NCBI RefSeq assembly: GCF_030219325.1
Contig: NZ_CP126625.1
Span: forward strand, 2,964,857 to 3,028,856
DNA from: Geothrix sp.
GTDB lineage: Bacteria; Acidobacteriota; Holophagae; Holophagales; Holophagaceae
Reading direction: 5' to 3'
DNA: 64,000 nt
Numbering within the stretch: the stretch's first letter is position 1; the number at the start of each line of letters is the position of its first letter. The notes under the pieces were generated by a model that saw nothing but the letters and a program-made list of their open reading frames with translations, had not been told where the DNA came from and made no database searches. Shown in pieces: positions 1 to 64,000 of the stretch. A program made the position numbers and the translations under genes.

Positions 1-15
1 GTAGCCGGAGTCTGC

Positions 16-1446
16 GTGCCCCTCCCCTCTCCCATCCCCATCCTCATCGTGGACGACGAGGCGGACCTCCGAAACCTGCTGGTGGAGGCCCTGGAGGACC
101 AGGGCTACGCGGCCGTGGGGGCGGATGGTGGAACCCAGGCCCTGGCCCGGGTGCGGGAGCGTCATTTCCCGGTGATCTTCACGGACCTGAACATGCCCGG
201 CGGGCTGTCGGGGCTGGAGCTGCTCCGGGCCATCCATGACGAGGATCCCCAGGCCATGGGCATCCTCATGACCGGCTACGCCACCACGGAATCTGCCATC
301 CAGGCCCTCAAGCGCGGCGCCTACGACTTCATCCAGAAACCCTTCAAGCTCGCCGAGATCGAAGCCAGCCTGGAGCGCGCCCTGGAGCACTACCGCCTGG
401 TGCAGGAGAACGAGGAATACCAGAAGAACCTGGAGCAGATGGTCGAGGCCCGCACCCAGGAGATCCTGGGACTGAAGAACGACATCGAGAGGCTCTTCGA
501 AGGCTTCGTGAACGCCTCCGTGACGGCCATCGAGGCCCGCGATCCCAGCACCTCAGGCCACTCCAGCCGGGTGGCGGACCTGACGGTGGGCCTGGCCGAG
601 GCCGTGAACCAGACGCCCAACGGCCCTTATGGGGGCCTCCACTTCAACCCGCTCCAGATCCGCGAGATCCGCTACGCCAGCCTGCTGCACGACTTCGGGA
701 AGGTGGGCGTCCGCGAGCAGGTGCTGGTGAAGGCCAAGAAGATCGAGGGCGAGCACCTGGAGAGCATCTACCAGCGCCTGCACCAGCGCACCCTCGAGTC
801 CATGCGCGACCGCATGCTGGATGCCTGGAGCAAGGGCAACCCCTTCGACCACGACGCCCTGGGTGGCCTCCTGAGGCAGCAGGAGGAGGAGACCCGCCGC
901 CTGATGGACCTGGTCCGGCGCAGCAACGAGCCCACGGTCCTGCCCGAGAAGGTGGCCCTGGAGCTGGACCAGCTGGAGGAGCTCACCTACCAGCACTGGT
1001 CGGGTGACCGCCGGACCCTCATCGAGCGCCAGGACATCGACCTGCTGAGGATCACCAAGGGCAGCCTCTCCGACCAGGAGCGGGACGAGATCCAGAACCA
1101 CGTCACCTACACCTACCGGTTCCTCAGCCAGATCCCCTGGACCTCGGAGCTGGCGGGCGTCCCCGAGATCGCCTGGGCCCACCACGAGCGCCTCAACGGC
1201 AAAGGCTATCCCCGCCAGCTCAAGGAGCCGGACATCCCCGTCCAAAGCAAGCTGATGGCCGTCTCGGATGTCTACGACGCCCTCACCGCCGCCGACCGGC
1301 CCTACAAGGCCGCCGTGAGCGTGGAGCGCAGCCTCCAGATCCTGGAGCAGGAGGCCAAGGTCAACCTGCTGGACACCGAGGTGCTGCGGATCTTCCTGGA
1401 GGCGAGGATCTACGAGCGCACCATCCCCACGGTACGGGTCCCATGA
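16..1446 (+). CDS. Response regulator with HD-GYP phosphodiesterase domain
   Basis: Predicted cytoplasmic two-component response regulator that hydrolyses cyclic di-GMP. Residues about 1-125 form a receiver domain (ILIVDDEAD; phosphoacceptor Asp about 57 in FTDLNMPGG; the K-P of IQKPF). A short coiled coil (about 130-165) leads to an HD-GYP domain with LLHDFGKVGV near residue 222 and HHERLNGKGYP near 388. The usual DGxGYP reads NGKGYP here. About 100 residues rich in Glu and Arg are inserted between the HD motif and the later helices (about 240-340), which is longer than the family norm. The start is a GTG. The stop overlaps the next gene as ATGA, so the two are translationally coupled. RpfG-like by architecture; activity on cyclic di-GMP is inferred. 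Confidence 0.88.
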   Translation: MPLPSPIPILIVDDEADLRNLLVEALEDQGYAAVGADGGTQALARVRERHFPVIFTDLNMPGGLSGLELLRAIHDEDPQAMGILMTGYATTESAIQALKRGAYDFIQKPFKLAEIEASLERALEHYRLVQENEEYQKNLEQMVEARTQEILGLKNDIERLFEGFVNASVTAIEARDPSTSGHSSRVADLTVGLAEAVNQTPNGPYGGLHFNPLQIREIRYASLLHDFGKVGVREQVLVKAKKIEGEHLESIYQRLHQRTLESMRDRMLDAWSKGNPFDHDALGGLLRQQEEETRRLMDLVRRSNEPTVLPEKVALELDQLEELTYQHWSGDRRTLIERQDIDLLRITKGSLSDQERDEIQNHVTYTYRFLSQIPWTSELAGVPEIAWAHHERLNGKGYPRQLKEPDIPVQSKLMAVSDVYDALTAADRPYKAAVSVERSLQILEQEAKVNLLDTEVLRIFLEARIYERTIPTVRVP

Positions 1447-2273
1447 TCCAGCAGCCCATCCTCATCGTCGATGACGAGCTCGAAGTCCGCGAGACGCTGC
1501 TGGAGGCCCTCGGAGATCAGGGCTACAGCGCCGAGGCCGTGGCCAGCGGCGAGGCCGCCCTGGCCCGCATGGCCGAGCGGTCCTTCCCGGTCGTCCTCAC
1601 GGACTTGCACATGCCCGGCGGGCAGACGGGGCTCGACCTCATCGGCGCGATCCGGCACCACTTCCCGGACACGCTCTGCGTGCTCATCACCGCCTACGCC
1701 ACCCTGGACACCAGCATCGAGGCCCTGAAGCGTGGCGCCTACGACCTGATCCAGAAGCCATTCCGCCTGGCCGAGATGGAAGTGGTCCTCAACCGGGCTC
1801 TGGACCATGCCAGCCTGCTCGGGAAGGTCCGCGACTACCAGCAGGAGCTGGAAAGCCGGATCCTGAGCCGGACCCGCGACCTCCAGGAAGCCCATGCGGA
1901 GGCCCTCACCCTTTGCGACCTGGGGCTCCAGGCCCTGGACGCGCCCTCGTTCCGGGAGGCCCTCGACCCCCTGCTGGACCAACTGGCGGCCCGCTGGTCC
2001 CCGGATGGCCTGGGCATCTACCGGCGGGGCAAGGACGGCAACCTGCACTGCGTGGCGGCCCGCGGGCGCCTCGCCCTGCCCCCACGGCTCACCCGGCCCC
2101 AGCCCGGACCCTTGACCGCGCCCGGGCTGGGCTACGCCGAGGACCACCTGCTGCCCCTGGGCCCCGCCGGCTGGCTCTACCTCGGCTTCGAGAGCCGCTC
2201 CGCCTTCATGGAGTCGGATCCGGCCTTCCTGCTGCTGGCCCGCCACCTGGAACTGGTCCTCCGGGTAAGGTGA
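1443..2273 (+). CDS. Response regulator with C-terminal GAF-like domain
   Basis: Receiver-domain protein of 276 residues. The N-terminal half is a close paralogue of the preceding regulator (ILIVDDELEVRETLLEALGD; acceptor Asp in LTDLHMPGG; LIQKPFRLAEME). A coiled-coil linker at about 120-150 is followed by about 120 residues with the pattern of a small GAF domain (SFREALDPLLDQLAARW, a short beta-rich core, then a C-terminal helix). There is no HD, GGDEF, EAL, kinase or DNA-binding motif, so the output is unknown; it may sense a ligand or contact the HD-GYP partner. It overlaps the upstream gene by 4 nt, and its stop lies in the ribosome-binding region of the GH3 gene, so one operon is likely. 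Confidence 0.8.
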   Translation: MIQQPILIVDDELEVRETLLEALGDQGYSAEAVASGEAALARMAERSFPVVLTDLHMPGGQTGLDLIGAIRHHFPDTLCVLITAYATLDTSIEALKRGAYDLIQKPFRLAEMEVVLNRALDHASLLGKVRDYQQELESRILSRTRDLQEAHAEALTLCDLGLQALDAPSFREALDPLLDQLAARWSPDGLGIYRRGKDGNLHCVAARGRLALPPRLTRPQPGPLTAPGLGYAEDHLLPLGPAGWLYLGFESRSAFMESDPAFLLLARHLELVLRVR

Positions 2274-2277
2274 GGAG

Positions 2278-3288
2278 ATGACCAGCTCCCATCAGCTTCT
2301 CTGGACCGGCTTCCGCGGTCTCGACCCCGCCGAGGTGGACCTGCCCTTCCAGCCCGGGGGCGTCATCCTGTTCGCCCGCAACCTGGATCCGGACCCCGAA
2401 CGGGGGCCTGCCCGCTGCCGGGCCCTCGTCGACGCGCTCCAGGCCCGCTTTGGCGCGGACCTGCCCCTGGCCGTGGCCCTGGACCAGGAGGGCGGCCCCG
2501 TGAGCCGCCTGCGGCCCTGGACCGGCCCGACGCCGCCCCTGCGCCAGCTCTGGACCCGGGGTGGACCGTCCGCCTGCTCGGCCTGGGGCCGTCTCTGGGG
2601 CGAGGGGCTGCGCCTGCTGGGCTTCAACGTGGACTTCGCGCCCGTCCTGGACCTCTGGGACGGCCACCCCGGCGCCGGCATCGGGGATCGCGCGGCCAGC
2701 GCCCTGCCCGCCGAGGCCGCGGCCGCGGCCGGCGCCTTCCTGCATGGCCTGGAATCCACCGGGGTGCGGGGCTGCCTCAAGCATTTCCCCGGCCTGGGCG
2801 GCACCACCCTGGACAGCCACCAGGGTCTGCCGGCCCTGGCCAATGCCACCCAGGTGGACCGCAACGCGGCGGCCTTCGTCCCCCTCGCCCATCCGGATCG
2901 GCTGGTCATGGTGGCCCACCTCCGGACCCCGGCCAGCGGCCCGCTGCCGGCGAGCCTCCACCGGGCCTCCGTGGTGGACAACCCCTGGGGCATCCAGGGC
3001 CGGTTCCTCCCTGACGATCTGGAAATGGGCGGCTGCGCGGACTGGAGCTGGGACGACCGGGTGCGGCTGTCCCTGGAGGCCGGTCACCAGTGGCTGCTGG
3101 TCTGCCAGACGCCGGCAGGTTGGACCGCCTGCGCCGAAGCGGCGGGACGGCTTCCGGAGGGACTTTGCGCCCCGGCCCTGAAGGCCACCCAATCCATGCG
3201 GAGGCACCTGCCGGGACCCGTGCCCTTCGACCCGCAGGCCTGGAACAGTTGGATCGCGCGGCTCCAGACGGCCGCAGAGGAGGTGTGA
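2278..3288 (+). CDS. Glycoside hydrolase family 3, NagZ-like
   Basis: Predicted GH3 beta-N-acetylhexosaminidase-type enzyme of 336 residues, the usual size for single-domain NagZ, which removes GlcNAc from muropeptides in the cytoplasm. No signal peptide is seen. Visible signatures are PGGVILFARN, VALDQEGGPVSRL, KHFPGLGGTTLDSH (the Asp-Ser-His of the NagZ catalytic loop; the usual PGHG reads PGLG) and PDDLEMGG with the candidate nucleophile Asp. It sits between two response-regulator genes and overlaps the GGDEF gene at TGATG. Why a cell-wall recycling enzyme should be embedded in a cyclic di-GMP operon is unclear. Substrate specificity is inferred from the motifs. Confidence 0.85.
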   Translation: MTSSHQLLWTGFRGLDPAEVDLPFQPGGVILFARNLDPDPERGPARCRALVDALQARFGADLPLAVALDQEGGPVSRLRPWTGPTPPLRQLWTRGGPSACSAWGRLWGEGLRLLGFNVDFAPVLDLWDGHPGAGIGDRAASALPAEAAAAAGAFLHGLESTGVRGCLKHFPGLGGTTLDSHQGLPALANATQVDRNAAAFVPLAHPDRLVMVAHLRTPASGPLPASLHRASVVDNPWGIQGRFLPDDLEMGGCADWSWDDRVRLSLEAGHQWLLVCQTPAGWTACAEAAGRLPEGLCAPALKATQSMRRHLPGPVPFDPQAWNSWIARLQTAAEEV

Positions 3289-4208
3289 TGGCCGGCCGGA
3301 TCCTCATCGTCGACGACAACGCCATGATCCGCAGCGAGATCAAGGCCGTGCTCATGAAGGACGGCAGCTTCACGCACTTCATGGAGGCCTCGGACGGCCT
3401 CACGGCCTTCAAGACCATCATGGAGCAGCCCCCGGACCTGGTGCTCTGCGACCTGGTCATGCCCGGCTTCGATGGCTTGAAGTTCCTGGGCCTCAAGGCC
3501 AGCCGCAAGGAGCTGGAGCAGATCCCCGTCATCATCCTCACCGCCGAGGACGACCTGGACCGCAAGGCCGAGATCCTGGAGCGTGGCGCCTCCGACTACG
3601 TGACCAAGCCCTTCCACGAGAAGGAGCTGCTGGCCCGGGTGCGCATCCATACCAAGCTGAAGCTCCTGCAGGACGAGCTGCGCGAGAAGAACGTCCAGCT
3701 CGAAACGCTTTCCGTCACGGACGCGCTGACGGGGCTGGCCAACCGCCGGCGCCTCATGGCGCGCCTGGAGGAGGAGGTCCAGCGGGCCCGCCGCTACAAG
3801 ACGCCGCTGTCCGTGGTGATGATCGACATCGACCACTTCAAGCAGGTGAACGACACCCACGGCCACGCCATGGGTGACGAGGTGCTGCGGAACATCGGCG
3901 CCCTGCTCAGGGCCAACGTGCGCACCACGGACCTGGCCGCGCGCTACGGCGGGGAGGAGCTGACCCTGGTGCTGACCCACACGGATCTCGCCTCGGCGGC
4001 CCAGGTGGCCGAGAACCTCCGCCAGAAGTTCGCGGAGCTGGAGCACCAGCTCGATGGCGTCACGCTGAAGAAGACGGCCAGCATGGGCGTCGCCTCCCGC
4101 GACGGCCAGGGCGACGTCCCCCACGCCGAGGAACTCCTGAAGCACGCCGACGAGGCCCTCTACCGGGCCAAGCAGGGTGGCCGCAATCGGGTGGAGATGG
4201 CGGGGTAG
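3288..4208 (+). CDS. Receiver-GGDEF diguanylate cyclase (PleD-like)
   Basis: Response regulator of 306 residues that should synthesise cyclic di-GMP. The receiver (about 1-120) has ILIVDDN and acceptor Asp55 in LCDLVMPGFDG. The GGDEF domain (about 135-305) carries the active-site motif RYGGEEL near residue 222 and an RTTD motif exactly five residues before it, which is the canonical inhibitory I-site for product feedback. The start at 3288 is chosen because a GAGGAGG ribosome-binding site lies just upstream and the ATG overlaps the GH3 stop; a longer in-frame extension reaches back into the GH3 gene and makes no protein sense. With the HD-GYP gene this operon encodes both making and breaking of cyclic di-GMP. 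Confidence 0.92.
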   Translation: MAGRILIVDDNAMIRSEIKAVLMKDGSFTHFMEASDGLTAFKTIMEQPPDLVLCDLVMPGFDGLKFLGLKASRKELEQIPVIILTAEDDLDRKAEILERGASDYVTKPFHEKELLARVRIHTKLKLLQDELREKNVQLETLSVTDALTGLANRRRLMARLEEEVQRARRYKTPLSVVMIDIDHFKQVNDTHGHAMGDEVLRNIGALLRANVRTTDLAARYGGEELTLVLTHTDLASAAQVAENLRQKFAELEHQLDGVTLKKTASMGVASRDGQGDVPHAEELLKHADEALYRAKQGGRNRVEMAG

Positions 4209-4217
4209 GCCTCAGGC

Positions 4218-4297
4218 TTACTTCGCCGCCTTCTTCAGCGCCTCGACCTTGTCCGTCTTCTCCCAGCTGAACTCGGGGCGGCCGAAGCGGCCGTAGG
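4218..4297 (-). pseudogene. Duplicated 3' end of metK (remnant)
   Basis: About 80 bases that repeat the last 26 codons of the intact metK just to the right, at about 86 percent identity by eye (11 mismatches in 80 positions). Read on the minus strand it encodes a MetK C-terminus, ending [18 protein letters not shown] and TAA. The intact gene ends with a slightly different sequence, DALRKAAK and TAG. Similarity stops sharply near 4297, where palindromic DNA begins. It has no start and cannot be a gene on its own. It looks like the displaced original end of metK after an insertion or recombination that supplied a new end. Confidence 0.75.
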
Positions 4298-4315
4298 GCG
4301 GGACCCGCTCCGCGA

Positions 4316-4361
4316 GGGCGCCTTGGCGCCCGAGTGGGAGGACGCGCCTAAAGGCGCGTCC
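4316..4361. repeat. Two tandem perfect palindromes between the metK ends
   Basis: Two hairpin-forming palindromes stand between the duplicated metK end and the intact gene. The first has 7-base arms GGGCGCC and GGCGCCC around TT (4316-4331). The second has 9-base arms GGACGCGCC and GGCGCGTCC around TAAA (4340-4361). Neither is followed by a run of T on either strand, so they are not classical intrinsic terminators. They could form a REP-like element or mark a recombination junction. The rest of 4298-4421 is GC-rich filler with no reading frame I can support. Confidence 0.6.
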
Positions 4362-4421
4362 GATCGCGGGGAAGCAGGCGCCGCGTGCGCCGGAACGGCG
4401 CGCCCAGCGGCCGCAGGCGGC

Positions 4422-5564
4422 CTACTTCGCAGCCTTGCGAAGCGCATCCACCTTGTCCGTCTTCTCCCAGCTGAACCCGGGGCGGCCGAAGTGGCCATAG
4501 GCCGCCGTGGCGCGGTAGATGGGCTTGCGCAGGTCCAGGGCCTCGATCATGGCCTTGGGCGTGCAGCTGAAGATCTCGCGCACGGCGCGGACGATGGCTT
4601 CATCGGACACCTGGCCGGTGCCGAAGGTGTCCACGGCGATGGACACGGGCTCCGCCACGCCGATGGCGTAGGCGAGCTGGATCTCGCAGCGGGTCGCCAG
4701 GCCCGCCGCCACGATGTTCTTGGCGATGTAGCGGCCCATGTAGGCGGCGCTGCGGTCCACCTTGCTGGGGTCCTTGCCCGAAAAGGCGCCGCCGCCGTGG
4801 TGGCCGGTGCCGCCGTAGGTGTCCACGATGATCTTGCGGCCCGTAAGGCCCGTGTCGCCCATGGGCCCGCCCACCACGAAACGGCCGGTGGGATTCACGT
4901 GGAAGATGGTCTGCCCATCCAGCAGCTCCGCGGGCAGCGCGGCCTTGATCACGTCCTGGAGGATGCTGTCGCGGATGGTGTTCTGGGTGACGTGCTCATC
5001 GTGCTGGGTGGAGATCACCACCGTGTGGATGCGCTTCACCTTGTCGCCGTCGAATTCGACGGTGACCTGGGACTTCCCATCGGGGCGCAGCCAGGGCAGC
5101 TGGCCGTTCTTGCGGACCTCGGACAGCTTCCGGGTCAGCAGGTGGCTGAAGTGGATGGGGGCGGGCATCAGCTCGGGCGTGTCGCTGCAGGCGTAGCCGA
5201 ACATCAGGCCCTGGTCCCCGGCGCCGCCGGTGTCCACGCCCATGGCGATGTCGGGGCTCTGCTGGTCGATGGTCACCATCACCGAGCAGGTCGCGTAGTC
5301 GAAACCCTTGATGTGGTGGTCGTAGCCGATGTCCTTGACCACGTCGCGCACCAGGGCGGCCACGGGGATGTAGGTCTCGGTGGTGATCTCGCCCGCCACC
5401 AGCACGAGGCCGGTGGTGAGGAGGGTCTCGCAGGCCACGCGGCTGCGGGGGTCGTCCTTCAGGGCCGCGTCCAGGATGGCATCGGAGATCTGGTCCGCCA
5501 TCTTGTCGGGATGGCCCTCGGTGACGCTCTCGGATGTGAACAGGTGCCGCCCCTGAGTGGCCAT
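4422..5564 (-). CDS. metK: S-adenosylmethionine synthetase
   Basis: Makes S-adenosylmethionine from methionine and ATP in the cytoplasm; 380 residues, normal length. Family motifs are [20 protein letters not shown] near the N-terminus, DQGLMFGYA, the [16 protein letters not shown] loop and the C-terminal [12 protein letters not shown]. The start at 5564 fits [13 protein letters not shown] and has a GAGGAG ribosome-binding site; the open frame runs 37 codons further upstream but that extension does not look like protein. Its last 26 codons are repeated downstream, and the GFSWE, DALRK version here differs from the EFSWE, EALKK version in the remnant, so the end of this gene may have been replaced. 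Confidence 0.96.
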
Positions 5565-5582
5565 GCAGGACTCCTCGGAACA

Positions 5583-5618
5583 CCCCCAAACAGCTGTCCG
5601 GGGGAAACTATGAGTATA
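5583..5618 (-). promoter_or_regulatory. metK promoter -10 and leader palindrome
   Basis: On the minus strand a good -10 element TATACT lies at 5613-5618. No convincing -35 was found. Just downstream, where transcription should begin, lies a long near-perfect palindrome at 5583-5604 with CCCCC and GGGGG arms around an inner ACAGCTGT. The RNA would therefore start with a stem of more than 8 base pairs about 20 nt before the start codon. No known SAM riboswitch fold was recognised here. Role as operator or leader hairpin is a guess. Confidence 0.4.
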
Positions 5619-5746
5619 TCGTGGGTCGCCGACCCATACACCTTTCGGATGACGCGCGAATCCTTGCCTTGCCATAGGCTTGGGGACTAAGGTGGGGAGT
5701 TCCCCGTCTTCGCTGCACTTCCCTACCGCCCCCCGTGGAGGAACCC

Positions 5747-6880
5747 ATGAACCCCTTCCGACGTCCGACGCTGGCCCTGGCCCTCATGGCCGCCTCCGTC
5801 CTGATGGTCTCCACCGCCTGCAAGCGCGAGGACCCCCAGATCCGGGAACTGACCCAGAAGGCCGCCGAGGCCGACAAGGCCAACCAGCAGCTGAACCAGG
5901 CCGGCAGCGAGCAGCAGAAGAAGCTGGCCCAGGCGGGTGTCAATGACATCAAGCCCAACGCCGAGACCCTCCAGCTCACCGACGACCAGAAGAAGGCCCT
6001 GGAAGAGCGCATCAAGAACGAGAAGAACAGCTCGTACCAGGCCCTGCTCCAGGAAGTGCTGGACAAGGACAAGGAGATCAAGGATCTCAACACCAAGCTC
6101 GCCAAGCTCAAGGCCGACCTGCCCAAGCCCGACCTGGCCAAGCCCAATGACAGCCACTACGGCATGGCCCTGCGCTTCCTCAAGAAGAAGGGTGTGCCCG
6201 AGGCCGAGGCCAAGAAGCTGGTGAGCCGCGTGGCCATCCTCGACAAGCTGGCCCCCGGGTTCGAGGTCTACCACTTCTATGCCAACGGCACCTACGGCAC
6301 CTGGGTGTCCCAGGGCAAGGCCAAGATCAGCCCCAACGACCTGATGCGCCAGGAGCGCGAGAAGATCGAAGGCGAGCGCGACGAGGCCGTGGCTGCGAAC
6401 GAAAAGCTGCAGGAGGAGGTCCTCGATCTCGAAAGCCAGAAGAAGAAGATCACCGAGGAGATCACCACCCTCCAGAGCGAGCGCAGCAACCTCATCGAGG
6501 AGCGCACCAAGCTCCAGGCCGACAATGCCGGCCAGCTGGCCAAGCTGAACTCCCTCCACTACGTCGTCGGCACCCGCGACAAGCTGAAGGCCGACGGCGT
6601 CATCGAGATCCCCGTCTTCGCCAAGGACCGCGCGGGCAAGAACTGGCGCGACGAGGTCTTCACCCAGAGCCTCGACCTGCGCTCCGCCAAAACCATCGTC
6701 ATCAAGGCCGCCGACCTGGGCCTGAAGAAGATCGGCAAGGTCAACGTGGTGCCCGGCTCCTACCTGAAGGACGAGCACTACAAGCTGACCATCAGCGAGG
6801 ACAAGATGACCGCCACGGTGGAGCTCATCACCGTGAGTCGCTTTAAGAACGATAAGGTCGTCTTTGCGGTGACGGACTAG
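5747..6880 (+). CDS. Coiled-coil lipoprotein
   Basis: Secreted lipoprotein of 377 residues and unknown function. The start at 5747 gives a standard lipoprotein signal peptide ending in VSTAC and has GGAGGA just upstream; an earlier ATG at 5735 would only add MEEP. After the lipidated Cys come Gln, Lys and Glu-rich heptads (about 26-110), a compact segment (about 130-195, [23 protein letters not shown]), a second coiled coil (about 200-270) and a beta-rich C-terminus beginning [17 protein letters not shown]. That C-terminal pattern resembles the end of coiled-coil cell-surface proteins of Bacteroidota described as Cbp1-type; this is a memory-based impression only. It is a single-gene unit ended by a strong terminator. 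Confidence 0.75.
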
Positions 6881-6895
6881 CGTTTCCCACCACCT

Positions 6896-6927
6896 GGAGG
6901 GGCCCCGGCTGGGGCCCCTCCTTTTTT
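6896..6927 (+). terminator. Intrinsic terminator after the coiled-coil lipoprotein gene
   Basis: Perfect 11-base-pair stem (GGAGGGGCCCC at 6896-6906, complement at 6911-6921) with a GGCT loop, followed directly by TTTTTT. It ends the transcript of the gene stopping at 6880. Confidence 0.93.
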
Positions 6928-7006
6928 GTGGAATTTCGGCTCCGGGCCGCCTATCGTCTGGAGACCCATCCTGGATTTCCTCTAACCACACCCATGAGGT
7001 GAAGCA

Positions 7007-9592
7007 ATGCGCGTAAACCTGTACCAAGCGCTCCTGGGCACGTCCCTGCTGGGCCTCCTCGCCTGCAACGGCGGCGGCGATTCCAAGACGACCATGACCG
7101 TCACCGGCCCCGAGAGCAGCCCCAGCTCGACCACCGCAGTCTTCGACCCGGCCTCGGGCGCCGTGCCTCTGCCGAACGTCCTGGTGACGGCCACCACCAC
7201 CAGCATCACCTACACCGCCACTTCCACGCCGGCAGCCGGCACCCTCAACATCAACCCCGGCTACCCGCTCACTCCGGACAAGGCGCTGGCCTACGTGAAC
7301 CTGAAGGAGATGGGCAACACCCACGCGGTGTCCGGCGTGAACGCCCCCATCTACATCGGCTTCACCAACGGCGTGGACACCGCCACCATCAACGGCGCGA
7401 ACATCAAGATCTTCATGGTGACGCCCGACCAGGCACCGTCGGTCAACCCCTCCAGCTATGAGAACAACCCGCTGACCTTCACGGACATCTCCGGGCTCTT
7501 CACGTTCAGCACCATGGCGCTCACCCCCAGCGGCGTGGGTGCCTACGCCATGCCCAAGGTGCCCCTGCCGCCTGGCTACCGCTTCCTCTACGTGGTCACC
7601 AACCGGGTGAAGGACACGGCGGGCAAGTCCATCTCCGCCTCACCCTTCTTCGAGGCCCTGAAGTCCACCACGGCCCTCGCCGGCTCCTTCGCCGCGCTGG
7701 AACCCATCCGCTCCGACGCGATGGCGGGCGCCAACATCCAGCTCTCCGGCTACGCCAAGGTGATGAACGACCTCATCGCCGCCAGCGCCACCACCACCAT
7801 CACCCAGCGGGCCGACATCGCCCTCATGGGCCGCTTCATCACCACGGGAGCGGGCTACATTCCCGCCGACCCCGTCGGCACGCCCGCCTCCCGGATGCCC
7901 GTGGAGACGGCCCTGTGGGCCTACGCGAACAACGCGAACCTGGGCGCCACCGCCCTGCTGGCTGACTTCAGCACGGCCGAGAGCCGCGCCTGGACAAACG
8001 GCGTCTCGCACTTCCAGCTCATGGGCACCTCCGCCATCCCCAGCGGCGCCGGTTCCATCTCGGCGATCTTCGGTTCCATTCCCAGCGCCGCCGTGGGCTT
8101 CGTGGGCGCCGGCACCTTTGAAAGCGCCGACTTCCAGCTTGACCCCTACGCCGTGCACGCCAACCTCGCCAACGCCGGCGGCAACCTCGATGCCATCACC
8201 GGCCTGGTCTACAACCCCGGCACCAGCGTGGCCATCGGCCCCCTCGCCGCCGCCCCGGGCACGGGCGTCCTGCAGTCCTTCCGCAATGGCACCGGCGTAC
8301 TGCGCGGGTTCTACCACCGGACCCGGCGGGTGCCCTTCATCGTGATCGCACCCATCACCCCCGCCCCGGTGGGCGGATACCCCGTGGCCGTCTTCATGCA
8401 CGGCATCGGCGGCCAGAAGGAACAGGCCCTGGGCCTGGCCAACACCCTCTGCGCCGCGGGCTATGCCGTTGTCTCGATCGACCAGGCCGTCCATGGCCTG
8501 CCGGCCAACGGGCAGCTCGACGTCACCGGAACCGCCGTGAGCGGCAGCCTGACCTCCCCGCTCTACACCGGACCCGGCATGGGCAACGGCCGCCCCGCGG
8601 CTGAGTGGGCCAGCAACTTCTTCATGCTGCCCTCCATCCTCACCGCTCGCACCAACGTGCAGACCAGCGCCTTCAACCTCTGGCGCCTGGAGCGGATCCT
8701 CAAGCAGCCGGCCGCGGATCCCACCAGCCTGCAGGCGGCCATGACCACTGCCGGCAAGTCCCTGAGTGCCGCCGGTGCCAGCCAGTTCGTGGGCCAGAGC
8801 CTGGGCAGCATCGTCGGCTCCTACTTCCTGGCCGGCAACAGCTCCCAGACCGGGGGCAGCAACATGAAGGGCCTTCTCAGCGTTCCGGGCGCGCGCCTGG
8901 CCTGGATCCTGAAGGAAAGCCCCTCCTTCGCCACCACCGTGGCCGGTGGCCTCGCCGCCGCGGGCGTCCCCACGGGCAGCGCCGCCTTCTACCAGTTCTT
9001 CGCGCTGGCCCAGGCCGTGGCCGATCCCATCGACCCCGCCACCATGGGCACGCCCCTCCCCGGTGCCCCCGTCTCACGGTTCATCAACCGCCTGCTGGTG
9101 CAGGAAGCGGTGGGTGATACGGTCATCCAGAACGCCTGCGGCCAGTACTTCGTGAATGCCTTCGCGGGCCGCCAGGGACAGCTGGGCGTGGACGTCAGCG
9201 CCACCACCGGCCTTCCCGGATTCACGCAGGTGCTCCGCAACACCCAGGTGGCCCCTGCCGTGCCCTATGTCTATGGCGCGACCCTGGCTGCCATCAAGGC
9301 GCCCGTGGCTGCCGCCACGGCCTCCTCGGCCACCACGCCCACCCAGGGCGTCATGCAGTACAGCCCCGCCCAGCACGGCATGCTGCTCCAGGACACGGCC
9401 ACGGCCGCCAATGTCGCCAGCTGTCAGACGCAGATGTACGCCTGGGTCAAGTACGGCCTGGTCGTCGACGGCGCCAACGCCGCCGGCTTCCCCTTCGTGG
9501 CCTCCCCGAGCGGCCTGACGAAGATGGTCATTCCCGGGCTCTTCGGTCCCGAGAGCCTGTCGATCCACTACCCGCTCACGCCCACCGAATAG
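7007..9592 (+). CDS. Lipase-like alpha/beta hydrolase lipoprotein
   Basis: Exported lipoprotein of 861 residues: the signal peptide ends LLGLLACNGGG, with the lipidated Cys near residue 20. The long Thr, Ser and Ala-rich N-terminal region (about 40-420, with FDPASGAVPLPNVL) matches my memory of the bacterial virulence-factor lipase N-terminal domain. The catalytic part has FMHGIGG (oxyanion region, about 463), the nucleophile elbow GQSLGS (Ser about 598), a candidate acid in the ADPIDP region (about 672) and a candidate His in PAQHGM (about 789). It is probably an outer-membrane or secreted esterase/lipase acting on lipids. It stands alone, with terminators on both sides. Substrate is unknown. 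Confidence 0.8.
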   Translation: MRVNLYQALLGTSLLGLLACNGGGDSKTTMTVTGPESSPSSTTAVFDPASGAVPLPNVLVTATTTSITYTATSTPAAGTLNINPGYPLTPDKALAYVNLKEMGNTHAVSGVNAPIYIGFTNGVDTATINGANIKIFMVTPDQAPSVNPSSYENNPLTFTDISGLFTFSTMALTPSGVGAYAMPKVPLPPGYRFLYVVTNRVKDTAGKSISASPFFEALKSTTALAGSFAALEPIRSDAMAGANIQLSGYAKVMNDLIAASATTTITQRADIALMGRFITTGAGYIPADPVGTPASRMPVETALWAYANNANLGATALLADFSTAESRAWTNGVSHFQLMGTSAIPSGAGSISAIFGSIPSAAVGFVGAGTFESADFQLDPYAVHANLANAGGNLDAITGLVYNPGTSVAIGPLAAAPGTGVLQSFRNGTGVLRGFYHRTRRVPFIVIAPITPAPVGGYPVAVFMHGIGGQKEQALGLANTLCAAGYAVVSIDQAVHGLPANGQLDVTGTAVSGSLTSPLYTGPGMGNGRPAAEWASNFFMLPSILTARTNVQTSAFNLWRLERILKQPAADPTSLQAAMTTAGKSLSAAGASQFVGQSLGSIVGSYFLAGNSSQTGGSNMKGLLSVPGARLAWILKESPSFATTVAGGLAAAGVPTGSAAFYQFFALAQAVADPIDPATMGTPLPGAPVSRFINRLLVQEAVGDTVIQNACGQYFVNAFAGRQGQLGVDVSATTGLPGFTQVLRNTQVAPAVPYVYGATLAAIKAPVAAATASSATTPTQGVMQYSPAQHGMLLQDTATAANVASCQTQMYAWVKYGLVVDGANAAGFPFVASPSGLTKMVIPGLFGPESLSIHYPLTPTE

Positions 9593-9606
9593 CCAGACCG
9601 CACCAC

Positions 9607-9640
9607 GGAAGCGCCGCCCTCGTGGGCGGCGCTTCCCGTT
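9607..9640 (+). terminator. Hairpin terminator between convergent genes
   Basis: Perfect 13-base-pair stem: GGAAGCGCCGCCC (9607-9619) and its complement (9624-9636) around TCGT, followed by CGTTTC. The T tract is weak, but the position, 14 bases after the lipase stop and 11 before the convergent acyltransferase stop, fits a terminator. Confidence 0.65.
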
Positions 9641-9647
9641 TCAAGGG

Positions 9648-10904
9648 TCAGCCACCCAGTTCCGGAAAGGCCTCCAGCAGCTGCCTCCGGGCCTCCAGCA
9701 GCTCGGGCACGGCGGGATCCCGGCGCCGGAGGAAGCCGCGGACGGCCTGCAGGTCCTCGGCGGCCCGCTCCAGGATGGGCAGGCCCAGGCCGATGGCCAG
9801 GAGCGCCGCCAGGGGCACCAGGGCCATCCGCCACCCCCAGGCGAACCCGGCCGCGCCGGCCAGCAGGAGGGCCCACAGCGGGAAGAGCAGCGCCCCACTC
9901 AGCAGCTTCAGGGTGGCGACCTGGTCTCCTTCGTCCGTGAACCGCCCCGCCAGCCAGCCGGCCAGGCGGTACGGAGGCCAGAAGAGCAGGCCCGGCGACA
10001 GCAGCAGGACCGCGCTCGCCAGGCGGAGGGCGGCGCCCGGCAACCAGCGCCGCACTTCGGCCGCCGGATAGGGGTGGCCCACCTGATCGGGCCGCAGTCC
10101 CTTGGCCCGCAACCAGGCCTGGGCCCCGTGGACGCGGGCCTCCAGGGCCGCGAAGGTCTCGGCGGAGAGGGCGCCCAGGCGCGGCGCCAGGGCGCGCACC
10201 CGCAGGCGCAGGGCCTCCAGGTCCACCCGCGTGCCCGGGGCCTCGGCCAGGAGCCAGGCCACCTCCTGGGCCAGGGCCAGGCAGCGCGCATCGGCCTCAT
10301 GCAGGGTGAGGGGCCGGAGTGCGGCGCGGATCCGGGCGGTCAGCTCGGCGATGGCCTCGGGCGAAGTCCCCTGCCCGGCCAGGTCCCCGAAGGGGATCGG
10401 CGCCCCCAGCCGCAGCAGGGCGCTGTGCCGGAAGGTGCCGCGATCCCCGTAGACCAGACCCGCGGGCACCAGGGACAGGGGCACGGGACTGGACAGGGCG
10501 ATCCGGGCTGCGCCGGTCTTGAGGGGTGCCAGGTCGGCTTCCGTGTGGCTCACGCCCTCGGGAAACATGGCGACGGAGCCCCCCCGGGCCAGCACCTCGT
10601 GGACCTCGTGGAAGCTCCCCAGGATGGATTCACGCGTGGCGCCGCCATCCTTGGGGCGGGTCACGGGAATGGCCCTGAAGGCCGAGAGGAAGGGCCGCAG
10701 CGGGAGGATCTTCCAGAGGGTGGCTTTGGCCAGCCAGCCGGCCTTGCGGTCGAGCAGGGCGGCCGCCGCGAGGGGATCCAGCAGGCCGTTCGGATGGTTC
10801 AGCAGGATGAGGCAGGCCCCCGGCGGCAGGGGGGGCCCCTCCTGGCGCAGGGCGCGGAACCAGATGCGCCCCAGGAATCGCGCCGTCCCGCTGCCGCCGT
10901 TCAT
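9648..10904 (-). CDS. PlsC-type 1-acyl-glycerol-3-phosphate acyltransferase family protein
   Basis: Membrane acyltransferase of 418 residues. The catalytic NHPNGLLD motif (His about 37, Asp about 43) and the later FPEGVSH motif are those of the PlsC family that acylates lysophosphatidic acid or related glycerolipids. Unlike housekeeping PlsC (about 240 residues), it has a long helical extension and hydrophobic segments near the C-terminus (about 310-390, ASAVLLLSPGLLFWP and LLFPLWALLLAGAAGFAWGW). It overlaps the MFS gene as ATGA, so the two are coupled; the transporter may supply or remove a lipid substrate, which is only a suggestion. Acceptor specificity cannot be read from the sequence. 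Confidence 0.85.
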   Translation of the reverse strand: MNGGSGTARFLGRIWFRALRQEGPPLPPGACLILLNHPNGLLDPLAAAALLDRKAGWLAKATLWKILPLRPFLSAFRAIPVTRPKDGGATRESILGSFHEVHEVLARGGSVAMFPEGVSHTEADLAPLKTGAARIALSSPVPLSLVPAGLVYGDRGTFRHSALLRLGAPIPFGDLAGQGTSPEAIAELTARIRAALRPLTLHEADARCLALAQEVAWLLAEAPGTRVDLEALRLRVRALAPRLGALSAETFAALEARVHGAQAWLRAKGLRPDQVGHPYPAAEVRRWLPGAALRLASAVLLLSPGLLFWPPYRLAGWLAGRFTDEGDQVATLKLLSGALLFPLWALLLAGAAGFAWGWRMALVPLAALLAIGLGLPILERAAEDLQAVRGFLRRRDPAVPELLEARRQLLEAFPELGG

Positions 10905-12127
10905 GCCAGTCCGGCGGCCGGCCGGCGACGGGCCCAGATGAGGGCCACGGCCGAAGCCGCGATGGCGGGAATGACCAGCAGCATGGCCCGGCCCAGGGCC
11001 GCGCCCCCCGCCCCGCCCGCTTCCGAGACCCGACCCACCAGGGCCGGGCTGAGGGCATCGCCCAGCAGATGGATGAGGAGCACGTTGAGGCCCGTGCCCG
11101 TGGCCCGCACCGAGGCCGGCAGGCAGCTCACCGTAAGGGCGTTCACCGGGCTGGTGTTCACGAACAGCATGAGCATGGCCGCGAAGAAGGCGACATAGGT
11201 GGCCTGCAGGTGCCCCGAGGACAGGGCCCAGAACACCGCCGGGATCGCGAGCAGCAGGGTGGCGGCGCTCAGATCCACGCCGATGTCGGGCCAGCGGTGC
11301 TGGAGCCGCTTGGTCAGCAGGCCTCCGGCGAAGGTGCCGAGGATCCCCGTGACCACCAGGAAGATGCCAAATACTTCGCCCGCAGCCCCCACGCTCACCC
11401 CGTGGCGGCGCTGGAGGAAGGCGCTGCCCCAGAAGCTCAGGGCCCCCATGGCGAAGGTGTAGGCCACGTAGCTGCCCGTGCAGGCCACCCAGACCCGGTT
11501 GGTGAGGATGGCGCGCAGCTTCAGCCCGTAGGAGAGCCCTGCGGCCGTATCGGCCCCCTGGTCCTGGCCGCCCCGGGGAGGATCAGCCAGGGTGGCCATG
11601 CGCGCGGCGAAGAACAGGCCTGGCAGGCCGGCCACCAGGAAGGCCTGGCGCCAGCCCCAGTGCTGGGCCACGATGCCACCCAGGGCGTAGCCCAGGGCCG
11701 AGCCCACGGGAATCGCCAGGTAGAACCAGGTGAACTTGGCAGCCCGCTCATCCTCGGGGAAGAGGTCGGCCAGCAGGGCAGGTCCCAGGCTGGCGTAGGC
11801 CGCCTCCCCCACGCCCACCAGCGAGCGGGTGAAGAGCAGGCCCCAGAAGCCATGGACCAGGCAGGCCCCGGCCGTGGCCAGGCTCCACAGCCCCACGCCC
11901 ACGGCCACCAGGCGCGGCCGGTGGAACCGGTCGGCCAGCAGGCCGAACAAAGGAGCGCCCACCATGTAGGCCAGCAGGAAGACCCCGTTCACCCAGCCCC
12001 GCTGAGTGTCCGTGAGTCCAAGGTCCCGGCCCAGGGGTTCGATCACCGCCGCGACGACATACCGGTCCAGGTAGTTCACCAGGTTGATCCCGGTGAGCAG
12101 CAGGAGCAGCCGTCGCGCGGCGGTCAT
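10901..12127 (-). CDS. MFS transporter, spinster-like
   Basis: Twelve-helix major facilitator protein of 408 residues in the inner membrane. The loop 2-3 motif GLLADRFHRPR is the classical MFS motif A, and NLVNYLDRYVVAAV in helix 1 with TDTQRGWVNGVFLLAYMVGAP is typical of the spinster/hexuronate-like branch. RSLVGVGEAAYASLGPALLADLF corresponds to helix 4. It is the first gene of a two-gene unit with the acyltransferase, overlapping by 4 nt. Substrate is unknown; linkage to lipid metabolism is suggestive because some spinster-family members carry lysolipids. Confidence 0.88.
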   Translation of the reverse strand: MTAARRLLLLLTGINLVNYLDRYVVAAVIEPLGRDLGLTDTQRGWVNGVFLLAYMVGAPLFGLLADRFHRPRLVAVGVGLWSLATAGACLVHGFWGLLFTRSLVGVGEAAYASLGPALLADLFPEDERAAKFTWFYLAIPVGSALGYALGGIVAQHWGWRQAFLVAGLPGLFFAARMATLADPPRGGQDQGADTAAGLSYGLKLRAILTNRVWVACTGSYVAYTFAMGALSFWGSAFLQRRHGVSVGAAGEVFGIFLVVTGILGTFAGGLLTKRLQHRWPDIGVDLSAATLLLAIPAVFWALSSGHLQATYVAFFAAMLMLFVNTSPVNALTVSCLPASVRATGTGLNVLLIHLLGDALSPALVGRVSEAGGAGGAALGRAMLLVIPAIAASAVALIWARRRPAAGLA

Positions 12128-12152
12128 CTCAGCAGGCCGTCAACGGCCGGGC

Positions 12153-12749
12153 TTACTTCTTGGGAGCGGCGGGCTTGGCGGCAGCCGGCTTGGGAGCCGC
12201 GGCGGCGGGCTTCGGCGCGGGGGCGGCGTCCGTGGCGTCCAGGCGCTTGGAGACTTCGGCGGTGAAGGCCTTCAGCCACTCCGCATCACCCCAGGAGAGG
12301 ATGCTGATGGCCTGATCGGACAGGACCAGTTGCAGCTTCTCCTCCTTGGCCAGCTGTTCGACGATGGGGGCCGCGATCTTGGTGATGGCCTCGCCGACCT
12401 TCCGCTCCACGCGCTGGTACTCCTGCTGGCTGTCCTCCTGCATCTTCTTGGCCTCGAACTCCACGTCGCGGTACTTCTTGGCCAGGGCCTCCTTCTTGTC
12501 GGGATCCAGGCTGGGGGAGTTCAGCTGCTGCTGCAGCGTCTGGAGCTCCTGCCCCTTGGCCCCCAGCTTCTCCTCCAGGTTCTTCTTGGTGATCTCCAGC
12601 TCGGAGAAGATGGCGCCGGCCTTCTTCGAGGTGCGCACCAGCTGGTTGATGCTGAAGAAGGCGAACCGGGGGGCCTCCTGGGAGGCGGCGGGGGTGGCGA
12701 GGGCCGCGGACAGGCAGAGGGCGGCCAGGGACGGGGCGATGAGGCGCAT
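12153..12749 (-). CDS. OmpH/Skp family periplasmic chaperone
   Basis: Periplasmic chaperone of 198 residues that should hold unfolded outer-membrane proteins for BamA. A signal peptide (MRLIAPSLAALCLSAALATP) is followed by the Skp-like start FAFFSINQLVRTSKKAGAIFSELE and a long Lys, Glu and Gln-rich coiled coil (about 45-140). The C-terminal 35 residues are a low-complexity Ala-Pro-Lys tail (KPAAAAPKPAAAKP) beyond the usual Skp end. It lies 60 bases downstream of bamA on the same strand, the classic bamA-skp neighbourhood. A TGGAG ribosome-binding site precedes the ATG. Confidence 0.88.
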   Translation of the reverse strand: MRLIAPSLAALCLSAALATPAASQEAPRFAFFSINQLVRTSKKAGAIFSELEITKKNLEEKLGAKGQELQTLQQQLNSPSLDPDKKEALAKKYRDVEFEAKKMQEDSQQEYQRVERKVGEAITKIAAPIVEQLAKEEKLQLVLSDQAISILSWGDAEWLKAFTAEVSKRLDATDAAPAPKPAAAAPKPAAAKPAAPKK

Positions 12750-12809
12750 GGGAATCTCCAGGGCGAAAGAGCCATTGTAGCCGGGAACGGCGGGGCCTTC
12801 CGGCAGGAA

Positions 12810-15392
12810 TCAGAAGGTGGTGCCGATGGAGAACTGGAAGTCGGTCCGTGACTCGGTGTCGAAGGGATAGGGGTTCAGCTTCCTCGCCCAGATCAGGCGT
12901 AGCGGCGCCGGACTGATGGGCAGGAAGAACCGGAATTCCAGCCCCGCGGATCGCACCAGCGTGGGGTTGGTGTAGGAGTAGGTGTTCCCGGTCGTGATGT
13001 CCTTGTAGGAGATCAGATTGCGGCTGAAGACCTTGGTGCCGCTGCCCCAGGCGTTGCCCGCATCGTAGAAGAACACCAGTCGGAACTGGTCCGCGATCTT
13101 GAACTGGTATTCGGCATTGGCCACGAGCTGCTTGTTGCCGCCCACCACCACGGCATAGCCGTTGTTGTCCAGCAGGACCGAGCCCACCTGGCCGTAGCGG
13201 TAGCCGCGGATGCTGTTCTCGCCACCGGGCCGGTACAGGTCATAGAGGGGGGTCTCGTCCCGGCCCATGTTCTGCAGGTACCCGTAGCTCGTGTTGAAGG
13301 CGAAGATGTGGCGGTCGGCCACGTTCGCGAACTTGGCAAAGTCCCAGGTGGCCCGCAGGAAGGGCCGATCGCCGCCGAACTGCCAGCCGCCGTACTCCAG
13401 GCCGAAGGAGACCCGCGTGCCGCTGGTCGGCTTGAACTGGTGGTTCACCGTGCTGTAGGCGAGGCTCTGGCTGAAGGTGGAGGTGAGCTGGTTCGGGGTA
13501 TCCCGGAAGTAGAAGTTCCGGCCACCCTCGATGCGGATCAGCCGGAAGCTGTAGCCCGTGGAATAGGTGGTGAAGAAGGCCCAGGGCTGGTTGGGGATCC
13601 AGTTGCTGAGGCGCGCGCCCACGGAGACGCCGAGGCTGCGGGTGAACTGCTTGTAGGCGTTCGCGATGCCCACGCGCGAGGCGTCGTAGTCCGCCGAGCC
13701 GTTGGAGACCGAGGTGGAGAAGGAGTAGGGGAGGTCGAACACGAAGGGCTCGGTGAACCCGACGGAGATGTTCTTCGAGAACTTGCCGCCGTTGTAGCTG
13801 AAGGACAGCGTCTCGCCGCCACCGCCCAGGTTCCGGGTGGAGAAGCTGACGCCCAGCGAGAAGCCGAACAGCGATCCGTAGCCGCCCTGGAAGAGCACCT
13901 CGTTGACGCCCGATTCCTCGCCGCGGACCACGATGTCGACCTGGGGCTTGTCCTGGACCAGGTCCACCTTGGGCTCGGAGCTCTTCACGTCGAAGAAGCT
14001 CAGCTGGCTGATGCTCAGCAGCGAATCCTTGAAGCGGTCCGTCTGGAAGGGGTCGCCCTCCCGCATGAGCATGCTGCGCCGGAGCACCTTGTCCTTGGTG
14101 GTGAGGTTGCCCTCGAATTCGATCTTCCGGACGGTGTAGGCCTCGCCCTCGTCCATCTTCAGGGTCGTGTCCACCTTCTTGACGCCGCCCTCTTCCCGCA
14201 CGTCGTACTTCTTCTCGGCCCGGAACAGGACGTAGGCCTGGTTCGAATAGGCCTCCTTGATCTTCTCCACCGTCTGGTTGACCGCATCGAGGTCGAAGGG
14301 CACCGGCTTGGCGTCGGCCCTGGGCGTCTCCAGGGAGGGCCGGATGTTGAAGAACTTCTGGAGCATGGACTTGTTGTCCCGCTTCACTTCCGCGTACTTG
14401 CCCTTGAAGAAGTTCTCCTGGAACAGCTTGCCGCCCTCAGTCTTGAAGGTGCCCTCGAAGAACTGCTCGCCCTCCAGGATGGGGAAGGTCAGGGTCGCCC
14501 GCAGGTCGTACTTGGGCGACTTCGCCTCCTTGAGCCGCTTCTCGTTCTTCTTCTTCTGCTTGGCGGTGGTGCGATCCTCCACCTCGATGATGGGCTTGCC
14601 GATGAAGACATCCTTGTAGCCCATCTTCCAGTAGGACTTCTTCAGGTTCTCAAGGTCCTCTTCCAGGTTCTTGTCCACCAGCAGGTCGTGGGTGGTGAGC
14701 CAGCTGAACATCCAGTGCCGGCGCGTCTTCTTCATGACGCTGCGGAGCTGGGCGCTGGTGAAGACCTTGTTGCCCTTGAAGGCCACCGTGTAGATCTTGG
14801 CCTTGCCGCCTTCCTTGATGTCGAAGACCAGGCGGGCCACGCCGCCGGCCATGGGCTCGAGGGTGATGTCCACCACCGGGCTGCGGAAGCCCTTCTCGCC
14901 GGCCTGCTCGACGATCATGTCCTTGATCTTGCGGGCGGAGTCAGGGTCGTAGACGGTCTCGGGATTGATGGTGAGCTTCTTCTCCTTGACCTTGTCCTTG
15001 ATGTTGGTGAGGCCCACCTCGGTGCCGCCGCGGTAGTCGATCTCCTTGATCAGGGGCCGCTCCTTGATGCGGATGACCAGCTTCTTGCCGCCGGGCGCGT
15101 CCTCCAGCTCGAGCTTGATGTCGTCGAAGGAGCCGTTGGCCCACAGCTTCTCCATCACCGCCGAGAAGTCCAGGTTCCGCAGGTCGTCGCCCACCTTCAC
15201 GCCCGACTTAAAGATCACGGTCTCCGCCGTCTGCTTCTGGGCGCCGACCACCTCGATGGCCACGATGGGCTCGATGTCCTGCCCCGCCAGGGGCATGGTG
15301 AAACCGGCCGCCAGCACGACGAGGGTCAGGGGCAGCACGCCCTTCCACCACCGGGGCCGGACCCGGTTCCATACCATGTTCCGCTGCGTCAT
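12810..15392 (-). CDS. bamA: Outer membrane protein assembly factor BamA
   Basis: Omp85-family core of the machinery that inserts beta-barrels into the outer membrane; 860 residues. A signal peptide (about 1-37, ending PLAGQ) precedes POTRA domains (about 40-480; the first begins IEPIVAIEVVGAQKQTAETVIFKSG). The barrel starts near 490 and contains the Omp85 motif IRGYRYG near 730, ending in Phe (FQFSIGTTF) as expected for a barrel C-terminal signal. POTRA 3-4 contains unusually Lys-rich stretches (TTAKQKKKNEKRLKEAKSP). The start overlaps the clpC stop as ATGA; a second ATG five codons in is possible. Coupling to clpC is unusual compared with the common rseP-bamA order. Confidence 0.94.
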   Translation of the reverse strand: MTQRNMVWNRVRPRWWKGVLPLTLVVLAAGFTMPLAGQDIEPIVAIEVVGAQKQTAETVIFKSGVKVGDDLRNLDFSAVMEKLWANGSFDDIKLELEDAPGGKKLVIRIKERPLIKEIDYRGGTEVGLTNIKDKVKEKKLTINPETVYDPDSARKIKDMIVEQAGEKGFRSPVVDITLEPMAGGVARLVFDIKEGGKAKIYTVAFKGNKVFTSAQLRSVMKKTRRHWMFSWLTTHDLLVDKNLEEDLENLKKSYWKMGYKDVFIGKPIIEVEDRTTAKQKKKNEKRLKEAKSPKYDLRATLTFPILEGEQFFEGTFKTEGGKLFQENFFKGKYAEVKRDNKSMLQKFFNIRPSLETPRADAKPVPFDLDAVNQTVEKIKEAYSNQAYVLFRAEKKYDVREEGGVKKVDTTLKMDEGEAYTVRKIEFEGNLTTKDKVLRRSMLMREGDPFQTDRFKDSLLSISQLSFFDVKSSEPKVDLVQDKPQVDIVVRGEESGVNEVLFQGGYGSLFGFSLGVSFSTRNLGGGGETLSFSYNGGKFSKNISVGFTEPFVFDLPYSFSTSVSNGSADYDASRVGIANAYKQFTRSLGVSVGARLSNWIPNQPWAFFTTYSTGYSFRLIRIEGGRNFYFRDTPNQLTSTFSQSLAYSTVNHQFKPTSGTRVSFGLEYGGWQFGGDRPFLRATWDFAKFANVADRHIFAFNTSYGYLQNMGRDETPLYDLYRPGGENSIRGYRYGQVGSVLLDNNGYAVVVGGNKQLVANAEYQFKIADQFRLVFFYDAGNAWGSGTKVFSRNLISYKDITTGNTYSYTNPTLVRSAGLEFRFFLPISPAPLRLIWARKLNPYPFDTESRTDFQFSIGTTF

Positions 15393-17863
15393 TCAGGTGC
15401 TCCGACCAGATGGGTTTCCTGGCCAGAGGCCACGTCTCCGGTATCAGACAGGGTGGGGACGAGTTTCTCGTCCACCAGATCGAAGTTCACCAGGCCCGAA
15501 GGCACCGTGTCCTGGCCGACCATCAGCTCGGCGAGGGGGTCCTCCACCTGCTTCTGGATGGCCCGGCGCAGGGGCCGGGCGCCGTAGGCGCGGTCTCGCA
15601 GCGTCGTCTTCACCAGCCAGTCGCAGGCGGCGTCCGTCAGGGTGACGCACAGCTTGTGCTTCTGGAGGGTGATGTTGAGATCCTCCACCAGCAGGCGGAC
15701 GATCTTGCGCAGCTCGTCATCCCCCAGGCGGTTGAACACCACGATCTCGTCGATGCGGTTCAGGAACTCCGGGGGGAAGGTGCGCTTCAGGACCTTCATG
15801 GCGTCGCTGGACTTGGCGTCGGGACGGCCGTCCTGCTCGACGAAGCCGAGGTTCTTCTCCGACAGCAGCTCCCGGCTGCCCACATTGGACGTCATGATGA
15901 TGATGGTGTTCTTGAAGTCCACCAGGTTCCCGAAAGCGTCCGAAGCCTGACCGTCGTCAAAGATCGACAACAGAATGTTTATGAGGTCCGGGTGGGCCTT
16001 CTCGATCTCATCGAAGAGCAGGACGCAGTACGGGTTCCGCCGGATGCGGTCCGTCAGCATGCCGCCTTCCTCATAGCCCACGTACCCCGGAGGGGCCCCG
16101 AGCAGCTTGGAGACCTCGTGCTTCTCCATGTATTCCGACATGTCGAAGCGGATCATCTTCTTGGCATCGCCGAAGAGGAAGGTCGCCAGGGTCTTGGCCA
16201 GCTCCGTCTTGCCCACGCCCGTGGGGCCCAGGAAGAGGAACGAGCCCATGGGGCGGTTGGGGTTCTTGAGGCCGGTCCGGGCCCGGCGCACGGCCCGCAC
16301 CACGGCGCTGACCGCCTCGGGCTGGCCGATGACGCGCTCGTTGAGCCGGGGCTCCATGTTCACCAGGTTGGCCTTCTCGTCGCCCTTCAGGGCGCGGACG
16401 GGAATGCCGGTCCAGCTGGCCACCACGTCCTCGATGTCCTGCTCCGTGACCTCGGGGAAGCGGGCGTAGTCCTCGTCCGTGAGCTCCGAGCGGTTCTTCT
16501 GGATCTCGTCGCGCAGCTGCAGCTCCTTCTGGCGCAGCAGCACGGCCTTCTCGAAGTCGCGGCTGAGCACGGCCTCGTTCATCTCGTTGATGACGCGGTG
16601 CAGCTCGTCCTCGGAAGTCTGTCCCTCGGAGGAGGAGCCGCCGGGCCCCACGCGCAGCTTCACCCGGGCGCCGGCCTCGTCCAGCAGGTCGATGGCCTTG
16701 TCGGGCAGGAAGCGGTCCGTGATGTAGCGGTTGGACAGGTAGACCGAGGCCTCCATGGTCTTGGCCGTGTACCGCACCCGGTGGAAGAGCTCGTACCGGG
16801 CCCGGATGCCCTCGATGATGCGCAGGCTCTCGGCCTCGTCCGGGGGATTCACGGTGACCGGCTGGAAGCGGCGGACCAGGCTGCGGTCCTTGTCGATGTA
16901 CTTGGCGTATTCCTTGTGCGTGGTGGCGCCGATGCACTGGATCTCGCCGCGGCTGAGGGCCGGCTTCAGGATGTTGGCCGCGTCCAGGCTACCCTCGGCG
17001 GCGCCGGTGCCGATGAGCGAGTGGATCTCATCGATGAAGAGCACCACGCTGGGATCCTTGCTGGCCTCGGCGATGATGGACTTGAGCCGCTCCTCGAACT
17101 GGCCGCGGTACTTGGTGCCGGCCACCACGAGGCTGAGGTCCAGGGCGTAGATGCGCTTGTCCGCCAGGCTAGGGGGCACGATGCCCTCGTGGATCTTCTG
17201 GGCCAGGCCCTCCACGATGGCGGTCTTGCCCACGCCCGCCTCGCCCAGCAGGATCGGGTTGTTCTTGCGGCGGCGGCTGAGGATCTGGACGATGCGCTCG
17301 ACCTCGGCATCCCGGCCGATGAGGTTGTCGAAGATGCCCCGCTCGGCCATCTCGGACAGGTTGCGGGCGAATTCCGAGAGGAGCGGGTGCTCCTTCTTCT
17401 TCTTGGCGATCTTTTCTTCCTTGCTGCTCTCCAGCAGGATCTCCTTGGCGGCGATGAGGTCCGCGCCGGCCTCCTTCAGCAGGCGGCCCGCCAGACAGCC
17501 CTCCTCGCGCAGCATGCCCAGCAGCAGGTGCTCGGCGCCCACGTGCTTGTGGTTGAGCTTGGCGCTCTCGGCCGTGGCGTGCTGGAGGATGTGCTTGACC
17601 TCCTCCTCCATGGGGATGTCGATGCTGGTGCTGCTGGGGGTGATCTTCTTGTCTTTGGGGGTGAGCGCCGCCACCAGGCGCTCGCGCAGGCTGCTCACCT
17701 GCACGCCCATGCGCTCCAGGAGCTGGGTGCTGGTCTTCTCCGATTCCCGGAGGAGGCCCAGCAGGAGGTGGCCGCTCTGGATGCTTTCCGCACCGAACTG
17801 GCTCGCCTCATAGCGGGCAAAGAACATCACACGACGGGCTTTTTCGGTGAATTTTTCGAACAC
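15389..17863 (-). CDS. clpC: ATP-dependent Clp protease ATPase subunit ClpC
   Basis: AAA+ unfoldase of 824 residues that feeds proteins to ClpP. The domain order is typical of ClpC: Clp N-domain repeats (about 1-150, FEKFTEKARRVMFFARYEA), AAA-1 with GEAGVGKTAI near 204, a UVR-type helical segment (INEMNEAVLSRDFEKAVLLRQKE), AAA-2 with GPTGVGKTELAKT near 543, and the D2-small domain. I chose the GTG at 17863 because it starts the family N-terminus and has AAGGGTG upstream; the open frame continues about 100 codons further into the purA promoter region without making sense. It heads the clpC-bamA-ompH run and diverges from purA. Confidence 0.95.
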   Translation of the reverse strand: MFEKFTEKARRVMFFARYEASQFGAESIQSGHLLLGLLRESEKTSTQLLERMGVQVSSLRERLVAALTPKDKKITPSSTSIDIPMEEEVKHILQHATAESAKLNHKHVGAEHLLLGMLREEGCLAGRLLKEAGADLIAAKEILLESSKEEKIAKKKKEHPLLSEFARNLSEMAERGIFDNLIGRDAEVERIVQILSRRRKNNPILLGEAGVGKTAIVEGLAQKIHEGIVPPSLADKRIYALDLSLVVAGTKYRGQFEERLKSIIAEASKDPSVVLFIDEIHSLIGTGAAEGSLDAANILKPALSRGEIQCIGATTHKEYAKYIDKDRSLVRRFQPVTVNPPDEAESLRIIEGIRARYELFHRVRYTAKTMEASVYLSNRYITDRFLPDKAIDLLDEAGARVKLRVGPGGSSSEGQTSEDELHRVINEMNEAVLSRDFEKAVLLRQKELQLRDEIQKNRSELTDEDYARFPEVTEQDIEDVVASWTGIPVRALKGDEKANLVNMEPRLNERVIGQPEAVSAVVRAVRRARTGLKNPNRPMGSFLFLGPTGVGKTELAKTLATFLFGDAKKMIRFDMSEYMEKHEVSKLLGAPPGYVGYEEGGMLTDRIRRNPYCVLLFDEIEKAHPDLINILLSIFDDGQASDAFGNLVDFKNTIIIMTSNVGSRELLSEKNLGFVEQDGRPDAKSSDAMKVLKRTFPPEFLNRIDEIVVFNRLGDDELRKIVRLLVEDLNITLQKHKLCVTLTDAACDWLVKTTLRDRAYGARPLRRAIQKQVEDPLAELMVGQDTVPSGLVNFDLVDEKLVPTLSDTGDVASGQETHLVGAPE

Positions 17864-18008
17864 GGGACACCCTTCCGGGTCAGGGATGGCGCCGGGGCCA
17901 GGATGGTTCCGGAGCGGTCTAACAGGGTAGCGCCTTCCGGCACCCTTGTCCCCTTTCGGCTGGGAAGGATGGGCTTGCGCCGGTATCCTGGAAGGCTGGG
18001 AGGGCGAC

Positions 18009-19325
18009 ATGAGCCTGGCTAGGACCAATCTGGCGATCCTTGGCCTCCAGTGGGGCGACGAGGGCAAGGGCAAGGTCGTGGACCTGCTCAGCCCGAAGTT
18101 CAGGCAGGTGGTCCGCTTCCAGGGTGGCAACAACGCCGGCCACACCGTCGTGGTGGATGGCGTGAGCATCGCCCTGCATCAGGTGCCCAGTGGCGCCCTG
18201 CACCCCGGCTGCTTCCTGGTGGTGGGCAATGGCGTGGTGCTGAACCTGGAGGTCTTCCAGCAGGAGCTGGATCGACTCAAAGCCCGCGGTTTTGATCTGA
18301 CCGGCCGCCTGCTGCTGTCCGAGAAGGCCCACGTGATCCTCCCCCACCACATCGCCCTGGACCAGTGGCGCGAGATCCGGGCCGACAAGGTGGGCGCGAA
18401 GATCGGCACCACCGGCCGCGGCATCGGCCCCGCCTACGAGATGAAGGCCGCCCGCATGGGCATCCGCCTGGGCGACCTGCGCCACCCCGAGACCCTGGCC
18501 GAGCGCATCGAGCCCGGCTACGCGGAGGTGCGCCTGAGGCTGGGCAGCGAGACCCCCCTGCCCAGCCTCGACGCCATCGTCGAGGGCCTGCTGCGCACCG
18601 CCGAACCCTTCCTCCAATTCATCGGCGACGCCCAGGGCCACCTGCTCGGCGCCTGGGAGCGCGGCGACAGCATCCTCTTCGAGGGCGCCCAGGCCACCCT
18701 GCTCGACATCGACCACGGCACCTACCCCTTCGTCACCTCCAGCAACTGCAGCCTGGGCGGCCTCTTCACCGGCACCGGCCTGCCCCCCAAGGCCGTGGGC
18801 CAGATCCTGGGCATCGCCAAGGCCTACACCACCCGCGTGGGCGCCGGCCCCTTCCCCGCCGAGCTGCTGGACGCCACCGGCGACCGCATCCGCGAGGTGG
18901 GCCGCGAGTTCGGCACCACCACGGGCCGCCCCCGCCGCTGCGGCTGGTTCGACGCCCCCATCACCGCCCACGCCTGCCGCACCAACGGCGTGGATGGCCT
19001 GGCCATCATGAAGCTCGACGTGCTCGACGGCATGGACGAGGTGGGCCTCATCGTGGGCTACCGCACCGGCGAGGGCACCCTCACCACCCAGCTGCCCAGC
19101 TGCGCCGCCGACTGGGCCGGATTGCAGCCCGAGGTGAAGCGCTTCAAGGGCTGGACCAGCACCCGCGGCATCACCGACCACCGGCAGCTGCCCGCCCAGG
19201 CCCAGGCCTACCTCGAATCCCTGGCCGAGAGCGTGGCCGTGCCCATCAGCTACCTCAGCACCGGACCCGACCGCCACGAGGGCTGCCTCTACCCCGGAAC
19301 CTTCCTCCAGCCGCTGCTGGGTTGA
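18009..19325 (+). CDS. purA: Adenylosuccinate synthetase
   Basis: Purine biosynthesis: IMP, aspartate and GTP to adenylosuccinate. It has 438 residues, standard length. The P-loop-like GLQWGDEGKGK (about 12-22), the NNAGHTVVVDG catalytic His region, the IGTTGRGIGPAYEMKAARMGIR segment and the GTTTGRPRRCGWFD motif are all intact. The start at 18009 has GGGAGGG just upstream; the in-frame extension to 17946 lacks a site. It is divergent from clpC, with about 145 bases between the start codons that must hold both promoters. Bases 19326-19430 after it contain only a short GCACGC/GCGTGC hairpin before the tRNA genes. Confidence 0.97.
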   Translation: MSLARTNLAILGLQWGDEGKGKVVDLLSPKFRQVVRFQGGNNAGHTVVVDGVSIALHQVPSGALHPGCFLVVGNGVVLNLEVFQQELDRLKARGFDLTGRLLLSEKAHVILPHHIALDQWREIRADKVGAKIGTTGRGIGPAYEMKAARMGIRLGDLRHPETLAERIEPGYAEVRLRLGSETPLPSLDAIVEGLLRTAEPFLQFIGDAQGHLLGAWERGDSILFEGAQATLLDIDHGTYPFVTSSNCSLGGLFTGTGLPPKAVGQILGIAKAYTTRVGAGPFPAELLDATGDRIREVGREFGTTTGRPRRCGWFDAPITAHACRTNGVDGLAIMKLDVLDGMDEVGLIVGYRTGEGTLTTQLPSCAADWAGLQPEVKRFKGWTSTRGITDHRQLPAQAQAYLESLAESVAVPISYLSTGPDRHEGCLYPGTFLQPLLG

Positions 19326-19430
19326 CTCCAGGCGGGTTCACAGGCACACTGATCCTCCTGCCCACCCGGGCATCGCACGCTCGCGTGCACCGCGCGCTCG
19401 AGGGTTCGCGGTCCCCGGCTCCACCGACAA

Positions 19431-19505
19431 GGGCCCTTAGCTCAGCGGTAGAGCAGCGGCCTTTTAAGCCGTTGGCCGCGGGTTCAAATCCCGCAGGGCC
19501 CACCA
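19431..19505 (+). tRNA. tRNA-Lys (anticodon TTT)
   Basis: Complete cloverleaf: acceptor GGGCCCT pairs with AGGGCCC, D arm GCTC/GAGC, anticodon stem GCGGC/GCCGT with loop CTTTTAA (anticodon TTT at 19463-19465), T arm GCGGG/CCCGC with TTCAAAT, discriminator A and an encoded CCA. Confidence 0.95.
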
Positions 19506-19518
19506 AGTTCCACCCCAG

Positions 19519-19593
19519 GGGGCTATCGTCTAGGGGTCAGGACACCGCCCTTTCACGGCGGTAACACGGGTTCAAATCCCGTTAGCCCTACCA
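19519..19593 (+). tRNA. tRNA-Glu (anticodon TTC)
   Basis: Acceptor GGGGCTA pairs with TAGCCCT (one G-T), D region TCGTCTAGGGGTCAGGAC as in bacterial tRNA-Glu, anticodon loop CTTTCAC with TTC, T arm with GGGTTCAAATCCC, and an encoded CCA. It follows tRNA-Lys by 13 bases, so both are probably on one transcript. Confidence 0.95.
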
Positions 19594-19597
19594 TAAA

Positions 19598-19621
19598 AGA
19601 GCCTAGAGAAATCTAGGCTCT
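19598..19621 (+). terminator. Hairpin directly after tRNA-Glu
   Basis: Perfect 10-base-pair stem AGAGCCTAGA / TCTAGGCTCT with a GAAA tetraloop, four bases after the tRNA CCA. The following ACTTGT is not a strong T tract, but the position fits the end of the tRNA transcript. Confidence 0.6.
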
Positions 19622-19939
19622 ACTTGTATAAAGACGGCTCAACGCACCTAGAGATGAACTGAACGCTCCAAAAAACGCTCCAAATTGAGGGCAAATCTGG
19701 GAGCGTTTTCTCAATCGATGGCGAAGTCGTGTGATCTGTCCAGCAGGAGGGCCCGCTGGGGTCGGTCGGCTGGCGGCAGCCGCATGCCGATCTGCCCAGG
19801 GGCCTGGTCGTCTTGCCAAGGTTGACCGCATCGGCAGGCCCCTACCTGGAGCTGGAAGCGTGGAGAAGCCCACGGACATTTTCTGTCCAAACCGGTGTGG
19901 CAGGATGGTCTGGACCAAGTCTTTCCTTGAGATGCCTGC
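19622..19939. other. Gene-poor stretch downstream of the tRNA genes
   Basis: No convincing gene in 318 bases. It contains a tandem CGCTCC motif and an inverted repeat with 10-base arms (AAAACGCTCC at 19672-19681, GGAGCGTTTT at 19700-19709) that ends in T residues and could act as a terminator. It begins more AT-rich than the surrounding coding DNA. No copy of the tRNA 3' end was found elsewhere in the window, so an attachment site is not supported. Confidence 0.5.
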
Positions 19940-22891
19940 ATGAGCTACGACCCCTTTGATGGCGTGTTGCTGAACGACCCCCGACCGCCTGTGTCAGGTG
20001 CCGTCAGCCTCATGCTGCATCTGCGGGTGGCGCGAAGACTGGCCAAGGCCCAGGGACGCACAGCGGGCCCCAGCCTCGAGGCGCTGAAGACACGTGCTCA
20101 GGCCTGCCGGGAACTGCTGGCTCAGGGTCTTTTGCCTGCCACCTTGCGAGAATTGCAGGCCTACGGGCTGGACCTCGGCCAGCCCAAGGCTTCCCACAGC
20201 CTCGCCAGCGTTCTAGCCCACCTGGAGGCCTACCTCAAGGAAGTGGAAGCGGGCGGCTATCTAGAGCCGGACCTAGCCCTATGGCAGGCCGTGGACCTGG
20301 AACTGGCCGGGAAACGGGGGCTCTGGATCGAGCGGACCGAGGCCGATGGGCCCATTGAAGCCGGACTTCGTGACCTGGTGCCCACGCGTCTTCGGGCCCT
20401 GGCCTGTGTTCCGGGCCTGGGAGGCGCCACGTTCAGGCTCGCGGCCCAGAAAGGTGGCGATGCCTCCGGCCTCTTCGGCAGCGCACAACCCCTGGTGGCG
20501 TGGTTCCTCGATGGGCTCGAAGCCCATGGCGAAAGCCTCCCCAATGACCTCAACCTTTCTGAGCCGGAGGGCTGGGGATCGGCGCCGTGGTCATCCGCTC
20601 TGGAATCCCTGTTCGAGGGACCGCTTGATCTGAAGGACCATGCGGACACCTTCCAGCGGGGACTCGTCGAAGGCCCTCTCGACCTGCTGCGCCATGCCAT
20701 TGAACAGGTTTGCGTCTGGCTGGATGCGGGCATTCCCCCGGCTGAGATCACCCTCATCCATCCCGAGCCGCAAACGGTGGCCGCCTTCCTTGTACCCCTG
20801 CTGGCCGAAGAAGGCGTGGCCCTCCATGTGCGCGGTGGTCTGCTGCCCCTCCTCGCCAGCGAAGCCTGGAGTCCGCTCTGGACCCTGCTCATGGGCGTGC
20901 AGCGGCTGGACCCCTGCGCCGTGTCCGCCGGACTCCGCGCCTCCAGGCGCGACGACCTCCGCCACTGGGCGGATGCCCTGGCCCTCGCCGATCAGAGCGG
21001 GACGCTCGCGTTCGAAGGCAGCTTCATGCACCTGCGAGACCGCGTGAAGGACTACGCCCAAGGCATCTGGCAGGAACTGGCCACGCTGAGGGCAACCACC
21101 CAGACGGCGCACAGGTGGGCCGAGCGCTTGGAGTCCTTGGCCACCACGCTGCGACTGCCCATGGATCCCGATGATTTCTATTCGCCATTGGGCCTGCTCA
21201 AAGAAGCCTGGGGCAACGAGACTTGGACCTTCGCCGACATGCTCCTGGCGTTGGAGGCCTTCCTGGATGCGGCGCGCAGCAGCGAGATCCCCCGAGCCGT
21301 CGAGGGCCTGCGGCTGGTGACCCCCGGCACGATCCTCGACGACTGGAACGGCGCCCGCGCCACCCTGATCCTCGACCTCTCCGAAGGTGCCTGGCCTAGC
21401 CGCCCCGCCGAGAACCCCGACCTGGACGGCGACCGCAAGGCCGCCATCAATCGCGCGCTGCTCGCCTGGAGCCAGACTGAACCGACGGCGACCTTCCCCC
21501 CTGCCCTGCAGCGGTTCTGGCTTCCCCGTAGCGAGCATGGCGACCAGATTCCCCGCGCCTTCCAGCGGGAGGCCTACGCCTTCAACAAGGTGCTGGCCAT
21601 GACTCGCGAGCGCCTGGTGGTGCTCAGTCCTGCCCAGGATGAGGATGGCCGCATGAAGTCCCAGGGACCCTTCTGGACGGCGCTGGAAGGTGCAGCCCTG
21701 TGGAGTCCTGAGCCCGCGCTGCACAGCCGCCTGCGATGGCGCTGGGAAGGGCACGACCAATCCCCTCACCAACAGGCCCGGGCCACCGCCGCCCAGGCCC
21801 GCCCGGCCAGCGAGGCGCTGCTGGCGGAAGCGCCCGACTTCGACCTTGCTCCAGGGCTCCGCGCCGCCTGGCGCAAGGGGCAGGACAGCGCCAGCCCCAC
21901 CGCGCTCGAAGGCCTCGCCAAATGCCCCTTCCGTTCTTTCGCGGAGCGCGTCTGGGGCCTGCAGACCTTCGATGCGCGTACCCGGATGTCCATGGCCGTG
22001 GGCATCCTCGTCCACCACATCATGGAAGAGGCCCTGATGCCCTTCGTGGGCGAAGAGGACTGGCCTGCCGCCTTCCAGACGGCCCTGGGCCTGGGTCCTG
22101 AGGCCAGCGCCGATGACCTCATCCCCCACCTGCAATCCCTCTGGCTGGACAATCAGGACCAGTGGCTGAAGGAGCTGGACCGCCACATCCCCCAGGAGCA
22201 GTGGCCTCAGGCCGTGCTCCGCCTGGAATCCCTGCTGCCCAACGTGGCCGCTGGTCTGCTGCGGGATGTCCAGGCGGAAGCCCCCGACAAGGGCGAATTC
22301 GCGTTGCTCGACCCAACACGCCTGTTAGCTCCAAAGGCAAAGAAGGCTGCAGCGCCCCCACCGGAGACCTGGCGCCGGAGCCTCCTGGCCCTCGAAGGCA
22401 GCCTGGGTCCAGTCGCCCTGGACCTGGGTGACGGCCGCTCCCTCGTGGTCAGCGGCAAGGTGGATCGCATTGAGCGCTGGACCAGTGACGACCTCTCCTT
22501 CCTGCGGGTGGTGGACTACAAGACCTCGAAGGAGACCTACCTCAAGGCCTACGCCGAGGAGGACGCACCCTTCGCCTCGCACCTGCAGACCCCGCTCTAC
22601 ATGCTGCTGGCCGAGCAGGTCTACCTGGGCGAACGCGCCACGGCGGTGCTTTTTTCCCTGCGTGACGATGACCCCAAGCCCTTCACCAAGCACCTCGTCA
22701 CCCTGGCCGAGGCCGGTCCCGACGGAGCCTGGCGCCAGCGGCTGCTCACGAATCTCGCTCGTTTTGATTCGCGGCTGGAGTCGGGGGATTTCCCGCCGAC
22801 TCCCGGCGAGCATTGCAGCCAGTGTCAGTTGGCGGCCCTCTGCGGGCGGCCCGTGGACGTGACCGTCGAGACCGATGGGGAGGGGGACTGA
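19940..22891 (+). CDS. AddB/RexB-like PD-(D/E)XK nuclease subunit
   Basis: Predicted second subunit of a helicase-nuclease that processes double-strand DNA ends for recombination; 983 residues. The C-terminal nuclease domain has VVDYKTSKE (about 857) and QTPLYMLLAEQ. Four Cys in the AddB iron-sulfur pattern are visible: one in GLAKCPFRSF (about 661) and three in CSQCQLAALC (about 958-967). The N-terminus is SF1-helicase-like in pattern (LILDLSEGAWPSRPAENPDL) but I see no Walker A motif. An in-frame stop at 19928-19930 blocks a longer N-terminus. The ribosome-binding site is weak. The gene is two bases from the AddA-like start. Confidence 0.83.
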   Translation: MSYDPFDGVLLNDPRPPVSGAVSLMLHLRVARRLAKAQGRTAGPSLEALKTRAQACRELLAQGLLPATLRELQAYGLDLGQPKASHSLASVLAHLEAYLKEVEAGGYLEPDLALWQAVDLELAGKRGLWIERTEADGPIEAGLRDLVPTRLRALACVPGLGGATFRLAAQKGGDASGLFGSAQPLVAWFLDGLEAHGESLPNDLNLSEPEGWGSAPWSSALESLFEGPLDLKDHADTFQRGLVEGPLDLLRHAIEQVCVWLDAGIPPAEITLIHPEPQTVAAFLVPLLAEEGVALHVRGGLLPLLASEAWSPLWTLLMGVQRLDPCAVSAGLRASRRDDLRHWADALALADQSGTLAFEGSFMHLRDRVKDYAQGIWQELATLRATTQTAHRWAERLESLATTLRLPMDPDDFYSPLGLLKEAWGNETWTFADMLLALEAFLDAARSSEIPRAVEGLRLVTPGTILDDWNGARATLILDLSEGAWPSRPAENPDLDGDRKAAINRALLAWSQTEPTATFPPALQRFWLPRSEHGDQIPRAFQREAYAFNKVLAMTRERLVVLSPAQDEDGRMKSQGPFWTALEGAALWSPEPALHSRLRWRWEGHDQSPHQQARATAAQARPASEALLAEAPDFDLAPGLRAAWRKGQDSASPTALEGLAKCPFRSFAERVWGLQTFDARTRMSMAVGILVHHIMEEALMPFVGEEDWPAAFQTALGLGPEASADDLIPHLQSLWLDNQDQWLKELDRHIPQEQWPQAVLRLESLLPNVAAGLLRDVQAEAPDKGEFALLDPTRLLAPKAKKAAAPPPETWRRSLLALEGSLGPVALDLGDGRSLVVSGKVDRIERWTSDDLSFLRVVDYKTSKETYLKAYAEEDAPFASHLQTPLYMLLAEQVYLGERATAVLFSLRDDDPKPFTKHLVTLAEAGPDGAWRQRLLTNLARFDSRLESGDFPPTPGEHCSQCQLAALCGRPVDVTVETDGEGD

Positions 22892-22892
22892 T

Positions 22893-25800
22893 ATGCGCAC
22901 CCTCGACCTGAGCGATCCCCTCATCCTCGACCAGTCGCTGGTAGTGAGCGCCAGTGCAGGATCGGGCAAGACCTTCACCCTCACCGTGCTGGTCACCGCC
23001 CGGCTGGGGCGCGGCGATATCCGCCCCTGGGAGATCCTGGCCACCACCTTCAGCGAGACTTCCGCAGCGGATCTGCGCGAGCGGCTGCTCCGTCCACTGG
23101 ATATGCTGTCCGCCTTGGATGAGGCCGCGTGGCAGCAACTGCTGCCGCACCTCGAAGTGCCCGTTGCCACGGACCTCGAAGCGTTGCTCAAGGAGCTGCC
23201 CGGCATCCAGCACCTGAAGAAGTCCGCCGGGGAGGTGGCCCAGGCCGCCGCCCACTGGTCATGTGCACCCTGGCTCGGCTCGCCCGCCAAGGCCCGCGCC
23301 TTCTGGCGCCGCGTGCGGCGGGAAGCCGAGCTGCTGCAGGTGTCCACCATCCACAGCCTGGCCATGCGCGTGCTGAGCAAGGGCGAGGGCAGCCACGACA
23401 CCATCCTCGATGTGCGTCATCCCTCCCTGCTGCGGCTGCTGCGACTCACGGTGCGCGAGGCACTGACCCTGCCCACCGGCCATGCCGATGAAGTGCCCGC
23501 CCGCTTGCTGCTGGCCTGGGCCGAGCAGAACTGGGAGGAACTGTCCCAGGGCTTCGACAACCACCTCGATGCCCTTGGGCACCTGAAGGGTGAAGACCCC
23601 AGCCAGTACCGGGACGCTCTGACCCATGCCCTGGCCGGAGCCCGGAATGCCCTGGCGCCCTTCGCGGCGGATGCTGAGCTGGCCAAGCACCCCAGCGGCA
23701 AGGGCCTCCACAACTTCAAGAAGGAGAACCTCCTTCCGGTTCCAGTCGACAGCGCCGATCTGCAGACGAACCTCCGCTGGGCCCAGGCCCAGAGCGGGCG
23801 CGTGTCGAACCCGCCCCCTGCCTATTACTCCGACGCATTCTGTGAGGCGATGGCGGCCCTCAAGCCCGTGGCCACCGCGCTGGAAGCCTGGCTGCGCTGC
23901 CTGCTGGTGAATGCGCTGCAGCGCTTCGAGGCCGAGAAGCAGGCCCAGGGGCTGGCCACCTTCGGGGACCTGGTTCGCCAGGCCTTGGACAGCCTCAAGG
24001 CACATGGACTGGAAACTCCTGCGCCCAAGCTGCTCCTGGTGGACGAGTACCAGGACACCTCCAAGGTGCAGGATGCCTTCCTGGAGGCCCTCGGCGCTGA
24101 GCGCATGGTGCGCGTGGGTGATGTGAAGCAGGCCATCTACGGCTTCCGGGGTGGCGATCCCGATCTGCTGCGGGACCGGCTGGCCGCGGCGGGAGAGGGC
24201 GCCTTCCGCCTCGCTTCCAACTTCCGCTCCACACCCGAGATCGTGACCCTGGCCAATACCTATGTGGATCAGGTCTGGCCCCAGTTGGATCCCACGGTCG
24301 GCGATCTCGACGGGGCCCAGGTACCCGTTGCCCCATCGGGGCCTCCAGTGGGGTTGGTGCGCACGCCTGCGCCACCTACTTCAGGCGACCTTCCGGCCCT
24401 CGCGGATTGGATCTCGGGCCTCTCCCGGGAGTCCGGCTGGACCGAGTCCCTCGGCGCTCGCGCGAAGACCGGCAGCCGCACTCGGGCGCTCCTGCTCAAG
24501 CAGCGCACCCGCCTGCCGGGCCTCCTCCAGCGCCTCAAGGCGCAGGGCATCCAGCCCTACGTGGTGGCCAAGGAGGGATTCTGGGACAGCCCCGGCGTGC
24601 GGCTCATCCTGGCGGCCCTGGAGGCCGTGGCCCACCCCGAGCGACCCATCCCCTGTGCGGCGTTGCTGCGCCAGGTGGTGGGCCTAAGCGATGCCGAACT
24701 GGCAACCCTGGCCCAAGGCTGTGAAGGCCGTCCCGGACTGCCCGGTCTGGGTCAGTTGGATCCCGAGCGGCTTCCGGATGCCCACCGAGAGGCCGCCCGT
24801 TTCCTCCTCGACCTGCGACAGGCCTCCACCCAGACCATCGCAGGTCGCCTGCTGCGCCACGGAGCCCTGCTCCAGGCCATCGCAGCCCTGAACGTGCATG
24901 GTGCGCTGGAGCCCCTGCGGGCCCGGCGCAACCTGGCCGGACTGCTCGCCAAGTTGCAGGACCTGCCCGCCAGTCCCTCCGTGGCCTACGCCCTGCTGGA
25001 TGACGAGCGGAACGGCCTGGAGCGGGGCGACCTGCCCGCCTCCGTGGAAGACGCCGATCTGCTCATCCAGACGGCTCACGGCAGTAAGGGGCTGGAGTAC
25101 GACGACGTCATCCTGCCCCTGCTGAATGTGAACCCGCGCAGCTTCCGAAAGGGGGACCTGCGCACCCGCCCCGAGACCGGCGAGCTGCTGCTGGCCTGGA
25201 AGCTGGGGACATTCACCGGACGCGCCTACGACGACCTCAAGCCCCTGGTGGAGGCCAAACAGAAGCGCGACGAACTCAACCTGCTCTATGTGGCGCTTAC
25301 CCGGGCCAAGGGGCGTCTCTGCGTGCTGCTTCAGGAGCCCAAAGACCCCAAAGAGCCCAAACCCCCGAGCGAGTTCAAGACCTGGGCGAAATGGGGGCAG
25401 GTCCTGGCCAGCAGCCACCTGGACTGGAAGCCCTTGGCGGAGGCACCGACACCGGTGCCCGTGCCGGCCCGTGTCACCCTCACGCTGGACTCACCGCCGG
25501 CGAGAGCGGCCCTGGCCGACCTCACCCTGCCTGCCGATGCCCATGACGACCTCCCTGGCGATACCCGCAGCAAGGCCCGCCAGGAGGGTGAAGCCATGCA
25601 TGCCTTCCTCCGGGATCTCCTGGTGCGGTGGGAGGATCCGGAAGCCTTCCAGGCCTGCCTCGCCGCTGCCCCACCAGTCGCCCACGCCCGTGAGAACGCC
25701 CTGCGCTTCCTGGAGCAATTCGAGGCCAAGGGCTGGCGCCACTTCCGCCGCCGCACCGAGCTGCCCCTCGCGGGTGCAGCCAGCAGTGGTGGGCTTGGAC

Positions 25801-26000
25801 GCGCGGACCTCGTGGTCTGGGGCGAGGACCGCATCCACCTCCTGGACTTCAAGCACTCCAAAGCCTTCGGCGAGGAGGAGCTTGCGGCCTACCGGGACCA
25901 ACTCAACCGGTATTCCGCCGTATTGGCGGAGCGGGAGGGGATGCCCGTGACCTCTTGGCTTGTGCCGCTTCGTGGCAACGCTTGGGTCAATCTGGAATGA
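22893..26000 (+). CDS. AddA-like UvrD/Rep helicase-nuclease subunit
   Basis: SF1A helicase with a C-terminal nuclease, 1035 residues; with the upstream gene it should form an AddAB-type end-resection complex. Walker A SASAGSGKTF (about 21-30), Walker B LLVDEYQDTS (about 383), motif III QAIYGFRGGD (about 413), motif V TAHGSKGLEYDDVILP (about 728) and motif VI YVALTRAKGR (about 802) are present. The nuclease core shows GRADLVVWG and LLDFKHSK (about 972-992) and AYRDQLNRY. The ATG at 22893 is chosen because GGGGAGGGGG lies upstream; an ATG six codons earlier sits inside that site and overlaps the previous gene. Confidence 0.9.
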   Translation: MRTLDLSDPLILDQSLVVSASAGSGKTFTLTVLVTARLGRGDIRPWEILATTFSETSAADLRERLLRPLDMLSALDEAAWQQLLPHLEVPVATDLEALLKELPGIQHLKKSAGEVAQAAAHWSCAPWLGSPAKARAFWRRVRREAELLQVSTIHSLAMRVLSKGEGSHDTILDVRHPSLLRLLRLTVREALTLPTGHADEVPARLLLAWAEQNWEELSQGFDNHLDALGHLKGEDPSQYRDALTHALAGARNALAPFAADAELAKHPSGKGLHNFKKENLLPVPVDSADLQTNLRWAQAQSGRVSNPPPAYYSDAFCEAMAALKPVATALEAWLRCLLVNALQRFEAEKQAQGLATFGDLVRQALDSLKAHGLETPAPKLLLVDEYQDTSKVQDAFLEALGAERMVRVGDVKQAIYGFRGGDPDLLRDRLAAAGEGAFRLASNFRSTPEIVTLANTYVDQVWPQLDPTVGDLDGAQVPVAPSGPPVGLVRTPAPPTSGDLPALADWISGLSRESGWTESLGARAKTGSRTRALLLKQRTRLPGLLQRLKAQGIQPYVVAKEGFWDSPGVRLILAALEAVAHPERPIPCAALLRQVVGLSDAELATLAQGCEGRPGLPGLGQLDPERLPDAHREAARFLLDLRQASTQTIAGRLLRHGALLQAIAALNVHGALEPLRARRNLAGLLAKLQDLPASPSVAYALLDDERNGLERGDLPASVEDADLLIQTAHGSKGLEYDDVILPLLNVNPRSFRKGDLRTRPETGELLLAWKLGTFTGRAYDDLKPLVEAKQKRDELNLLYVALTRAKGRLCVLLQEPKDPKEPKPPSEFKTWAKWGQVLASSHLDWKPLAEAPTPVPVPARVTLTLDSPPARAALADLTLPADAHDDLPGDTRSKARQEGEAMHAFLRDLLVRWEDPEAFQACLAAAPPVAHARENALRFLEQFEAKGWRHFRRRTELPLAGAASSGGLGRADLVVWGEDRIHLLDFKHSKAFGEEELAAYRDQLNRYSAVLAEREGMPVTSWLVPLRGNAWVNLE

Positions 26001-26019
26001 CAAACCTGGGCAATCCACC

Positions 26020-26271
26020 ACCTTGAAAGGCAGCCTGAAGCATCCTGGGACCAGCTATCGTGTGGATGGCCATCGGCGCACCCATTCGGTCATCTACCAG
26101 ACCGCCCGGGCGGACCTGCTGGGGCTGGTGAGCCTCGGCCTGCTGGAGCAGACCAAAGAAGGCCGGGCCTTCGTGTTCACCGCGCCACGGGATCTGTCCC
26201 GGCGCATGAAGGAACTTGCCGCTCAGAGCTTGAAGACATTTTCTCGATGCCAGCTCAGGAAATCGGCATGA
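26020..26271 (+). pseudogene. C-terminal remnant of a Fic-family protein
   Basis: A short piece reading LKHPGTSYRVDGHRR, then QTARADLLGLVSLGLLEQ and GRAFVFTAPRDL. This matches the winged-helix tail that follows the Fic domain in many AMP-transferring Fic proteins (QTARxDLLxLxxxGLLxxxxxGRAFxF). No Fic core (HPFxxGNGR) precedes it; instead the AddA-like gene ends 20 bases upstream. The last residues of the open frame run into the convergent HNH gene. I take it as the surviving end of a deleted gene. Assignment is from memory of the family pattern. Confidence 0.55.
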
Positions 26272-27113
26272 GGTCGCTGATCTAGCGCCTCGGGGACGAG
26301 AACCCGTCGATCCGAGCGGAGGAGCCGAGACAAATCATCGGGAACGCCTTGTGGGGAGAGCAGGATGCTGCCGTCTACGCCGACGGCCAAAAGCCCTCGA
26401 TCGAATAACCAATGGAGGGTGCCTGTGAGAGCCAGTCCATTTCGTACTGAATCTGGGCCGTTGAAGGCGACTGGTCGAATGTGCGCAGCCTGGACCTCGG
26501 GCCGCCCACCACCATTGATCAGCCGCAGACCAGAAAAAGCGCAGGTGTTCTGGTAGGCCTCGCGGACCTTGTGGCGGAAGGCGACTTCCCGGAAAGGGCG
26601 TGAGACCCACTGCTGAATCATTGGGCGATCCGAGTAGGCGATGGCTTCTTCGGCAACCCGGTCCGCGGTCTGATTCGAATCGTTGATCTCCCACGAGTCC
26701 ATCACCCGTGAGAATCCGGCTCGGACGATCGCCTCGAATTCCTCCAACGGAAGAACCCTCACAGCCCGGCCAAAGGCCCCCTTGTTGGTCGATCCATCGG
26801 CCTTTTGAAGCGTGGATTCCCGATAGTGCCCACCTTCCTGGAACGGTACCGGCAGATCGAACTCCTGATAGCCCTCCATGTAGGCGAAGAAATGATCCTC
26901 TCGCTCGGCGTCGGGCATGATGCGCGTGATCCTCGCCATCGCAAAGTAGGCTTGGCGACCGCCCCCTTGGCTTCGCCGAGGTTCGTAGTACAGGATCCAA
27001 TCACCCTCGGCCGCCCCGACCTGGTTCAGGTAGGTTCTCGGGAAGTGGTAACGCACCTCTGGCAGGTCATCGTAGACCGAGCCTACTGACATGGTTAGCA
27101 CTGCGTTGGTCAC
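26223..27113 (-). CDS. HNH endonuclease with unassigned N-terminal domain
   Basis: Protein of 296 residues (289 if ATG at 27092 is used rather than GTG at 27113; neither has a clear ribosome-binding site). The C-terminal half is an HNH_2-type nuclease: CAFSGLRLINGG, EVQAAHIRPV, then NGLALTGTLHWLFDRGLLAV. The N-terminal 100 residues (VRYHFPRTYLNQVGAAEGDWILYYEPRR, then AYFAMARITRI) have the feel of a PUA/EVE-like fold, which often reads modified bases, but this is an impression only. It is probably a stand-alone or modification-dependent restriction enzyme; no methyltransferase is adjacent. The gene and its flanks are visibly less GC-rich than neighbours, and it converges on the Fic remnant, suggesting transfer. 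Confidence 0.78.
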   Translation of the reverse strand: MTNAVLTMSVGSVYDDLPEVRYHFPRTYLNQVGAAEGDWILYYEPRRSQGGGRQAYFAMARITRIMPDAEREDHFFAYMEGYQEFDLPVPFQEGGHYRESTLQKADGSTNKGAFGRAVRVLPLEEFEAIVRAGFSRVMDSWEINDSNQTADRVAEEAIAYSDRPMIQQWVSRPFREVAFRHKVREAYQNTCAFSGLRLINGGGRPEVQAAHIRPVAFNGPDSVRNGLALTGTLHWLFDRGLLAVGVDGSILLSPQGVPDDLSRLLRSDRRVLVPEALDQRPHADFLSWHRENVFKL

Positions 27114-27154
27114 GGGGGCCAGGCTACCAGGTCGTTGATATCAGGGCTGCCCCC

Positions 27155-28708
27155 CTACCCCAACCCCGCCGTCCTGGCCAAGGTCAGCGACCCATCCCGG
27201 TTCGTCCCGGCACACGCCCAGGCCACGGGCCTTCGCTGGCCTTTCACCAGCAGCTCGGCTTTGAGGGTCAGGCCTTCCCAGGGGATGCCTCGGGGCAGGA
27301 GGAGGGAGGCCTGGCGGACGCCGCGGGTCATGGGGTAGCCGGGGTCGAGGCAGCCGGTGGCCAGGGGCTTGCCGTCGGCGGCGCACAGGGAGATCCGGAG
27401 CACGCCGGGGATGCAGGCCACGCCGTCGTTCACGAGGCCGAGCACCAGGCCGTGGCGCCCGTCCCGCTGGTAGGCCCAGATCCAGGAGGGGCGCACGCGG
27501 TAGCCGATGCGGCGGGCGGCGGCGTCGATGGCGGCGTGGGAGCGTTCGTAGCTCCGGAGCAGATGCTCGGCGGAGATGGCGTGGAAGTTCCACAGGGACC
27601 AGTAGTTCGCCCCCACGTCAAGCACGTGGGAGAGGGTGTTCTCGGTGCGCGGCGGCCCGCCCTTGGGATCCGGCGCATCCGGGTCCCCACTCAGGCCCGC
27701 TTCGCAGATGGCGGCGACCCAGGGCGGGCGGTTGGCGAGGGCCTCGATCTGCTCGTTCTCGATGAAGATGGTGTCGGTGCGCAGCCAGTTGTGGGTGCGG
27801 ATGGTGCGGTCCACCAGTTCCGAGTTGCCCACGCGGCTGAAATCAGGCTGGGTGTTCGTGGCCAGGGGCGTGCGCTTCCAGGCCCCCAGCTGGGCCTCGA
27901 ACATCGCCAGCCAGGTGGCCTCGGCGGTGGCGTTGTCCGGGAAGGGATGCCCCTCGTAGGGCCAGGTGTGGCCCTCGCCCCAGAACCCGTACATGAAGGT
28001 GTCCATGTATTCCACCTGGGGATGCCCATCCAGCTCCTGGGCCAGGAGCCCGTTCAGCTCCCGGAAGGCGGCCTGGTACTCGGGGTGGTCGTAGCGCGGG
28101 AGCTGGTTCAGGCCCTTGTTCCGGGGCAGCTCGGAGGGGCGCTCCCACTGCCCCTTGAGCGCCACCGTGGGGACCTTCGCTGCGAGGAAGGCCGGCATCC
28201 CCGGCTCGGGATGGTCGGGGTTCTCCAGCATCACGCGGAAGCCCACGCCCTTGCCGTAGCGCCGCGCCAGATCGAGGGTGGCCTTCCAGCCCTCGGGGAA
28301 GTCCAGCCGTCCAGGGCGCTGCTGGATGTCCCGCCAGTTGAGGCGGATGTAGACCTTCTGCGCGAAGGGCAGCCGGATGAGGTCCTCGAGGTACCGCTCC
28401 ACGGGCACGCCGTGGGTGCGAGGCGGCCAGAAGTCCCCGGACACATACACGGTGAGGCCCATGCCGGGGTTGGGGACGATGTCGGTGGATGGCAGGGTGG
28501 TCATCACCACCTCGCTGCCGGACAGCACCTCCTCCGGCGGGTACTGGGGGAACGGGCCCTGGTAGAGCCGGTCGGGGACCGCCGGGGGCGGCCCGAAGTC
28601 GTGTTTCTCCCAGGTGTGGCTGGGCACGAAGGCGGAGGCCGAGCGGGAGCCCAGTCCCGCCGCCAGGGCCGCCGTCCCCGCGGTCTTGAAAAAGTCGCGT
28701 CGTTTCAT
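27155..28708 (-). CDS. Tat-exported glycosidase-like TIM-barrel protein
   Basis: Exported protein of 517 residues. The N-terminus MKRRDFFKTAGTAALAAGL is a twin-arginine signal, so it is probably folded or loaded with a cofactor before export. The mature part has VYIRLNWRDIQQRPGRLDFPEGW, GVGFRVMLENPDHP and MDTFMYGFWGEGHTWPYEGH, a layout seen in GH5- or GH42-like barrels and in DUF4832-type proteins; Glu in FWGEGH and in IFIENEQ are candidate catalytic residues. The C-terminal 120 residues look like a beta-sandwich. The start at 28708 has AGGTGGA upstream. It is the last gene of the long minus-strand operon, 111 bases after the GH36-like gene. Substrate unknown. Confidence 0.65.
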   Translation of the reverse strand: MKRRDFFKTAGTAALAAGLGSRSASAFVPSHTWEKHDFGPPPAVPDRLYQGPFPQYPPEEVLSGSEVVMTTLPSTDIVPNPGMGLTVYVSGDFWPPRTHGVPVERYLEDLIRLPFAQKVYIRLNWRDIQQRPGRLDFPEGWKATLDLARRYGKGVGFRVMLENPDHPEPGMPAFLAAKVPTVALKGQWERPSELPRNKGLNQLPRYDHPEYQAAFRELNGLLAQELDGHPQVEYMDTFMYGFWGEGHTWPYEGHPFPDNATAEATWLAMFEAQLGAWKRTPLATNTQPDFSRVGNSELVDRTIRTHNWLRTDTIFIENEQIEALANRPPWVAAICEAGLSGDPDAPDPKGGPPRTENTLSHVLDVGANYWSLWNFHAISAEHLLRSYERSHAAIDAAARRIGYRVRPSWIWAYQRDGRHGLVLGLVNDGVACIPGVLRISLCAADGKPLATGCLDPGYPMTRGVRQASLLLPRGIPWEGLTLKAELLVKGQRRPVAWACAGTNRDGSLTLARTAGLG

Positions 28709-28819
28709 GAGTCCACCTGGTCGAGGAGAAATCACGCCATCCGAATCCGTCCCGATCCTGCTGCGATTTGAACCGCCCCGTCACGCGGCGCTGAGTGTTG
28801 GCGTTGCGTCAGTCACCCT

Positions 28820-30877
28820 TCATTCCGGCCTGGCCTCGATCAGGAGGTGGGCGCTGAAGGGAAGGTTCAGGGTGGCGCGGGGACCCTTGACCACGCCCAG
28901 ATCCCGGTCGTGTTCGTAGTCCCGGATCCGATACGTGCGGGCTTCGAGGCCCCGCAGCTCGACCGGGCCCTGCCACTTCTTGGCGAAGAACCCGTAGTAC
29001 CGGGCCTCGCCCTTCTGGATGGCGTGGGTCTCGGGCAGGTCGAAGCCGACGTCGTAGAGATCCCCGAGATACTGTCCCTTCGGCAACATCTGTTTCCGAT
29101 AGATGCCAAGCCACGTCGCGAGGGCCCGCTTGCGCCCGGGCGTGAGGTCCGAGGTGCTGCGCTTGGTGGCGAGGGCGGGCAACACGAACTGGGTGCCGAT
29201 GACGCCCCCCACGGCCACCGTCGAGGCATAGTCGCTTGCCCCGTCGCTCAGCTCCACGTGATCGCCGAAGTAGGCGACGCCATCGCCCATGAGGGCCTTC
29301 AGGACCTTCCCCTTGGAGCGGACCTGGAAGGAGCTGGTGGGATCGGAGCCGACCGACATGTTGAAGTAGGGCATGGTGAAGAAGGAATAGCTGGTGCCGC
29401 AGGGGCAGAACTCCACCAGGGCCTGGGGCTTGAGGCTCCGCACCGTCTCGAAGATCGCCTTGAAGTAGAGGGGCAGCGCCTTCACGGCATCCTCGGGATG
29501 CTCGTGGTGGTGGGCGGGGTTGTAGCAGGGTGGCACGCCGTTCATGTACTGCCCGTCGAGCTTCAGCCCGTCGTAGCCCCAGTCGAGGATCATCTTCTTC
29601 GCCAGGTCCTTGCTGTACTCGATCACGCCGGGCGCCGCCGGGCACAGGTAGAAGGTCGGCCAGTACGAGATCTTCTGCTGCGATCCGTCGCGGTTCAGGA
29701 GGGCGAACTCGGGATGCTCCTTCATCAGGGTGCTCCCGCGGGAGCCCATGAGCGGCGCCCACCACAGCTGCGCCTGGAAGCCATCCTGGTGGATCCGGTC
29801 GACCATCGCCTTCAGGTCCTCGTCACCTCTAGGGAACTTCAGGGGATCCGGATGCCAGTCCGCGTAGTTGTCCTGCCAGCCATCGTCCACGGTCACCCAG
29901 GTGAAGCCGAGTTCCTTGACGGTGGGGAGGGTTCCGTAGATCTGCCGGGCCTGGACCTTCCTGCCGTAGCCCCAGGCGCACCAGATGGGTCCGAAGGCCG
30001 CTTCGGGGGAGTCCGCCATGCGGAAGCCCTGGCCCGCCATGAACCGCCGGTAGAGCGACAGCGTGCCGAAACAATCGCCTTCATGGACGGACACGAAGGT
30101 CCGCAGGCTCCGCACGGTGGCGCCGGGCGCGAGGCTCTGCTCCCGCGCCATGCGCAGGGCCACCTGGGCCCGGCCCGCCTTCGGCATGGTCACGGGCAGG
30201 GACACCAGCTCGGGCGAGGTCTCCAGATGGCCGATGCCCAGACCCGCCTCGCGGGACCACACGTCGACGATGGGCGTCCCTCCGCCGTAGTCCGGGGCGT
30301 TCATGCCCAGGTGGTTCTCCTGCCGGAACCCCACGCGCAGCGGCACCAGCCAGTTCGGCCGCCGCTCGTAGGATCCGCATTGGTACGACCAGAAGGTCGG
30401 CCCTTTCCCGGCCGCCTGGGCCTCCAGCTCGTAGGCGTGGCTGGTCCAGCCGCTGATGGGCAGACTGGCACCACCTTCGTTGGTGTAGGCCACCTCGTAG
30501 ACCGCCAGCGCGGGGAAGGCGTCGTAGATCGTCACGGTGACGGTCTTGATGAGCTGCGGGGCCTGGCCCTTCAGCACCAGGCGCTCGCCATCGGCGATGC
30601 GGTCCCGCTGCTGGGAGACCAGGGTGAATTCCTGCCGCTTCCGGCCCGGACCCTCCAGGTACTCCGAGTCGGAGAAGGGCCCCAGGGGTTTCTCGACGCC
30701 CTTGAACCGGGCGACCACCCGGCTTCGCAGGTGCAGGTCGAACTCGATGCGGAGGCAGGGGCTCTGGATGGACGGGGCCTCGGCGGCGGCCTGGGCCGCG
30801 GGAACGGCGGCCCGCGCCGGTCCCGACGGAAGGGCCAGGGACAGACCGGCGAGGGCAAGGGCACGGAACAGGGACAT
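28820..30877 (-). CDS. GH36-like alpha-galactosidase/galactosaminidase, exported (copy A)
   Basis: Clan GH-D enzyme of 685 residues with a signal peptide (MSLFRALALAGLSLALPSGPARA). An N-terminal beta-supersandwich is followed by the barrel: WCAWGYGRKV, WVTVDDGWQDNYADW, WGYDGLKLDGQ with the predicted nucleophile Asp near 440, LVEFCPCGT and GSDPTSSFQ with the predicted acid/base Asp near 510. The nucleophile context differs from the usual KWDxNR of plant-like alpha-galactosidases. It probably acts in the periplasm on alpha-linked galactose, GalNAc or galactosamine; the operon context favours the amino sugar. It is paralogous to the gene at 32024-34087. Confidence 0.8.
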   Translation of the reverse strand: MSLFRALALAGLSLALPSGPARAAVPAAQAAAEAPSIQSPCLRIEFDLHLRSRVVARFKGVEKPLGPFSDSEYLEGPGRKRQEFTLVSQQRDRIADGERLVLKGQAPQLIKTVTVTIYDAFPALAVYEVAYTNEGGASLPISGWTSHAYELEAQAAGKGPTFWSYQCGSYERRPNWLVPLRVGFRQENHLGMNAPDYGGGTPIVDVWSREAGLGIGHLETSPELVSLPVTMPKAGRAQVALRMAREQSLAPGATVRSLRTFVSVHEGDCFGTLSLYRRFMAGQGFRMADSPEAAFGPIWCAWGYGRKVQARQIYGTLPTVKELGFTWVTVDDGWQDNYADWHPDPLKFPRGDEDLKAMVDRIHQDGFQAQLWWAPLMGSRGSTLMKEHPEFALLNRDGSQQKISYWPTFYLCPAAPGVIEYSKDLAKKMILDWGYDGLKLDGQYMNGVPPCYNPAHHHEHPEDAVKALPLYFKAIFETVRSLKPQALVEFCPCGTSYSFFTMPYFNMSVGSDPTSSFQVRSKGKVLKALMGDGVAYFGDHVELSDGASDYASTVAVGGVIGTQFVLPALATKRSTSDLTPGRKRALATWLGIYRKQMLPKGQYLGDLYDVGFDLPETHAIQKGEARYYGFFAKKWQGPVELRGLEARTYRIRDYEHDRDLGVVKGPRATLNLPFSAHLLIEARPE

Positions 30878-30908
30878 GGCGGACTCCCGGAAAGGGCGGA
30901 ACCAGACG

Positions 30909-32027
30909 TCAGGGGCGCTGGGCGCGGGCCATCACGCGGCGGGCGTTGTCGGCGTACAGCTTCCTCAGCACCGGTTCGCCCAGGCCGAAGCCGTACAGGG
31001 GCCAGTGGTAGCCGAACAGCTCGGTCTCGTAGAAGTGCTCATCCTCGGATTCCAGGATCCGGAAGGTGGTGCGGTACATCTCGGCCTCCATCCCCATGTC
31101 CGTGCCGTAGAGAATCCGGTCCTGGTAGCGACCGAGGAAGCGGGCGACCTGCCGCGGAATGGGGGCCGTCTCGCCGTAGCGGGCGCCGATGTCGGCGTAG
31201 AGGTTCGGGTACTTGTCCAGCATCGCGCCCAGGATGGCCAGGTCGTGGCAGCAGTTGGCCAGGTGGCAGGCGATGAAGAGGGTCCGGGGATGCTTCTTCA
31301 CGGCGCGGTCGAGGGTCGCGATGACCTGGTCGTGCCGGAGCACGTCGGGCCGGTTGGGGATCTTCCACTCGAAGGCATTCATCAGGCCGTCGTTGGTCTG
31401 ATCCTGGGGCTCGTACATCCACTGGTCCTCGCCCACGTGCACGTTGATGGGCAGGCCCAGGTCCGCGCACTTCTCCAGGATCGCGTCCATGCGGGGATCG
31501 TCGAGGTGCATGCCGCCGGCGTTGCCGTTCAGCCCGCCGCCCTTGTCCGTGATCTCGCCCACCCCCACGGCCCCGAGGCGGCGGCAGCGCTCCAGTTCCG
31601 CCAGGGCGGCGGGCCCGAAGCCCGGCTGATCGAACCCGGTGAAGTCGATGCCGCACCAGAGCTCGAACCGCGCGGGGTATTTCCTGTACTTCCGGGTGGC
31701 CTCGTCGAAGGTCTTTCCCGTGCTCCCGAAGAGGATCACAGTCTTTTCGATGCCCACGGCATCCATGGTCTTCACCCAGGCTGCCACCTCGGCCTCCGTT
31801 TCCGCGTAGGGATGGGAATGGATGTCGATGGTGGGGAAGCGGGCCTTCTCGATGCGGGTCTGGGGCACCTTGAAGATGGAATGGGGGCGGTAGTCCTTCA
31901 GCAGCAGCTGGTCCGGAGGAATCGCCTTGGCTGACTGGGCCTGGAGGGCCGCCCCAAGGGCGAGCAGCGAGCAGAACCCGAGGGCCCGCCTCAGCGGCCT
32001 GAACCCGGTTGGATGGAATCCAGTCAT
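30909..32027 (-). CDS. Exported amidohydrolase-2 family metal hydrolase
   Basis: Amidohydrolase-superfamily TIM barrel of 372 residues with an N-terminal signal peptide (RRALGFCSLLALGAALQAQ). Metal-site motifs are visible: IDIHSHPY (about 67), LPINVHVGED (about 195), FIACHLANCC (about 257) and LYGTDMG (about 309). The family includes decarboxylases, lactonases and deacetylases; none of these can be chosen here. The ATG at 32027 overlaps the upstream GH36-like stop as ATGA; a longer open frame upstream is only a shadow. Placement between two glycosidase genes makes a periplasmic sugar-modifying role likely. Confidence 0.75.
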   Translation of the reverse strand: MTGFHPTGFRPLRRALGFCSLLALGAALQAQSAKAIPPDQLLLKDYRPHSIFKVPQTRIEKARFPTIDIHSHPYAETEAEVAAWVKTMDAVGIEKTVILFGSTGKTFDEATRKYRKYPARFELWCGIDFTGFDQPGFGPAALAELERCRRLGAVGVGEITDKGGGLNGNAGGMHLDDPRMDAILEKCADLGLPINVHVGEDQWMYEPQDQTNDGLMNAFEWKIPNRPDVLRHDQVIATLDRAVKKHPRTLFIACHLANCCHDLAILGAMLDKYPNLYADIGARYGETAPIPRQVARFLGRYQDRILYGTDMGMEAEMYRTTFRILESEDEHFYETELFGYHWPLYGFGLGEPVLRKLYADNARRVMARAQRP

Positions 32028-34087
32028 GGCGCCACCTCCAGCAGCAGATGATCCTTGAAGGCCACGGCCAGGCGCGGCGCCCTGCCCCGGACGGCCACCA
32101 CTTCGCCCAAGTCCCGGCCTTCGACGAGGTCCCGCACGCGATGGCGGCCGGGCTCCAGGCCCCGGAGCTCGACCCGGCCCTTCCAGGCGCCCGCCGCGAA
32201 GAACCCGTAGTGCATCCTGCCGTCGCGGGCGATGGCGTAGCCCTCCGGGCGGTCCACGCCCAGGGTGTACAGGTTCAGGAAGGTGCCGCTGGACAGGCGC
32301 TTCTCCCGGTAGAGGTCCAGCCACCGCCGCCAGACCGCGTTCTTGGCCGGACTGAGATCCACGGGGCCGGACCTGGGCACCTGGCCCGTGGGAGGCCACA
32401 CGAACTTGGTGCCCGGCACGCCACCGGCGCCCAAGGTGGAGGCGAAGTCCTCGCCGGTCTCCAGCCAGTCGTCCTTGCCGAGGGGCTTCATGACGCTCAG
32501 CTCCACGTGGTCCCCGTACACGGCGGCGGCGGGTCCCAGCAGGGCCTTATAGAGCTTGATGCGGCGCCGGACCTGGACCGCCCCCACGGGATCGGCGGTC
32601 ACGGCCTGGTCCATCCAGGGCAGCCAGGCCGCGGCGGGCGTGGTCCCGCAGGGGCAGATCTGGATCACCGCGCCGGGCTTCAAGGCATGGACGGCCGCCT
32701 GGATCTGCCGGTAGACCTCGGCGGCGGCCTGCGTGGATTCCAGGGGAGAGGCGTGGTGGTGTTTGGGATTGAAGCAGGGCGGAACGGCGAAGACGTTGTC
32801 CATCTTGAAGCCATCGAACCCGTCGTCCCGGATGAAGGCCACGGCCATGTCCCGAAAGTACGCCTGGACCTCCGGCAGGGACGGATCCAGCACCGCCAGG
32901 TCGCGGATCATGGTGGCGGGTTGGCCCTGTTCATCCAGCACCAGCCAGTCCGGATGGTCGCGCACCACCTGGGACTGGCGGTACTGGTGGGACTCGCCCT
33001 TGCCATTGGCGATCTCGGCGGCGATGGGCAGCCACCAGAGCTGCACCTTGATCCCGGCCCGGTGGTACTGGTCCACCATCGCCCTCAGGCTGTCGCCGGG
33101 GTAGGTGTCCGAACGGGCCTTCCAGTCGCCGTAGGCGTCGAACCAGCGGTCATCCAGGGTGGCCCAGCTGAGGCCCAGCTCTTTCAGCTTGGGCAGCACA
33201 CCGAGCATCTGGGCCGGGGTGATGTCGAAGCCATAGCCCCAGCTGCACCAGGTGGCCTCGTAGGCCTCGGCGTCCGCCGCCCCGGGCTTCCAGGCCGAGG
33301 GCGCCATGAGCCGCGACCAGAGGCTGACCGGTTCGAAGAAATCGCCCGGGTGGACCGCCAGGAAACACCAGGGGGAGGTCCAGGTCTCACCGGGTGCGAG
33401 GTTCCGGGCCGGGAAGGCCACGGCGGCGGCGGCGCGGCCATCCGGTGCCACCTGCACCGGCAGGGCGCAGGGGTCGGCGGACAGGCAGCCCAGCGCCTCT
33501 CCGCTGGCGGCATTCCAGAAGTCGATGACGGGGATTCCGCCGCCGACGCCGCCGGCGAGCATGTCCCCCAGCCTGTTCTCGGAGCGGCCGGGGCGGAGGC
33601 GCAGCACCTCGTCCTGGCCCCACCCCTTGCTGGTTCCCTGGAAGGACCACAGGCGACCCTTCGCGAACCGCGCCCGGAGGACATCAAGCTCGCCGGTGCT
33701 CTGCCTGGCGGCGGTGGGATTGGTCAGGCGCAGGGCGGCGAAGAGCACCCCGGGATGGCCCTCCCGAACCTCCAGGACGAGGGTCTTCGACACGGACCCG
33801 CTGCCGAGGCAGGGGATCTCCCAGTGGCTGCCCCCAGCGGAGCGCTGGGCCCGGCCCAGATCCAGGACGGGGACCTTGGCATCGCCGGCTCCCTTCATGG
33901 TGTCGGCAAGGGAAAGGCGCCGTCCATGCTGGAGCCGGGTGGCGGTGATGACGCCGGAGGGCAGCACCTGGAACTCCGCCGAGGGCGTCACCAGCCTGAG
34001 CGGCGGGCGGGCCGCCAGGGCCGTGGCCAGCAGGCCGAAGGCCACGGCCAGGATGCGTCGTCCTTCCATCCAGCGGAGCGCCTGCAT
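32024..34087 (-). CDS. GH36-like alpha-galactosidase/galactosaminidase, exported (copy B)
   Basis: Paralogue of the enzyme at 28820-30877, 687 residues, with a signal peptide (MEGRRILAVAFGLLATALAA). The barrel shows TWCSWGYGFDI, WATLDDRWFDAYGDW, DGFKMDNVF with nucleophile Asp near 427, IQICPCGT and VTADPVGAVQ with acid/base Asp near 497. The shared CPCG signature and PPCxNPxHHH stretch mark both copies as one subfamily. The start at 34087 has AGGGAGGT upstream; the longer frame to 34342 overlaps the transporter and is rejected. Two divergent copies suggest different linkages or chain positions. Confidence 0.8.
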   Translation of the reverse strand: MQALRWMEGRRILAVAFGLLATALAARPPLRLVTPSAEFQVLPSGVITATRLQHGRRLSLADTMKGAGDAKVPVLDLGRAQRSAGGSHWEIPCLGSGSVSKTLVLEVREGHPGVLFAALRLTNPTAARQSTGELDVLRARFAKGRLWSFQGTSKGWGQDEVLRLRPGRSENRLGDMLAGGVGGGIPVIDFWNAASGEALGCLSADPCALPVQVAPDGRAAAAVAFPARNLAPGETWTSPWCFLAVHPGDFFEPVSLWSRLMAPSAWKPGAADAEAYEATWCSWGYGFDITPAQMLGVLPKLKELGLSWATLDDRWFDAYGDWKARSDTYPGDSLRAMVDQYHRAGIKVQLWWLPIAAEIANGKGESHQYRQSQVVRDHPDWLVLDEQGQPATMIRDLAVLDPSLPEVQAYFRDMAVAFIRDDGFDGFKMDNVFAVPPCFNPKHHHASPLESTQAAAEVYRQIQAAVHALKPGAVIQICPCGTTPAAAWLPWMDQAVTADPVGAVQVRRRIKLYKALLGPAAAVYGDHVELSVMKPLGKDDWLETGEDFASTLGAGGVPGTKFVWPPTGQVPRSGPVDLSPAKNAVWRRWLDLYREKRLSSGTFLNLYTLGVDRPEGYAIARDGRMHYGFFAAGAWKGRVELRGLEPGRHRVRDLVEGRDLGEVVAVRGRAPRLAVAFKDHLLLEVAP

Positions 34088-34118
34088 GGGACCTCCCTTG
34101 AAGAAAACGGACCAGCCC

Positions 34119-35012
34119 TTACCCCTGCGCGGGGGCTTCGACTTCCTCCTCCAGGGCCATGAGCACCGTGGCGAGGATGGCCACGGCCATGCCCACGCCC
34201 TGGATGGCCAGGGGCATCGTCCGGTAGAGGACGAGCGAGATGAGGATGGTGACCACCGGCGCCCCGGCGTTGATGAGCGGGGACACGATGATGGCCCGGC
34301 CGTACCGGAAGGCGTAGACCAGCAGCAGCGCCCCGACGGCATTGAGCACCTGGATCAGGGCGGCCAGCCAGGGACCGCGGAAGCCCCAGTGGATGGGCTG
34401 CCGGAAATCAGTCATGAACCAGGCCACGGGGATCAGCAGGAGGCCCGTCACGGTCATGTAGAAGAAGATGCTCTCGGCCCGCATGGACTTGTTCCCGTGG
34501 GAGATGACGAAGCCCTGGAAACCCCAGGCCAGGAAGACCAGCAGGGCCAAGCCCACCCACAGCAGCCCCGCGCCGGCGCGACCCTCCGGCGGCGTGTAGG
34601 CCAGCAGGATCCCGGCCACCAGCGCCAGGGCGATGCCGATCCAGCCTTTGAGGGAGGCGCGCTCCCGGGAGACGATGAAGGCGAGGACGATGGTCACGAG
34701 GGGCGAGAGGGCGACGAAGGGGAACACCAGGTAGGCCGGCGCCAGGCGCAGCACCTTGAAGAGGATCAGCTGTCCCCCGGCGCCCAGGAACCCGGCCAGT
34801 CCGCCATAGAGGATCGACCGCGCGTCGGTCTCCACCTTCCAGCCCACCAGGGCCAGGGCCACCAGGCAGGGCGGGATCATGGTGAGGGCCCACACGATGT
34901 AGCCCAGGGTCTCGGGGAAGCCGGCCTTGGCGGGCGTGTCGATGAGGGCCCCCCACAGACCCCAGGCCAGGACCGTGATGACGGTGTAGAGGAACCAGCG
35001 CGGCTTGTTCAT
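34119..35012 (-). CDS. DMT-superfamily (EamA-like) permease
   Basis: Inner-membrane protein of 297 residues with about ten hydrophobic helices in two repeats, as in the drug/metabolite transporter superfamily (WGLWGALIDTPAKAGFPETLGYIVW; LRLAPAYLVFPFVALSPLVTIVLAFIVSRER; RYGRAIIVSPLINAGAPVVTILISLVLYR). It overlaps kbaZ by 4 nt and is followed closely by GH36 copy B, so it is the only inner-membrane transporter in the operon and probably carries the released monosaccharide. No PTS component accompanies it, so the sugar would arrive unphosphorylated. Substrate is inferred from context. Confidence 0.8.
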   Translation of the reverse strand: MNKPRWFLYTVITVLAWGLWGALIDTPAKAGFPETLGYIVWALTMIPPCLVALALVGWKVETDARSILYGGLAGFLGAGGQLILFKVLRLAPAYLVFPFVALSPLVTIVLAFIVSRERASLKGWIGIALALVAGILLAYTPPEGRAGAGLLWVGLALLVFLAWGFQGFVISHGNKSMRAESIFFYMTVTGLLLIPVAWFMTDFRQPIHWGFRGPWLAALIQVLNAVGALLLVYAFRYGRAIIVSPLINAGAPVVTILISLVLYRTMPLAIQGVGMAVAILATVLMALEEEVEAPAQG

Positions 35013-36319
35013 GAGCCTCCCTGTGCCACGGACATGGAAAGGCCACAGGCGGCGGCATAGTGCCCCAGCACCCTGCGGACGGAGTGGATGGCGAGGGCGC
35101 GGCCGCTGGGCCGGATGATCCCGGCGCGGACCGCATCGTACTCGCGGGGCCGGTACTGGCTGATCAGCTCGAGCGGAAGCGGCCCTTCCAACGTCCGGAA
35201 CAGGGCCTCCAGGGCCTCCCTCACGGCGGGATCGCCCCAGTAGTACCGGGAGCGGTCGCTCAGGCTGAAGCGCCGCGCGAAGGCCTGCTCGCCGGCCGTG
35301 CCATGGTGGTGGTCCTGCCAGTGGCCGGGCTCCCGGAGCATGGCCGCTTCCAGCGTCGCGGCCAGAGGTGGGCAGGAGTAGCGGGGGTTCCGGCCCTGGA
35401 GCTCGCGGGCAAGCTGCTCCAGCGAGAACACGGCTTCCCGGAAGGCGAAGGTGAGCCAGGGCCCAACCTTGAGGATGGCGAAGCGATCCTCCACCAGCTG
35501 GCGCAGGGCAGCGGGGCTCTGGTAGTCGGTGGAGTGAGCCTCGTACATCCAGGGCAGCCGGCGCGCGATGGCCCCGGTCAGCGGCGCCGCGGCGCCTCGA
35601 TCGTAGTCGTGGACGCTGGCCTCGCCGAACTCGACCCCGGGCTGGACCACCAGGGCCACGACCCGCTCCCAGGCCGACTCGAGGCCGAGCCTGGCGAAGG
35701 TGGCCTGGCTGAGATCCAGGGTGCGGGCCACGTCCGAAGGCGCCGTGGGCCGGAGGCCGGCCTCCTCTTCCACCGCGCCGCCGGGCATCGGGACTTCGGT
35801 GCCGATGACGTAGACCGGTGGCGGCCCCCCGCCCCGGCGACCATGGGCCTGCTCCGCCCGGAGGCAGAGTCTCCCCGCGCGTTCGGCGATGACGGCGTCG
35901 GGGAGGACGGCGGGATCGTCGGCGCAGCGCATGCTCGCGTCCAGGTGGATCTTGTGGAAGCCCGCGCTGACGTAGGCATCCACCAGCGCTTCGGCCTGCG
36001 CCATGGCGGCCGCGGCGGGTTGATTCCGCCAGGGATTCGGGCCCAGGTGGTCGCCGCCCAGGATGAGCCGGTCGCCGGGCAGGCCGGCCTCCCGGGCCAG
36101 GGTCTCCACGAAGGCCTTGAAGTCCGCGGGCGTCATGCCCGTGTAGCCGCCGGCCTGGTTCACCTGGTTGCAGGTGGCCTCGATCAGCACCGGGGAGGCG
36201 TCCTCCCGGGCCTGGTCCAGGGCGGCCCGCAGGACCACCGGGTGCGCCGAGCAGACCGAGTAAATGCCCCGCCCCGCCGCAGCGCGGCAGTCCTCCCGGA
36301 GCCGGAGGAGCTCAGACAC
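35009..36319 (-). CDS. kbaZ: D-tagatose-1,6-bisphosphate aldolase subunit KbaZ/GatZ
   Basis: 436-residue protein of the GatZ/KbaZ family, required for full activity and stability of the class II tagatose-bisphosphate aldolase. Typical segments are GIYSVCSAHPVVLRAAL, VLIEATCNQVNQAGGYTGMTP, ILGGDHLGPNPWR and FHKIHLDASM. A GTG at 36319 is used as start, overlapping the aldolase gene by 8 nt, which suggests coupled synthesis of the two subunits. It is placed between the catalytic subunit gene and the permease. Whether gat or kba naming applies is a matter of context; the adjacent agaS favours kba. Confidence 0.9.
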   Translation of the reverse strand: MSELLRLREDCRAAAGRGIYSVCSAHPVVLRAALDQAREDASPVLIEATCNQVNQAGGYTGMTPADFKAFVETLAREAGLPGDRLILGGDHLGPNPWRNQPAAAAMAQAEALVDAYVSAGFHKIHLDASMRCADDPAVLPDAVIAERAGRLCLRAEQAHGRRGGGPPPVYVIGTEVPMPGGAVEEEAGLRPTAPSDVARTLDLSQATFARLGLESAWERVVALVVQPGVEFGEASVHDYDRGAAAPLTGAIARRLPWMYEAHSTDYQSPAALRQLVEDRFAILKVGPWLTFAFREAVFSLEQLARELQGRNPRYSCPPLAATLEAAMLREPGHWQDHHHGTAGEQAFARRFSLSDRSRYYWGDPAVREALEALFRTLEGPLPLELISQYRPREYDAVRAGIIRPSGRALAIHSVRRVLGHYAAACGLSMSVAQGGS

Positions 36320-37157
36320 GCCCGGAGCCGTCCATGAACATGCCGAGCTTCTGCTTGATCAGATCCTTCACGTCCCGGATGGCGGGGGGGAAGATGTTCC
36401 GCAGGTCGATGTCCGTGGTGGCCTGGATCTCGCGCTTCACGCCCCGGACGAAGGCGTCCTTGGTCTCGGTGGCCACGTTGACCTTGCAGATGCCCCGGGC
36501 GACCGCGGCCCGGATGGCGGTCTCGTCCACGCCGGAGCCGCCGTGCAGCACCAGGGGCACGCCGGTGCGCGCCTGGATCGCCGCCAGGCGCTCCAGGTCG
36601 AGGCAGGGTGTGGCCTTGTAGAACCCGTGGGCCGTGCCGATGGCCACCGCCAGCGAATCCACGCCGGTCTCGTGCACGAACCGGGCGGCCTCGTCGGGAT
36701 CGGTCATGCCGCCGGAGTCCGCCTCCTGGCCCAGCTTGGCCACGAAGCCCAGCTCCGCCTCCACGTTGGCGCCGGTCTTCCGGGCCAGCTCCACGGCCTT
36801 CCGGGTGAGCGCCACGTTCTGGGCGAAGTCCGCTTCGCTGGCATCGATCATGACGGAATCGAAGCCGGCCTCGAGGCACCGCTCGACGAGATCCAGGGAG
36901 GTGGCGTGATCCAGGTGGATCCAGCCTTCCACGCCGTACTGTTCGATGGCGGCCCGGCCCATGGCCAACGCGAGGCCGAGGCCCAGGTAGTCGATGGAGC
37001 TCCGGGTCAGCTGCAGGATGACCGGCTGGCGCAGCTCCGCGGCCGCCTCCAGGATGCCGCGCAGCGTCTCGGCGTTGTAGAAATTGGTCGCGAGCAGGGC
37101 CGTCCTGCGGTCCCGCGCCTCGAGAAGCTTCTCCCGCATGGGCAGTCTAGAAGGCAT
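36312..37157 (-). CDS. kbaY: Class II tagatose/fructose-bisphosphate aldolase
   Basis: Zinc-dependent aldolase of 281 residues that splits tagatose-1,6-bisphosphate (or the fructose isomer) into glyceraldehyde-3-P and dihydroxyacetone-P. Zinc and substrate motifs are WIHLDHATS, NVEAELGFV, AIGTAHGFYK, LVLHGGSGV and KVNVATETKDAF. The start at 37157 has AAGGAG ten bases upstream and overlaps the kinase gene by 11 nt; a second ATG at 37139 is possible. The pairing with a GatZ/KbaZ subunit and AgaS points to tagatose-bisphosphate as the substrate. Confidence 0.9.
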   Translation of the reverse strand: MPSRLPMREKLLEARDRRTALLATNFYNAETLRGILEAAAELRQPVILQLTRSSIDYLGLGLALAMGRAAIEQYGVEGWIHLDHATSLDLVERCLEAGFDSVMIDASEADFAQNVALTRKAVELARKTGANVEAELGFVAKLGQEADSGGMTDPDEAARFVHETGVDSLAVAIGTAHGFYKATPCLDLERLAAIQARTGVPLVLHGGSGVDETAIRAAVARGICKVNVATETKDAFVRGVKREIQATTDIDLRNIFPPAIRDVKDLIKQKLGMFMDGSGRV

Positions 37158-38094
37158 GGTTGAAGCGCTCCTTGGCGATGGCCTGGAGGCCCGCCCGGTC
37201 GGTGAACGCCCCGGTGCCTCCGGCGGCGGTGGTGGAGATGGCCCCCATGAGGTTGCCGAAGCGCAGGCACTCCTCCAGGCTCTTCCCTTCGATGAAACAG
37301 GAGACGAACCCGGCGTCGAAGCTGTCCCCGGCGCCGATGGCGTCCACCACGTCCCGGTTCAGGAAGGGCGGGCAGGACAGGATCCTGCCGTCCGCCATGG
37401 CCTGGGCGCCCTGGTTCCCCTGTTTCACCACCACGGTATGCGCGAAGGGGCGCAGCGAGTCCAGGGCCGTTTCGACATCCGGCTTCCGGGTCAGGTTCAG
37501 GAGCTCCTGCTCATTGGGCAGGAAGACGTCCACGTAGGGGAGGATGTCGGGCAGGTCGAGATCCCAGGCTTCCGCCGGATCCCACTGGGGATCGAAGGAC
37601 GTGGTGAGACCACACTCCTTCGCCCGCCGGAACAGGTTCCCCACGTCGCCCCGCAGCCCCGGCTGGAGGAACGCGGAGGCGAAGTGCATGTGGCGGGAGG
37701 TGCGCAGCCGGTCGACCTGGATGTCGGCAAGCGTGAGGTGGGCCATCGCCCCCATGTAGGTGACCATGGCCCGGTCCTCGCCCCGGTTGAGGACGATGGT
37801 GGCACCCGTGGCGTGATCGGAGGTCCGGCGGATCATGGCCGCATAGACCTTCTTGTCACGGAGGCTGTTCACGGCCAGGTCGCCGAACAGGTCTTCGCCC
37901 ACCTTGCCCAGGAAGGCGACCTTGGCGCCGATGCTGCTCAGGTTGCTGGCGAAGATGGCGGAGGAGCTGCCGAGCGTGAGCGTCATGGCTTCCGCCAGGA
38001 TCTCCTTGCCGACCTCCGGCATTCGGGGGAGGCCGTTCAGGATCAAATCGACGTTGAGTTCGCCGACGACCAGCACATCAAAGTTGGATTCCAT
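37147..38094 (-). CDS. PfkB-family sugar kinase, probable tagatose-6-phosphate kinase
   Basis: Ribokinase-fold kinase of 315 residues. It has the N-terminal VVGELNVDLILNGLP with the later GSSSAIFASNLSSIGAKVAFLGKVGED segment and the C-terminal ATP-site motif AIGAGDSFDAGF carrying the catalytic Asp. In the pathway it should phosphorylate tagatose-6-P at carbon 1 before the aldolase step. ATG at 38094 is chosen for its GAGGT site; the open frame runs 96 codons further upstream into agaS without sense. The family also includes kinases for free sugars, so it could instead make the first phosphorylation, in which case the second kinase is missing. Confidence 0.87.
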   Translation of the reverse strand: MESNFDVLVVGELNVDLILNGLPRMPEVGKEILAEAMTLTLGSSSAIFASNLSSIGAKVAFLGKVGEDLFGDLAVNSLRDKKVYAAMIRRTSDHATGATIVLNRGEDRAMVTYMGAMAHLTLADIQVDRLRTSRHMHFASAFLQPGLRGDVGNLFRRAKECGLTTSFDPQWDPAEAWDLDLPDILPYVDVFLPNEQELLNLTRKPDVETALDSLRPFAHTVVVKQGNQGAQAMADGRILSCPPFLNRDVVDAIGAGDSFDAGFVSCFIEGKSLEECLRFGNLMGAISTTAAGGTGAFTDRAGLQAIAKERFNHAF

Positions 38095-38119
38095 GCCTGG
38101 GACCTCGTTCTTGGCTGCA

Positions 38120-39298
38120 TCAAAGGGGATCGTGGGCCCGGGGGTAGATCGTGACGCCCTGCACGACGCGGGAGATGCTGCCGCAGGGTGAGGGGTTGTC
38201 GGGGCTGAGCCCCTGCGCGATGGAGAGCTCCACCCCGAGGACCTGCGCCACCAGGACGCCGCAGATGGCCCGCTCCTCGTCGCGGAGCAGGCCCTCCTCG
38301 TCGAGGGTGATGGTGGCCTCGGGGCCCTCATGGGGCGCGAGGCCCGCGCCCACGCCCAGGCGGAAGCAGCCCAGGTTTCCATCCCGAATCTCTTTCACGA
38401 GGTCCTGCTCATAGGCTTTCTGGCCGGGCCGGCCCGAGAAGAGGAAGACGACGAGGGTCTCCGCATCGATGGCGGCCTTGGGGCCGTGCCGGAATCCCAG
38501 GAAGGAATCGTAGGAGCACATCACGGATCCGTTCGTGAGTTCCTGGACCTTGAGGTGGCACTCCCGCGCGGCCCCCTTCAGGGCCCCGGCCCCGAGGAAG
38601 ATGGCTCGGCGGACGCCCAGCCGGGCCAGCTCGCGGAACCGTCCGCCCTCGCTGGAAAGGAGGCGCTCGGCCGCGGCGGCCATGAGCCGGACGCGGGAAC
38701 CCTGGTACTCCAGGCAATCCAGGTCGGCCATCAGCATTCCGGCCAGGGCCATGCTGGTGAAGCTGCCGGTCATGGCCAGGCCCTTGTCATCGGCCGCCGG
38801 GGGCAGGACGAAGACGGCGCGGGGGTGCTTCGTCGGATGCTTCGCGAGGTCTCCGCCGGGGTTGCAGGTGATGATCAGGTGCCTCACGTCGCTGAGGCAC
38901 TCGTCCGCCCGGTCGAGGGCCGCGATGCTCTCGGGGCTGTTGCCCGACCGGCCGAAGGAGATGAGCAGGGTCGGGACATCCTGGGCGAAGCACTCCTCGG
39001 GATTGGTCACGATGTCCGTGGTCGGAACGGCCCGCACGCAGCGCTTCAGGCGGCGGCTGTAGCAGCCCTGGAGCAGCTCTCCAATGAAGGCGGAGGAGCC
39101 AGCCCCCGTCAGCACCACTTCCCGGTCGGAGGCCTGGAGCGCTTCGGTCATGAACGCCTTCAGGTCCTTCGCTTCCCAGCGGAGCCCCTCCCAGGTGGCC
39201 TGCCAGAGCGCCGGCTGCCCGAGGATTTCCGGAATGGTGTGGACCGCGCCGAGGGAGGGTCGTGACGGTGGGGCGAAAGTCGAAAACGCGGCGCTCAT
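38120..39298 (-). CDS. agaS: SIS-domain galactosamine-6-phosphate deaminase/isomerase AgaS
   Basis: Cytoplasmic protein of 392 residues with two SIS domains. VVLTGAGSSAFIGELLQG, ISFGRSGNSPESIAALDRA, YDSFLGFRHGPKAAID and CGSISRVVQGVTIYPR match the AgaS family, which turns galactosamine-6-P into tagatose-6-P and ammonia (older name tagatose-6-phosphate ketose/aldose isomerase). It is the first cytoplasmic enzyme gene of the operon, 25 bases before the kinase. The companion deacetylase AgaA, needed when the substrate arrives as GalNAc-6-P, is absent from the window, which implies that galactosamine itself enters the cell or that AgaA is elsewhere. Confidence 0.88.
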   Translation of the reverse strand: MSAAFSTFAPPSRPSLGAVHTIPEILGQPALWQATWEGLRWEAKDLKAFMTEALQASDREVVLTGAGSSAFIGELLQGCYSRRLKRCVRAVPTTDIVTNPEECFAQDVPTLLISFGRSGNSPESIAALDRADECLSDVRHLIITCNPGGDLAKHPTKHPRAVFVLPPAADDKGLAMTGSFTSMALAGMLMADLDCLEYQGSRVRLMAAAAERLLSSEGGRFRELARLGVRRAIFLGAGALKGAARECHLKVQELTNGSVMCSYDSFLGFRHGPKAAIDAETLVVFLFSGRPGQKAYEQDLVKEIRDGNLGCFRLGVGAGLAPHEGPEATITLDEEGLLRDEERAICGVLVAQVLGVELSIAQGLSPDNPSPCGSISRVVQGVTIYPRAHDPL

Positions 39299-39352
39299 GC
39301 CTGAAAACTCCAGAAACCTGCAGGTTGGACCCCATCGGGCCCGCTTGATCGT

Positions 39353-39934
39353 CTAGAACCGGTAGGATCCCATGAGGCTGAAATAGGAGGGCCGGCTGGG
39401 GTTGGTCGCATCCACGGGCAGGTCGGGATTGCTGCGCCACTCGGTGAAGGTGTAGTTCAGGGATACCGCCCAGTGCTCGGAGAGGTCATACCCCAGCCCC
39501 ACGCGCCAGCCCAGCTTGATGTGCTGATCGGCGGGGTAGAGGCTCGGGTCGCCCCCCTTCTGGTCCGCCTTCCAGATGTGGAAGGAGGGCCCCACCCGCA
39601 CCGTGAAGGGCTGCGAGTCCCAGGGCTGGTAGACCAGCTCCGCGCCCAACCGGGGGCTGTTCAGCGTGAAGGTCGGCCGGTCCACCGTTCCTTCAGCCGC
39701 GGGGATGTGGGCATAGCCGAGATAGACCTGGATCTTCGGTCCGAAGTTCTCCGGGTTGAACAGGGCCCCGGCCTCGACGGTGTAGCCGCCAGTGGTCTTC
39801 CGGGTGAGATCGACCGTGTTCCCCTGGTTGATGAGGAGCCCGGCGGAAGCCGTGTACTTCGTATCCCCGGCGCGGGCCGGGCCAGCCAGGGCCAGAGCCA
39901 GCACGCCCGAAAGCAAGACTTTGGAAAGGTGCAT
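39353..39934 (-). CDS. Small outer-membrane beta-barrel protein
   Basis: 193-residue protein with a signal peptide (MHLSKVLLSGVLALALAGPARA) and alternating beta strands (AELVYQPWDSQPFTVRVGPSFHIW; LGWRVGLGYDLSEHWAVSLNYTF), ending in an aromatic YFSLMGSYRF typical of an eight-stranded barrel. ATG at 39934 has AGGAGGAGA upstream. It lies 16 bases after the TonB receptor gene and 54 bases before agaS, inside the glycan operon. It could be a small porin or adhesin-like barrel; no specific family was recognised. Confidence 0.7.
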   Translation of the reverse strand: MHLSKVLLSGVLALALAGPARAGDTKYTASAGLLINQGNTVDLTRKTTGGYTVEAGALFNPENFGPKIQVYLGYAHIPAAEGTVDRPTFTLNSPRLGAELVYQPWDSQPFTVRVGPSFHIWKADQKGGDPSLYPADQHIKLGWRVGLGYDLSEHWAVSLNYTFTEWRSNPDLPVDATNPSRPSYFSLMGSYRF

Positions 39935-39950
39935 GGGGTCTCCTCCTGGC

Positions 39951-42900
39951 CTAGAACCGGATGCCTGTATCAAGGGTGATCACCCGGCCTGGGATGCGAC
40001 CCGTCCCCACCGTCGAGAGATCGTCTGCGGCGCGCCAGCCGTGCCCGGTGAACTGATGCGGCTGCCCCGCGGTGTCCGTCAGGCTCGTGCCGCCAAGGCT
40101 GTACGGCCCCATGGACTTGGTGTTGAAGATGTTGTTGATGTTCATGTCGCAGAACCACCTCACGGTGCGCAGGACCGTGATCTCGAGGTTGTACTTCAAC
40201 CCGATGGTCGTGATGCTCGTGTTCGTCATCCGTCCGCCATCGGCGGCGACGGCCAGGGAGTTCGGCAGTCCGCCCGTGTTCTGGTTGTTCGTGTCGTTGT
40301 AGCCCGGGACGGTCGGGAAGGGGATGTTGTAGTTGATCCATCGCGCTTCAGGCTTGCCGCTGGTGTAGTTCGCCCGCAGCGTGACGTTGGATTTCACCTT
40401 CCCGGAGCTCACGTCGAACACCGCGAACAGGTTCAGGTTGTGCTCGGGCGTGCGCAGCGTGGTGGGGTTGTACTGGTCCCGGGTGAACAGCGTGTTGTAG
40501 TAGTCGCGGAAATTGGCCAGCTGGCTCGTGGTGCGGTCCGGATTGTCGAGCGAAGGGCGGGTGTTGGCCGTCATCCGGGCGTAGGTGTAGTTGCCGTAGA
40601 TGGTGGCGCGCCGGCTCAGGGGGAGCATCCACTCGAGTTCGGCGCTCTTGTAGGTGCGCTGCGAATCGGGGTCGTTTCTCAGTATCCGCTTGAAATTCGG
40701 GGAACCGGAAGGGTCCGTGTAGACCGGACCGGGGAAGAAGTCGAAGAGGTTCGACCAGGTCTTGTAGACCGCCGTCGCCCGCCAGTAGCCCCCCGCCGTG
40801 TAGGAGCGGCGGAAGCCCATGGTGATCTCGGTGGAGACGGGATTCTTCCAGGACTTGTCGATCTCGAAAGTGTCGCCGGCGTAGGTGCGGGAATAGGCGG
40901 TGTAGTTGTTCTTGTCGAGGAGCTGGTTGTAGGACACGTAGTAGGGGGTCGAGGAGCCCTGGCTCCAGTAGTACACGGTCTGGTCGCCCAGGCGGCCATG
41001 GGCCATCGGGAGGAACAGCGAGCCCGGGGAGCTGGCCTGGAACTGGCCGTAGGACAGATTGAAGAGGCGGGACTGGTCCCCCGAGACGTCCCACTTGTAC
41101 TCGAACCGGGGATTCAGGTGCCCGTACGACACGAAGGTGCTGAAGTCGTCGTTCACCTTGAACATGTCGTAGCGGAGCCCCAGCATCACGCTGTGGTTCT
41201 TGTTGATGGTCCAGAGGTCGTTGATCCAGTAGGCGTGGGTCGTCTTCTGGAAGTTCCCGCCCTCGGCCCCCGTGCGGCTCACCCACGTGGGGATGAGGCC
41301 CAGGCCGCCCGGGAAGTGGTTGTCCGATCCGGGCGCCCCGATGCCGGGGTTCACCAGGCCGTCGCTCAGCACGGGCGTGTTCGCCGCCGTCGGATCCAGG
41401 TCCTGCAGGGTGGCCGTCGCGGCGTTGTAGACGAGGTACTGGCCCGTGAGCGGATTCTGGCCGGGGACGATGTACTGGTCCTTGGCCGCGCCCACCTGGA
41501 TTCCCCACTTGAACTTCTCGACGTCGAAGCCCATGTCCAGCTGGTGGGAGCTGTCCCCCTGGGAGAACACGTGGGCGTAGTTCACGATGGCCGAGTCGTT
41601 CAGGATCGTGTCGCCCTTGTCGGCGTTGTAGCCGTTGGTGTTGTAGGCGACGCCACCGGAGGCGTACCCATCCAGCAGGCTCGTGACGGGTGAACCGTCC
41701 GCGTGCTCGCCGGGGATGAACGTGGTCCAGATGGGCGGCTGGCCGGGGCTGTAGGGATGCGGCCAGGTGCGGTAGGTGTGGCCGACCCGGGCCTCCAGGA
41801 CGCCTGCGTTGCCGATCAGGCCCTTGTACCCGAGATTCCACAGGTGGTGGTGGTAGTTGTCCGTCCCCGACGAGGTCACGCTGTCGATGCGGCCGAAGCG
41901 CGGGAGCCCCCAGTAGGCCTCGCTGTCGTTCTGCGTGTAGTTCCACTCCAGGCTGTGGTCCGGATTGATCTGGGCGAAGAGCACGAACTGGTGGAACTTC
42001 GACGTGTCCTTGAGCGTATCCAGCCCGCCGAGGGCGTAGGTGTTGGCGGGGGCGATCCCGGTGCCGGGAACGTAGGTGAAGGTTGATTGGCTGGGCAGCC
42101 CGTTCAGGGTGGTGAGCCCGACCACCGAGGTGTAGGAATAGGTCGGCGTCTGCTGGGTGCCGTAGGCGAAGGTGATGTGATCCTTCCAGATCGGGCCCCG
42201 CAGCGACAGCTCGTAGGTGCGGTTGGGGAAATCGTCGTTGGGGTAGACCGGGTCCCCGGCAGAGCCGTCCCGCCTCGGGTACGAGGTGTTGTTGTCCTGC
42301 CAGTAGTTCTTCCGGTACTTGATGCGGGCCGTGCCCGTGAAGGTGTTGCTGCCCCGGGTGGTCACGATGGAGACGAGGCCGCCATCCGTGTTCCCGTAGC
42401 GCGCGTTGAGGGGCGACTGGATCACCGCCATGGTGTCGACCAGGTCCATGAGGGTCGTCAATTCATTCAGGTAGCCGCCACCTTCCTCGGTGATGTTCAG
42501 GCCGTTCTGGATGACCTTGGTGCTGTGCTGGATGCCGCCCCGGATCGAGATGGCGTCATCGCCGTACCCGCCGACGTTGGGATCCAGGATCCCGGTGATC
42601 CCCGGCGACAGGACGAGGATCGAATCCAACTCCTGGCTCGCGAGCTGGTTGAGGTTCTCCATGGAATAGGTCGAAGCCGTGGTGGTCGTGGTCTTGTCCA
42701 CCTGGGCCGCCTGGTCGATGACCTCCACGGTCGCCCCCTGTTCGGCCACGGCGGGGAGGATCACGTCCTGCCGGGCCGTCTGGCCGGGCACCACCTGGAA
42801 CTCGCCCTTGACGGTCATGAAGCCGCCGGCCGAGACCGTGATCGTGAACTTGCCGTTCGGCAGGATGGCGAGCCGGTACTGGCCCTTCTCGTTGGTGGTG

Positions 42901-43073
42901 GTGGTCCGTTCCCCCAGCAGATTCGGGGAGACGAGGCGCACGAGCGCGCCCACGATGGGTTTCCCGGTCTTCCCGGTGACCAGGCCCACCGCGGTGCCGG
43001 TCGTCTCCTGGGCCAGCAGGGGAGCGGCGGCCAGGAGCAGCATGAGAGGCGTGAACTTGCTTCGGTGCAGCAT
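39951..43073 (-). CDS. TonB-dependent receptor with carboxypeptidase regulatory-like domain
   Basis: Outer-membrane transporter of 1040 residues, probably importing a glycan fragment. A signal peptide (LMLLLAAAPLLAQ) is followed by a regulatory-like beta-sandwich (about 25-110, GKTGKPIVGALVRL, NEKGQYRLAILPNGKF), a plug domain (about 130-260, LDSILVLSPGITGIL, GDDAISIRGG) and the barrel, ending TLDTGIRF with terminal Phe. This is the oar-like layout common in Acidobacteriota; no SusD-type lipoprotein is next to it. It is the second gene of the long operon, so uptake, cleavage and catabolism are co-expressed. Confidence 0.9.
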   Translation of the reverse strand: MLHRSKFTPLMLLLAAAPLLAQETTGTAVGLVTGKTGKPIVGALVRLVSPNLLGERTTTTNEKGQYRLAILPNGKFTITVSAGGFMTVKGEFQVVPGQTARQDVILPAVAEQGATVEVIDQAAQVDKTTTTTASTYSMENLNQLASQELDSILVLSPGITGILDPNVGGYGDDAISIRGGIQHSTKVIQNGLNITEEGGGYLNELTTLMDLVDTMAVIQSPLNARYGNTDGGLVSIVTTRGSNTFTGTARIKYRKNYWQDNNTSYPRRDGSAGDPVYPNDDFPNRTYELSLRGPIWKDHITFAYGTQQTPTYSYTSVVGLTTLNGLPSQSTFTYVPGTGIAPANTYALGGLDTLKDTSKFHQFVLFAQINPDHSLEWNYTQNDSEAYWGLPRFGRIDSVTSSGTDNYHHHLWNLGYKGLIGNAGVLEARVGHTYRTWPHPYSPGQPPIWTTFIPGEHADGSPVTSLLDGYASGGVAYNTNGYNADKGDTILNDSAIVNYAHVFSQGDSSHQLDMGFDVEKFKWGIQVGAAKDQYIVPGQNPLTGQYLVYNAATATLQDLDPTAANTPVLSDGLVNPGIGAPGSDNHFPGGLGLIPTWVSRTGAEGGNFQKTTHAYWINDLWTINKNHSVMLGLRYDMFKVNDDFSTFVSYGHLNPRFEYKWDVSGDQSRLFNLSYGQFQASSPGSLFLPMAHGRLGDQTVYYWSQGSSTPYYVSYNQLLDKNNYTAYSRTYAGDTFEIDKSWKNPVSTEITMGFRRSYTAGGYWRATAVYKTWSNLFDFFPGPVYTDPSGSPNFKRILRNDPDSQRTYKSAELEWMLPLSRRATIYGNYTYARMTANTRPSLDNPDRTTSQLANFRDYYNTLFTRDQYNPTTLRTPEHNLNLFAVFDVSSGKVKSNVTLRANYTSGKPEARWINYNIPFPTVPGYNDTNNQNTGGLPNSLAVAADGGRMTNTSITTIGLKYNLEITVLRTVRWFCDMNINNIFNTKSMGPYSLGGTSLTDTAGQPHQFTGHGWRAADDLSTVGTGRIPGRVITLDTGIRF

Positions 43074-43103
43074 GGACCTATCTCCTTTACCTGTTCCCGG
43101 TGC

Positions 43104-43889
43104 CTAGATCTTCACTGCGAGCCCGAACTCGAAGACGAACCCACGATGGGTGCTCTCCAGAAGGACGGGGCTCTGGCCTGTGTAGGTGAAGGGCCTGTAG
43201 TCGAAGTGCGTGGTGCTGATGTTGCGGATGGTGAACTCGAACTTGAGGTTGTCGGACAGCGGTACGCCCACCCCGGCCAGCAGCCCCACTCCGGGCTTCG
43301 TCTTCTCCTTCACGAAGGCCCAGCCTTCGTAGTAGTCGCTCCCCGGGGCATTGGGATCCAGCACCGGTGCCGGCGAGGCGGAACCGTACATCGGGATGAG
43401 CGTGCCGCTCATCTCGGCGCTGACCTTGTAGAGGTCCAGGCTCACCCCCGCGAACCAGTACCAGCCCCCCAGGTCCGGGAACGCGTCCGAGTAGGTGCCC
43501 CGGAGGCTGAACCCCTGGCTTTGTTCCTTCCGGAAGTCGATGGAGTTCGTCTGGCTCAGGAAAAGGGGATTCCCCTGATAGGTGGTGGCCGGGCTCTGCG
43601 GGTTGTAGAAGACGGCCCCGCCGGTCGGCATGACGTCGCGGGCCTGGCCCGGGAAATGGTCGAACCCGAATTCCACCGAAAACGCGCGCGCCCCTCCCAG
43701 GGGCCAGCGGCCGCCCACTCCGAATCCGAAGGCCTGGTGGCTGTTCTGGTCCTGACTCAGCGTCCCCGCCGTGAGCGCCCCCTTGACCTTGAAATCGAAG
43801 GTCGGGTCGCCCTCGGCCGCGGACAGCGTGAGGACCGACCAGCCGGCCACCGCGAGAACAAGCCTGGGAAGTGGTTTCTGGACCTTCAT
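43104..43889 (-). CDS. Outer-membrane beta-barrel protein, first gene of the glycan operon
   Basis: 261-residue exported protein with a signal peptide (MKVQKPLPRLVLAVAGWSVLTLSA) and amphipathic beta strands (GFGVGGRWPLGG; WYWFAGVSLDLYKVSAEM; VGLLAGVGVPLSDNLKFEFTIRNI), ending STHRGFVFEFGLAVKI. ATG at 43889 has GGAGG upstream and gives a normal signal peptide; a longer frame to 44018 covers the promoter region and is rejected. It is 30 bases from the TonB receptor gene. No family recognised; it may help substrate binding or entry. Confidence 0.7.
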   Translation of the reverse strand: MKVQKPLPRLVLAVAGWSVLTLSAAEGDPTFDFKVKGALTAGTLSQDQNSHQAFGFGVGGRWPLGGARAFSVEFGFDHFPGQARDVMPTGGAVFYNPQSPATTYQGNPLFLSQTNSIDFRKEQSQGFSLRGTYSDAFPDLGGWYWFAGVSLDLYKVSAEMSGTLIPMYGSASPAPVLDPNAPGSDYYEGWAFVKEKTKPGVGLLAGVGVPLSDNLKFEFTIRNISTTHFDYRPFTYTGQSPVLLESTHRGFVFEFGLAVKI

Positions 43890-44036
43890 GGTGGGCCTCC
43901 GTGAGCAGGCGAAAGGACTGGGCAGGACCGGGAGTGGCTGGATGCGGGGGAAGCTGAATGGGAAGTCGAGGGTGGGGCGCAGGGCAATTGATCTAATTCG
44001 AATCGAATATTTGTTCATCTTTGCAGCATTTTTAGC

Positions 44037-44064
44037 AGTATCGAGCAGAAAGCGACAGTGTCAA
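44037..44064 (-). promoter_or_regulatory. Candidate sigma-70 promoter of the glycan operon
   Basis: On the minus strand, a perfect -35 TTGACA (44059-44064) is followed after 16 bases by GATACT (44037-44042), four of six matches to the -10 consensus. It would start transcription near 44030, about 140 bases before the first gene of the operon. The region is sharply more AT-rich than its surroundings. Confidence 0.55.
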
Positions 44065-44084
44065 TTTTATTTTGTGTTATTTTT
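44058..44084. promoter_or_regulatory. Direct repeat, possible DeoR operator
   Basis: GTGTCAATTTT (44058-44068) and GTGTTATTTTT (44074-44084) match at 9 of 11 positions with a 16-base period. The first overlaps the -35 of the divergent operon and the second ends 5 bases before the DeoR-family start. DeoR-type repressors such as AgaR often bind tandem repeats, so this is a reasonable operator candidate, without proof. Confidence 0.35.
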
Positions 44085-44089
44085 GGGGC

Positions 44090-44851
44090 ATGCGCCAAGA
44101 AGAACGTCTCGGTCTCATCCTCGACCGGCTGTCCAGGAAGGGCACCTTGGGTGTCGCTGACCTCGCGGCTGAGCTCGGCGTGTCCACGGCCTCGGTCCGT
44201 CGGGATCTGGAAGTACTCGAAGAACAGCACCTTCTCTCACGCACCCACGGCGGGGCGGTGGCCAACACCCTCGCCTACGAACTGCCGCTGCGCTACCGGG
44301 GGGGCCGCCAGAAGGAGGAGAAGCGGCGCATCGCCGCCATGGCGGTCGCACGGCTCGGCGAGGGGATCGTCTCCCTGGGGCTCACCGGCGGCACCACCAC
44401 CACGGAGGTGGCCCGGGCCCTCGCGAACCTGACGGGGCTCACCATCGTCACCAACGCCCTCAACATCGCCTCGGACCTCGCCATGCGTCCGAACCTGAAG
44501 CTGATCGTGACCGGCGGGACGGCCCGGAGCGAATCCTACGAGCTGGTGGGCCCCCTGGCCGAGGCGAGCCTGGAGGGCCTGCACCTGGACCTGGCCATCG
44601 TCGGCGTGGATGGCATCAGCGCCAAGGGCGGCCTCACGACCCACCACGACGTGGAGGCGCACACCAACCGCGCCCTCATCGAACACGCCCGGCGCGTCAT
44701 CGTCGTGGCCGATGGCTCCAAGGTCGGGCGCATGGCCTTCGCCCGCATCTGCCCCATCACCGAAGTGCATGAGCTCATCACCGACGACCAGGCGGATGCC
44801 GACGAGCTGGAACGCCTTCGCGAGGCGGGCATCACGGTGACCATCGCCTAG
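44090..44851 (+). CDS. DeoR/GlpR-family transcriptional regulator
   Basis: 253-residue repressor-type regulator. The N-terminal helix-turn-helix (MRQEERLGLILDRLSRKGTLGVADLAAELGVSTASVRRDLEVLE) is the DeoR signature, followed by the HGGAV linker and a sugar-phosphate-sensing domain (SLGLTGGTTTTEVARAL, LDLAIVGVDGISAKGGLTT). It is divergent from the 12-gene glycan operon and 41 bases upstream of the deacetylase-like gene. By analogy to AgaR it should sense a phosphorylated amino sugar or tagatose phosphate and repress both sides. ATG at 44090 is chosen over an upstream TTG. Confidence 0.9.
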   Translation: MRQEERLGLILDRLSRKGTLGVADLAAELGVSTASVRRDLEVLEEQHLLSRTHGGAVANTLAYELPLRYRGGRQKEEKRRIAAMAVARLGEGIVSLGLTGGTTTTEVARALANLTGLTIVTNALNIASDLAMRPNLKLIVTGGTARSESYELVGPLAEASLEGLHLDLAIVGVDGISAKGGLTTHHDVEAHTNRALIEHARRVIVVADGSKVGRMAFARICPITEVHELITDDQADADELERLREAGITVTIA

Positions 44852-44892
44852 CCGACCGAGGCGCGATACCCCAGTCCATGGAGGGAACGACC

Positions 44893-46437
44893 ATGCCGAA
44901 CCGCCCCGGGATCCCAGGCACGAAGACGTGGATCATGCTGCTCGCCCTGGCGGCGGCGCGGGCCCTCACCGGGCAGCCGGCCCCGCAGATCCAGTTCCCG
45001 AGGCCCTTCGCCGTGGTGGTGGATGATCTCGGCTGGATGCATGGGGGCTCCCAGGATCCTGCGAACGGTCCCTATCGCATCGGGTTCAAGCGGGACATGG
45101 TGGCCCAGGACTACCTCCCCATGATCCAGATCGGCCAGGCCGTCGGCGTCCGCATCCAGGGCGTCTTCGTGCTCGGCGAGCTGGACCGGGAGAACGCCGT
45201 GGCCAAGCTGCCCTCGGCCACCCGGGAGGGGAGCAAGTGGGACAACACGGCCAACGTCTCCCCCGAACAGCTGAGGATCATGGAGACGGTCAAGGCCCAA
45301 TCGGCCTTCCTGGAGTTCGGCCTCCATGGCGTGGGCCACGAGTACTGGGAGAACGGCCGCCGCCGCCGCGCGGAGTGGTACAACCTGCAGGACAAGCGCC
45401 CCTGGACCGAGGCGGAGATCCGGGCCCACCTGGACATGTTCAGGACGATCATGGCCCAGTACGGACTTTCGAAGGAGAACGGCCACTCGTTCCCGGAAAG
45501 CTTCGTGCCCACGGCCTACAGCTACTTCTGGAACCCCTCGGCCAAGCCGTACAGCCTGGGCAAAATCCTCCGCGAATATGGCGTGCGATACGCCAACACG
45601 GCCTTCTCGGAGATCCCCCAGCTGCATCCCCCGGCGCAGGGGTCGGGCGGCTTCGACAACGGCGTCCTCGTCCTGGACCGGCACAACTTCGGCAACGAGT
45701 GGTGGGAACCGGCCACCCTCCCCCGCCAGCCCATCTCAGCCTTCGACACGGACATCATCGAGACGCACTGGGTCAACCTCCTCGCCACGGATGACATCTT
45801 CCAGGCCTCGGTCAACGCCAAGTGGATCGCCCTGCTGCAGGCCGTCCAGGCCGAGGAGGGACGCTACCTGGCCAAGAACACCGAGCAGCTCTACTCCCAG
45901 TGGCTCTACAAGCGGCATTGCAAAGTCTCGGAGCCGGAGCCGGGCCGGGTGCTCATCGATGCCCGCCCCATGCCCCAGGATGCCTTCGATGCCGGCATGG
46001 TCGGCCCCCTGGTCCTGAAAGTCAGGCTCCCGAAGGGAACCCACCTCTCCCGGGCGACCCTGGACGGTCAGCCGATCCCCTCCATCCAGGAAGTCCAGGG
46101 ATTCGCCCATCTCTACCTGCCGGCGATCCCCCGGGGCATCGCCGAATTGCGGTACGGATTCGGGGACCATCTCCCCGAGCTCACCGTCATCAATGACGGG
46201 ACCTACCTCGTCTACGCCCGGGCCCTGAGCGGGACATCCGCGCGCTTCAAGATGCGCGTGTATGGCGAACAGGCTGTGGCCATCACCACCGCCTCCAGGC
46301 CGAGCTCCGTGACCTGCTCCAATCCCCGGCTCAGCGTGCGCGAAGTCAGGTTCAACAGGGAATCCGGGATGACCACCGTGGTCCTGCAGGCCCATGACAT
46401 CCAAGGCGAAACGGGAGAACTCATCCTGGGGTTCTAG
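44893..46437 (+). CDS. Exported polysaccharide-deacetylase-like protein
   Basis: 514-residue protein with a signal peptide (TKTWIMLLALAAARALTGQ). The mature N-terminus FAVVVDDLGW and the later FLEFGLHGVGHEYW give an Asp-Asp and His-xxx-His arrangement like the metal site of NodB/DUF2334-type deacetylases. A second part (about 340-510, VLKVRLPKGTHLSRATLDG) looks like beta-sandwich modules. ATG at 44893 has GGAGGG upstream. It follows the DeoR gene and faces the glycan operon across the shared promoter region. I infer removal of acetyl groups from GalNAc-containing glycans; it could act on another acetylated sugar. Confidence 0.6.
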   Translation: MPNRPGIPGTKTWIMLLALAAARALTGQPAPQIQFPRPFAVVVDDLGWMHGGSQDPANGPYRIGFKRDMVAQDYLPMIQIGQAVGVRIQGVFVLGELDRENAVAKLPSATREGSKWDNTANVSPEQLRIMETVKAQSAFLEFGLHGVGHEYWENGRRRRAEWYNLQDKRPWTEAEIRAHLDMFRTIMAQYGLSKENGHSFPESFVPTAYSYFWNPSAKPYSLGKILREYGVRYANTAFSEIPQLHPPAQGSGGFDNGVLVLDRHNFGNEWWEPATLPRQPISAFDTDIIETHWVNLLATDDIFQASVNAKWIALLQAVQAEEGRYLAKNTEQLYSQWLYKRHCKVSEPEPGRVLIDARPMPQDAFDAGMVGPLVLKVRLPKGTHLSRATLDGQPIPSIQEVQGFAHLYLPAIPRGIAELRYGFGDHLPELTVINDGTYLVYARALSGTSARFKMRVYGEQAVAITTASRPSSVTCSNPRLSVREVRFNRESGMTTVVLQAHDIQGETGELILGF

Positions 46438-46497
46438 CGGGAACGCCCGTTCGCCTCCGGGCCGGTTCTCTCTCATGCTGGAGGGTGGGGGATTCCG

Positions 46498-49400
46498 TTG
46501 GCGCAGCGCACAGACCAGGACATCGTCATCCGCGGGGCGGAGGCGCACAACCTCGCGGGCTTCGACGTGCGGATCCCCCGGCGCAGCCTGACCGTGATCA
46601 CGGGCGTGTCGGGCTCCGGCAAGTCCTCGCTGGCCTTCGACACGCTGTTCCGGGAGGGGCAGCGCCGCTTCCTGGAGACGCTGCCCTCCTTCGCGCGCCA
46701 GTTCGTGGGCGGCTTTGCACGTCCGGCGGTGCGCAGCATCGAGGGCCTGGGGCCCGCCGTGGCCGTGGGCCAGCGCAGCAGCCTCGCGAATCCCCGCTCC
46801 ACGGTGGGCACGCTCACGGAAGGCTGGGACCTGCTGCGCCTGCTCTTCGCGCGGCTGGGCAGCGCGCCCGAGGGCATTCGCCCCACCCGGGGCCTCTTCT
46901 CCTTCAACGGCGAGGAAGGCGCCTGCCCCCAGTGCCAGGGCCTGGGCGTGGAGGACCGGCTGGACCTGGACCTGCTGGTGGCCGATGGCTCGAAGTCGCT
47001 GCGGGACGGTGCCCTGCGGGTGAGCACGCCCAACGGCTACCTCATGTATTCGCAGGTGACCCTGGCCGTGCTGGACGAGGTGCTGCGGGCCCACGGCGGC
47101 TCCGTGGACGTCCCCTGGCGGGACCTCGGCGACGAGGCCCGTCGCGTAGTGCTGTACGGCTCGGAGCGCCTGAAGGTCCCCTATGGCAAGCATCCCCTGG
47201 AGTCGCGGCTGAAGTGGACCGGCATCACCGCGCGCCCCCGGCAGGAGGGCTTCTACCGCGGCCTGGTGCCCGTCATGGAGGAGATCCTCCGGGGCAAGCG
47301 GAACGACTCCATCCTCCGCTTCGTGCGCAGCGCCACCTGCACCGCCTGCCGCGGCGCGCGCCTGCGGCCCGGGGCGCTGGCCGTCACCTGGCGGGGCCGG
47401 CGCATCGTGGACCTGGCCGCCCTGACGGTCCGTGACCTGCGGGCCCTCCTGGGCCCACTCGAAGCGGCACCCTCCGAAGCCGCCGTGCTGGAGCCCATCC
47501 GCAAGGACCTCCTTGCCCGCTGCGACCTGATGACGGAGCTGGGTCTCGACTACCTGACCCTGGACCGCCCGGCGCCGAGCCTCTCGCGCGGCGAGGCGCA
47601 GCGCCTGCGGCTCCTGGGCCTGGCCCTGGGTGAGCTGCGCGGCCTGCTGGTGGTGCTGGATGAGCCCTCGGCGGGCCTGCATGCCCACGACGTGGACCGC
47701 CTGATCCGCGTGCTGCAGCGCCTGCGGGACCAGGGCCAGACCGTGGTGGTGGTGGAGCACGATGCGCGCATCGCCCGCGCGGCGGACTGGCTCATCGACC
47801 TGGGCCCCGGGCCCGGCGTCCAGGGCGGCCGGCTGCTCTTCAGCGGCCCCCCTCAGCAGCTGCTGGCGCAGGTCGCGGGAGGGGCCGCCACGCCCACCCA
47901 GCGCTGGCTGGCGGGCACCGGCGCGGCCGTTCCCCGAAGCCCGCGCCCTGGGCGGGGCTCCCTGCGGCTGGAGGGTCTGCACCGCCACAACCTCCAGCAC
48001 CTCGACGTGACGCTGGAGGTGGGTCTCCTCCACGTCATCTCGGGTGTCTCGGGCGCGGGGAAGACCTCGCTGCTCGACGAGGTGGTGGCGCGCTTCCAGG
48101 CGGACGCGGTGCCGGACGCGCCCTTCCGCCGCATCGTCTCGGTGGATGCGGATCCCATCGGACGCACCCCCCGCTCCAATGCGGCCACCTACACCGGCGC
48201 CTTCGACCTCATCCGGGATCTCTTCGCCGGCTCGGCGGACGCCAAGGCCCGCGGCCTGGGCAAGGGGAGTTTCTCCTTCAACACGGCGGGCGGTCGCTGC
48301 GAAGCCTGCGAAGGCGCGGGGGTGCAGGAAGTCGGCATGCGCTACCTGGGCAGCGTGGAGCTGGTCTGCGAGGCCTGCGGCGGGCGGCGCTTCCATCCCG
48401 AGGTGCTGGCCGTGCAGGTGCGGGGCCGGAGCATCGCGGACGTGCTGGAGGGCAGCATCGCCGAGGCCGCGGCCCACTTCGCGGACCATCCGCGGCTGCG
48501 CCGCATCCTCGATGCCCTGCTGGACGTGGGCCTGGGCTACCTGCCCCTGGGCCAGCCCGCCACGACGCTCTCCGGCGGCGAGGCCCAGCGCGTGAAGCTG
48601 GCCACCGAACTCGCCCGGACCGGCAGCGGCCCGGCCCTCATCGCCCTGGACGAGCCCACCACCGGCCTGCATGCCGCCGACGTGGCCGTGCTGCTGCAGG
48701 CCTGGGACCGCCTGCTGGACGCGGGCCACACGCTGCTGGTGGTGGATCACGACCTGGACGTGGTGCGCCACGCGGACCGGGTGCTGGACCTGGGGCCCGG
48801 CAGCGGTCCCGAAGGCGGGCGGCTGCTGGTGTGTGGGGTTCCTGAGGACCTCACCGCCTGCCCGGCCTCCCTCACCGGCGCCGCACTGCGGGAGCTGCCA
48901 CCACCCATCGAGGCGCCTTCCGTGCCGGGTGAGGCGCCGCCCATGGAGCTGGTGGGGGTGCGCACGCACAACCTGCGGGGGATCGACGTGACCCTGCCCG
49001 CCCAGGGCCTCACCGTGGTCACGGGGCCTTCGGGCTCGGGCAAGTCCTCGCTGGTCTTCGACACGCTGCTGGCCGAGGCCCAGAACCGCTTCGCGGACCT
49101 GGTCTCCCCCTGGGCCCGGCGCCTGCTGCCCCGCAAGGGCGGCGCCGAGTTCGAGGCCGCCCGCGGCCTCCAGGCCACCCTGGCCGTGCCCCAGCAGGCG
49201 GGCCGGCGGAACCCCCGCGCCACCGTGGGCACCGCCACCGAGCTGGACGAGCTGCTGCGTCTGCTCTTCGCCCGGGCGGGCGAGCAACCCGCCGCCGGCG
49301 AGCCCCCGCAGGTGCTCTGGGCCGCGGATTTCTCCCCCCACTCGGAGCGCGGCGCCTGTCCCCGCTGCCGGGGGCTGGGCTTCCTCCAGCGCTGCGATCC

Positions 49401-51366
49401 CGAGCGCCTGGTGAGCCATCCCGATCGGGCGCTGGATGGCGGCGCCATGGATGGCACCCGCTTCGGTGCCTACCTGGGCGAGGCGGACGGCCAGTTCGTG
49501 GCCACCCTGCGGCATGCGGCGGCCCAGGCGGGCCTGGACCTCTCCCGCCCCTGGCGGGAGCTGGGCCCGGCCGAGCGGCGGCTCGCCATGGACGGCAGCG
49601 GCGACCTCCTGCACGAGGTGGCCTGGCGCTACCGGCGCGGCAAGGCCGAGGGCGTGCACCACCTGAAGACGACCTGGGATGGCTTCGCCACGCTCGTGGA
49701 ACGGGAATACGAGCGCATCCACGCCGAGCCCAAGGGCGAGGAGCTGGAGACACTGCTGGCGGACGCGCCCTGCCCCGCCTGCGGCGGCGAGCGCCTGCGG
49801 GAGCTGCCGCGTTCGGTCCGCTTCGGCGGCCTGCGCCTGCCCGAGCTGCTGGCCCTGTCCGTGGACGAGGCCCTGGCGTGGTTCGAAGGGCCGGCCGTCC
49901 TGGGGCTCCCGCCCCGCACGCTCACGCTCACCGCGGATCTCCGGAGGGATGTCCTCGCGCGCATGAAGGCCCTCGCGGACGCGGGCCTCGGCTACCTCAC
50001 CCTGCGCCGCGAGCTGGCCAGCCTTTCGGGCGGCGAAGGCCAGCGGGTGCGCCTCGCGGCGGCCCTGGGCGGGGGCCTGGTGGGCGTCACCTACGTGCTG
50101 GACGAGCCCACCCAGGGGCTGCACCCGAAGGATGTCCAGCGCCTGGGCGGGGTGCTGCGCCGGCTGGCCGATGCGGGCAATGCGGTCATCGTGGTCGAGC
50201 ACGATGCCGCCCTCATCGCCGCGGCGGATCAGATCCTGGAGTTGGGCCCCGGGGCCGGTCCCGAAGGCGGACGCCTCGTGGCCAGCGGCCCACCCCGGGA
50301 CCTGGAGCGGCAGGCGGACTCCCGCACCGGCGCCCTGCTGCGCCGCACGCGGACGGTCTACACCGAAACAACCGCCGCCCTCACGCCGGGCCTCCGGGTT
50401 CGAGGCGCCCACCTGCACAACCTCCAGGGGATCGACGTGACCTTCCCCACAGGTGCCCTGGTCGCGGTGACGGGCGTGTCCGGCAGCGGGAAGTCCACCC
50501 TCGTCCTCGAGGTGCTGGCGCCCTCGCTGCGGAACCACCTGGCGGGACGCGGACCCTTGGGCTGCGAGGGTTTCGAGCTGCTGACCGGCATCCAGGAGGT
50601 CATCACCGCGGATCAGGCGGCCCTGGGGACGGGCTGGAGCAGCACGGTCCTCACCCTCACGGGGCTGGCGGAGCCGCTCCGCAAGCGCTTCGCCGCCACG
50701 CCCCGGGCCAGGGCCCTGAAGCTCACGGCGAAGCACTTCTCCACCACCGCGCCGGGCGGCCGCTGCGAGGCCTGCGAAGGGCGCGGCGTGCTCACGATGG
50801 CCATGGACCTGCTGCCGGACGTCACCGTGGGCTGCGAAACCTGCGGCGGACAGCGCTTCCGGCCCGAGGTGCTGGAATGCCGGCTGGAAGGCCGCAGCAT
50901 CGCCGAGGTGCTGGAGGCCACCGTGGCCGAACTGGCCGGGGCCTTCTCGGGAGACGCACTCCTGGCCACGCCCTTGAGGGCGCTGGAGGAGGTGGGCCTG
51001 GGCTACCTGCGCGTGGGCCAGGCGGGGGCCGCCCTTTCGGCCGGGGAGCGCCAGCGCCTTCGGCTGGCGGGCCTACTGGCGGAGTCCCCCGGAACCCGCG
51101 CGGCGATCCTGCTGGACGAGCCCACCCGCGGCCTGGGCTTCGAGGATGTGGACCGCCTGTCGGCCACGCTGCACCGCCTGGCCCAGGACGGCCACCTCGT
51201 CGTCGTGGTGACGCATGACCTGGATCTCATCGCCGCCAGCCACTGGATCATCGACCTCGGCCCCGAAGGGGGCGCCGGTGGAGGCCGGGTCCTGGTGGAA
51301 GGCCCGCCCAGCGTCGTGCGCGCCTGTGCGGCCTCCCACACAGGGCAGGCGCTGGCGAACCGGTAG
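46498..51366 (+). CDS. Double-length UvrA-like ABC ATPase (tandem fusion)
   Basis: 1622 residues, nearly twice normal UvrA (about 940). It carries four ABC cassettes. Walker A motifs are GVSGSGKSS (about 36), GVSGAGKTS (about 515), GPSGSGKSS (about 842) and GVSGSGKST (about 1326). Signature motifs are LSRGEAQR (361), LSGGEAQR (691), LSGGEGQR (1176) and LSAGERQR (1513). Zinc modules appear at CPQC...CTAC, CEAC...CEAC, CPRC...CPAC and CEAC...CETC. Both halves pass straight from LLRLLFAR to the first zinc Cys, so the UvrB-binding insertion is missing from each. The start is TTG with GGAGGGTGGGG upstream. Role is more likely protection from DNA-binding drugs than canonical excision repair. Confidence 0.9.
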   Translation: MAQRTDQDIVIRGAEAHNLAGFDVRIPRRSLTVITGVSGSGKSSLAFDTLFREGQRRFLETLPSFARQFVGGFARPAVRSIEGLGPAVAVGQRSSLANPRSTVGTLTEGWDLLRLLFARLGSAPEGIRPTRGLFSFNGEEGACPQCQGLGVEDRLDLDLLVADGSKSLRDGALRVSTPNGYLMYSQVTLAVLDEVLRAHGGSVDVPWRDLGDEARRVVLYGSERLKVPYGKHPLESRLKWTGITARPRQEGFYRGLVPVMEEILRGKRNDSILRFVRSATCTACRGARLRPGALAVTWRGRRIVDLAALTVRDLRALLGPLEAAPSEAAVLEPIRKDLLARCDLMTELGLDYLTLDRPAPSLSRGEAQRLRLLGLALGELRGLLVVLDEPSAGLHAHDVDRLIRVLQRLRDQGQTVVVVEHDARIARAADWLIDLGPGPGVQGGRLLFSGPPQQLLAQVAGGAATPTQRWLAGTGAAVPRSPRPGRGSLRLEGLHRHNLQHLDVTLEVGLLHVISGVSGAGKTSLLDEVVARFQADAVPDAPFRRIVSVDADPIGRTPRSNAATYTGAFDLIRDLFAGSADAKARGLGKGSFSFNTAGGRCEACEGAGVQEVGMRYLGSVELVCEACGGRRFHPEVLAVQVRGRSIADVLEGSIAEAAAHFADHPRLRRILDALLDVGLGYLPLGQPATTLSGGEAQRVKLATELARTGSGPALIALDEPTTGLHAADVAVLLQAWDRLLDAGHTLLVVDHDLDVVRHADRVLDLGPGSGPEGGRLLVCGVPEDLTACPASLTGAALRELPPPIEAPSVPGEAPPMELVGVRTHNLRGIDVTLPAQGLTVVTGPSGSGKSSLVFDTLLAEAQNRFADLVSPWARRLLPRKGGAEFEAARGLQATLAVPQQAGRRNPRATVGTATELDELLRLLFARAGEQPAAGEPPQVLWAADFSPHSERGACPRCRGLGFLQRCDPERLVSHPDRALDGGAMDGTRFGAYLGEADGQFVATLRHAAAQAGLDLSRPWRELGPAERRLAMDGSGDLLHEVAWRYRRGKAEGVHHLKTTWDGFATLVEREYERIHAEPKGEELETLLADAPCPACGGERLRELPRSVRFGGLRLPELLALSVDEALAWFEGPAVLGLPPRTLTLTADLRRDVLARMKALADAGLGYLTLRRELASLSGGEGQRVRLAAALGGGLVGVTYVLDEPTQGLHPKDVQRLGGVLRRLADAGNAVIVVEHDAALIAAADQILELGPGAGPEGGRLVASGPPRDLERQADSRTGALLRRTRTVYTETTAALTPGLRVRGAHLHNLQGIDVTFPTGALVAVTGVSGSGKSTLVLEVLAPSLRNHLAGRGPLGCEGFELLTGIQEVITADQAALGTGWSSTVLTLTGLAEPLRKRFAATPRARALKLTAKHFSTTAPGGRCEACEGRGVLTMAMDLLPDVTVGCETCGGQRFRPEVLECRLEGRSIAEVLEATVAELAGAFSGDALLATPLRALEEVGLGYLRVGQAGAALSAGERQRLRLAGLLAESPGTRAAILLDEPTRGLGFEDVDRLSATLHRLAQDGHLVVVVTHDLDLIAASHWIIDLGPEGGAGGGRVLVEGPPSVVRACAASHTGQALANR

Positions 51367-51442
51367 GATCCGGACTTGCCTCGTGGCCCACAAACACGAA
51401 GAGGGAGCAAGAGGCTATCCGCAGTGCCATCGGGCTTCCACG

Positions 51443-51470
51443 CATGTGGCCGCCCGATGGCGGCCACATG
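51443..51470. terminator. Strong hairpin between convergent genes
   Basis: Perfect 12-base-pair stem CATGTGGCCGCC / GGCGGCCACATG around CGAT, between the UvrA-like gene (+) and the secreted-protein operon (-). There is no T tract on either side, so its role as a terminator is likely but not proven. The rest of 51367-51537 holds no gene. Confidence 0.45.
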
Positions 51471-51537
51471 GAATGGAACGGCTTGGAAGGTCATAGCCCG
51501 GTGATAACGGACTTTCCGTCCACCTCTACCGTTCAGA

Positions 51538-52314
51538 TCAGCCCTCTTCCGGAACGCTCTTGGCGGCCGAGGTCAACGACGCCATGTCCGTGATTGGCAC
51601 CGCCGGCTCGCCCAACTTGAAGTTCTCTGCCTCGGCAATGGTCTTCGCCATCGACCGCACAGTCTGGAAGGCCTTGATCTGATCCGGCGTCGTCTTGGCG
51701 ATGACGCCAAGGGTCCCGAGGATGCCGGTGATCTTCTTCAGCTTGGTGATCTGGAATGGGTTGGAGCTCAGGCTGGATACGGTGGCCTGGCCGTTCTTGA
51801 TGAACCCGGGAACCTGGGTCGCGGCAGCGAGATCCGCGGCCACGGCCAATCCCAGCTTGGCATAGGCCGGGCGGACCACCTTGGCCTTGTCCTTCTGGTA
51901 GCCCTTGGGATCCAGCTTCTCCATCTCCAGGAAGGTCTCCGAGACCAGCGTGTTCTGCGTGGCGTCGAGGGCATCGCCCTCCTTCCGTTTGGCATTCAGC
52001 TCGTTGAACTTCGAGAATTTCTCCTTGATGGCCTTCACCTGTTCAGGCGGGAAGGCGTCGCACATCTGCTCGGCGGCACTCATGGCCAGGAGGGTGGCGG
52101 TGGTCGAGAAGAGGATGATCCGGCCGCCCTCGGCCATCAGCGTGTCGGGGTCCATCACGGCGACCGCCGCGACGGCAGCTGTGGTCCCATCGGCCTTGGG
52201 CGCTTCCTTCTTGGCATCGTCTTTCTTCCCGAACAAGCCGGACAACCCTTGGCCTTGTGCGGAAGTACCGGCAAGGAGGGCCAGGACCAGTGGTAGTGCT
52301 GTGAAAGCTCGCAT
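51538..52314 (-). CDS. Secreted protein of unknown function (third in operon)
   Basis: 258 residues with a signal peptide (MRAFTALPLVLALLAGTSAQGQ). After a Lys-rich linker the mature protein is mostly predicted helix (LMAEGGRIILFSTTATLLAMSAAEQMCDAFPPEQVKA; FNELNAKRKEGDALDATQNTLVSETFLEMEKL). There is one Cys and no catalytic motif I recognise. It starts one base after the stop of the preceding gene, so the three genes 51538-56022 are co-expressed. It may be a periplasmic scaffold or part of an envelope complex; this is open. Confidence 0.65.
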   Translation of the reverse strand: MRAFTALPLVLALLAGTSAQGQGLSGLFGKKDDAKKEAPKADGTTAAVAAVAVMDPDTLMAEGGRIILFSTTATLLAMSAAEQMCDAFPPEQVKAIKEKFSKFNELNAKRKEGDALDATQNTLVSETFLEMEKLDPKGYQKDKAKVVRPAYAKLGLAVAADLAAATQVPGFIKNGQATVSSLSSNPFQITKLKKITGILGTLGVIAKTTPDQIKAFQTVRSMAKTIAEAENFKLGEPAVPITDMASLTSAAKSVPEEG

Positions 52315-52315
52315 G

Positions 52316-54352
52316 CTATTTCTCCAGAGTGATGGCCTGGATCAGGCCTTGTTGGGTGGAACGCTTGATCAGTTCAGTGAGTGAGGACTCCTGCAGGACC
52401 AGCCCGAGGTGGGTGGCATCCAGGGGTCGGTAGCCGTCAGTGGGTGGATAGGGCAGGGCGTGTCCCAGGCCCAGCTTCCAGCGGGGTTCTTTCTCCGGGG
52501 TGTAGCCATCGCGGTACACCCGGAGCCGCCAGGTGGCACCGACCCCGCGACTCGGATCCAGGAAGGGAGTGTCTACCTTCAAGCGGAGGTCGGATTCGCA
52601 CTGGGTGGCCTCTCCAGGCCGGTCCTGGAGGACGATGTCCAAGCCCGCCGCACGGGAGAGCTGGGCCGCCAAGGCAGCCTGGATCCAGCGTGCCGGGAGC
52701 AGCGCGATCGTCTCTGGGACGTCCGGGATCAGCAGCCCCACCGTGGGCAGACCACCGGCCCTGAAGCTCAGTTCATCGCCCTGGGAGGCGCGTCCAAGGT
52801 CGGGCCAGACCAGGCTGCTGTTCGGCTGGAAATAGGGTCCGAGGTCCCGGCCCTGGGCATCACGGATGGCTCCTTCCGGGTGGATCCAGGCCAGCTTCGT
52901 GCCCGGTTTGGGTGAAAGCCCAAGCCACTGGACCTTCCCCTCGGCCTGGACCACGCCTTTGTGGGCATGCTGACCATGCTTGGGACGCACCAGCCAGGCC
53001 TTCTGGAACCGACCCGACAGGTTGATCAGACCATTGCGGCAAAGCGAGAACCAGATGGAATCCAGATCCAGTTCCCGCAACCCTTCCTTCATCCGGAAGA
53101 CCTTCTCCTCCGTCTGGAATTCGGTTCCCCTCAGGATCAGGCGCCCGGGCTCCCCATCCTCGGATTCCCGCTGGTACCAGGCCAAACCCCACACGACGCG
53201 CAACAGGTGATCCGTGGCGCCCCCTGCTTCCACCCGCGTGGCGTGGTGTGCATCGACCACGCCGATCTCGACTTCGACTTCGGGCGAGTCCAGTTTCGCC
53301 TTGGCGGCAAGATCCTCCAGACTGGCCGTGAAAGCATTCCCTTCGACCTGCTGGGAGAACCGTCCCACGTCCGCCTGGAAGCCTTTGTCCAACTGCGTCT
53401 CAGCGACCGGGAGCACCCGGAAGGCGCCCGCCTTGCTGACGTAGTTGGCCATCAATCCCAGCCACGCGTCCATGGCCAACGGGGGTACCTGGGAATCCAG
53501 CTGCGGGCTGGGCCGGGCCGGGCCGATCCACCGGAGGGACAGGCGCGGCTCCTTCCGCTCGGCAGGGGTCGCCTGCCCCATGAAGGTGGCCCCATAGACT
53601 TCGGCTGCGCCCAGGTCGAGGTCCCGGCCCGGAATGGCCTGCTCGACGAGCGAGAACCGCTCGAATACCTGCTTGATGCGGACCCTGCCGGAGCCCGCCC
53701 CCTGCAGGATGCGTCCGCTGACGCTCCGCTGGCTCCCGAAGGGCCAGATGGCCCCGCCCCTGATGCGGACGCCCTTGGGGAGGGGCAGCAGTGCGGCTTT
53801 CAGCGAGAAGGGATGGGCCTGCGTCTGTAACTGCCCCAGGCATTCCTGGATCCACTGGGTCGCTGCCATTCCAAAGGCCTTCCTGATCAGCTCGGCCCTC
53901 TCGCGGGGATCCTTGTCCCGGCTGATGGACACCGTGGTGGTCACCATGCGCGTGGCGGCGAACAGCGAGGTCAGGCTCCAGGGATCCACCAGGGTCACGT
54001 CACCAACCAGGGTGGCTTCCAGGTGATCCAGGCTTCCGGCCACCGTATCCTTGTACAGGCGGACCACCGACAAGCGCGGAACCACCAGAAGGGTGGGTTG
54101 GGAGGCGGTGATCATCCCTTCCGGGGTGGCCGATAAGGGCACGACTCGACCGAAGCGTCCCTCAAAGGCCTCCCGGAACTGGCGGCCAAGGCTTTCCTGC
54201 GCTTGGGGGTTCTGGAATTCGAAGGGAAAGGGATCCGCCAGGGTGATGGCCGGCGCCACCACATAGCGGATGGGTTCTTCCGCCCGCACCGGGCACAGCG
54301 CCACCAGGCCGAGAAGATGCATCCGGCCGAACCACCTGGAGAGGGGGCTCAT
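52316..54352 (-). CDS. Secreted protein of unknown function (second in operon)
   Basis: 678 residues with an N-terminal signal (MHLLGLVALCPVRAEEP). It contains mixed alpha/beta segments (RYVVAPAITLADPFPFEFQNPQAQESLGRQFREAFEGRFG; TLLVVPRLSVVRLYKD) that recall periplasmic domains of the TolB-N or CsgG-like kind, which build a value from a named parameter set, but I cannot name a family. No membrane helix appears after the signal. It overlaps the upstream gene as ATGA. Possible roles are an outer-membrane-associated assembly protein or a surface structure component. Confidence 0.6.
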   Translation of the reverse strand: MSPLSRWFGRMHLLGLVALCPVRAEEPIRYVVAPAITLADPFPFEFQNPQAQESLGRQFREAFEGRFGRVVPLSATPEGMITASQPTLLVVPRLSVVRLYKDTVAGSLDHLEATLVGDVTLVDPWSLTSLFAATRMVTTTVSISRDKDPRERAELIRKAFGMAATQWIQECLGQLQTQAHPFSLKAALLPLPKGVRIRGGAIWPFGSQRSVSGRILQGAGSGRVRIKQVFERFSLVEQAIPGRDLDLGAAEVYGATFMGQATPAERKEPRLSLRWIGPARPSPQLDSQVPPLAMDAWLGLMANYVSKAGAFRVLPVAETQLDKGFQADVGRFSQQVEGNAFTASLEDLAAKAKLDSPEVEVEIGVVDAHHATRVEAGGATDHLLRVVWGLAWYQRESEDGEPGRLILRGTEFQTEEKVFRMKEGLRELDLDSIWFSLCRNGLINLSGRFQKAWLVRPKHGQHAHKGVVQAEGKVQWLGLSPKPGTKLAWIHPEGAIRDAQGRDLGPYFQPNSSLVWPDLGRASQGDELSFRAGGLPTVGLLIPDVPETIALLPARWIQAALAAQLSRAAGLDIVLQDRPGEATQCESDLRLKVDTPFLDPSRGVGATWRLRVYRDGYTPEKEPRWKLGLGHALPYPPTDGYRPLDATHLGLVLQESSLTELIKRSTQQGLIQAITLEK

Positions 54353-56022
54353 TGGAGTTTGAGGCGGGCGATGCTGTCGTCTTTGGAGATGAGCACGGTT
54401 CCATCGAGCTCATCCAGCAGATCCTTCACATCCTCGGGGGCGCGGGCCCCCAGCTCAAGGGTCAGGACCTCCAGGGTACCGTCCCCCAGGGTCTCGCTGC
54501 TCACCTTGAACCCAGCCTTCTTGAAGGTCTCGCGGATCCGAGCGACCTGCCTGCGCTCCTTCACGCCGGACAGTTCCACGCGGTACTGCCTGGACTGGGA
54601 GGCCACCTCGCTTTCATCCTTGAGGTTCTGCAGCCCCTGACGGACCCACTTGGGCAGCAGGTCGTCCATGCTCAACAGGGCCAGCTCCGTGGCCTGAAGA
54701 CGGGCCTCATCATCACTTGGCCTGGCCTCGCTCGTCTTGGCCACCGAATCCGCTGGCAGCAGGTTGTGACCGTCATTGATCCGCACCACCCGGAACGTGA
54801 TCTTCGAGGAGAACCGGTGCCGGTCGACGTCGCTCGGGGTGAGGCTGTTGATGGCCATGGCCACGTAGTCCCCGCTCTTCACGCCCTTCTGCTTCTTGGC
54901 CTGAGTCAGGATGTGGTCGATGAACTCGTCCTCGTTGCGGAAATCCTTCGCCATCAGCGGGAAATTGAGCGTCTTGACCGGGAGCCCCGCCCGCGTGAAT
55001 GCACCCTCGAACTTGGCCCTCACGTCATTGGTGGAGCCGGCGCCCTTTTTGGTCGCGTCCGCATATTCCGTGAGCCGGTAGTACTGCGTGCTGGTGTCGC
55101 TGTAGTTCGCCCCGGAAGCGGAGGAACTCCGGGCGTCGTGGCTGGCGCTGGCCTGGCGGGCATCCACGGCGGCGGAACTGCGCTTGTCCCAGTTGGCGGC
55201 ACCGCTCTGGCTGGCGTTTCCTTCGAACTTGGATTCCTGCTTGAGGCGGGCCTCGGCGCTGCCGGACTGGCTGCCTGAGAAGCCACTGTCACCGCGGTTG
55301 GCCTTGAGACTGGATTCGCCGCGGGCGACGGCCGAGGCATCGACCTTGTTGGATTCCTTGACCGAAGTGCTGGACTGCACGGCCACCGCGCCCGTGTCCT
55401 TGGATTCGGCCGAGGCCTGGAGGGACTGGCTCTGGGACCTGGAGCTGTCCGTGGCCTGGGCCTTCGCGTAGCGGGAGGACACCACGTTCTGCCGGTTGTC
55501 CCGGATCTCCTCCCGGAGCAGCTGGGGTTTGTCCCGGTCGGGATCCTTCCCCTCCACGGTGTAGGCCAGGACATACAGACTGAACTTGTTGCCGAGCCCC
55601 TTCGTCAGGCTGATCCCCTTGGATTTCAGGTAGTCCTGCATGGCGGAGAGGTTCACCTTGATGGTCAGGCCCACCTTGGCCACGCCATCCGTGACCCGTG
55701 ATTCCACGATGTCGACCCGATCGACCAGGAAGCCGGCGGAGTGGTCGGCCAGGTCCTTGGCGAGCGCCTCAAGGGCCGCCGCCTCCAGGTGGTTCGTACC
55801 TACGAGCGAAAGGATCGCGGTCCGGGTGGCGTCCACCAAGGCCGCCCCCTCGGCTCGATCAAGCCCGCTCTGGTTTTCCTTCGCCTGGGAAAACACGGAT
55901 TTCGCCACCGGGGCGCTACCGCTGCCCGGGAAGGTCTTCACTTCGGCTGCCCGGCTGAAGGAGATCATCCCCACGCAGAAGGACAGGGTCAGCAGGCATC
56001 GGGAAATGGGGAGGGAGGTCAT
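54349..56022 (-). CDS. Secreted protein with FlgT/LPP20-like N-domain and Ser-rich middle
   Basis: 557 residues with a signal peptide (LTLSFCVGMISFSRA). Residues about 60-145 (ALVDATRTAILSLVG, then VDRVDIVESRVTDGVAKVGLTIKVNL) follow the pattern of the N-terminal domain of FlgT and LPP20-type lipoproteins. Residues about 190-310 are extremely rich in Ser, Ala, Gln, Lys and Asp, with no hydrophobic core, and should be disordered. The C-terminal 250 residues are folded. Start 56022 has AGGAGA upstream. First gene of a coupled three-gene operon; the FlgT link is suggestive only, as no flagellar gene is nearby. Confidence 0.6.
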   Translation of the reverse strand: MTSLPISRCLLTLSFCVGMISFSRAAEVKTFPGSGSAPVAKSVFSQAKENQSGLDRAEGAALVDATRTAILSLVGTNHLEAAALEALAKDLADHSAGFLVDRVDIVESRVTDGVAKVGLTIKVNLSAMQDYLKSKGISLTKGLGNKFSLYVLAYTVEGKDPDRDKPQLLREEIRDNRQNVVSSRYAKAQATDSSRSQSQSLQASAESKDTGAVAVQSSTSVKESNKVDASAVARGESSLKANRGDSGFSGSQSGSAEARLKQESKFEGNASQSGAANWDKRSSAAVDARQASASHDARSSSASGANYSDTSTQYYRLTEYADATKKGAGSTNDVRAKFEGAFTRAGLPVKTLNFPLMAKDFRNEDEFIDHILTQAKKQKGVKSGDYVAMAINSLTPSDVDRHRFSSKITFRVVRINDGHNLLPADSVAKTSEARPSDDEARLQATELALLSMDDLLPKWVRQGLQNLKDESEVASQSRQYRVELSGVKERRQVARIRETFKKAGFKVSSETLGDGTLEVLTLELGARAPEDVKDLLDELDGTVLISKDDSIARLKLQ

Positions 56023-56389
56023 CAAAAAGTCTCCTGGGATTCGTTGATCACGGTTTCGCCGACCGACCTTCAGAAGGGTCGGTTCTCACGACATCAGGCT
56101 GGCGGACAGGCCGGGGAACGCCGACCGACCCGCCGATTCCGTGCGGGTGAGACAGACTTGGCCCCAGGCTTCAGCCCAATCAATTGATTCATCTGATCCT
56201 CATTAAATAACCAAATGATTTCTATGTACGGAGGACCAGCACTGGATCTCCCACCGAATAAATCGGCTTGTTTTGATTCTGTTCAAATTTATTAATACGA
56301 ATGTGATTTAGCTCACATGCGCATCAACTTTTTAAAATCAGCCCAGCATGGAGGAACCGACACAGGTCCCGTGTCAGTCCGCAACCGAA
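56023..56389. other. Long regulatory intergenic region
   Basis: 367 bases without a gene between the secreted operon start and the DUF885 stop. Bases 56170-56345 are strikingly AT-rich for this genome and include a palindrome AATCAATTGATT (56178-56189) and the CRP-type site. A short inverted repeat GACAC/GTGTC (56359-56375) may help end the DUF885 transcript. Nearer the start codon there is a CGACC/GGTCG inverted repeat. It looks like a large promoter region for the operon to the left; no small RNA was recognised. Confidence 0.6.
56302..56317 (-). promoter_or_regulatory. CRP/FNR-family binding site, perfect TGTGA-N6-TCACA
   Basis: TGTGATTTAGCTCACA is a complete match to the CRP core palindrome, embedded in AT-rich DNA about 285 bases upstream of the secreted three-gene operon. 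The extended arms (AATGTGA and TCACATG) also agree with the E. coli consensus. Confidence 0.65.
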
Positions 56390-57628
56390 TTACAGGCCCA
56401 GCGCGCGCGGCAGCCGGGGGCTGGAGATCAGGTCGACGAAGACCTCCCACCGACGCCTGGGGTCGGCCACGGTGCCGCCCTGCCGCTCGACCCACTGGCG
56501 CACGAACTGCTCGCCCAGGTTGTAGTTGATGACGTAGCTGCGGTAGGTGTCGATGAAGCGCAGGCGCTGGGCGGCCTGGGCTTCGGTCCGCAGGGAGTAC
56601 TGCACGAGGAAGGCCTCGGCCTGGGCGCGATCCAGCCGGCCGTCCAGGTAGCCGCGGGCGGCCTCGTTGTCGGCGAAGGCCAGCACCTTCATCTCCGCCT
56701 GCACCCGGGCCCAGCGCTCGGCCTCGGCGGGGTCGAGGTCCGCCAGGGGGAACAGCACGTCGCGCTCGAAGGCCAGTCGCTCGGCGCCGGGGAACGCCAC
56801 CTCGATGCCGAAGTTGGCGGTGCCCTCCGCGATGAGGGACTGGGGCGAGAACAGCGGATAGATCGTGAACTCCACCCAGCCCCGGCCAATGGATGGGGGC
56901 TGCGCGAAGCGTTGCTCCAGCAGGGCGTTGTAGACGTGGTGGCCCGGGTAGCCCTCGTGGGCGGCCAGGTCCAGGGCGCGATCGATGGCGATGGGCAGGT
57001 CCAGGTTCACCTGGATCACGGAATGCCCGCCGCCCTGGTACCAGTTGTAGGCGGACCAGGACTTGCCGGTGACATACTCCACGCGGAAGTGGTCCGAATC
57101 CGGCAGCGTCGCGTGCCGGCGCGTGCGGTCGCGGGCTTCGGCGATGGCTGCCTGGAAGACCGCGTCCACCCGCAGGGTCGGCACGATGATCCGCTCCCGC
57201 AGCCGCTGGTAGCGATCCTGCACGGAGCCGGGCCCGTCGAGCAGCTGATCCAGCCGCGCCAGGGCGGCTTCCAGGGCGGCTTCGGACGTCACCGGTGGCC
57301 GCACCTGGTAGAGGGCCTCGGCCTCCTCATCGAAGGAGAAGCGCTGGCCATCCAGGCGCGCCAGGTGCGCCGCCACGGCTCCCAGCTGGCCCAGCAGGTA
57401 GTCGCGACGCAGGGCCTCGCCCTCCTGCAGCTCCGCGGCGGCCACGGCTTCCAGCAGCTGGGCCGCCTCGACCCGCAGCTCGGCCAGGGGACGCGGCTCC
57501 CCGGCTTCCGCCACCTGCTTCCAGGCCCTGGGTCCGTAGTAGGCATCGACGAAGTCCCCGTCGTGACGACCCACCGCCAGCACCAGGTTCACGTAATCGG
57601 AGGCCCAGCGGGAAAGCGACCTGTCCAT
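56390..57628 (-). CDS. DUF885-family putative metallopeptidase-like protein
   Basis: 412 residues, cytoplasmic (no signal). The AAHEGYPGHHVYNALLEQR motif with later LIAEGTANFGIEV is the DUF885 signature, thought to form a zinc-peptidase-like active site. The N-terminal helical part begins RWASDYVNLVLAVGRHDGDFVDAYYGP. ATG at 57628 has AGGAGGA upstream; a slightly longer frame adds only MGPCQGRGGR. It is divergent from the DinB-like gene across 140 bases. Activity has not been read from the sequence beyond the motif. Confidence 0.8.
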   Translation of the reverse strand: MDRSLSRWASDYVNLVLAVGRHDGDFVDAYYGPRAWKQVAEAGEPRPLAELRVEAAQLLEAVAAAELQEGEALRRDYLLGQLGAVAAHLARLDGQRFSFDEEAEALYQVRPPVTSEAALEAALARLDQLLDGPGSVQDRYQRLRERIIVPTLRVDAVFQAAIAEARDRTRRHATLPDSDHFRVEYVTGKSWSAYNWYQGGGHSVIQVNLDLPIAIDRALDLAAHEGYPGHHVYNALLEQRFAQPPSIGRGWVEFTIYPLFSPQSLIAEGTANFGIEVAFPGAERLAFERDVLFPLADLDPAEAERWARVQAEMKVLAFADNEAARGYLDGRLDRAQAEAFLVQYSLRTEAQAAQRLRFIDTYRSYVINYNLGEQFVRQWVERQGGTVADPRRRWEVFVDLISSPRLPRALGL

Positions 57629-57768
57629 GCGTCCTCCTCGTCCCTGGCATGGTCCCACAACGACGCGGAGGAGACCTCCACCCCGGCCTGCTGACGGCCG
57701 GCCACATTCCCCGGCATTGATGGTTCCCCGTGGCGCTATGCTGGCCCTCCAAAACCCGGGAGTCCCAG

Positions 57769-58347
57769 ATGCCCCTCGCCCGACTCACCCTGACCCTGCT
57801 GCTGGCCGGAGCCGTGGCCTCGGCCCAGGCCCCTGCCCCCCCGAAGCCGGCCGCGGAGGCGACCCTCACCCTGAGCCAGGTGCTGGACCGGCAGCTGGCC
57901 AACCTCGAGCGGGAGTTCGTGCCCGCCGCCGAGGCCCTGCCTGAGGAGAAGTTCGCCTTCGCGCCCACCCAGGGCGAGTTCAAGGGCGTCAAGACCTTTG
58001 CCCAGCAGGTCGGCCACGTGGCCTCGGCCAACTACCTGTTCGCGGCGGGCATCCTCGGCGAGAAGCCGCCGGCCGACCTGGGCCCGGACGAGAACGGCGC
58101 CGCCTCCCTGAAGACCAAGGCCGATTACATCAAGTATCTGAAGGACTCCTTCACCTATGCCCACAAGGCCTTCGCGGCCATCGCCGAAGCCAATGCCACG
58201 GCCAGCATCCCGGCCCCCTGGGGCCAGGGCAAGGTCACGCGCCTGGGCCTGGCCAGCCTCACCGTCGCCCACGGCTTCGACCACTACGGGCAGGTGGTGG
58301 TGTACCTGCGCATGAACGGGATCGTCCCGCCCGCCAGCCGGAAGTAG
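57769..58347 (+). CDS. Exported DinB-like four-helix protein
   Basis: 192 residues with a signal peptide (LTLTLLLAGAVASAQA). The mature part is a DinB-type helical bundle: LDRQLANLEREFVPAAEALPEEKFAFAPT, TFAQQVGHVASANYLFAAG and the metal-binding LTVAHGFDHYGQVVVYLRMNG. DinB/YfiT proteins often act as metal-dependent thiol transferases, but exported forms have no assigned role. ATG at 57769 has GGGAG upstream. It is four bases from the PIG-L gene, so co-expressed. Confidence 0.83.
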   Translation: MPLARLTLTLLLAGAVASAQAPAPPKPAAEATLTLSQVLDRQLANLEREFVPAAEALPEEKFAFAPTQGEFKGVKTFAQQVGHVASANYLFAAGILGEKPPADLGPDENGAASLKTKADYIKYLKDSFTYAHKAFAAIAEANATASIPAPWGQGKVTRLGLASLTVAHGFDHYGQVVVYLRMNGIVPPASRK

Positions 58348-58351
58348 GCCC

Positions 58352-60871
58352 GTGCCCCGGTTCCACCGCCTCGCCCCACTCGTTCTGGCGGCCACGGTGC
58401 TGCCGTGGCTCCAGGCCCAGGTGCCCGTGCGCGACGCGGCCGAACTGCAGAAGCAGCTGGACCGCCTGCAGACCCTGGGCAGCGTCCTCTACATCGCCGC
58501 CCACCCCGATGACGAGAACACCGCCGTGCTGGCCACCCTGTCGAAGGGGCGGAACCTGCGCACGGCCTACCTCTCCATCACCCGGGGCGGCGGTGGCCAG
58601 AACCTCATTGGCCCCGAGCTGGGCGACGGCCTCGCGGCCATCCGCACCCAGGAGCTGCTGGCTGCGCGGCGCCTCGACGGCGCCGAGCAGTTCTTCACCT
58701 CGGCCGTGGACTTCGGCTTCTCCAAGACCGCGGAGGAATCGCTGCGCCTCTGGCACCACGACACGGTGCTGGGCGACGTCGTGCGCACCATCCGCACTTT
58801 CCGGCCTGACGTGATCCTCACCCGCTTCCCTCCCGATGCCCGGGCCGGGCACGGCCACCACACGGCCTCGGCCATGCTGGCCATCGAGGCCTTCCAGGCC
58901 GCCGCCGATCCCACCCGCTTCCCCGAGCAGCTCAAGGGCGGCCTGCGCCCCTGGCAGGCCACACGGCTGCTGTGGAACCACTTCCGCTTCAGCGAGGACG
59001 CCCCCAGACCCGCCCCCGGCAGCCTCACCCTGGATGTCGGTACCTTCGATCCCCTGCTGGGCCGCTCCTACGGCGAGCTCGCCGCCGACAGCCGCAGCCA
59101 GCACCGCAGCCAGGGCTTCGGCGTGCTGGCCCAGCGCGGCGCCCGGGAGGAGAGCTTCGAGCTGCTGGCCGGGAAACCCGCGAAGGCCGACCTGTTCGAG
59201 GGCATCGATCTCGGCTGGTCCCGCTTCCCCGGCACCGGCGAGGTGGCCGGGCGGCTGCAGGAGGCCCGCCGGGGCTTCCGACCCGATCACCCCGCCGCCA
59301 GCCTGCCCACGCTCCTGCGCGCTCGGCAGGCCCTCCAGGCCCTGCCTCCGGCCCTGCAGTCGGAACCCCTGCTCCGGGCCAAGGCCGCCGAGCTGGAGGA
59401 CCTGCTGCGCGCCGCCGCAGGTCTCTGGGTGGAGGCCATCGCCGAGCGCCAGCGGGTGGCGCCCGGGGATCGCCTCACGGTGAACGCCGCCGTGCTGGCC
59501 CGGGGCGGCGGCCCCCTCGTGCTCGAGTCCCTGGCCCTCGAGGCCGTGACGCCCGAAGGCTCGCGCGCCCTGGAGGTCCGCCAGGACGGCAAGCCCCTGC
59601 CCGACAACGCGCCCCGGAAGGAGGCCTTCGCCTTCACGCTGCCCGCGACCACGCCCCTCGGCCACCCGCACTGGCTGGGCGGACCCGGCGGCGCCGCCTG
59701 GGCGGGCCTGCCCGAGTCGGTCCCGCCCTTCCGCCTGCGGGCCCGCGTGGCCCTTCCCGAGGGCAGCTTCGACGTGGTGGTGCCCGTGCAGTTCCGCTTC
59801 CGGGACCCGGTCCTGGGCGAGCGGTACCAGCCCCTGGCCGTGGTGCCTGCGGCCTTCGTCCACCTGGAGGAGGGCGTCCAGATCTTCGACGGTCCTGGCA
59901 CGAAGGAGCTCCACCTGAAGGTCATCGCCGGAGCCGCCCGCGCCGCGGGCCGGGTGCGCCTCCAGGTGCCCTCCGCCTGGAAGGCGGAACCCGCCGAGCG
60001 GACCTTCACCCTCTCCCGCGCCGGGGAGGAAGGGGAGCTGTCCTTCCGCCTCACCCCACCGGCCGCTGCCGCCTCCGGCGAGCTGCGGGTGGAGGTGGAC
60101 ACCGGGGCCGGGTTCGCGGCCGCCCGTGGCCTCGTGAAGCTGGATCACCCGCACATCCCCCTGCAGACCCTGCTGCCGGAGGCCAGGGTGCGCCTGGAGC
60201 GCTTCGACCTGAAGCACAACGGGCACCGCATCGGCTACGTCATGGGCGCCGGCGACGACATCCCCCAGGCCCTGCGCCGCCTCGGCTACGAGGTGGACCT
60301 GCTCACCGACGAGGCCCTGGCCCGGGAGGACCTAGCCCGCTTCGACGCCATCGTGCTGGGCATCCGCGCTTACAACACCCGCCCCGCCCTGCAGACGCTG
60401 AAGGAGCGCCTGCACGCCTACGTCGCCGCCGGCGGCACGGAGGTGGTGCTCTACACCGTGAACACGGGTTTCCCGGGCATCAATGCCGCCATGGTCACGG
60501 ACACCATCGGCCCCTATCCCTTCAAAGTCGGGCGGAAGCGCATCACGGATGAGACAGTGCCGGTCCACTTGCTCCAACCAAACCATCCTGTCTTCCACTG
60601 GCCCAACGAACTCACGGCCAAAGATTTCGACGGCTGGATCCAGGAGCGGAGCCTCTACCATGCCGAGGGCTGGGACGCCCGCTACACGCCCCTGCTGGGC
60701 ATGGCGGATCCCGGCGAGGCGGAAGACACCGGCGCCCTGATCGTGGCGGAGCACGGCAAGGGGCACTACGTCTATACGGGCCTCGCCTTCTTCCGCCAGC
60801 TGCCGGATGGCGTGCCCGGCGCCACGCGCCTCTTCGCCAACCTCCTGGCCCTGGGCCATGCCCATGACTGA
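58352..60871 (+). CDS. Exported PIG-L (LmbE-like) deacetylase with large C-terminal extension
   Basis: 839 residues, GTG start, signal peptide (LAPLVLAATVLPWLQAQ). The N-terminal domain has YIAAHPDDENTAVLATL (His51, Asp53, Asp54) and RAGHGHHTASA (about 166), the zinc site of PIG-L N-acetylglucosamine deacetylases. A middle part (about 480-620) is beta-rich, and the C-terminal 220 residues form a Rossmann/ThuA-like domain (IGYVMGAGDDIPQALRRLGYEVDLLTDEALA, IVLGIRAYNTRPALQTLKERLHAYVAAGG). This long layout is seen in exported PIG-L proteins of Acidobacteriota. The stop overlaps the next small gene. Substrate unknown. Confidence 0.85.
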   Translation: MPRFHRLAPLVLAATVLPWLQAQVPVRDAAELQKQLDRLQTLGSVLYIAAHPDDENTAVLATLSKGRNLRTAYLSITRGGGGQNLIGPELGDGLAAIRTQELLAARRLDGAEQFFTSAVDFGFSKTAEESLRLWHHDTVLGDVVRTIRTFRPDVILTRFPPDARAGHGHHTASAMLAIEAFQAAADPTRFPEQLKGGLRPWQATRLLWNHFRFSEDAPRPAPGSLTLDVGTFDPLLGRSYGELAADSRSQHRSQGFGVLAQRGAREESFELLAGKPAKADLFEGIDLGWSRFPGTGEVAGRLQEARRGFRPDHPAASLPTLLRARQALQALPPALQSEPLLRAKAAELEDLLRAAAGLWVEAIAERQRVAPGDRLTVNAAVLARGGGPLVLESLALEAVTPEGSRALEVRQDGKPLPDNAPRKEAFAFTLPATTPLGHPHWLGGPGGAAWAGLPESVPPFRLRARVALPEGSFDVVVPVQFRFRDPVLGERYQPLAVVPAAFVHLEEGVQIFDGPGTKELHLKVIAGAARAAGRVRLQVPSAWKAEPAERTFTLSRAGEEGELSFRLTPPAAAASGELRVEVDTGAGFAAARGLVKLDHPHIPLQTLLPEARVRLERFDLKHNGHRIGYVMGAGDDIPQALRRLGYEVDLLTDEALAREDLARFDAIVLGIRAYNTRPALQTLKERLHAYVAAGGTEVVLYTVNTGFPGINAAMVTDTIGPYPFKVGRKRITDETVPVHLLQPNHPVFHWPNELTAKDFDGWIQERSLYHAEGWDARYTPLLGMADPGEAEDTGALIVAEHGKGHYVYTGLAFFRQLPDGVPGATRLFANLLALGHAHD

Positions 60872-60992
60872 GCCCGGAAAGGAGGACATGCCGCCGATCC
60901 TGGGCTCCTGGAAGCGCCTCTACGCCCTGGTGCTGGGTGAGCTGCTGCTCTGCATCCTGCTCTTCCGTCTCTTCTCCTGGGCCTACTCGTGA
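60864..60992 (+). CDS. 42-residue single-helix membrane protein
   Basis: Small protein MTEPGKEDMPPILGSWKRLY followed by one hydrophobic helix (ALVLGELLLCILLFRLFSWAY). Its start overlaps the PIG-L stop by 8 nt and its stop overlaps the GTG of the symporter as GTGA, so it is squeezed into a fully coupled operon. The positive cytoplasmic segment before the helix fits a type II small subunit. It probably assembles with the SSS symporter, like the small partners seen in some Na+/solute symporters. Confidence 0.75.
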   Translation: MTEPGKEDMPPILGSWKRLYALVLGELLLCILLFRLFSWAYS

Positions 60993-62710
60993 GCCGCCTG
61001 GACTGGCTGGTCCTGGGCGGCGCCCTCCTCTTCGTCGTCCTGTGGGGCCTCTGGAAGGGGCGCGGCGCCACCACTGGCGAAAGCTACATCGGCGGCGGCC
61101 GGGACCACCGCTGGTGGCTCATCGGCCTCTCCATCATCGCCACCCAGACCAGCGCCATCACCTTCCTCTCCACACCGGGCCAGGCCTACGTGGACGGCAT
61201 GCGCTTCGTGCAGTTCTACTTCGGCCTGCCTCTGGCCGCGGTGGTCCTCTCGGTGACCCTCCTCCCCCTCTACCACCGGCTCAAGGTCTCCACCGCCTAC
61301 GAGCTGCTGGAGGCGCGCTTCGACCTGAAGACCCGTCTGCTGGCCGCGATCCTCTTCCTCATCCAGCGGGGCCTCGCCGTGGGTCTCACCATCTTCGCGC
61401 CGGCCCTGGTGCTCTCGGTGCTGCTGGGCTGGAGCCTGCACGTCAACATCCTGATCGTGGGCCTGCTGGTCATGATCTACACGGTGACCGGCGGCACTCG
61501 GGCCGTGGCCTGGGCCCACAGCTCGCAGATGGTCATCATCGCCTGCGGCATGCTGCTGGCCGGCATCATGACGGCCCACCGCTTGCCGGCCGACGTGAGC
61601 TTCGGCGACGCCCTCCACGTGGCGGGGGGGCTGGGCCGGCTGAACGCCATCGACACCCACTTCGACCCCAACAACCGCTACAACCTGTGGTCCGGGCTCA
61701 TCGGCGGCTTTTTCCTCATGCTGTCCTACTTCGGCACGGACCAGTCCCAGGTGCAGCGCTACCTGGCAGGCAGCGACCTCACGCAGAGCCGCCTGGGCAT
61801 GCTGCTGAACGCCATGATCAAGGTGCCCATGCAGTTCCTCATCCTGCTGCTGGGTGCCCTGGTCTTCGTCTTCTACCAGTTCCACGCGCCGCCGATCTTC
61901 TTCAACCCCGGCCCCGTGAAGCAGGTGCTGGCGGGGCCTGATGCTGCCGCCTACCGCGCCATCGAAGCGAAGTTCGCTCAGGCCCGGACCGACCAGAGCC
62001 AGAAGGCGGAGGCCTACGTCAGCGCCCGGCACCGTGGGGATGCGGCCTCGATCGCGGAGGCCAAGCACCAGCTATCGCAATCCCACGCCGAGAGCGAAGC
62101 GATCCGGCGTGAGGGCATCGCCCTCATCGAGAAGGCCAACCCCGGCACCAACCCCAGCGACACGAACTACATCTTCCTGGCCTACGTGCTGAGCAGCCTC
62201 CCCGTGGGCCTCGTGGGCCTGGTCATCGCCGCGGTGTTCTCCGGCTCCATGTCCTCCATGTCCGGCGAAATCAGCGCCCTGGGCGCCACCACCGTGGTGG
62301 ACCTGTGGCGGCGCCTCATCGGCGGCAGCCAGGGCCAGCACGAGGGCCGGGGCGAGGTGTGGGTGGGCCGCCTCGCCACCTTCGCCTGGGGCTGCTTCGC
62401 CATGGCCTTCGCCGAGTACGCCGCCCGCCTGGGCTCGCTCATCGAGGCCGTGAACATCCTGGGCTCGCTCTTCTACGGCACGATCCTCGGCATCTTCATC
62501 ACGGCCTTCTACGTGAAGCGCGTCCGCGGCGGCACGGCCTTCTACGCGGCCCTGGTGGCGGAGGTCGGCGTGCTGGCCTGCTTCAAGTTCACCGCCATCT
62601 CCTTCCTCTGGTACAACCTCATCGGCTGCGTGGCGGTGGTGGCGCTGGCCTGGGCCTTCAGCCTCTTCCAGCCACCCCAGCCCCTCCCTGAAGGCGAGCT
62701 GGCCGGCTAG
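60989..62710 (+). CDS. Sodium:solute symporter (SSS family)
   Basis: 573-residue inner-membrane transporter with about 13 helices. SIIATQTSAITFLSTPGQAYVDGM, the GGTRAVAWAHSSQM loop and AAVFSGSMSSMSGEISALGATTVVDLW are typical of the SGLT/PutP superfamily, the Ser-rich stretch lying at the sodium site. Between helices there is a hydrophilic, helical insert of about 80 residues (AIEAKFAQARTDQSQKAEAYVSARHRGD), longer than usual. The GTG start overlaps the small membrane protein. Context with exported deacetylase and DinB-like protein suggests uptake of a sugar or amino-sugar product. Confidence 0.9.
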   Translation: MSRLDWLVLGGALLFVVLWGLWKGRGATTGESYIGGGRDHRWWLIGLSIIATQTSAITFLSTPGQAYVDGMRFVQFYFGLPLAAVVLSVTLLPLYHRLKVSTAYELLEARFDLKTRLLAAILFLIQRGLAVGLTIFAPALVLSVLLGWSLHVNILIVGLLVMIYTVTGGTRAVAWAHSSQMVIIACGMLLAGIMTAHRLPADVSFGDALHVAGGLGRLNAIDTHFDPNNRYNLWSGLIGGFFLMLSYFGTDQSQVQRYLAGSDLTQSRLGMLLNAMIKVPMQFLILLLGALVFVFYQFHAPPIFFNPGPVKQVLAGPDAAAYRAIEAKFAQARTDQSQKAEAYVSARHRGDAASIAEAKHQLSQSHAESEAIRREGIALIEKANPGTNPSDTNYIFLAYVLSSLPVGLVGLVIAAVFSGSMSSMSGEISALGATTVVDLWRRLIGGSQGQHEGRGEVWVGRLATFAWGCFAMAFAEYAARLGSLIEAVNILGSLFYGTILGIFITAFYVKRVRGGTAFYAALVAEVGVLACFKFTAISFLWYNLIGCVAVVALAWAFSLFQPPQPLPEGELAG

Positions 62711-63141
62711 GTCGCCAGGATGTCCATCGCCTCGACGCTGAGGCGCAGGGTCTCGATGAGTACGCCGCTGCCCTGGGCATCCAGGGGCGACCACTCCAGG
62801 CCCACCGGGAAGGTGTTGCGCAGGCGCCAGCTCAGGGTGGGCTGGTGCTGCTCGTCCAGCAGGCTCACCACGATGTCGCGCCGCTCGGCCTGGCCGAAGT
62901 GGACGGTGTTCATCCACTGGAAGAACTCATGGTCGACGGGGATCACGCCCCGCTGCAGCACGCAGTCGCTGAGCCGGAGCAGGCCGGGCAGTTGGCGGAC
63001 CGAGTCCACGGGATCGGAACCCTCCCGGTAGCGGATCACGTCCCGCTCCATTCGAGGCAGCTGCACGTGGGTGAAGCCGATGCGGGAGAAGCCTGCCTCG
63101 ACCCGGAAGTGGAAGGACTGATGGGGATTGTTGGCGGGCAT
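62707..63141 (-). CDS. Phage T4 gp19-type tail-tube-like protein
   Basis: 144 residues. RVEAGFSRIGFTHVQLPRMERDVIRYREGSDPVDSVRQLPGLLRLSDCVLQRGVIPVDHEFFQWMN follows the gp19 family pattern (EYREG, VRKLPGL, tLKRGv, W.W), used for inner tubes of phage tails and contractile injection systems. ATG at 63141 has AGGAGG upstream. Its stop overlaps the SSS stop in a shared CTAG. The rest of a tail (sheath, baseplate, ClpV-like ATPase) is not in the window, so this may be an outlying gene or a reused tube protein. Confidence 0.72.
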   Translation of the reverse strand: MPANNPHQSFHFRVEAGFSRIGFTHVQLPRMERDVIRYREGSDPVDSVRQLPGLLRLSDCVLQRGVIPVDHEFFQWMNTVHFGQAERRDIVVSLLDEQHQPTLSWRLRNTFPVGLEWSPLDAQGSGVLIETLRLSVEAMDILAT

Positions 63142-63151
63142 GCTGCCTCCT

Positions 63152-63547
63152 TCAGAGGATTTCGCGCACCCCGGTCCAGGCCGCGAGATCGTGGTTGATG
63201 ACGCGGCGCAGGCGCCGGCCATCCTCGCTGCGCCATTCGAGCCGGGCCTCGAACTGCATGGGCTGCCTGCGTTGCTGGTAGCCCGCGAGGGAGTCGATCA
63301 GCAGGGGGATCCGGCGCCCGGCGGCCAGGAACGCCAGCTGGGTGTACAGGGGCTGCTCGTTCACCCGCTGCCCCGCCAGGTCGCGGATCACGCGGCTGAA
63401 GCGCACCCGCACGCCGTGGGCGTGGCCACCCTCGCAGGCAAGCACGAAGTGGAGCGCCCCCCGCTCGACCAGGACGTCGAGGATCACGTCGGCCTCGGGC
63501 GCGGCGCCGCGGGTCGTCGCCTGGCTGCGCGGGATCCCGGTCGGCAT
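63152..63547 (-). CDS. Hypothetical protein paired with the tail-tube-like gene
   Basis: 131 residues, mainly beta strands: DVLVERGALHFVLACEGGHAHGVRVRFSRVIRDL, LYTQLAFLAAGRRIPLLIDSLAGY, MQFEARLEWRSEDGRRLRRVINHDL. This looks like one immunoglobulin-like beta-sandwich of a type I have seen next to gp19-type genes, but the link is memory only. ATG at 63547 has GGAGG upstream, and it is 10 bases from the tube-like gene, so the pair is coupled. Confidence 0.6.
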   Translation of the reverse strand: MPTGIPRSQATTRGAAPEADVILDVLVERGALHFVLACEGGHAHGVRVRFSRVIRDLAGQRVNEQPLYTQLAFLAAGRRIPLLIDSLAGYQQRRQPMQFEARLEWRSEDGRRLRRVINHDLAAWTGVREIL

Positions 63548-63583
63548 GGGTCCTCCGGAGTGGGTGGGGCTATGGGCGGAACT

Positions 63584-64000
63584 CTAACATGTTCCGACAG
63601 TCGTCAGTCCCGCCCAGGCGGCGCGCGGAGGCTGGCCGGCCGGCCGGGTCAGCCGCCACCAGCCCCAGGCCAGGGCCCCCGCCAGCAGCAGCCAGCCGAT
63701 GGGGGACCTCGCGGCGATCTTCAGATCCTGCGGCGATGGGATGGCCCCGAAGACCAGGTTGGCCAGCAGGAGCATCACCCCGGCCTCCTGCCAGCCGAAG
63801 CGGGGATTCCCGCCCAGCCGCCAGAGGAGGAGGCCGTAGGCCAGAGGCAACAGGAGCAGCGGCGCCAGGCCGATGAAGAAGGCGTTGTACCAGCGCAGGT
63901 TGCCCAGGGCCACGGAGCCCAGCACCCAGCCGCGGCCCTCACGCTTCGGCAGGATGGTGAAGCTCAGCGGGCGCCCCCCCAGCAGGTGCCCGAGGATCCA
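63584..64000 (-). CDS. Hypothetical membrane protein, partial at the window edge
   Basis: The open frame continues in phase to base 64000, so the N-terminus lies beyond the window. Visible residues form hydrophobic helices (WYNAFFIGLAPLLLLPLAYGLLLWRL; GVMLLLANLVFGAIP; IGWLLLAGALAWGWWRL) after a soluble piece ending GHLLGGRPLSFTILPKREG. The layout recalls M50-like intramembrane peptidases, but the metal motif is not visible here. A GTG at 63925 is only an internal candidate start. Confidence 0.55.
   Translation of the reverse strand, partial: WILGHLLGGRPLSFTILPKREGRGWVLGSVALGNLRWYNAFFIGLAPLLLLPLAYGLLLWRLGGNPRFGWQEAGVMLLLANLVFGAIPSPQDLKIAARSPIGWLLLAGALAWGWWRLTRPAGQPPRAAWAGLTTVGTC

Follow-up and report, generated by a model that had tools for sequence, protein, structure and literature searches.

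A candidate operon for the use of alpha-linked galactosamine glycans in a Geothrix chromosome

How could a bacterium use galactosamine (GalN) from glycans when its chromosome encodes no recognisable NagA/AgaA deacetylase and the operon concerned encodes no PTS? This question is raised by a locus in a 64,000-nucleotide stretch of a Geothrix sp. chromosome (the window), which was compared with other genomes of the phylum (297 in all, designated by G numbers, this genome being G000).

Layout and genomic setting

The original prediction described a 12-gene minus-strand operon with a DeoR regulator and an exported protein on the other strand, an arrangement borne out by the coordinates and gaps. 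The minus-strand run reads from 43889 to 27155 (start codons chosen by eye) with spacings of 111, 31, −4, 31, −4, −8, −11, 25, 54, 16 and 30 bases, negative values being overlaps; all of its genes are given below by minus-strand coordinates. Divergent from this run is a plus-strand pair, the DeoR-family regulator P0014 (44090..44851; PF00455, PF08220) and the exported protein P0006 (44893..46437). Pfam and NCBIfam assigned products of the locus to the AgaS, PfkB, class II aldolase, KbaZ, EamA, TonB plug, GH36-like (Melibiase; two proteins), Amidohydro_2 and DeoR families, and the signal peptides of the exported proteins were called by eye.

Just upstream of P0014, at 44061..44084 on the plus strand, lies a candidate regulator-binding site with three mismatches to what we take to be the AgaR-box consensus (Ray and Larson 2004). 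It is the sole match within the window, and its score was equalled in 41 of 4000 local Markov simulations and in 1 of 4000 plain shuffles. No such site with up to three mismatches occurs in seven sister-locus pieces, and a literature search on AgaR boxes returned nothing usable. The match is only suggestive of an AgaR-type box, which we treat as a candidate.

The locus lies between addA, whose match to the congener G304 ends at 25972, and uvrA, whose match starts at 46445; the intervening stretch (25973..46444) has no counterpart in G304, the interval measuring 20.5 kb here vs. about 0.8 kb in the congener. The key genes were not found in 20 other sampled genomes of the genus, among the best three GH36 and best six AgaS candidates per genome. 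Together, the absence from G304 and from these genomes suggests that the block of about 20 kb was probably gained horizontally by one species.

Exported enzymes and the candidate deacetylase

The two exported GH36 proteins, P0002 (28820..30877) and P0004 (32024..34087), match FpGalNase, the galactosaminidase of Flavonifractor plautii, in the PDB (9awt), with E values of 2.9e-75 and 1.1e-63, respectively. In a tree from which the incomplete row G211c was left out, FpGalNase and the GalNase-type GH36 proteins form one clade, 13 GalNase-type rows standing against 21 other GH36-like rows, with support of 97/99, and P0004 groups with FpGalNase itself (support 96/93; the FpGalNase branch is long). 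Both proteins keep eight of the nine named active-site residues of FpGalNase, namely W317, D346, D347, W387, K461, D463, C513 and D532, the ninth, Y464, being replaced by G in P0002 and by N in P0004. Both also carry a CPCG motif, the second Cys of which is present in 13/13 GalNase-type rows that reach this position (the remaining row, a 14th, is incomplete) and in 0/21 other GH36-like matches; this pattern confirms the earlier claim of an unusual CPCG subfamily, and the motif is, in these alignments, specific to the GalNase-type clade. As stated in the excerpted FpGalNase report (PMC11762096), mutation of C513 and D532 is nearly inactivating, and neither residue is conserved in a classical alpha-galactosidase. 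PDB matches, active-site residues and tree thus support the earlier view that these enzymes are of the galactosaminidase type, and we predict that P0002 and P0004 are FpGalNase-type galactosaminidases. The best PDB match of P0002 is 8x1b, named an alpha-galactosidase; its printed sequence is nearly identical to 9awt, so 8x1b is probably FpGalNase under a different name.

Among the genomes compared, searched for P0002 (best three candidates per genome) and AgaS (best six), AgaS is present in 7/9 genomes with a GalNase-type GH36 vs. 20/288 others (Fisher p 7.5e-7, relatedness being ignored and the thresholds having been set after the lists were seen). K461 is replaced by Y in the GH36 rows of G164 and G104 and in one G156 row out of two, so the function of these GH36 proteins may differ; the co-occurrence becomes 6/7 once G164 and G104 are removed. 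All six GalNase-type families include at least one genome with both a GalNase-type GH36 and AgaS. A core of GH36, AgaS, PfkB and KbaZ is common to the sister loci in G084 and G156, whereas G221 has its GalNase gene and its AgaS gene on separate large contigs. The contigs of G211 and G242 are very short, so absent neighbours there say little.

P0006 alone has no Pfam or NCBIfam match, and a plain Pfam search of its family returned a DUF2334 match in one of four members, at E 0.1. Profile–profile comparison with the NodB/DUF2334 type by hhalign gave 90.9% (E 1.1e-6), with D50, H150 and H154 in register as a D...HxxxH metal triad; the DUF2334 alignment left out 4 of 30 rows, which had fewer than 200 residues after trimming or were out of frame. 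In controls, seven other alignments reached at most 2.2%, 20 column shuffles at most 0.3% and a reversed profile 0.5%. This comparison upholds the label "deacetylase-like", previously given by eye, and supports the assignment of P0006 as a remote NodB/DUF2334-type protein and candidate metal deacetylase. An AlphaFold2 model built from a two-row alignment had a pLDDT of 32. No sequence relation of P0006 to the FpGalNAcDeAc family was found: a PDB search up to E 10 with P0006 and its four-row profile matched no deacetylase, in a set of chains possibly lacking FpGalNAcDeAc itself. The parallel with Flavonifractor plautii drawn in the original prediction therefore extends to homology for the GH36 enzymes, whereas for the deacetylase it is one of logic only.

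Homologues of P0006 occur in 3/297 genomes and P0004-type GH36 proteins in 2/297, both together in this genome and in G211; G084 and G156, which have the sister core loci, lack a P0006 homologue. Alternatively, the substrate may be largely acetyl-free already, for instance a partly deacetylated alpha-1,4-GalN/GalNAc polymer of the fungal galactosaminogalactan or bacterial Pel type, from which GH36 would simply remove GalN while P0006 would be accessory or act on another polymer. Five genomes (G084, G156, G221, G242 and G104) carry a GalNase-type GH36 and AgaS and no P0006 homologue, as such a substrate would allow, and the excerpted literature describes deacetylation of fungal galactosaminogalactan (PMC4817252, PMC7229062). 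However, P0006 is encoded with the operon here, its homologue accompanies a P0004-type GH36 in G211, and Pfam scans of the locus recognised no endo-galactosaminidase family, although P0001 could be an endo-enzyme. We consider this account rather unlikely, if a serious one.

Two further exported proteins are encoded by the operon. P0001 (27155..28708; TAT-type leader by eye) has no Pfam or PDB match, and hhalign places it as remotely GH42/DUF4832-like (95.6% against a G281 protein with matches to GH42 and DUF4832, none of four control alignments exceeding 0.3%); a homologue 54% identical adjoins a GH36 gene in G221. P0003 (30909..32027) is an Amidohydro_2 protein (PF04909, 82 bits), which might itself be the deacetylase in place of P0006. 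It is an exported relative (31–36% identity) of a leaderless Amidohydro_2 clade, 58–82% identical internally, found in the AgaS/PfkB loci of G251, G105, G155, G233, G094 and G179; a more distant relative (28%) is found in the G103 locus, and in G211 the gene for an exported one and that for the P0006 homologue are divergently oriented. Against this role, all six leaderless-clade genomes have NagA over cut-off, P0003 has no NCBIfam match, and neither it nor one member of the clade has an informative PDB match. Moreover, we know of no sugar deacetylase in Amidohydro_2, and we judge this role for P0003 unlikely. P0006 remains our preferred candidate.

Catabolic enzymes and NagA/AgaA

P0007 (38120..39298) is predicted to be an AgaS-family GalN-6-P deaminase/isomerase; TIGR02815 scores 361 bits, below the curated cut-off of 529, and the best PDB matches are AgaS-type (3odp, E 9.2e-73). 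It is followed by P0008 (37147..38094; PF00294), a ribokinase-type PfkB sugar kinase, by P0011 (36312..37157), a KbaY-like class II aldolase (PF01116, 289 bits; TIGR00167 over cut-off), and by P0010 (35009..36319), a predicted KbaZ/AgaZ protein (PF08013, 564.5 bits, over cut-off; TIGR02810, 563.4 bits, below the cut-off of 568.8). The earlier claim of cytoplasmic GalN-6-P catabolism is thus supported as regards AgaS-type catabolism, the part to be revised being P0008, which is ribokinase-type and not LacC-like.

A different reading of the same genes would make the GH36 enzymes plain alpha-galactosidases, with galactose passing via tagatose-6-phosphate and AgaS acting as an isomerase. Solved AgaS-family chains are indeed named putative tagatose-6-phosphate ketose/aldose isomerases, P0007 falls below the AgaS cut-off, and 8x1b bears the name alpha-galactosidase, though probably as FpGalNase renamed. 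Yet C513 and D532, with the role described for them in the excerpt of PMC11762096, are kept in both P0002 and P0004, and E. coli agaS knockouts cannot use GalN or GalNAc, according to the excerpted PMC3668189. We regard a galactose pathway as very unlikely and retain AgaS-type GalN catabolism.

The best NCBIfam match of P0008 is ribokinase, at 131 bits, itself below its cut-off of 299.65. An assignment as a LacC-type tagatose-6-phosphate kinase was rejected (TIGR03168, 43.8 bits vs. a cut-off of 216.4; TIGR01231 was not among the families listed), and no canonical hexosamine kinase of the ROK or BadF family is matched in the genome, which does encode a housekeeping glucokinase that could phosphorylate GalN. 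Neighbourhoods were examined for 23 AgaS loci (of 27 AgaS genomes, G163, G036, G225 and G195 were left out), and a P0008-type kinase is present in 18 of them; KbaZ accompanies it in eight, a LacC-type kinase in six and both in none, a pattern that comes from few families and from about 8 kb either side of each locus, some stretches being shorter. Three of the six LacC-type kinases were assigned by NCBIfam scan and three by clustering and tree. These gene neighbours elsewhere suggest that P0008 may act as a kinase of galactosamine, while tagatose-6-phosphate would be left to KbaZ or LacC. Among the papers listed on PfkB-family kinases, the term "galactosamine kinase" does not occur.

The original prediction found neither AgaA nor PTS. 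The former holds genome-wide, the highest NagA/AgaA score anywhere in the chromosome being 23.4 bits vs. a cut-off of 225.65, and the latter holds for the operon by a Pfam family scan. Among the nine GalNase-type genomes, NagA is essentially absent from this genome and from G221 (36.2 bits), intermediate or fragmentary in G104 (164), G211 (150) and G282 (86.5), just below cut-off in G156 (225.3, 0.35 bit short) and G242 (224.4), and over cut-off in G084 (328.4) and G164 (290). NagA loss as a rule for such genomes was therefore rejected, 2/9 being over cut-off and 2/9 just under.

Uptake would begin at the TonB-dependent receptor P0013 (39951..43073), with carboxypeptidase-regulatory and plug domains (PF13620, PF07715). 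Near it are encoded a small outer-membrane beta-barrel, P0012 (39353..39934; PF13505), and P0005 (43104..43889), a weak match to the same family (18.4 bits, below the cut-off of 28.7). The EamA-family permease P0009 (34119..35012; PF00892) is a candidate GalN importer; EamA proteins 51–53% identical to it adjoin AgaS in G041, G253 and G277, all of which are NagA-less among the matches listed.

Proposed pathway and known systems

With moderate confidence, we read the locus as an operon for the use of alpha-linked GalN glycans, its presumed natural substrate, that was probably acquired horizontally. P0013 would bring oligosaccharides into the periplasm. P0006 would strip acetyl groups if the sugar is GalNAc, P0004 and P0002 would release GalN from the non-reducing end, and P0001 and P0003 would act on the remaining glycan. 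Free GalN would be imported by P0009 and phosphorylated at C6 by P0008 or the housekeeping glucokinase, after which P0007 would deaminate the product to tagatose-6-phosphate, which KbaZ/KbaY would phosphorylate and cleave. The regulator P0014, encoded divergently, would repress the operon.

A bolder version, possible though doubtful, holds that a deacetylate-first GalNAc-glycan pathway is complete on one acquired block, that P0006 founds a separate family of exported GalNAc-glycan deacetylases, of NodB/DUF2334 type and unlike FpGalNAcDeAc, and that the AgaS-linked ribokinase-type PfkB is a galactosamine 6-kinase, so that neither PTS nor AgaA would be needed. The G084/G156 core, lacking a P0006 homologue, speaks against the original prediction taken strictly, as do the NagA of G084 and the near-cut-off match in G156.

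We regard the locus as a variant of an already known pathway and note its likeness to three systems, each as described in excerpted reports. First, it shares with the Escherichia coli aga/gam regulon (AgaR, AgaS, KbaYZ, AgaA, PTS; PMC3668189, PMC4694137) a DeoR-type regulator, an AgaS-family protein, a KbaY-like aldolase and KbaZ, whereas here the genome has no AgaA/NagA and, in place of a PTS, the operon encodes the EamA permease P0009 and the ribokinase-type P0008. Second, as in the non-PTS GalNAc pathway of Shewanella (PMC12118421), an outer-membrane transporter, a permease and a kinase replace the PTS by gene type (AgaP and AgaK in Shewanella), whereas here AgaA/NagA and any ROK or BadF kinase are lacking. 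The locus gives a testable account of GalN use without PTS and AgaA, and a specific substrate guess, GalN, for the PfkB kinase type of 18/23 AgaS loci examined in the phylum. Third, Flavonifractor plautii FpGalNAcDeAc and FpGalNase, of which FpGalNase with its partner converts type A red cells to type O (PMC11762096), share with this locus the GH36 clade, its catalytic residues and a deacetylase-like protein encoded alongside. Here, in contrast, P0006 has no sequence match to a solved deacetylase, Y464 is replaced, and two GH36 paralogues stand in one operon with a TonB receptor, a permease and catabolic genes. The locus adds two divergent galactosaminidase-type proteins to the FpGalNase clade and offers a different candidate deacetylase.

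Galactosaminidase-type enzymes in a divergent locus

Within the window (bases 2,964,857-3,028,856 of one 3.73 Mb contig), 12 minus-strand genes run from 43889 to 27155, four neighbouring pairs overlapping and no gap exceeding 111 bases, and the genes of a DeoR regulator and of P0006, an exported candidate deacetylase, diverge from them. The divergent promoter holds one AgaR-like box, a candidate site called with the AgaR consensus; in a local control, about 1 in 100 simulated sequences matched as well. The gene families of the original prediction were borne out by Pfam/NCBIfam, except for P0001, P0005 and P0006, which match no Pfam family above cut-off, and its account of the galactosaminidases and catabolic genes is right in outline.

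In a PDB sequence search, the GH36 proteins P0002 and P0004 matched FpGalNase, the Flavonifractor plautii galactosaminidase (9awt), with E values of 2.9e-75 and 1.1e-63, respectively, and the next-best entries were classical alpha-galactosidases at 5e-19 (6lcj) and 5.5e-9 (3mi6). According to PMC11762096, nine FpGalNase active-site residues were named from cryo-EM, and the mutants D463A, C513A and D532A were almost without activity. Eight of the nine are kept in P0002 and in P0004; the ninth, Y464, is replaced by G in P0002 and by N in P0004. C513 occurs in all 13 GalNase-type rows with data (FpGalNase counted), whereas it is found in 0 of 21 other GH36-like matches; K461 is replaced by Y in three of the 13 (G156b, G164, G104) and D347 by F in one (G211a). 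The GalNase-type clade is set apart in the tree (support 97/99), where P0004 groups with FpGalNase and two G211 proteins (96/93), although FpGalNase has a long branch and an uncertain position. The GalNase-type GH36 of G221 lies in a 1304-residue frame (L050:12308-16219) with a second hydrolase-like region, which gave GHL6 and GHL10 matches, each below its cut-off.

Among 297 genomes of the phylum, GalNase-type GH36 (E < 1e-100) occurs in 9, the catabolic enzyme AgaS (E < 1e-40) in 27, and both in 7 (Fisher p 7.5e-7, with kinship of genomes ignored and thresholds chosen after the lists were seen). Leaving aside G164 and G104, whose GH36 proteins lack K461, six of seven GalNase-type genomes have AgaS. 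One locus of G084 combines KbaZ, GH36, DeoR, PfkB and AgaS, and one of G156 combines PfkB, AgaS, KbaZ and GH36; in G221, GH36 and AgaS lie on different large contigs, and the contigs of G242, G104 and G211, mostly <10 kb, are too short to show linkage.

Kinases and intracellular deacetylation

The kinase P0008 is matched best by ribokinase-type models and was rejected as a LacC-type kinase. Of the 23 AgaS loci that were inspected, 18 hold a P0008-type kinase: 15 of a set of 20, together with the window, G084 and G156. Among these 18, a second, LacC/1-PFK-type kinase is found in 6, KbaZ in 8 and both in 0 (p 0.011 if loci are independent, although related families recur among them), a distribution cross-checked by tblastn. 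In PMC4694137 and PMC12118421, the tagatose-6-phosphate kinase step is ascribed to AgaZ (KbaZ), LacC or Pfk serving as substitutes; if so, the P0008-type kinase common to these AgaS loci would be left for galactosamine itself. The host genome encodes a glucokinase, and no ROK or BadF match was found in it.

A search of the whole host chromosome gave no NagA/AgaA above cut-off. Absence of NagA as a rule for GalNase-type genomes was rejected, since G084 and G164 have it; the matches in G156 and G242 fall within 1.3 bits of the cut-off. G041, G253 and G277, of one family, are likewise without NagA, and there the neighbours of AgaS include an EamA permease (51-53% identity to P0009) and two kinases. 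An Asparaginase_2 family protein lies close to AgaS in G277 (L151:4947-6119), with relatives in G041 and G253; this family takes in glycosylasparaginases. The amidohydrolase P0003 is a predicted exported relative of a leaderless clade whose members six genomes carry in an AgaS/PfkB locus; each of these six also has NagA elsewhere.

The addA-uvrA interval

When the congener G304 is aligned, the addA match stops at 25972 and the uvrA match starts at 46445, the spacing being ~0.8 kb in G304 vs 20.5 kb in the window. A DNA search with window 33000-52000 matched uvrA over most of its length in 8 of 25 other genus genomes (74-88%); among the matches listed, the longest to any part of the operon was 1.4 kb at 63%, inside the TonB-receptor gene (G308). 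The P0006 homologue, GalNase-type GH36 and AgaS (< 1e-40) were found in none of the 20 other genus genomes of the phylum sample, where weak matches were GH36 at 1.5e-8 (G212) and AgaS at 9.4e-4 (G244). The simplest reading of these comparisons is that the operon was gained in the host lineage. Since G106 carries ~9.8 kb between addA and uvrA that has no DNA match to the window (L101:6389-16198), insertions may have recurred at this position.

An HNH_2 endonuclease-domain gene (26223-27113, minus strand) lies near the addA-side end of the stretch absent from G304. UvrA (46498-51366) has 1622 residues and many ATPase-domain matches, far longer than the usual ~940 residues; short matches to its gene occur at C1:3560692-3563358 of the host genome.

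The candidate deacetylase

Among the 297 genomes of the phylum, P0006 or a relative is encoded in 3 (the host itself, G211 and G274); a relative also occurs in Desulfoluna limicola. In profile-profile alignment, the four-row P0006 profile matched 26 DUF2334 sequences (probability 90.9%, E 1.1e-6), the residues D50, H150 and H154 being aligned across the two. Seven other-family alignments, several of only two or three rows, scored no higher than 2.2%; column shuffling (20 runs) gave no more than 0.3%, and reversing the alignment gave 0.5%. In both Desulfoluna and G274, the gene for a P0006 homologue that has no evident leader comes after a FemAB/GNAT-like gene and adjoins a gene that is PP2C-type phosphatase-like by eye, a trio common to two distant genomes (L009:7389-11149, L016:277-3605).

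P0004-type GH36 was seen only in the host and G211. In the same two genomes, and not in the third, P0006 or its homologue carries what was judged by eye to be an export-like leader; in this post hoc comparison, the chance of such overlap is 7e-5 with 3 and 2 labelled genomes among 297, if genomes are independent. P0006 was not placed with FpGalNAcDeAc, the partner deacetylase of FpGalNase, because PDB sequence searches returned no deacetylase among its matches. Judged from sequence, the proposed order, in which deacetylation precedes release by GH36 enzymes of the FpGalNase type, is plausible.
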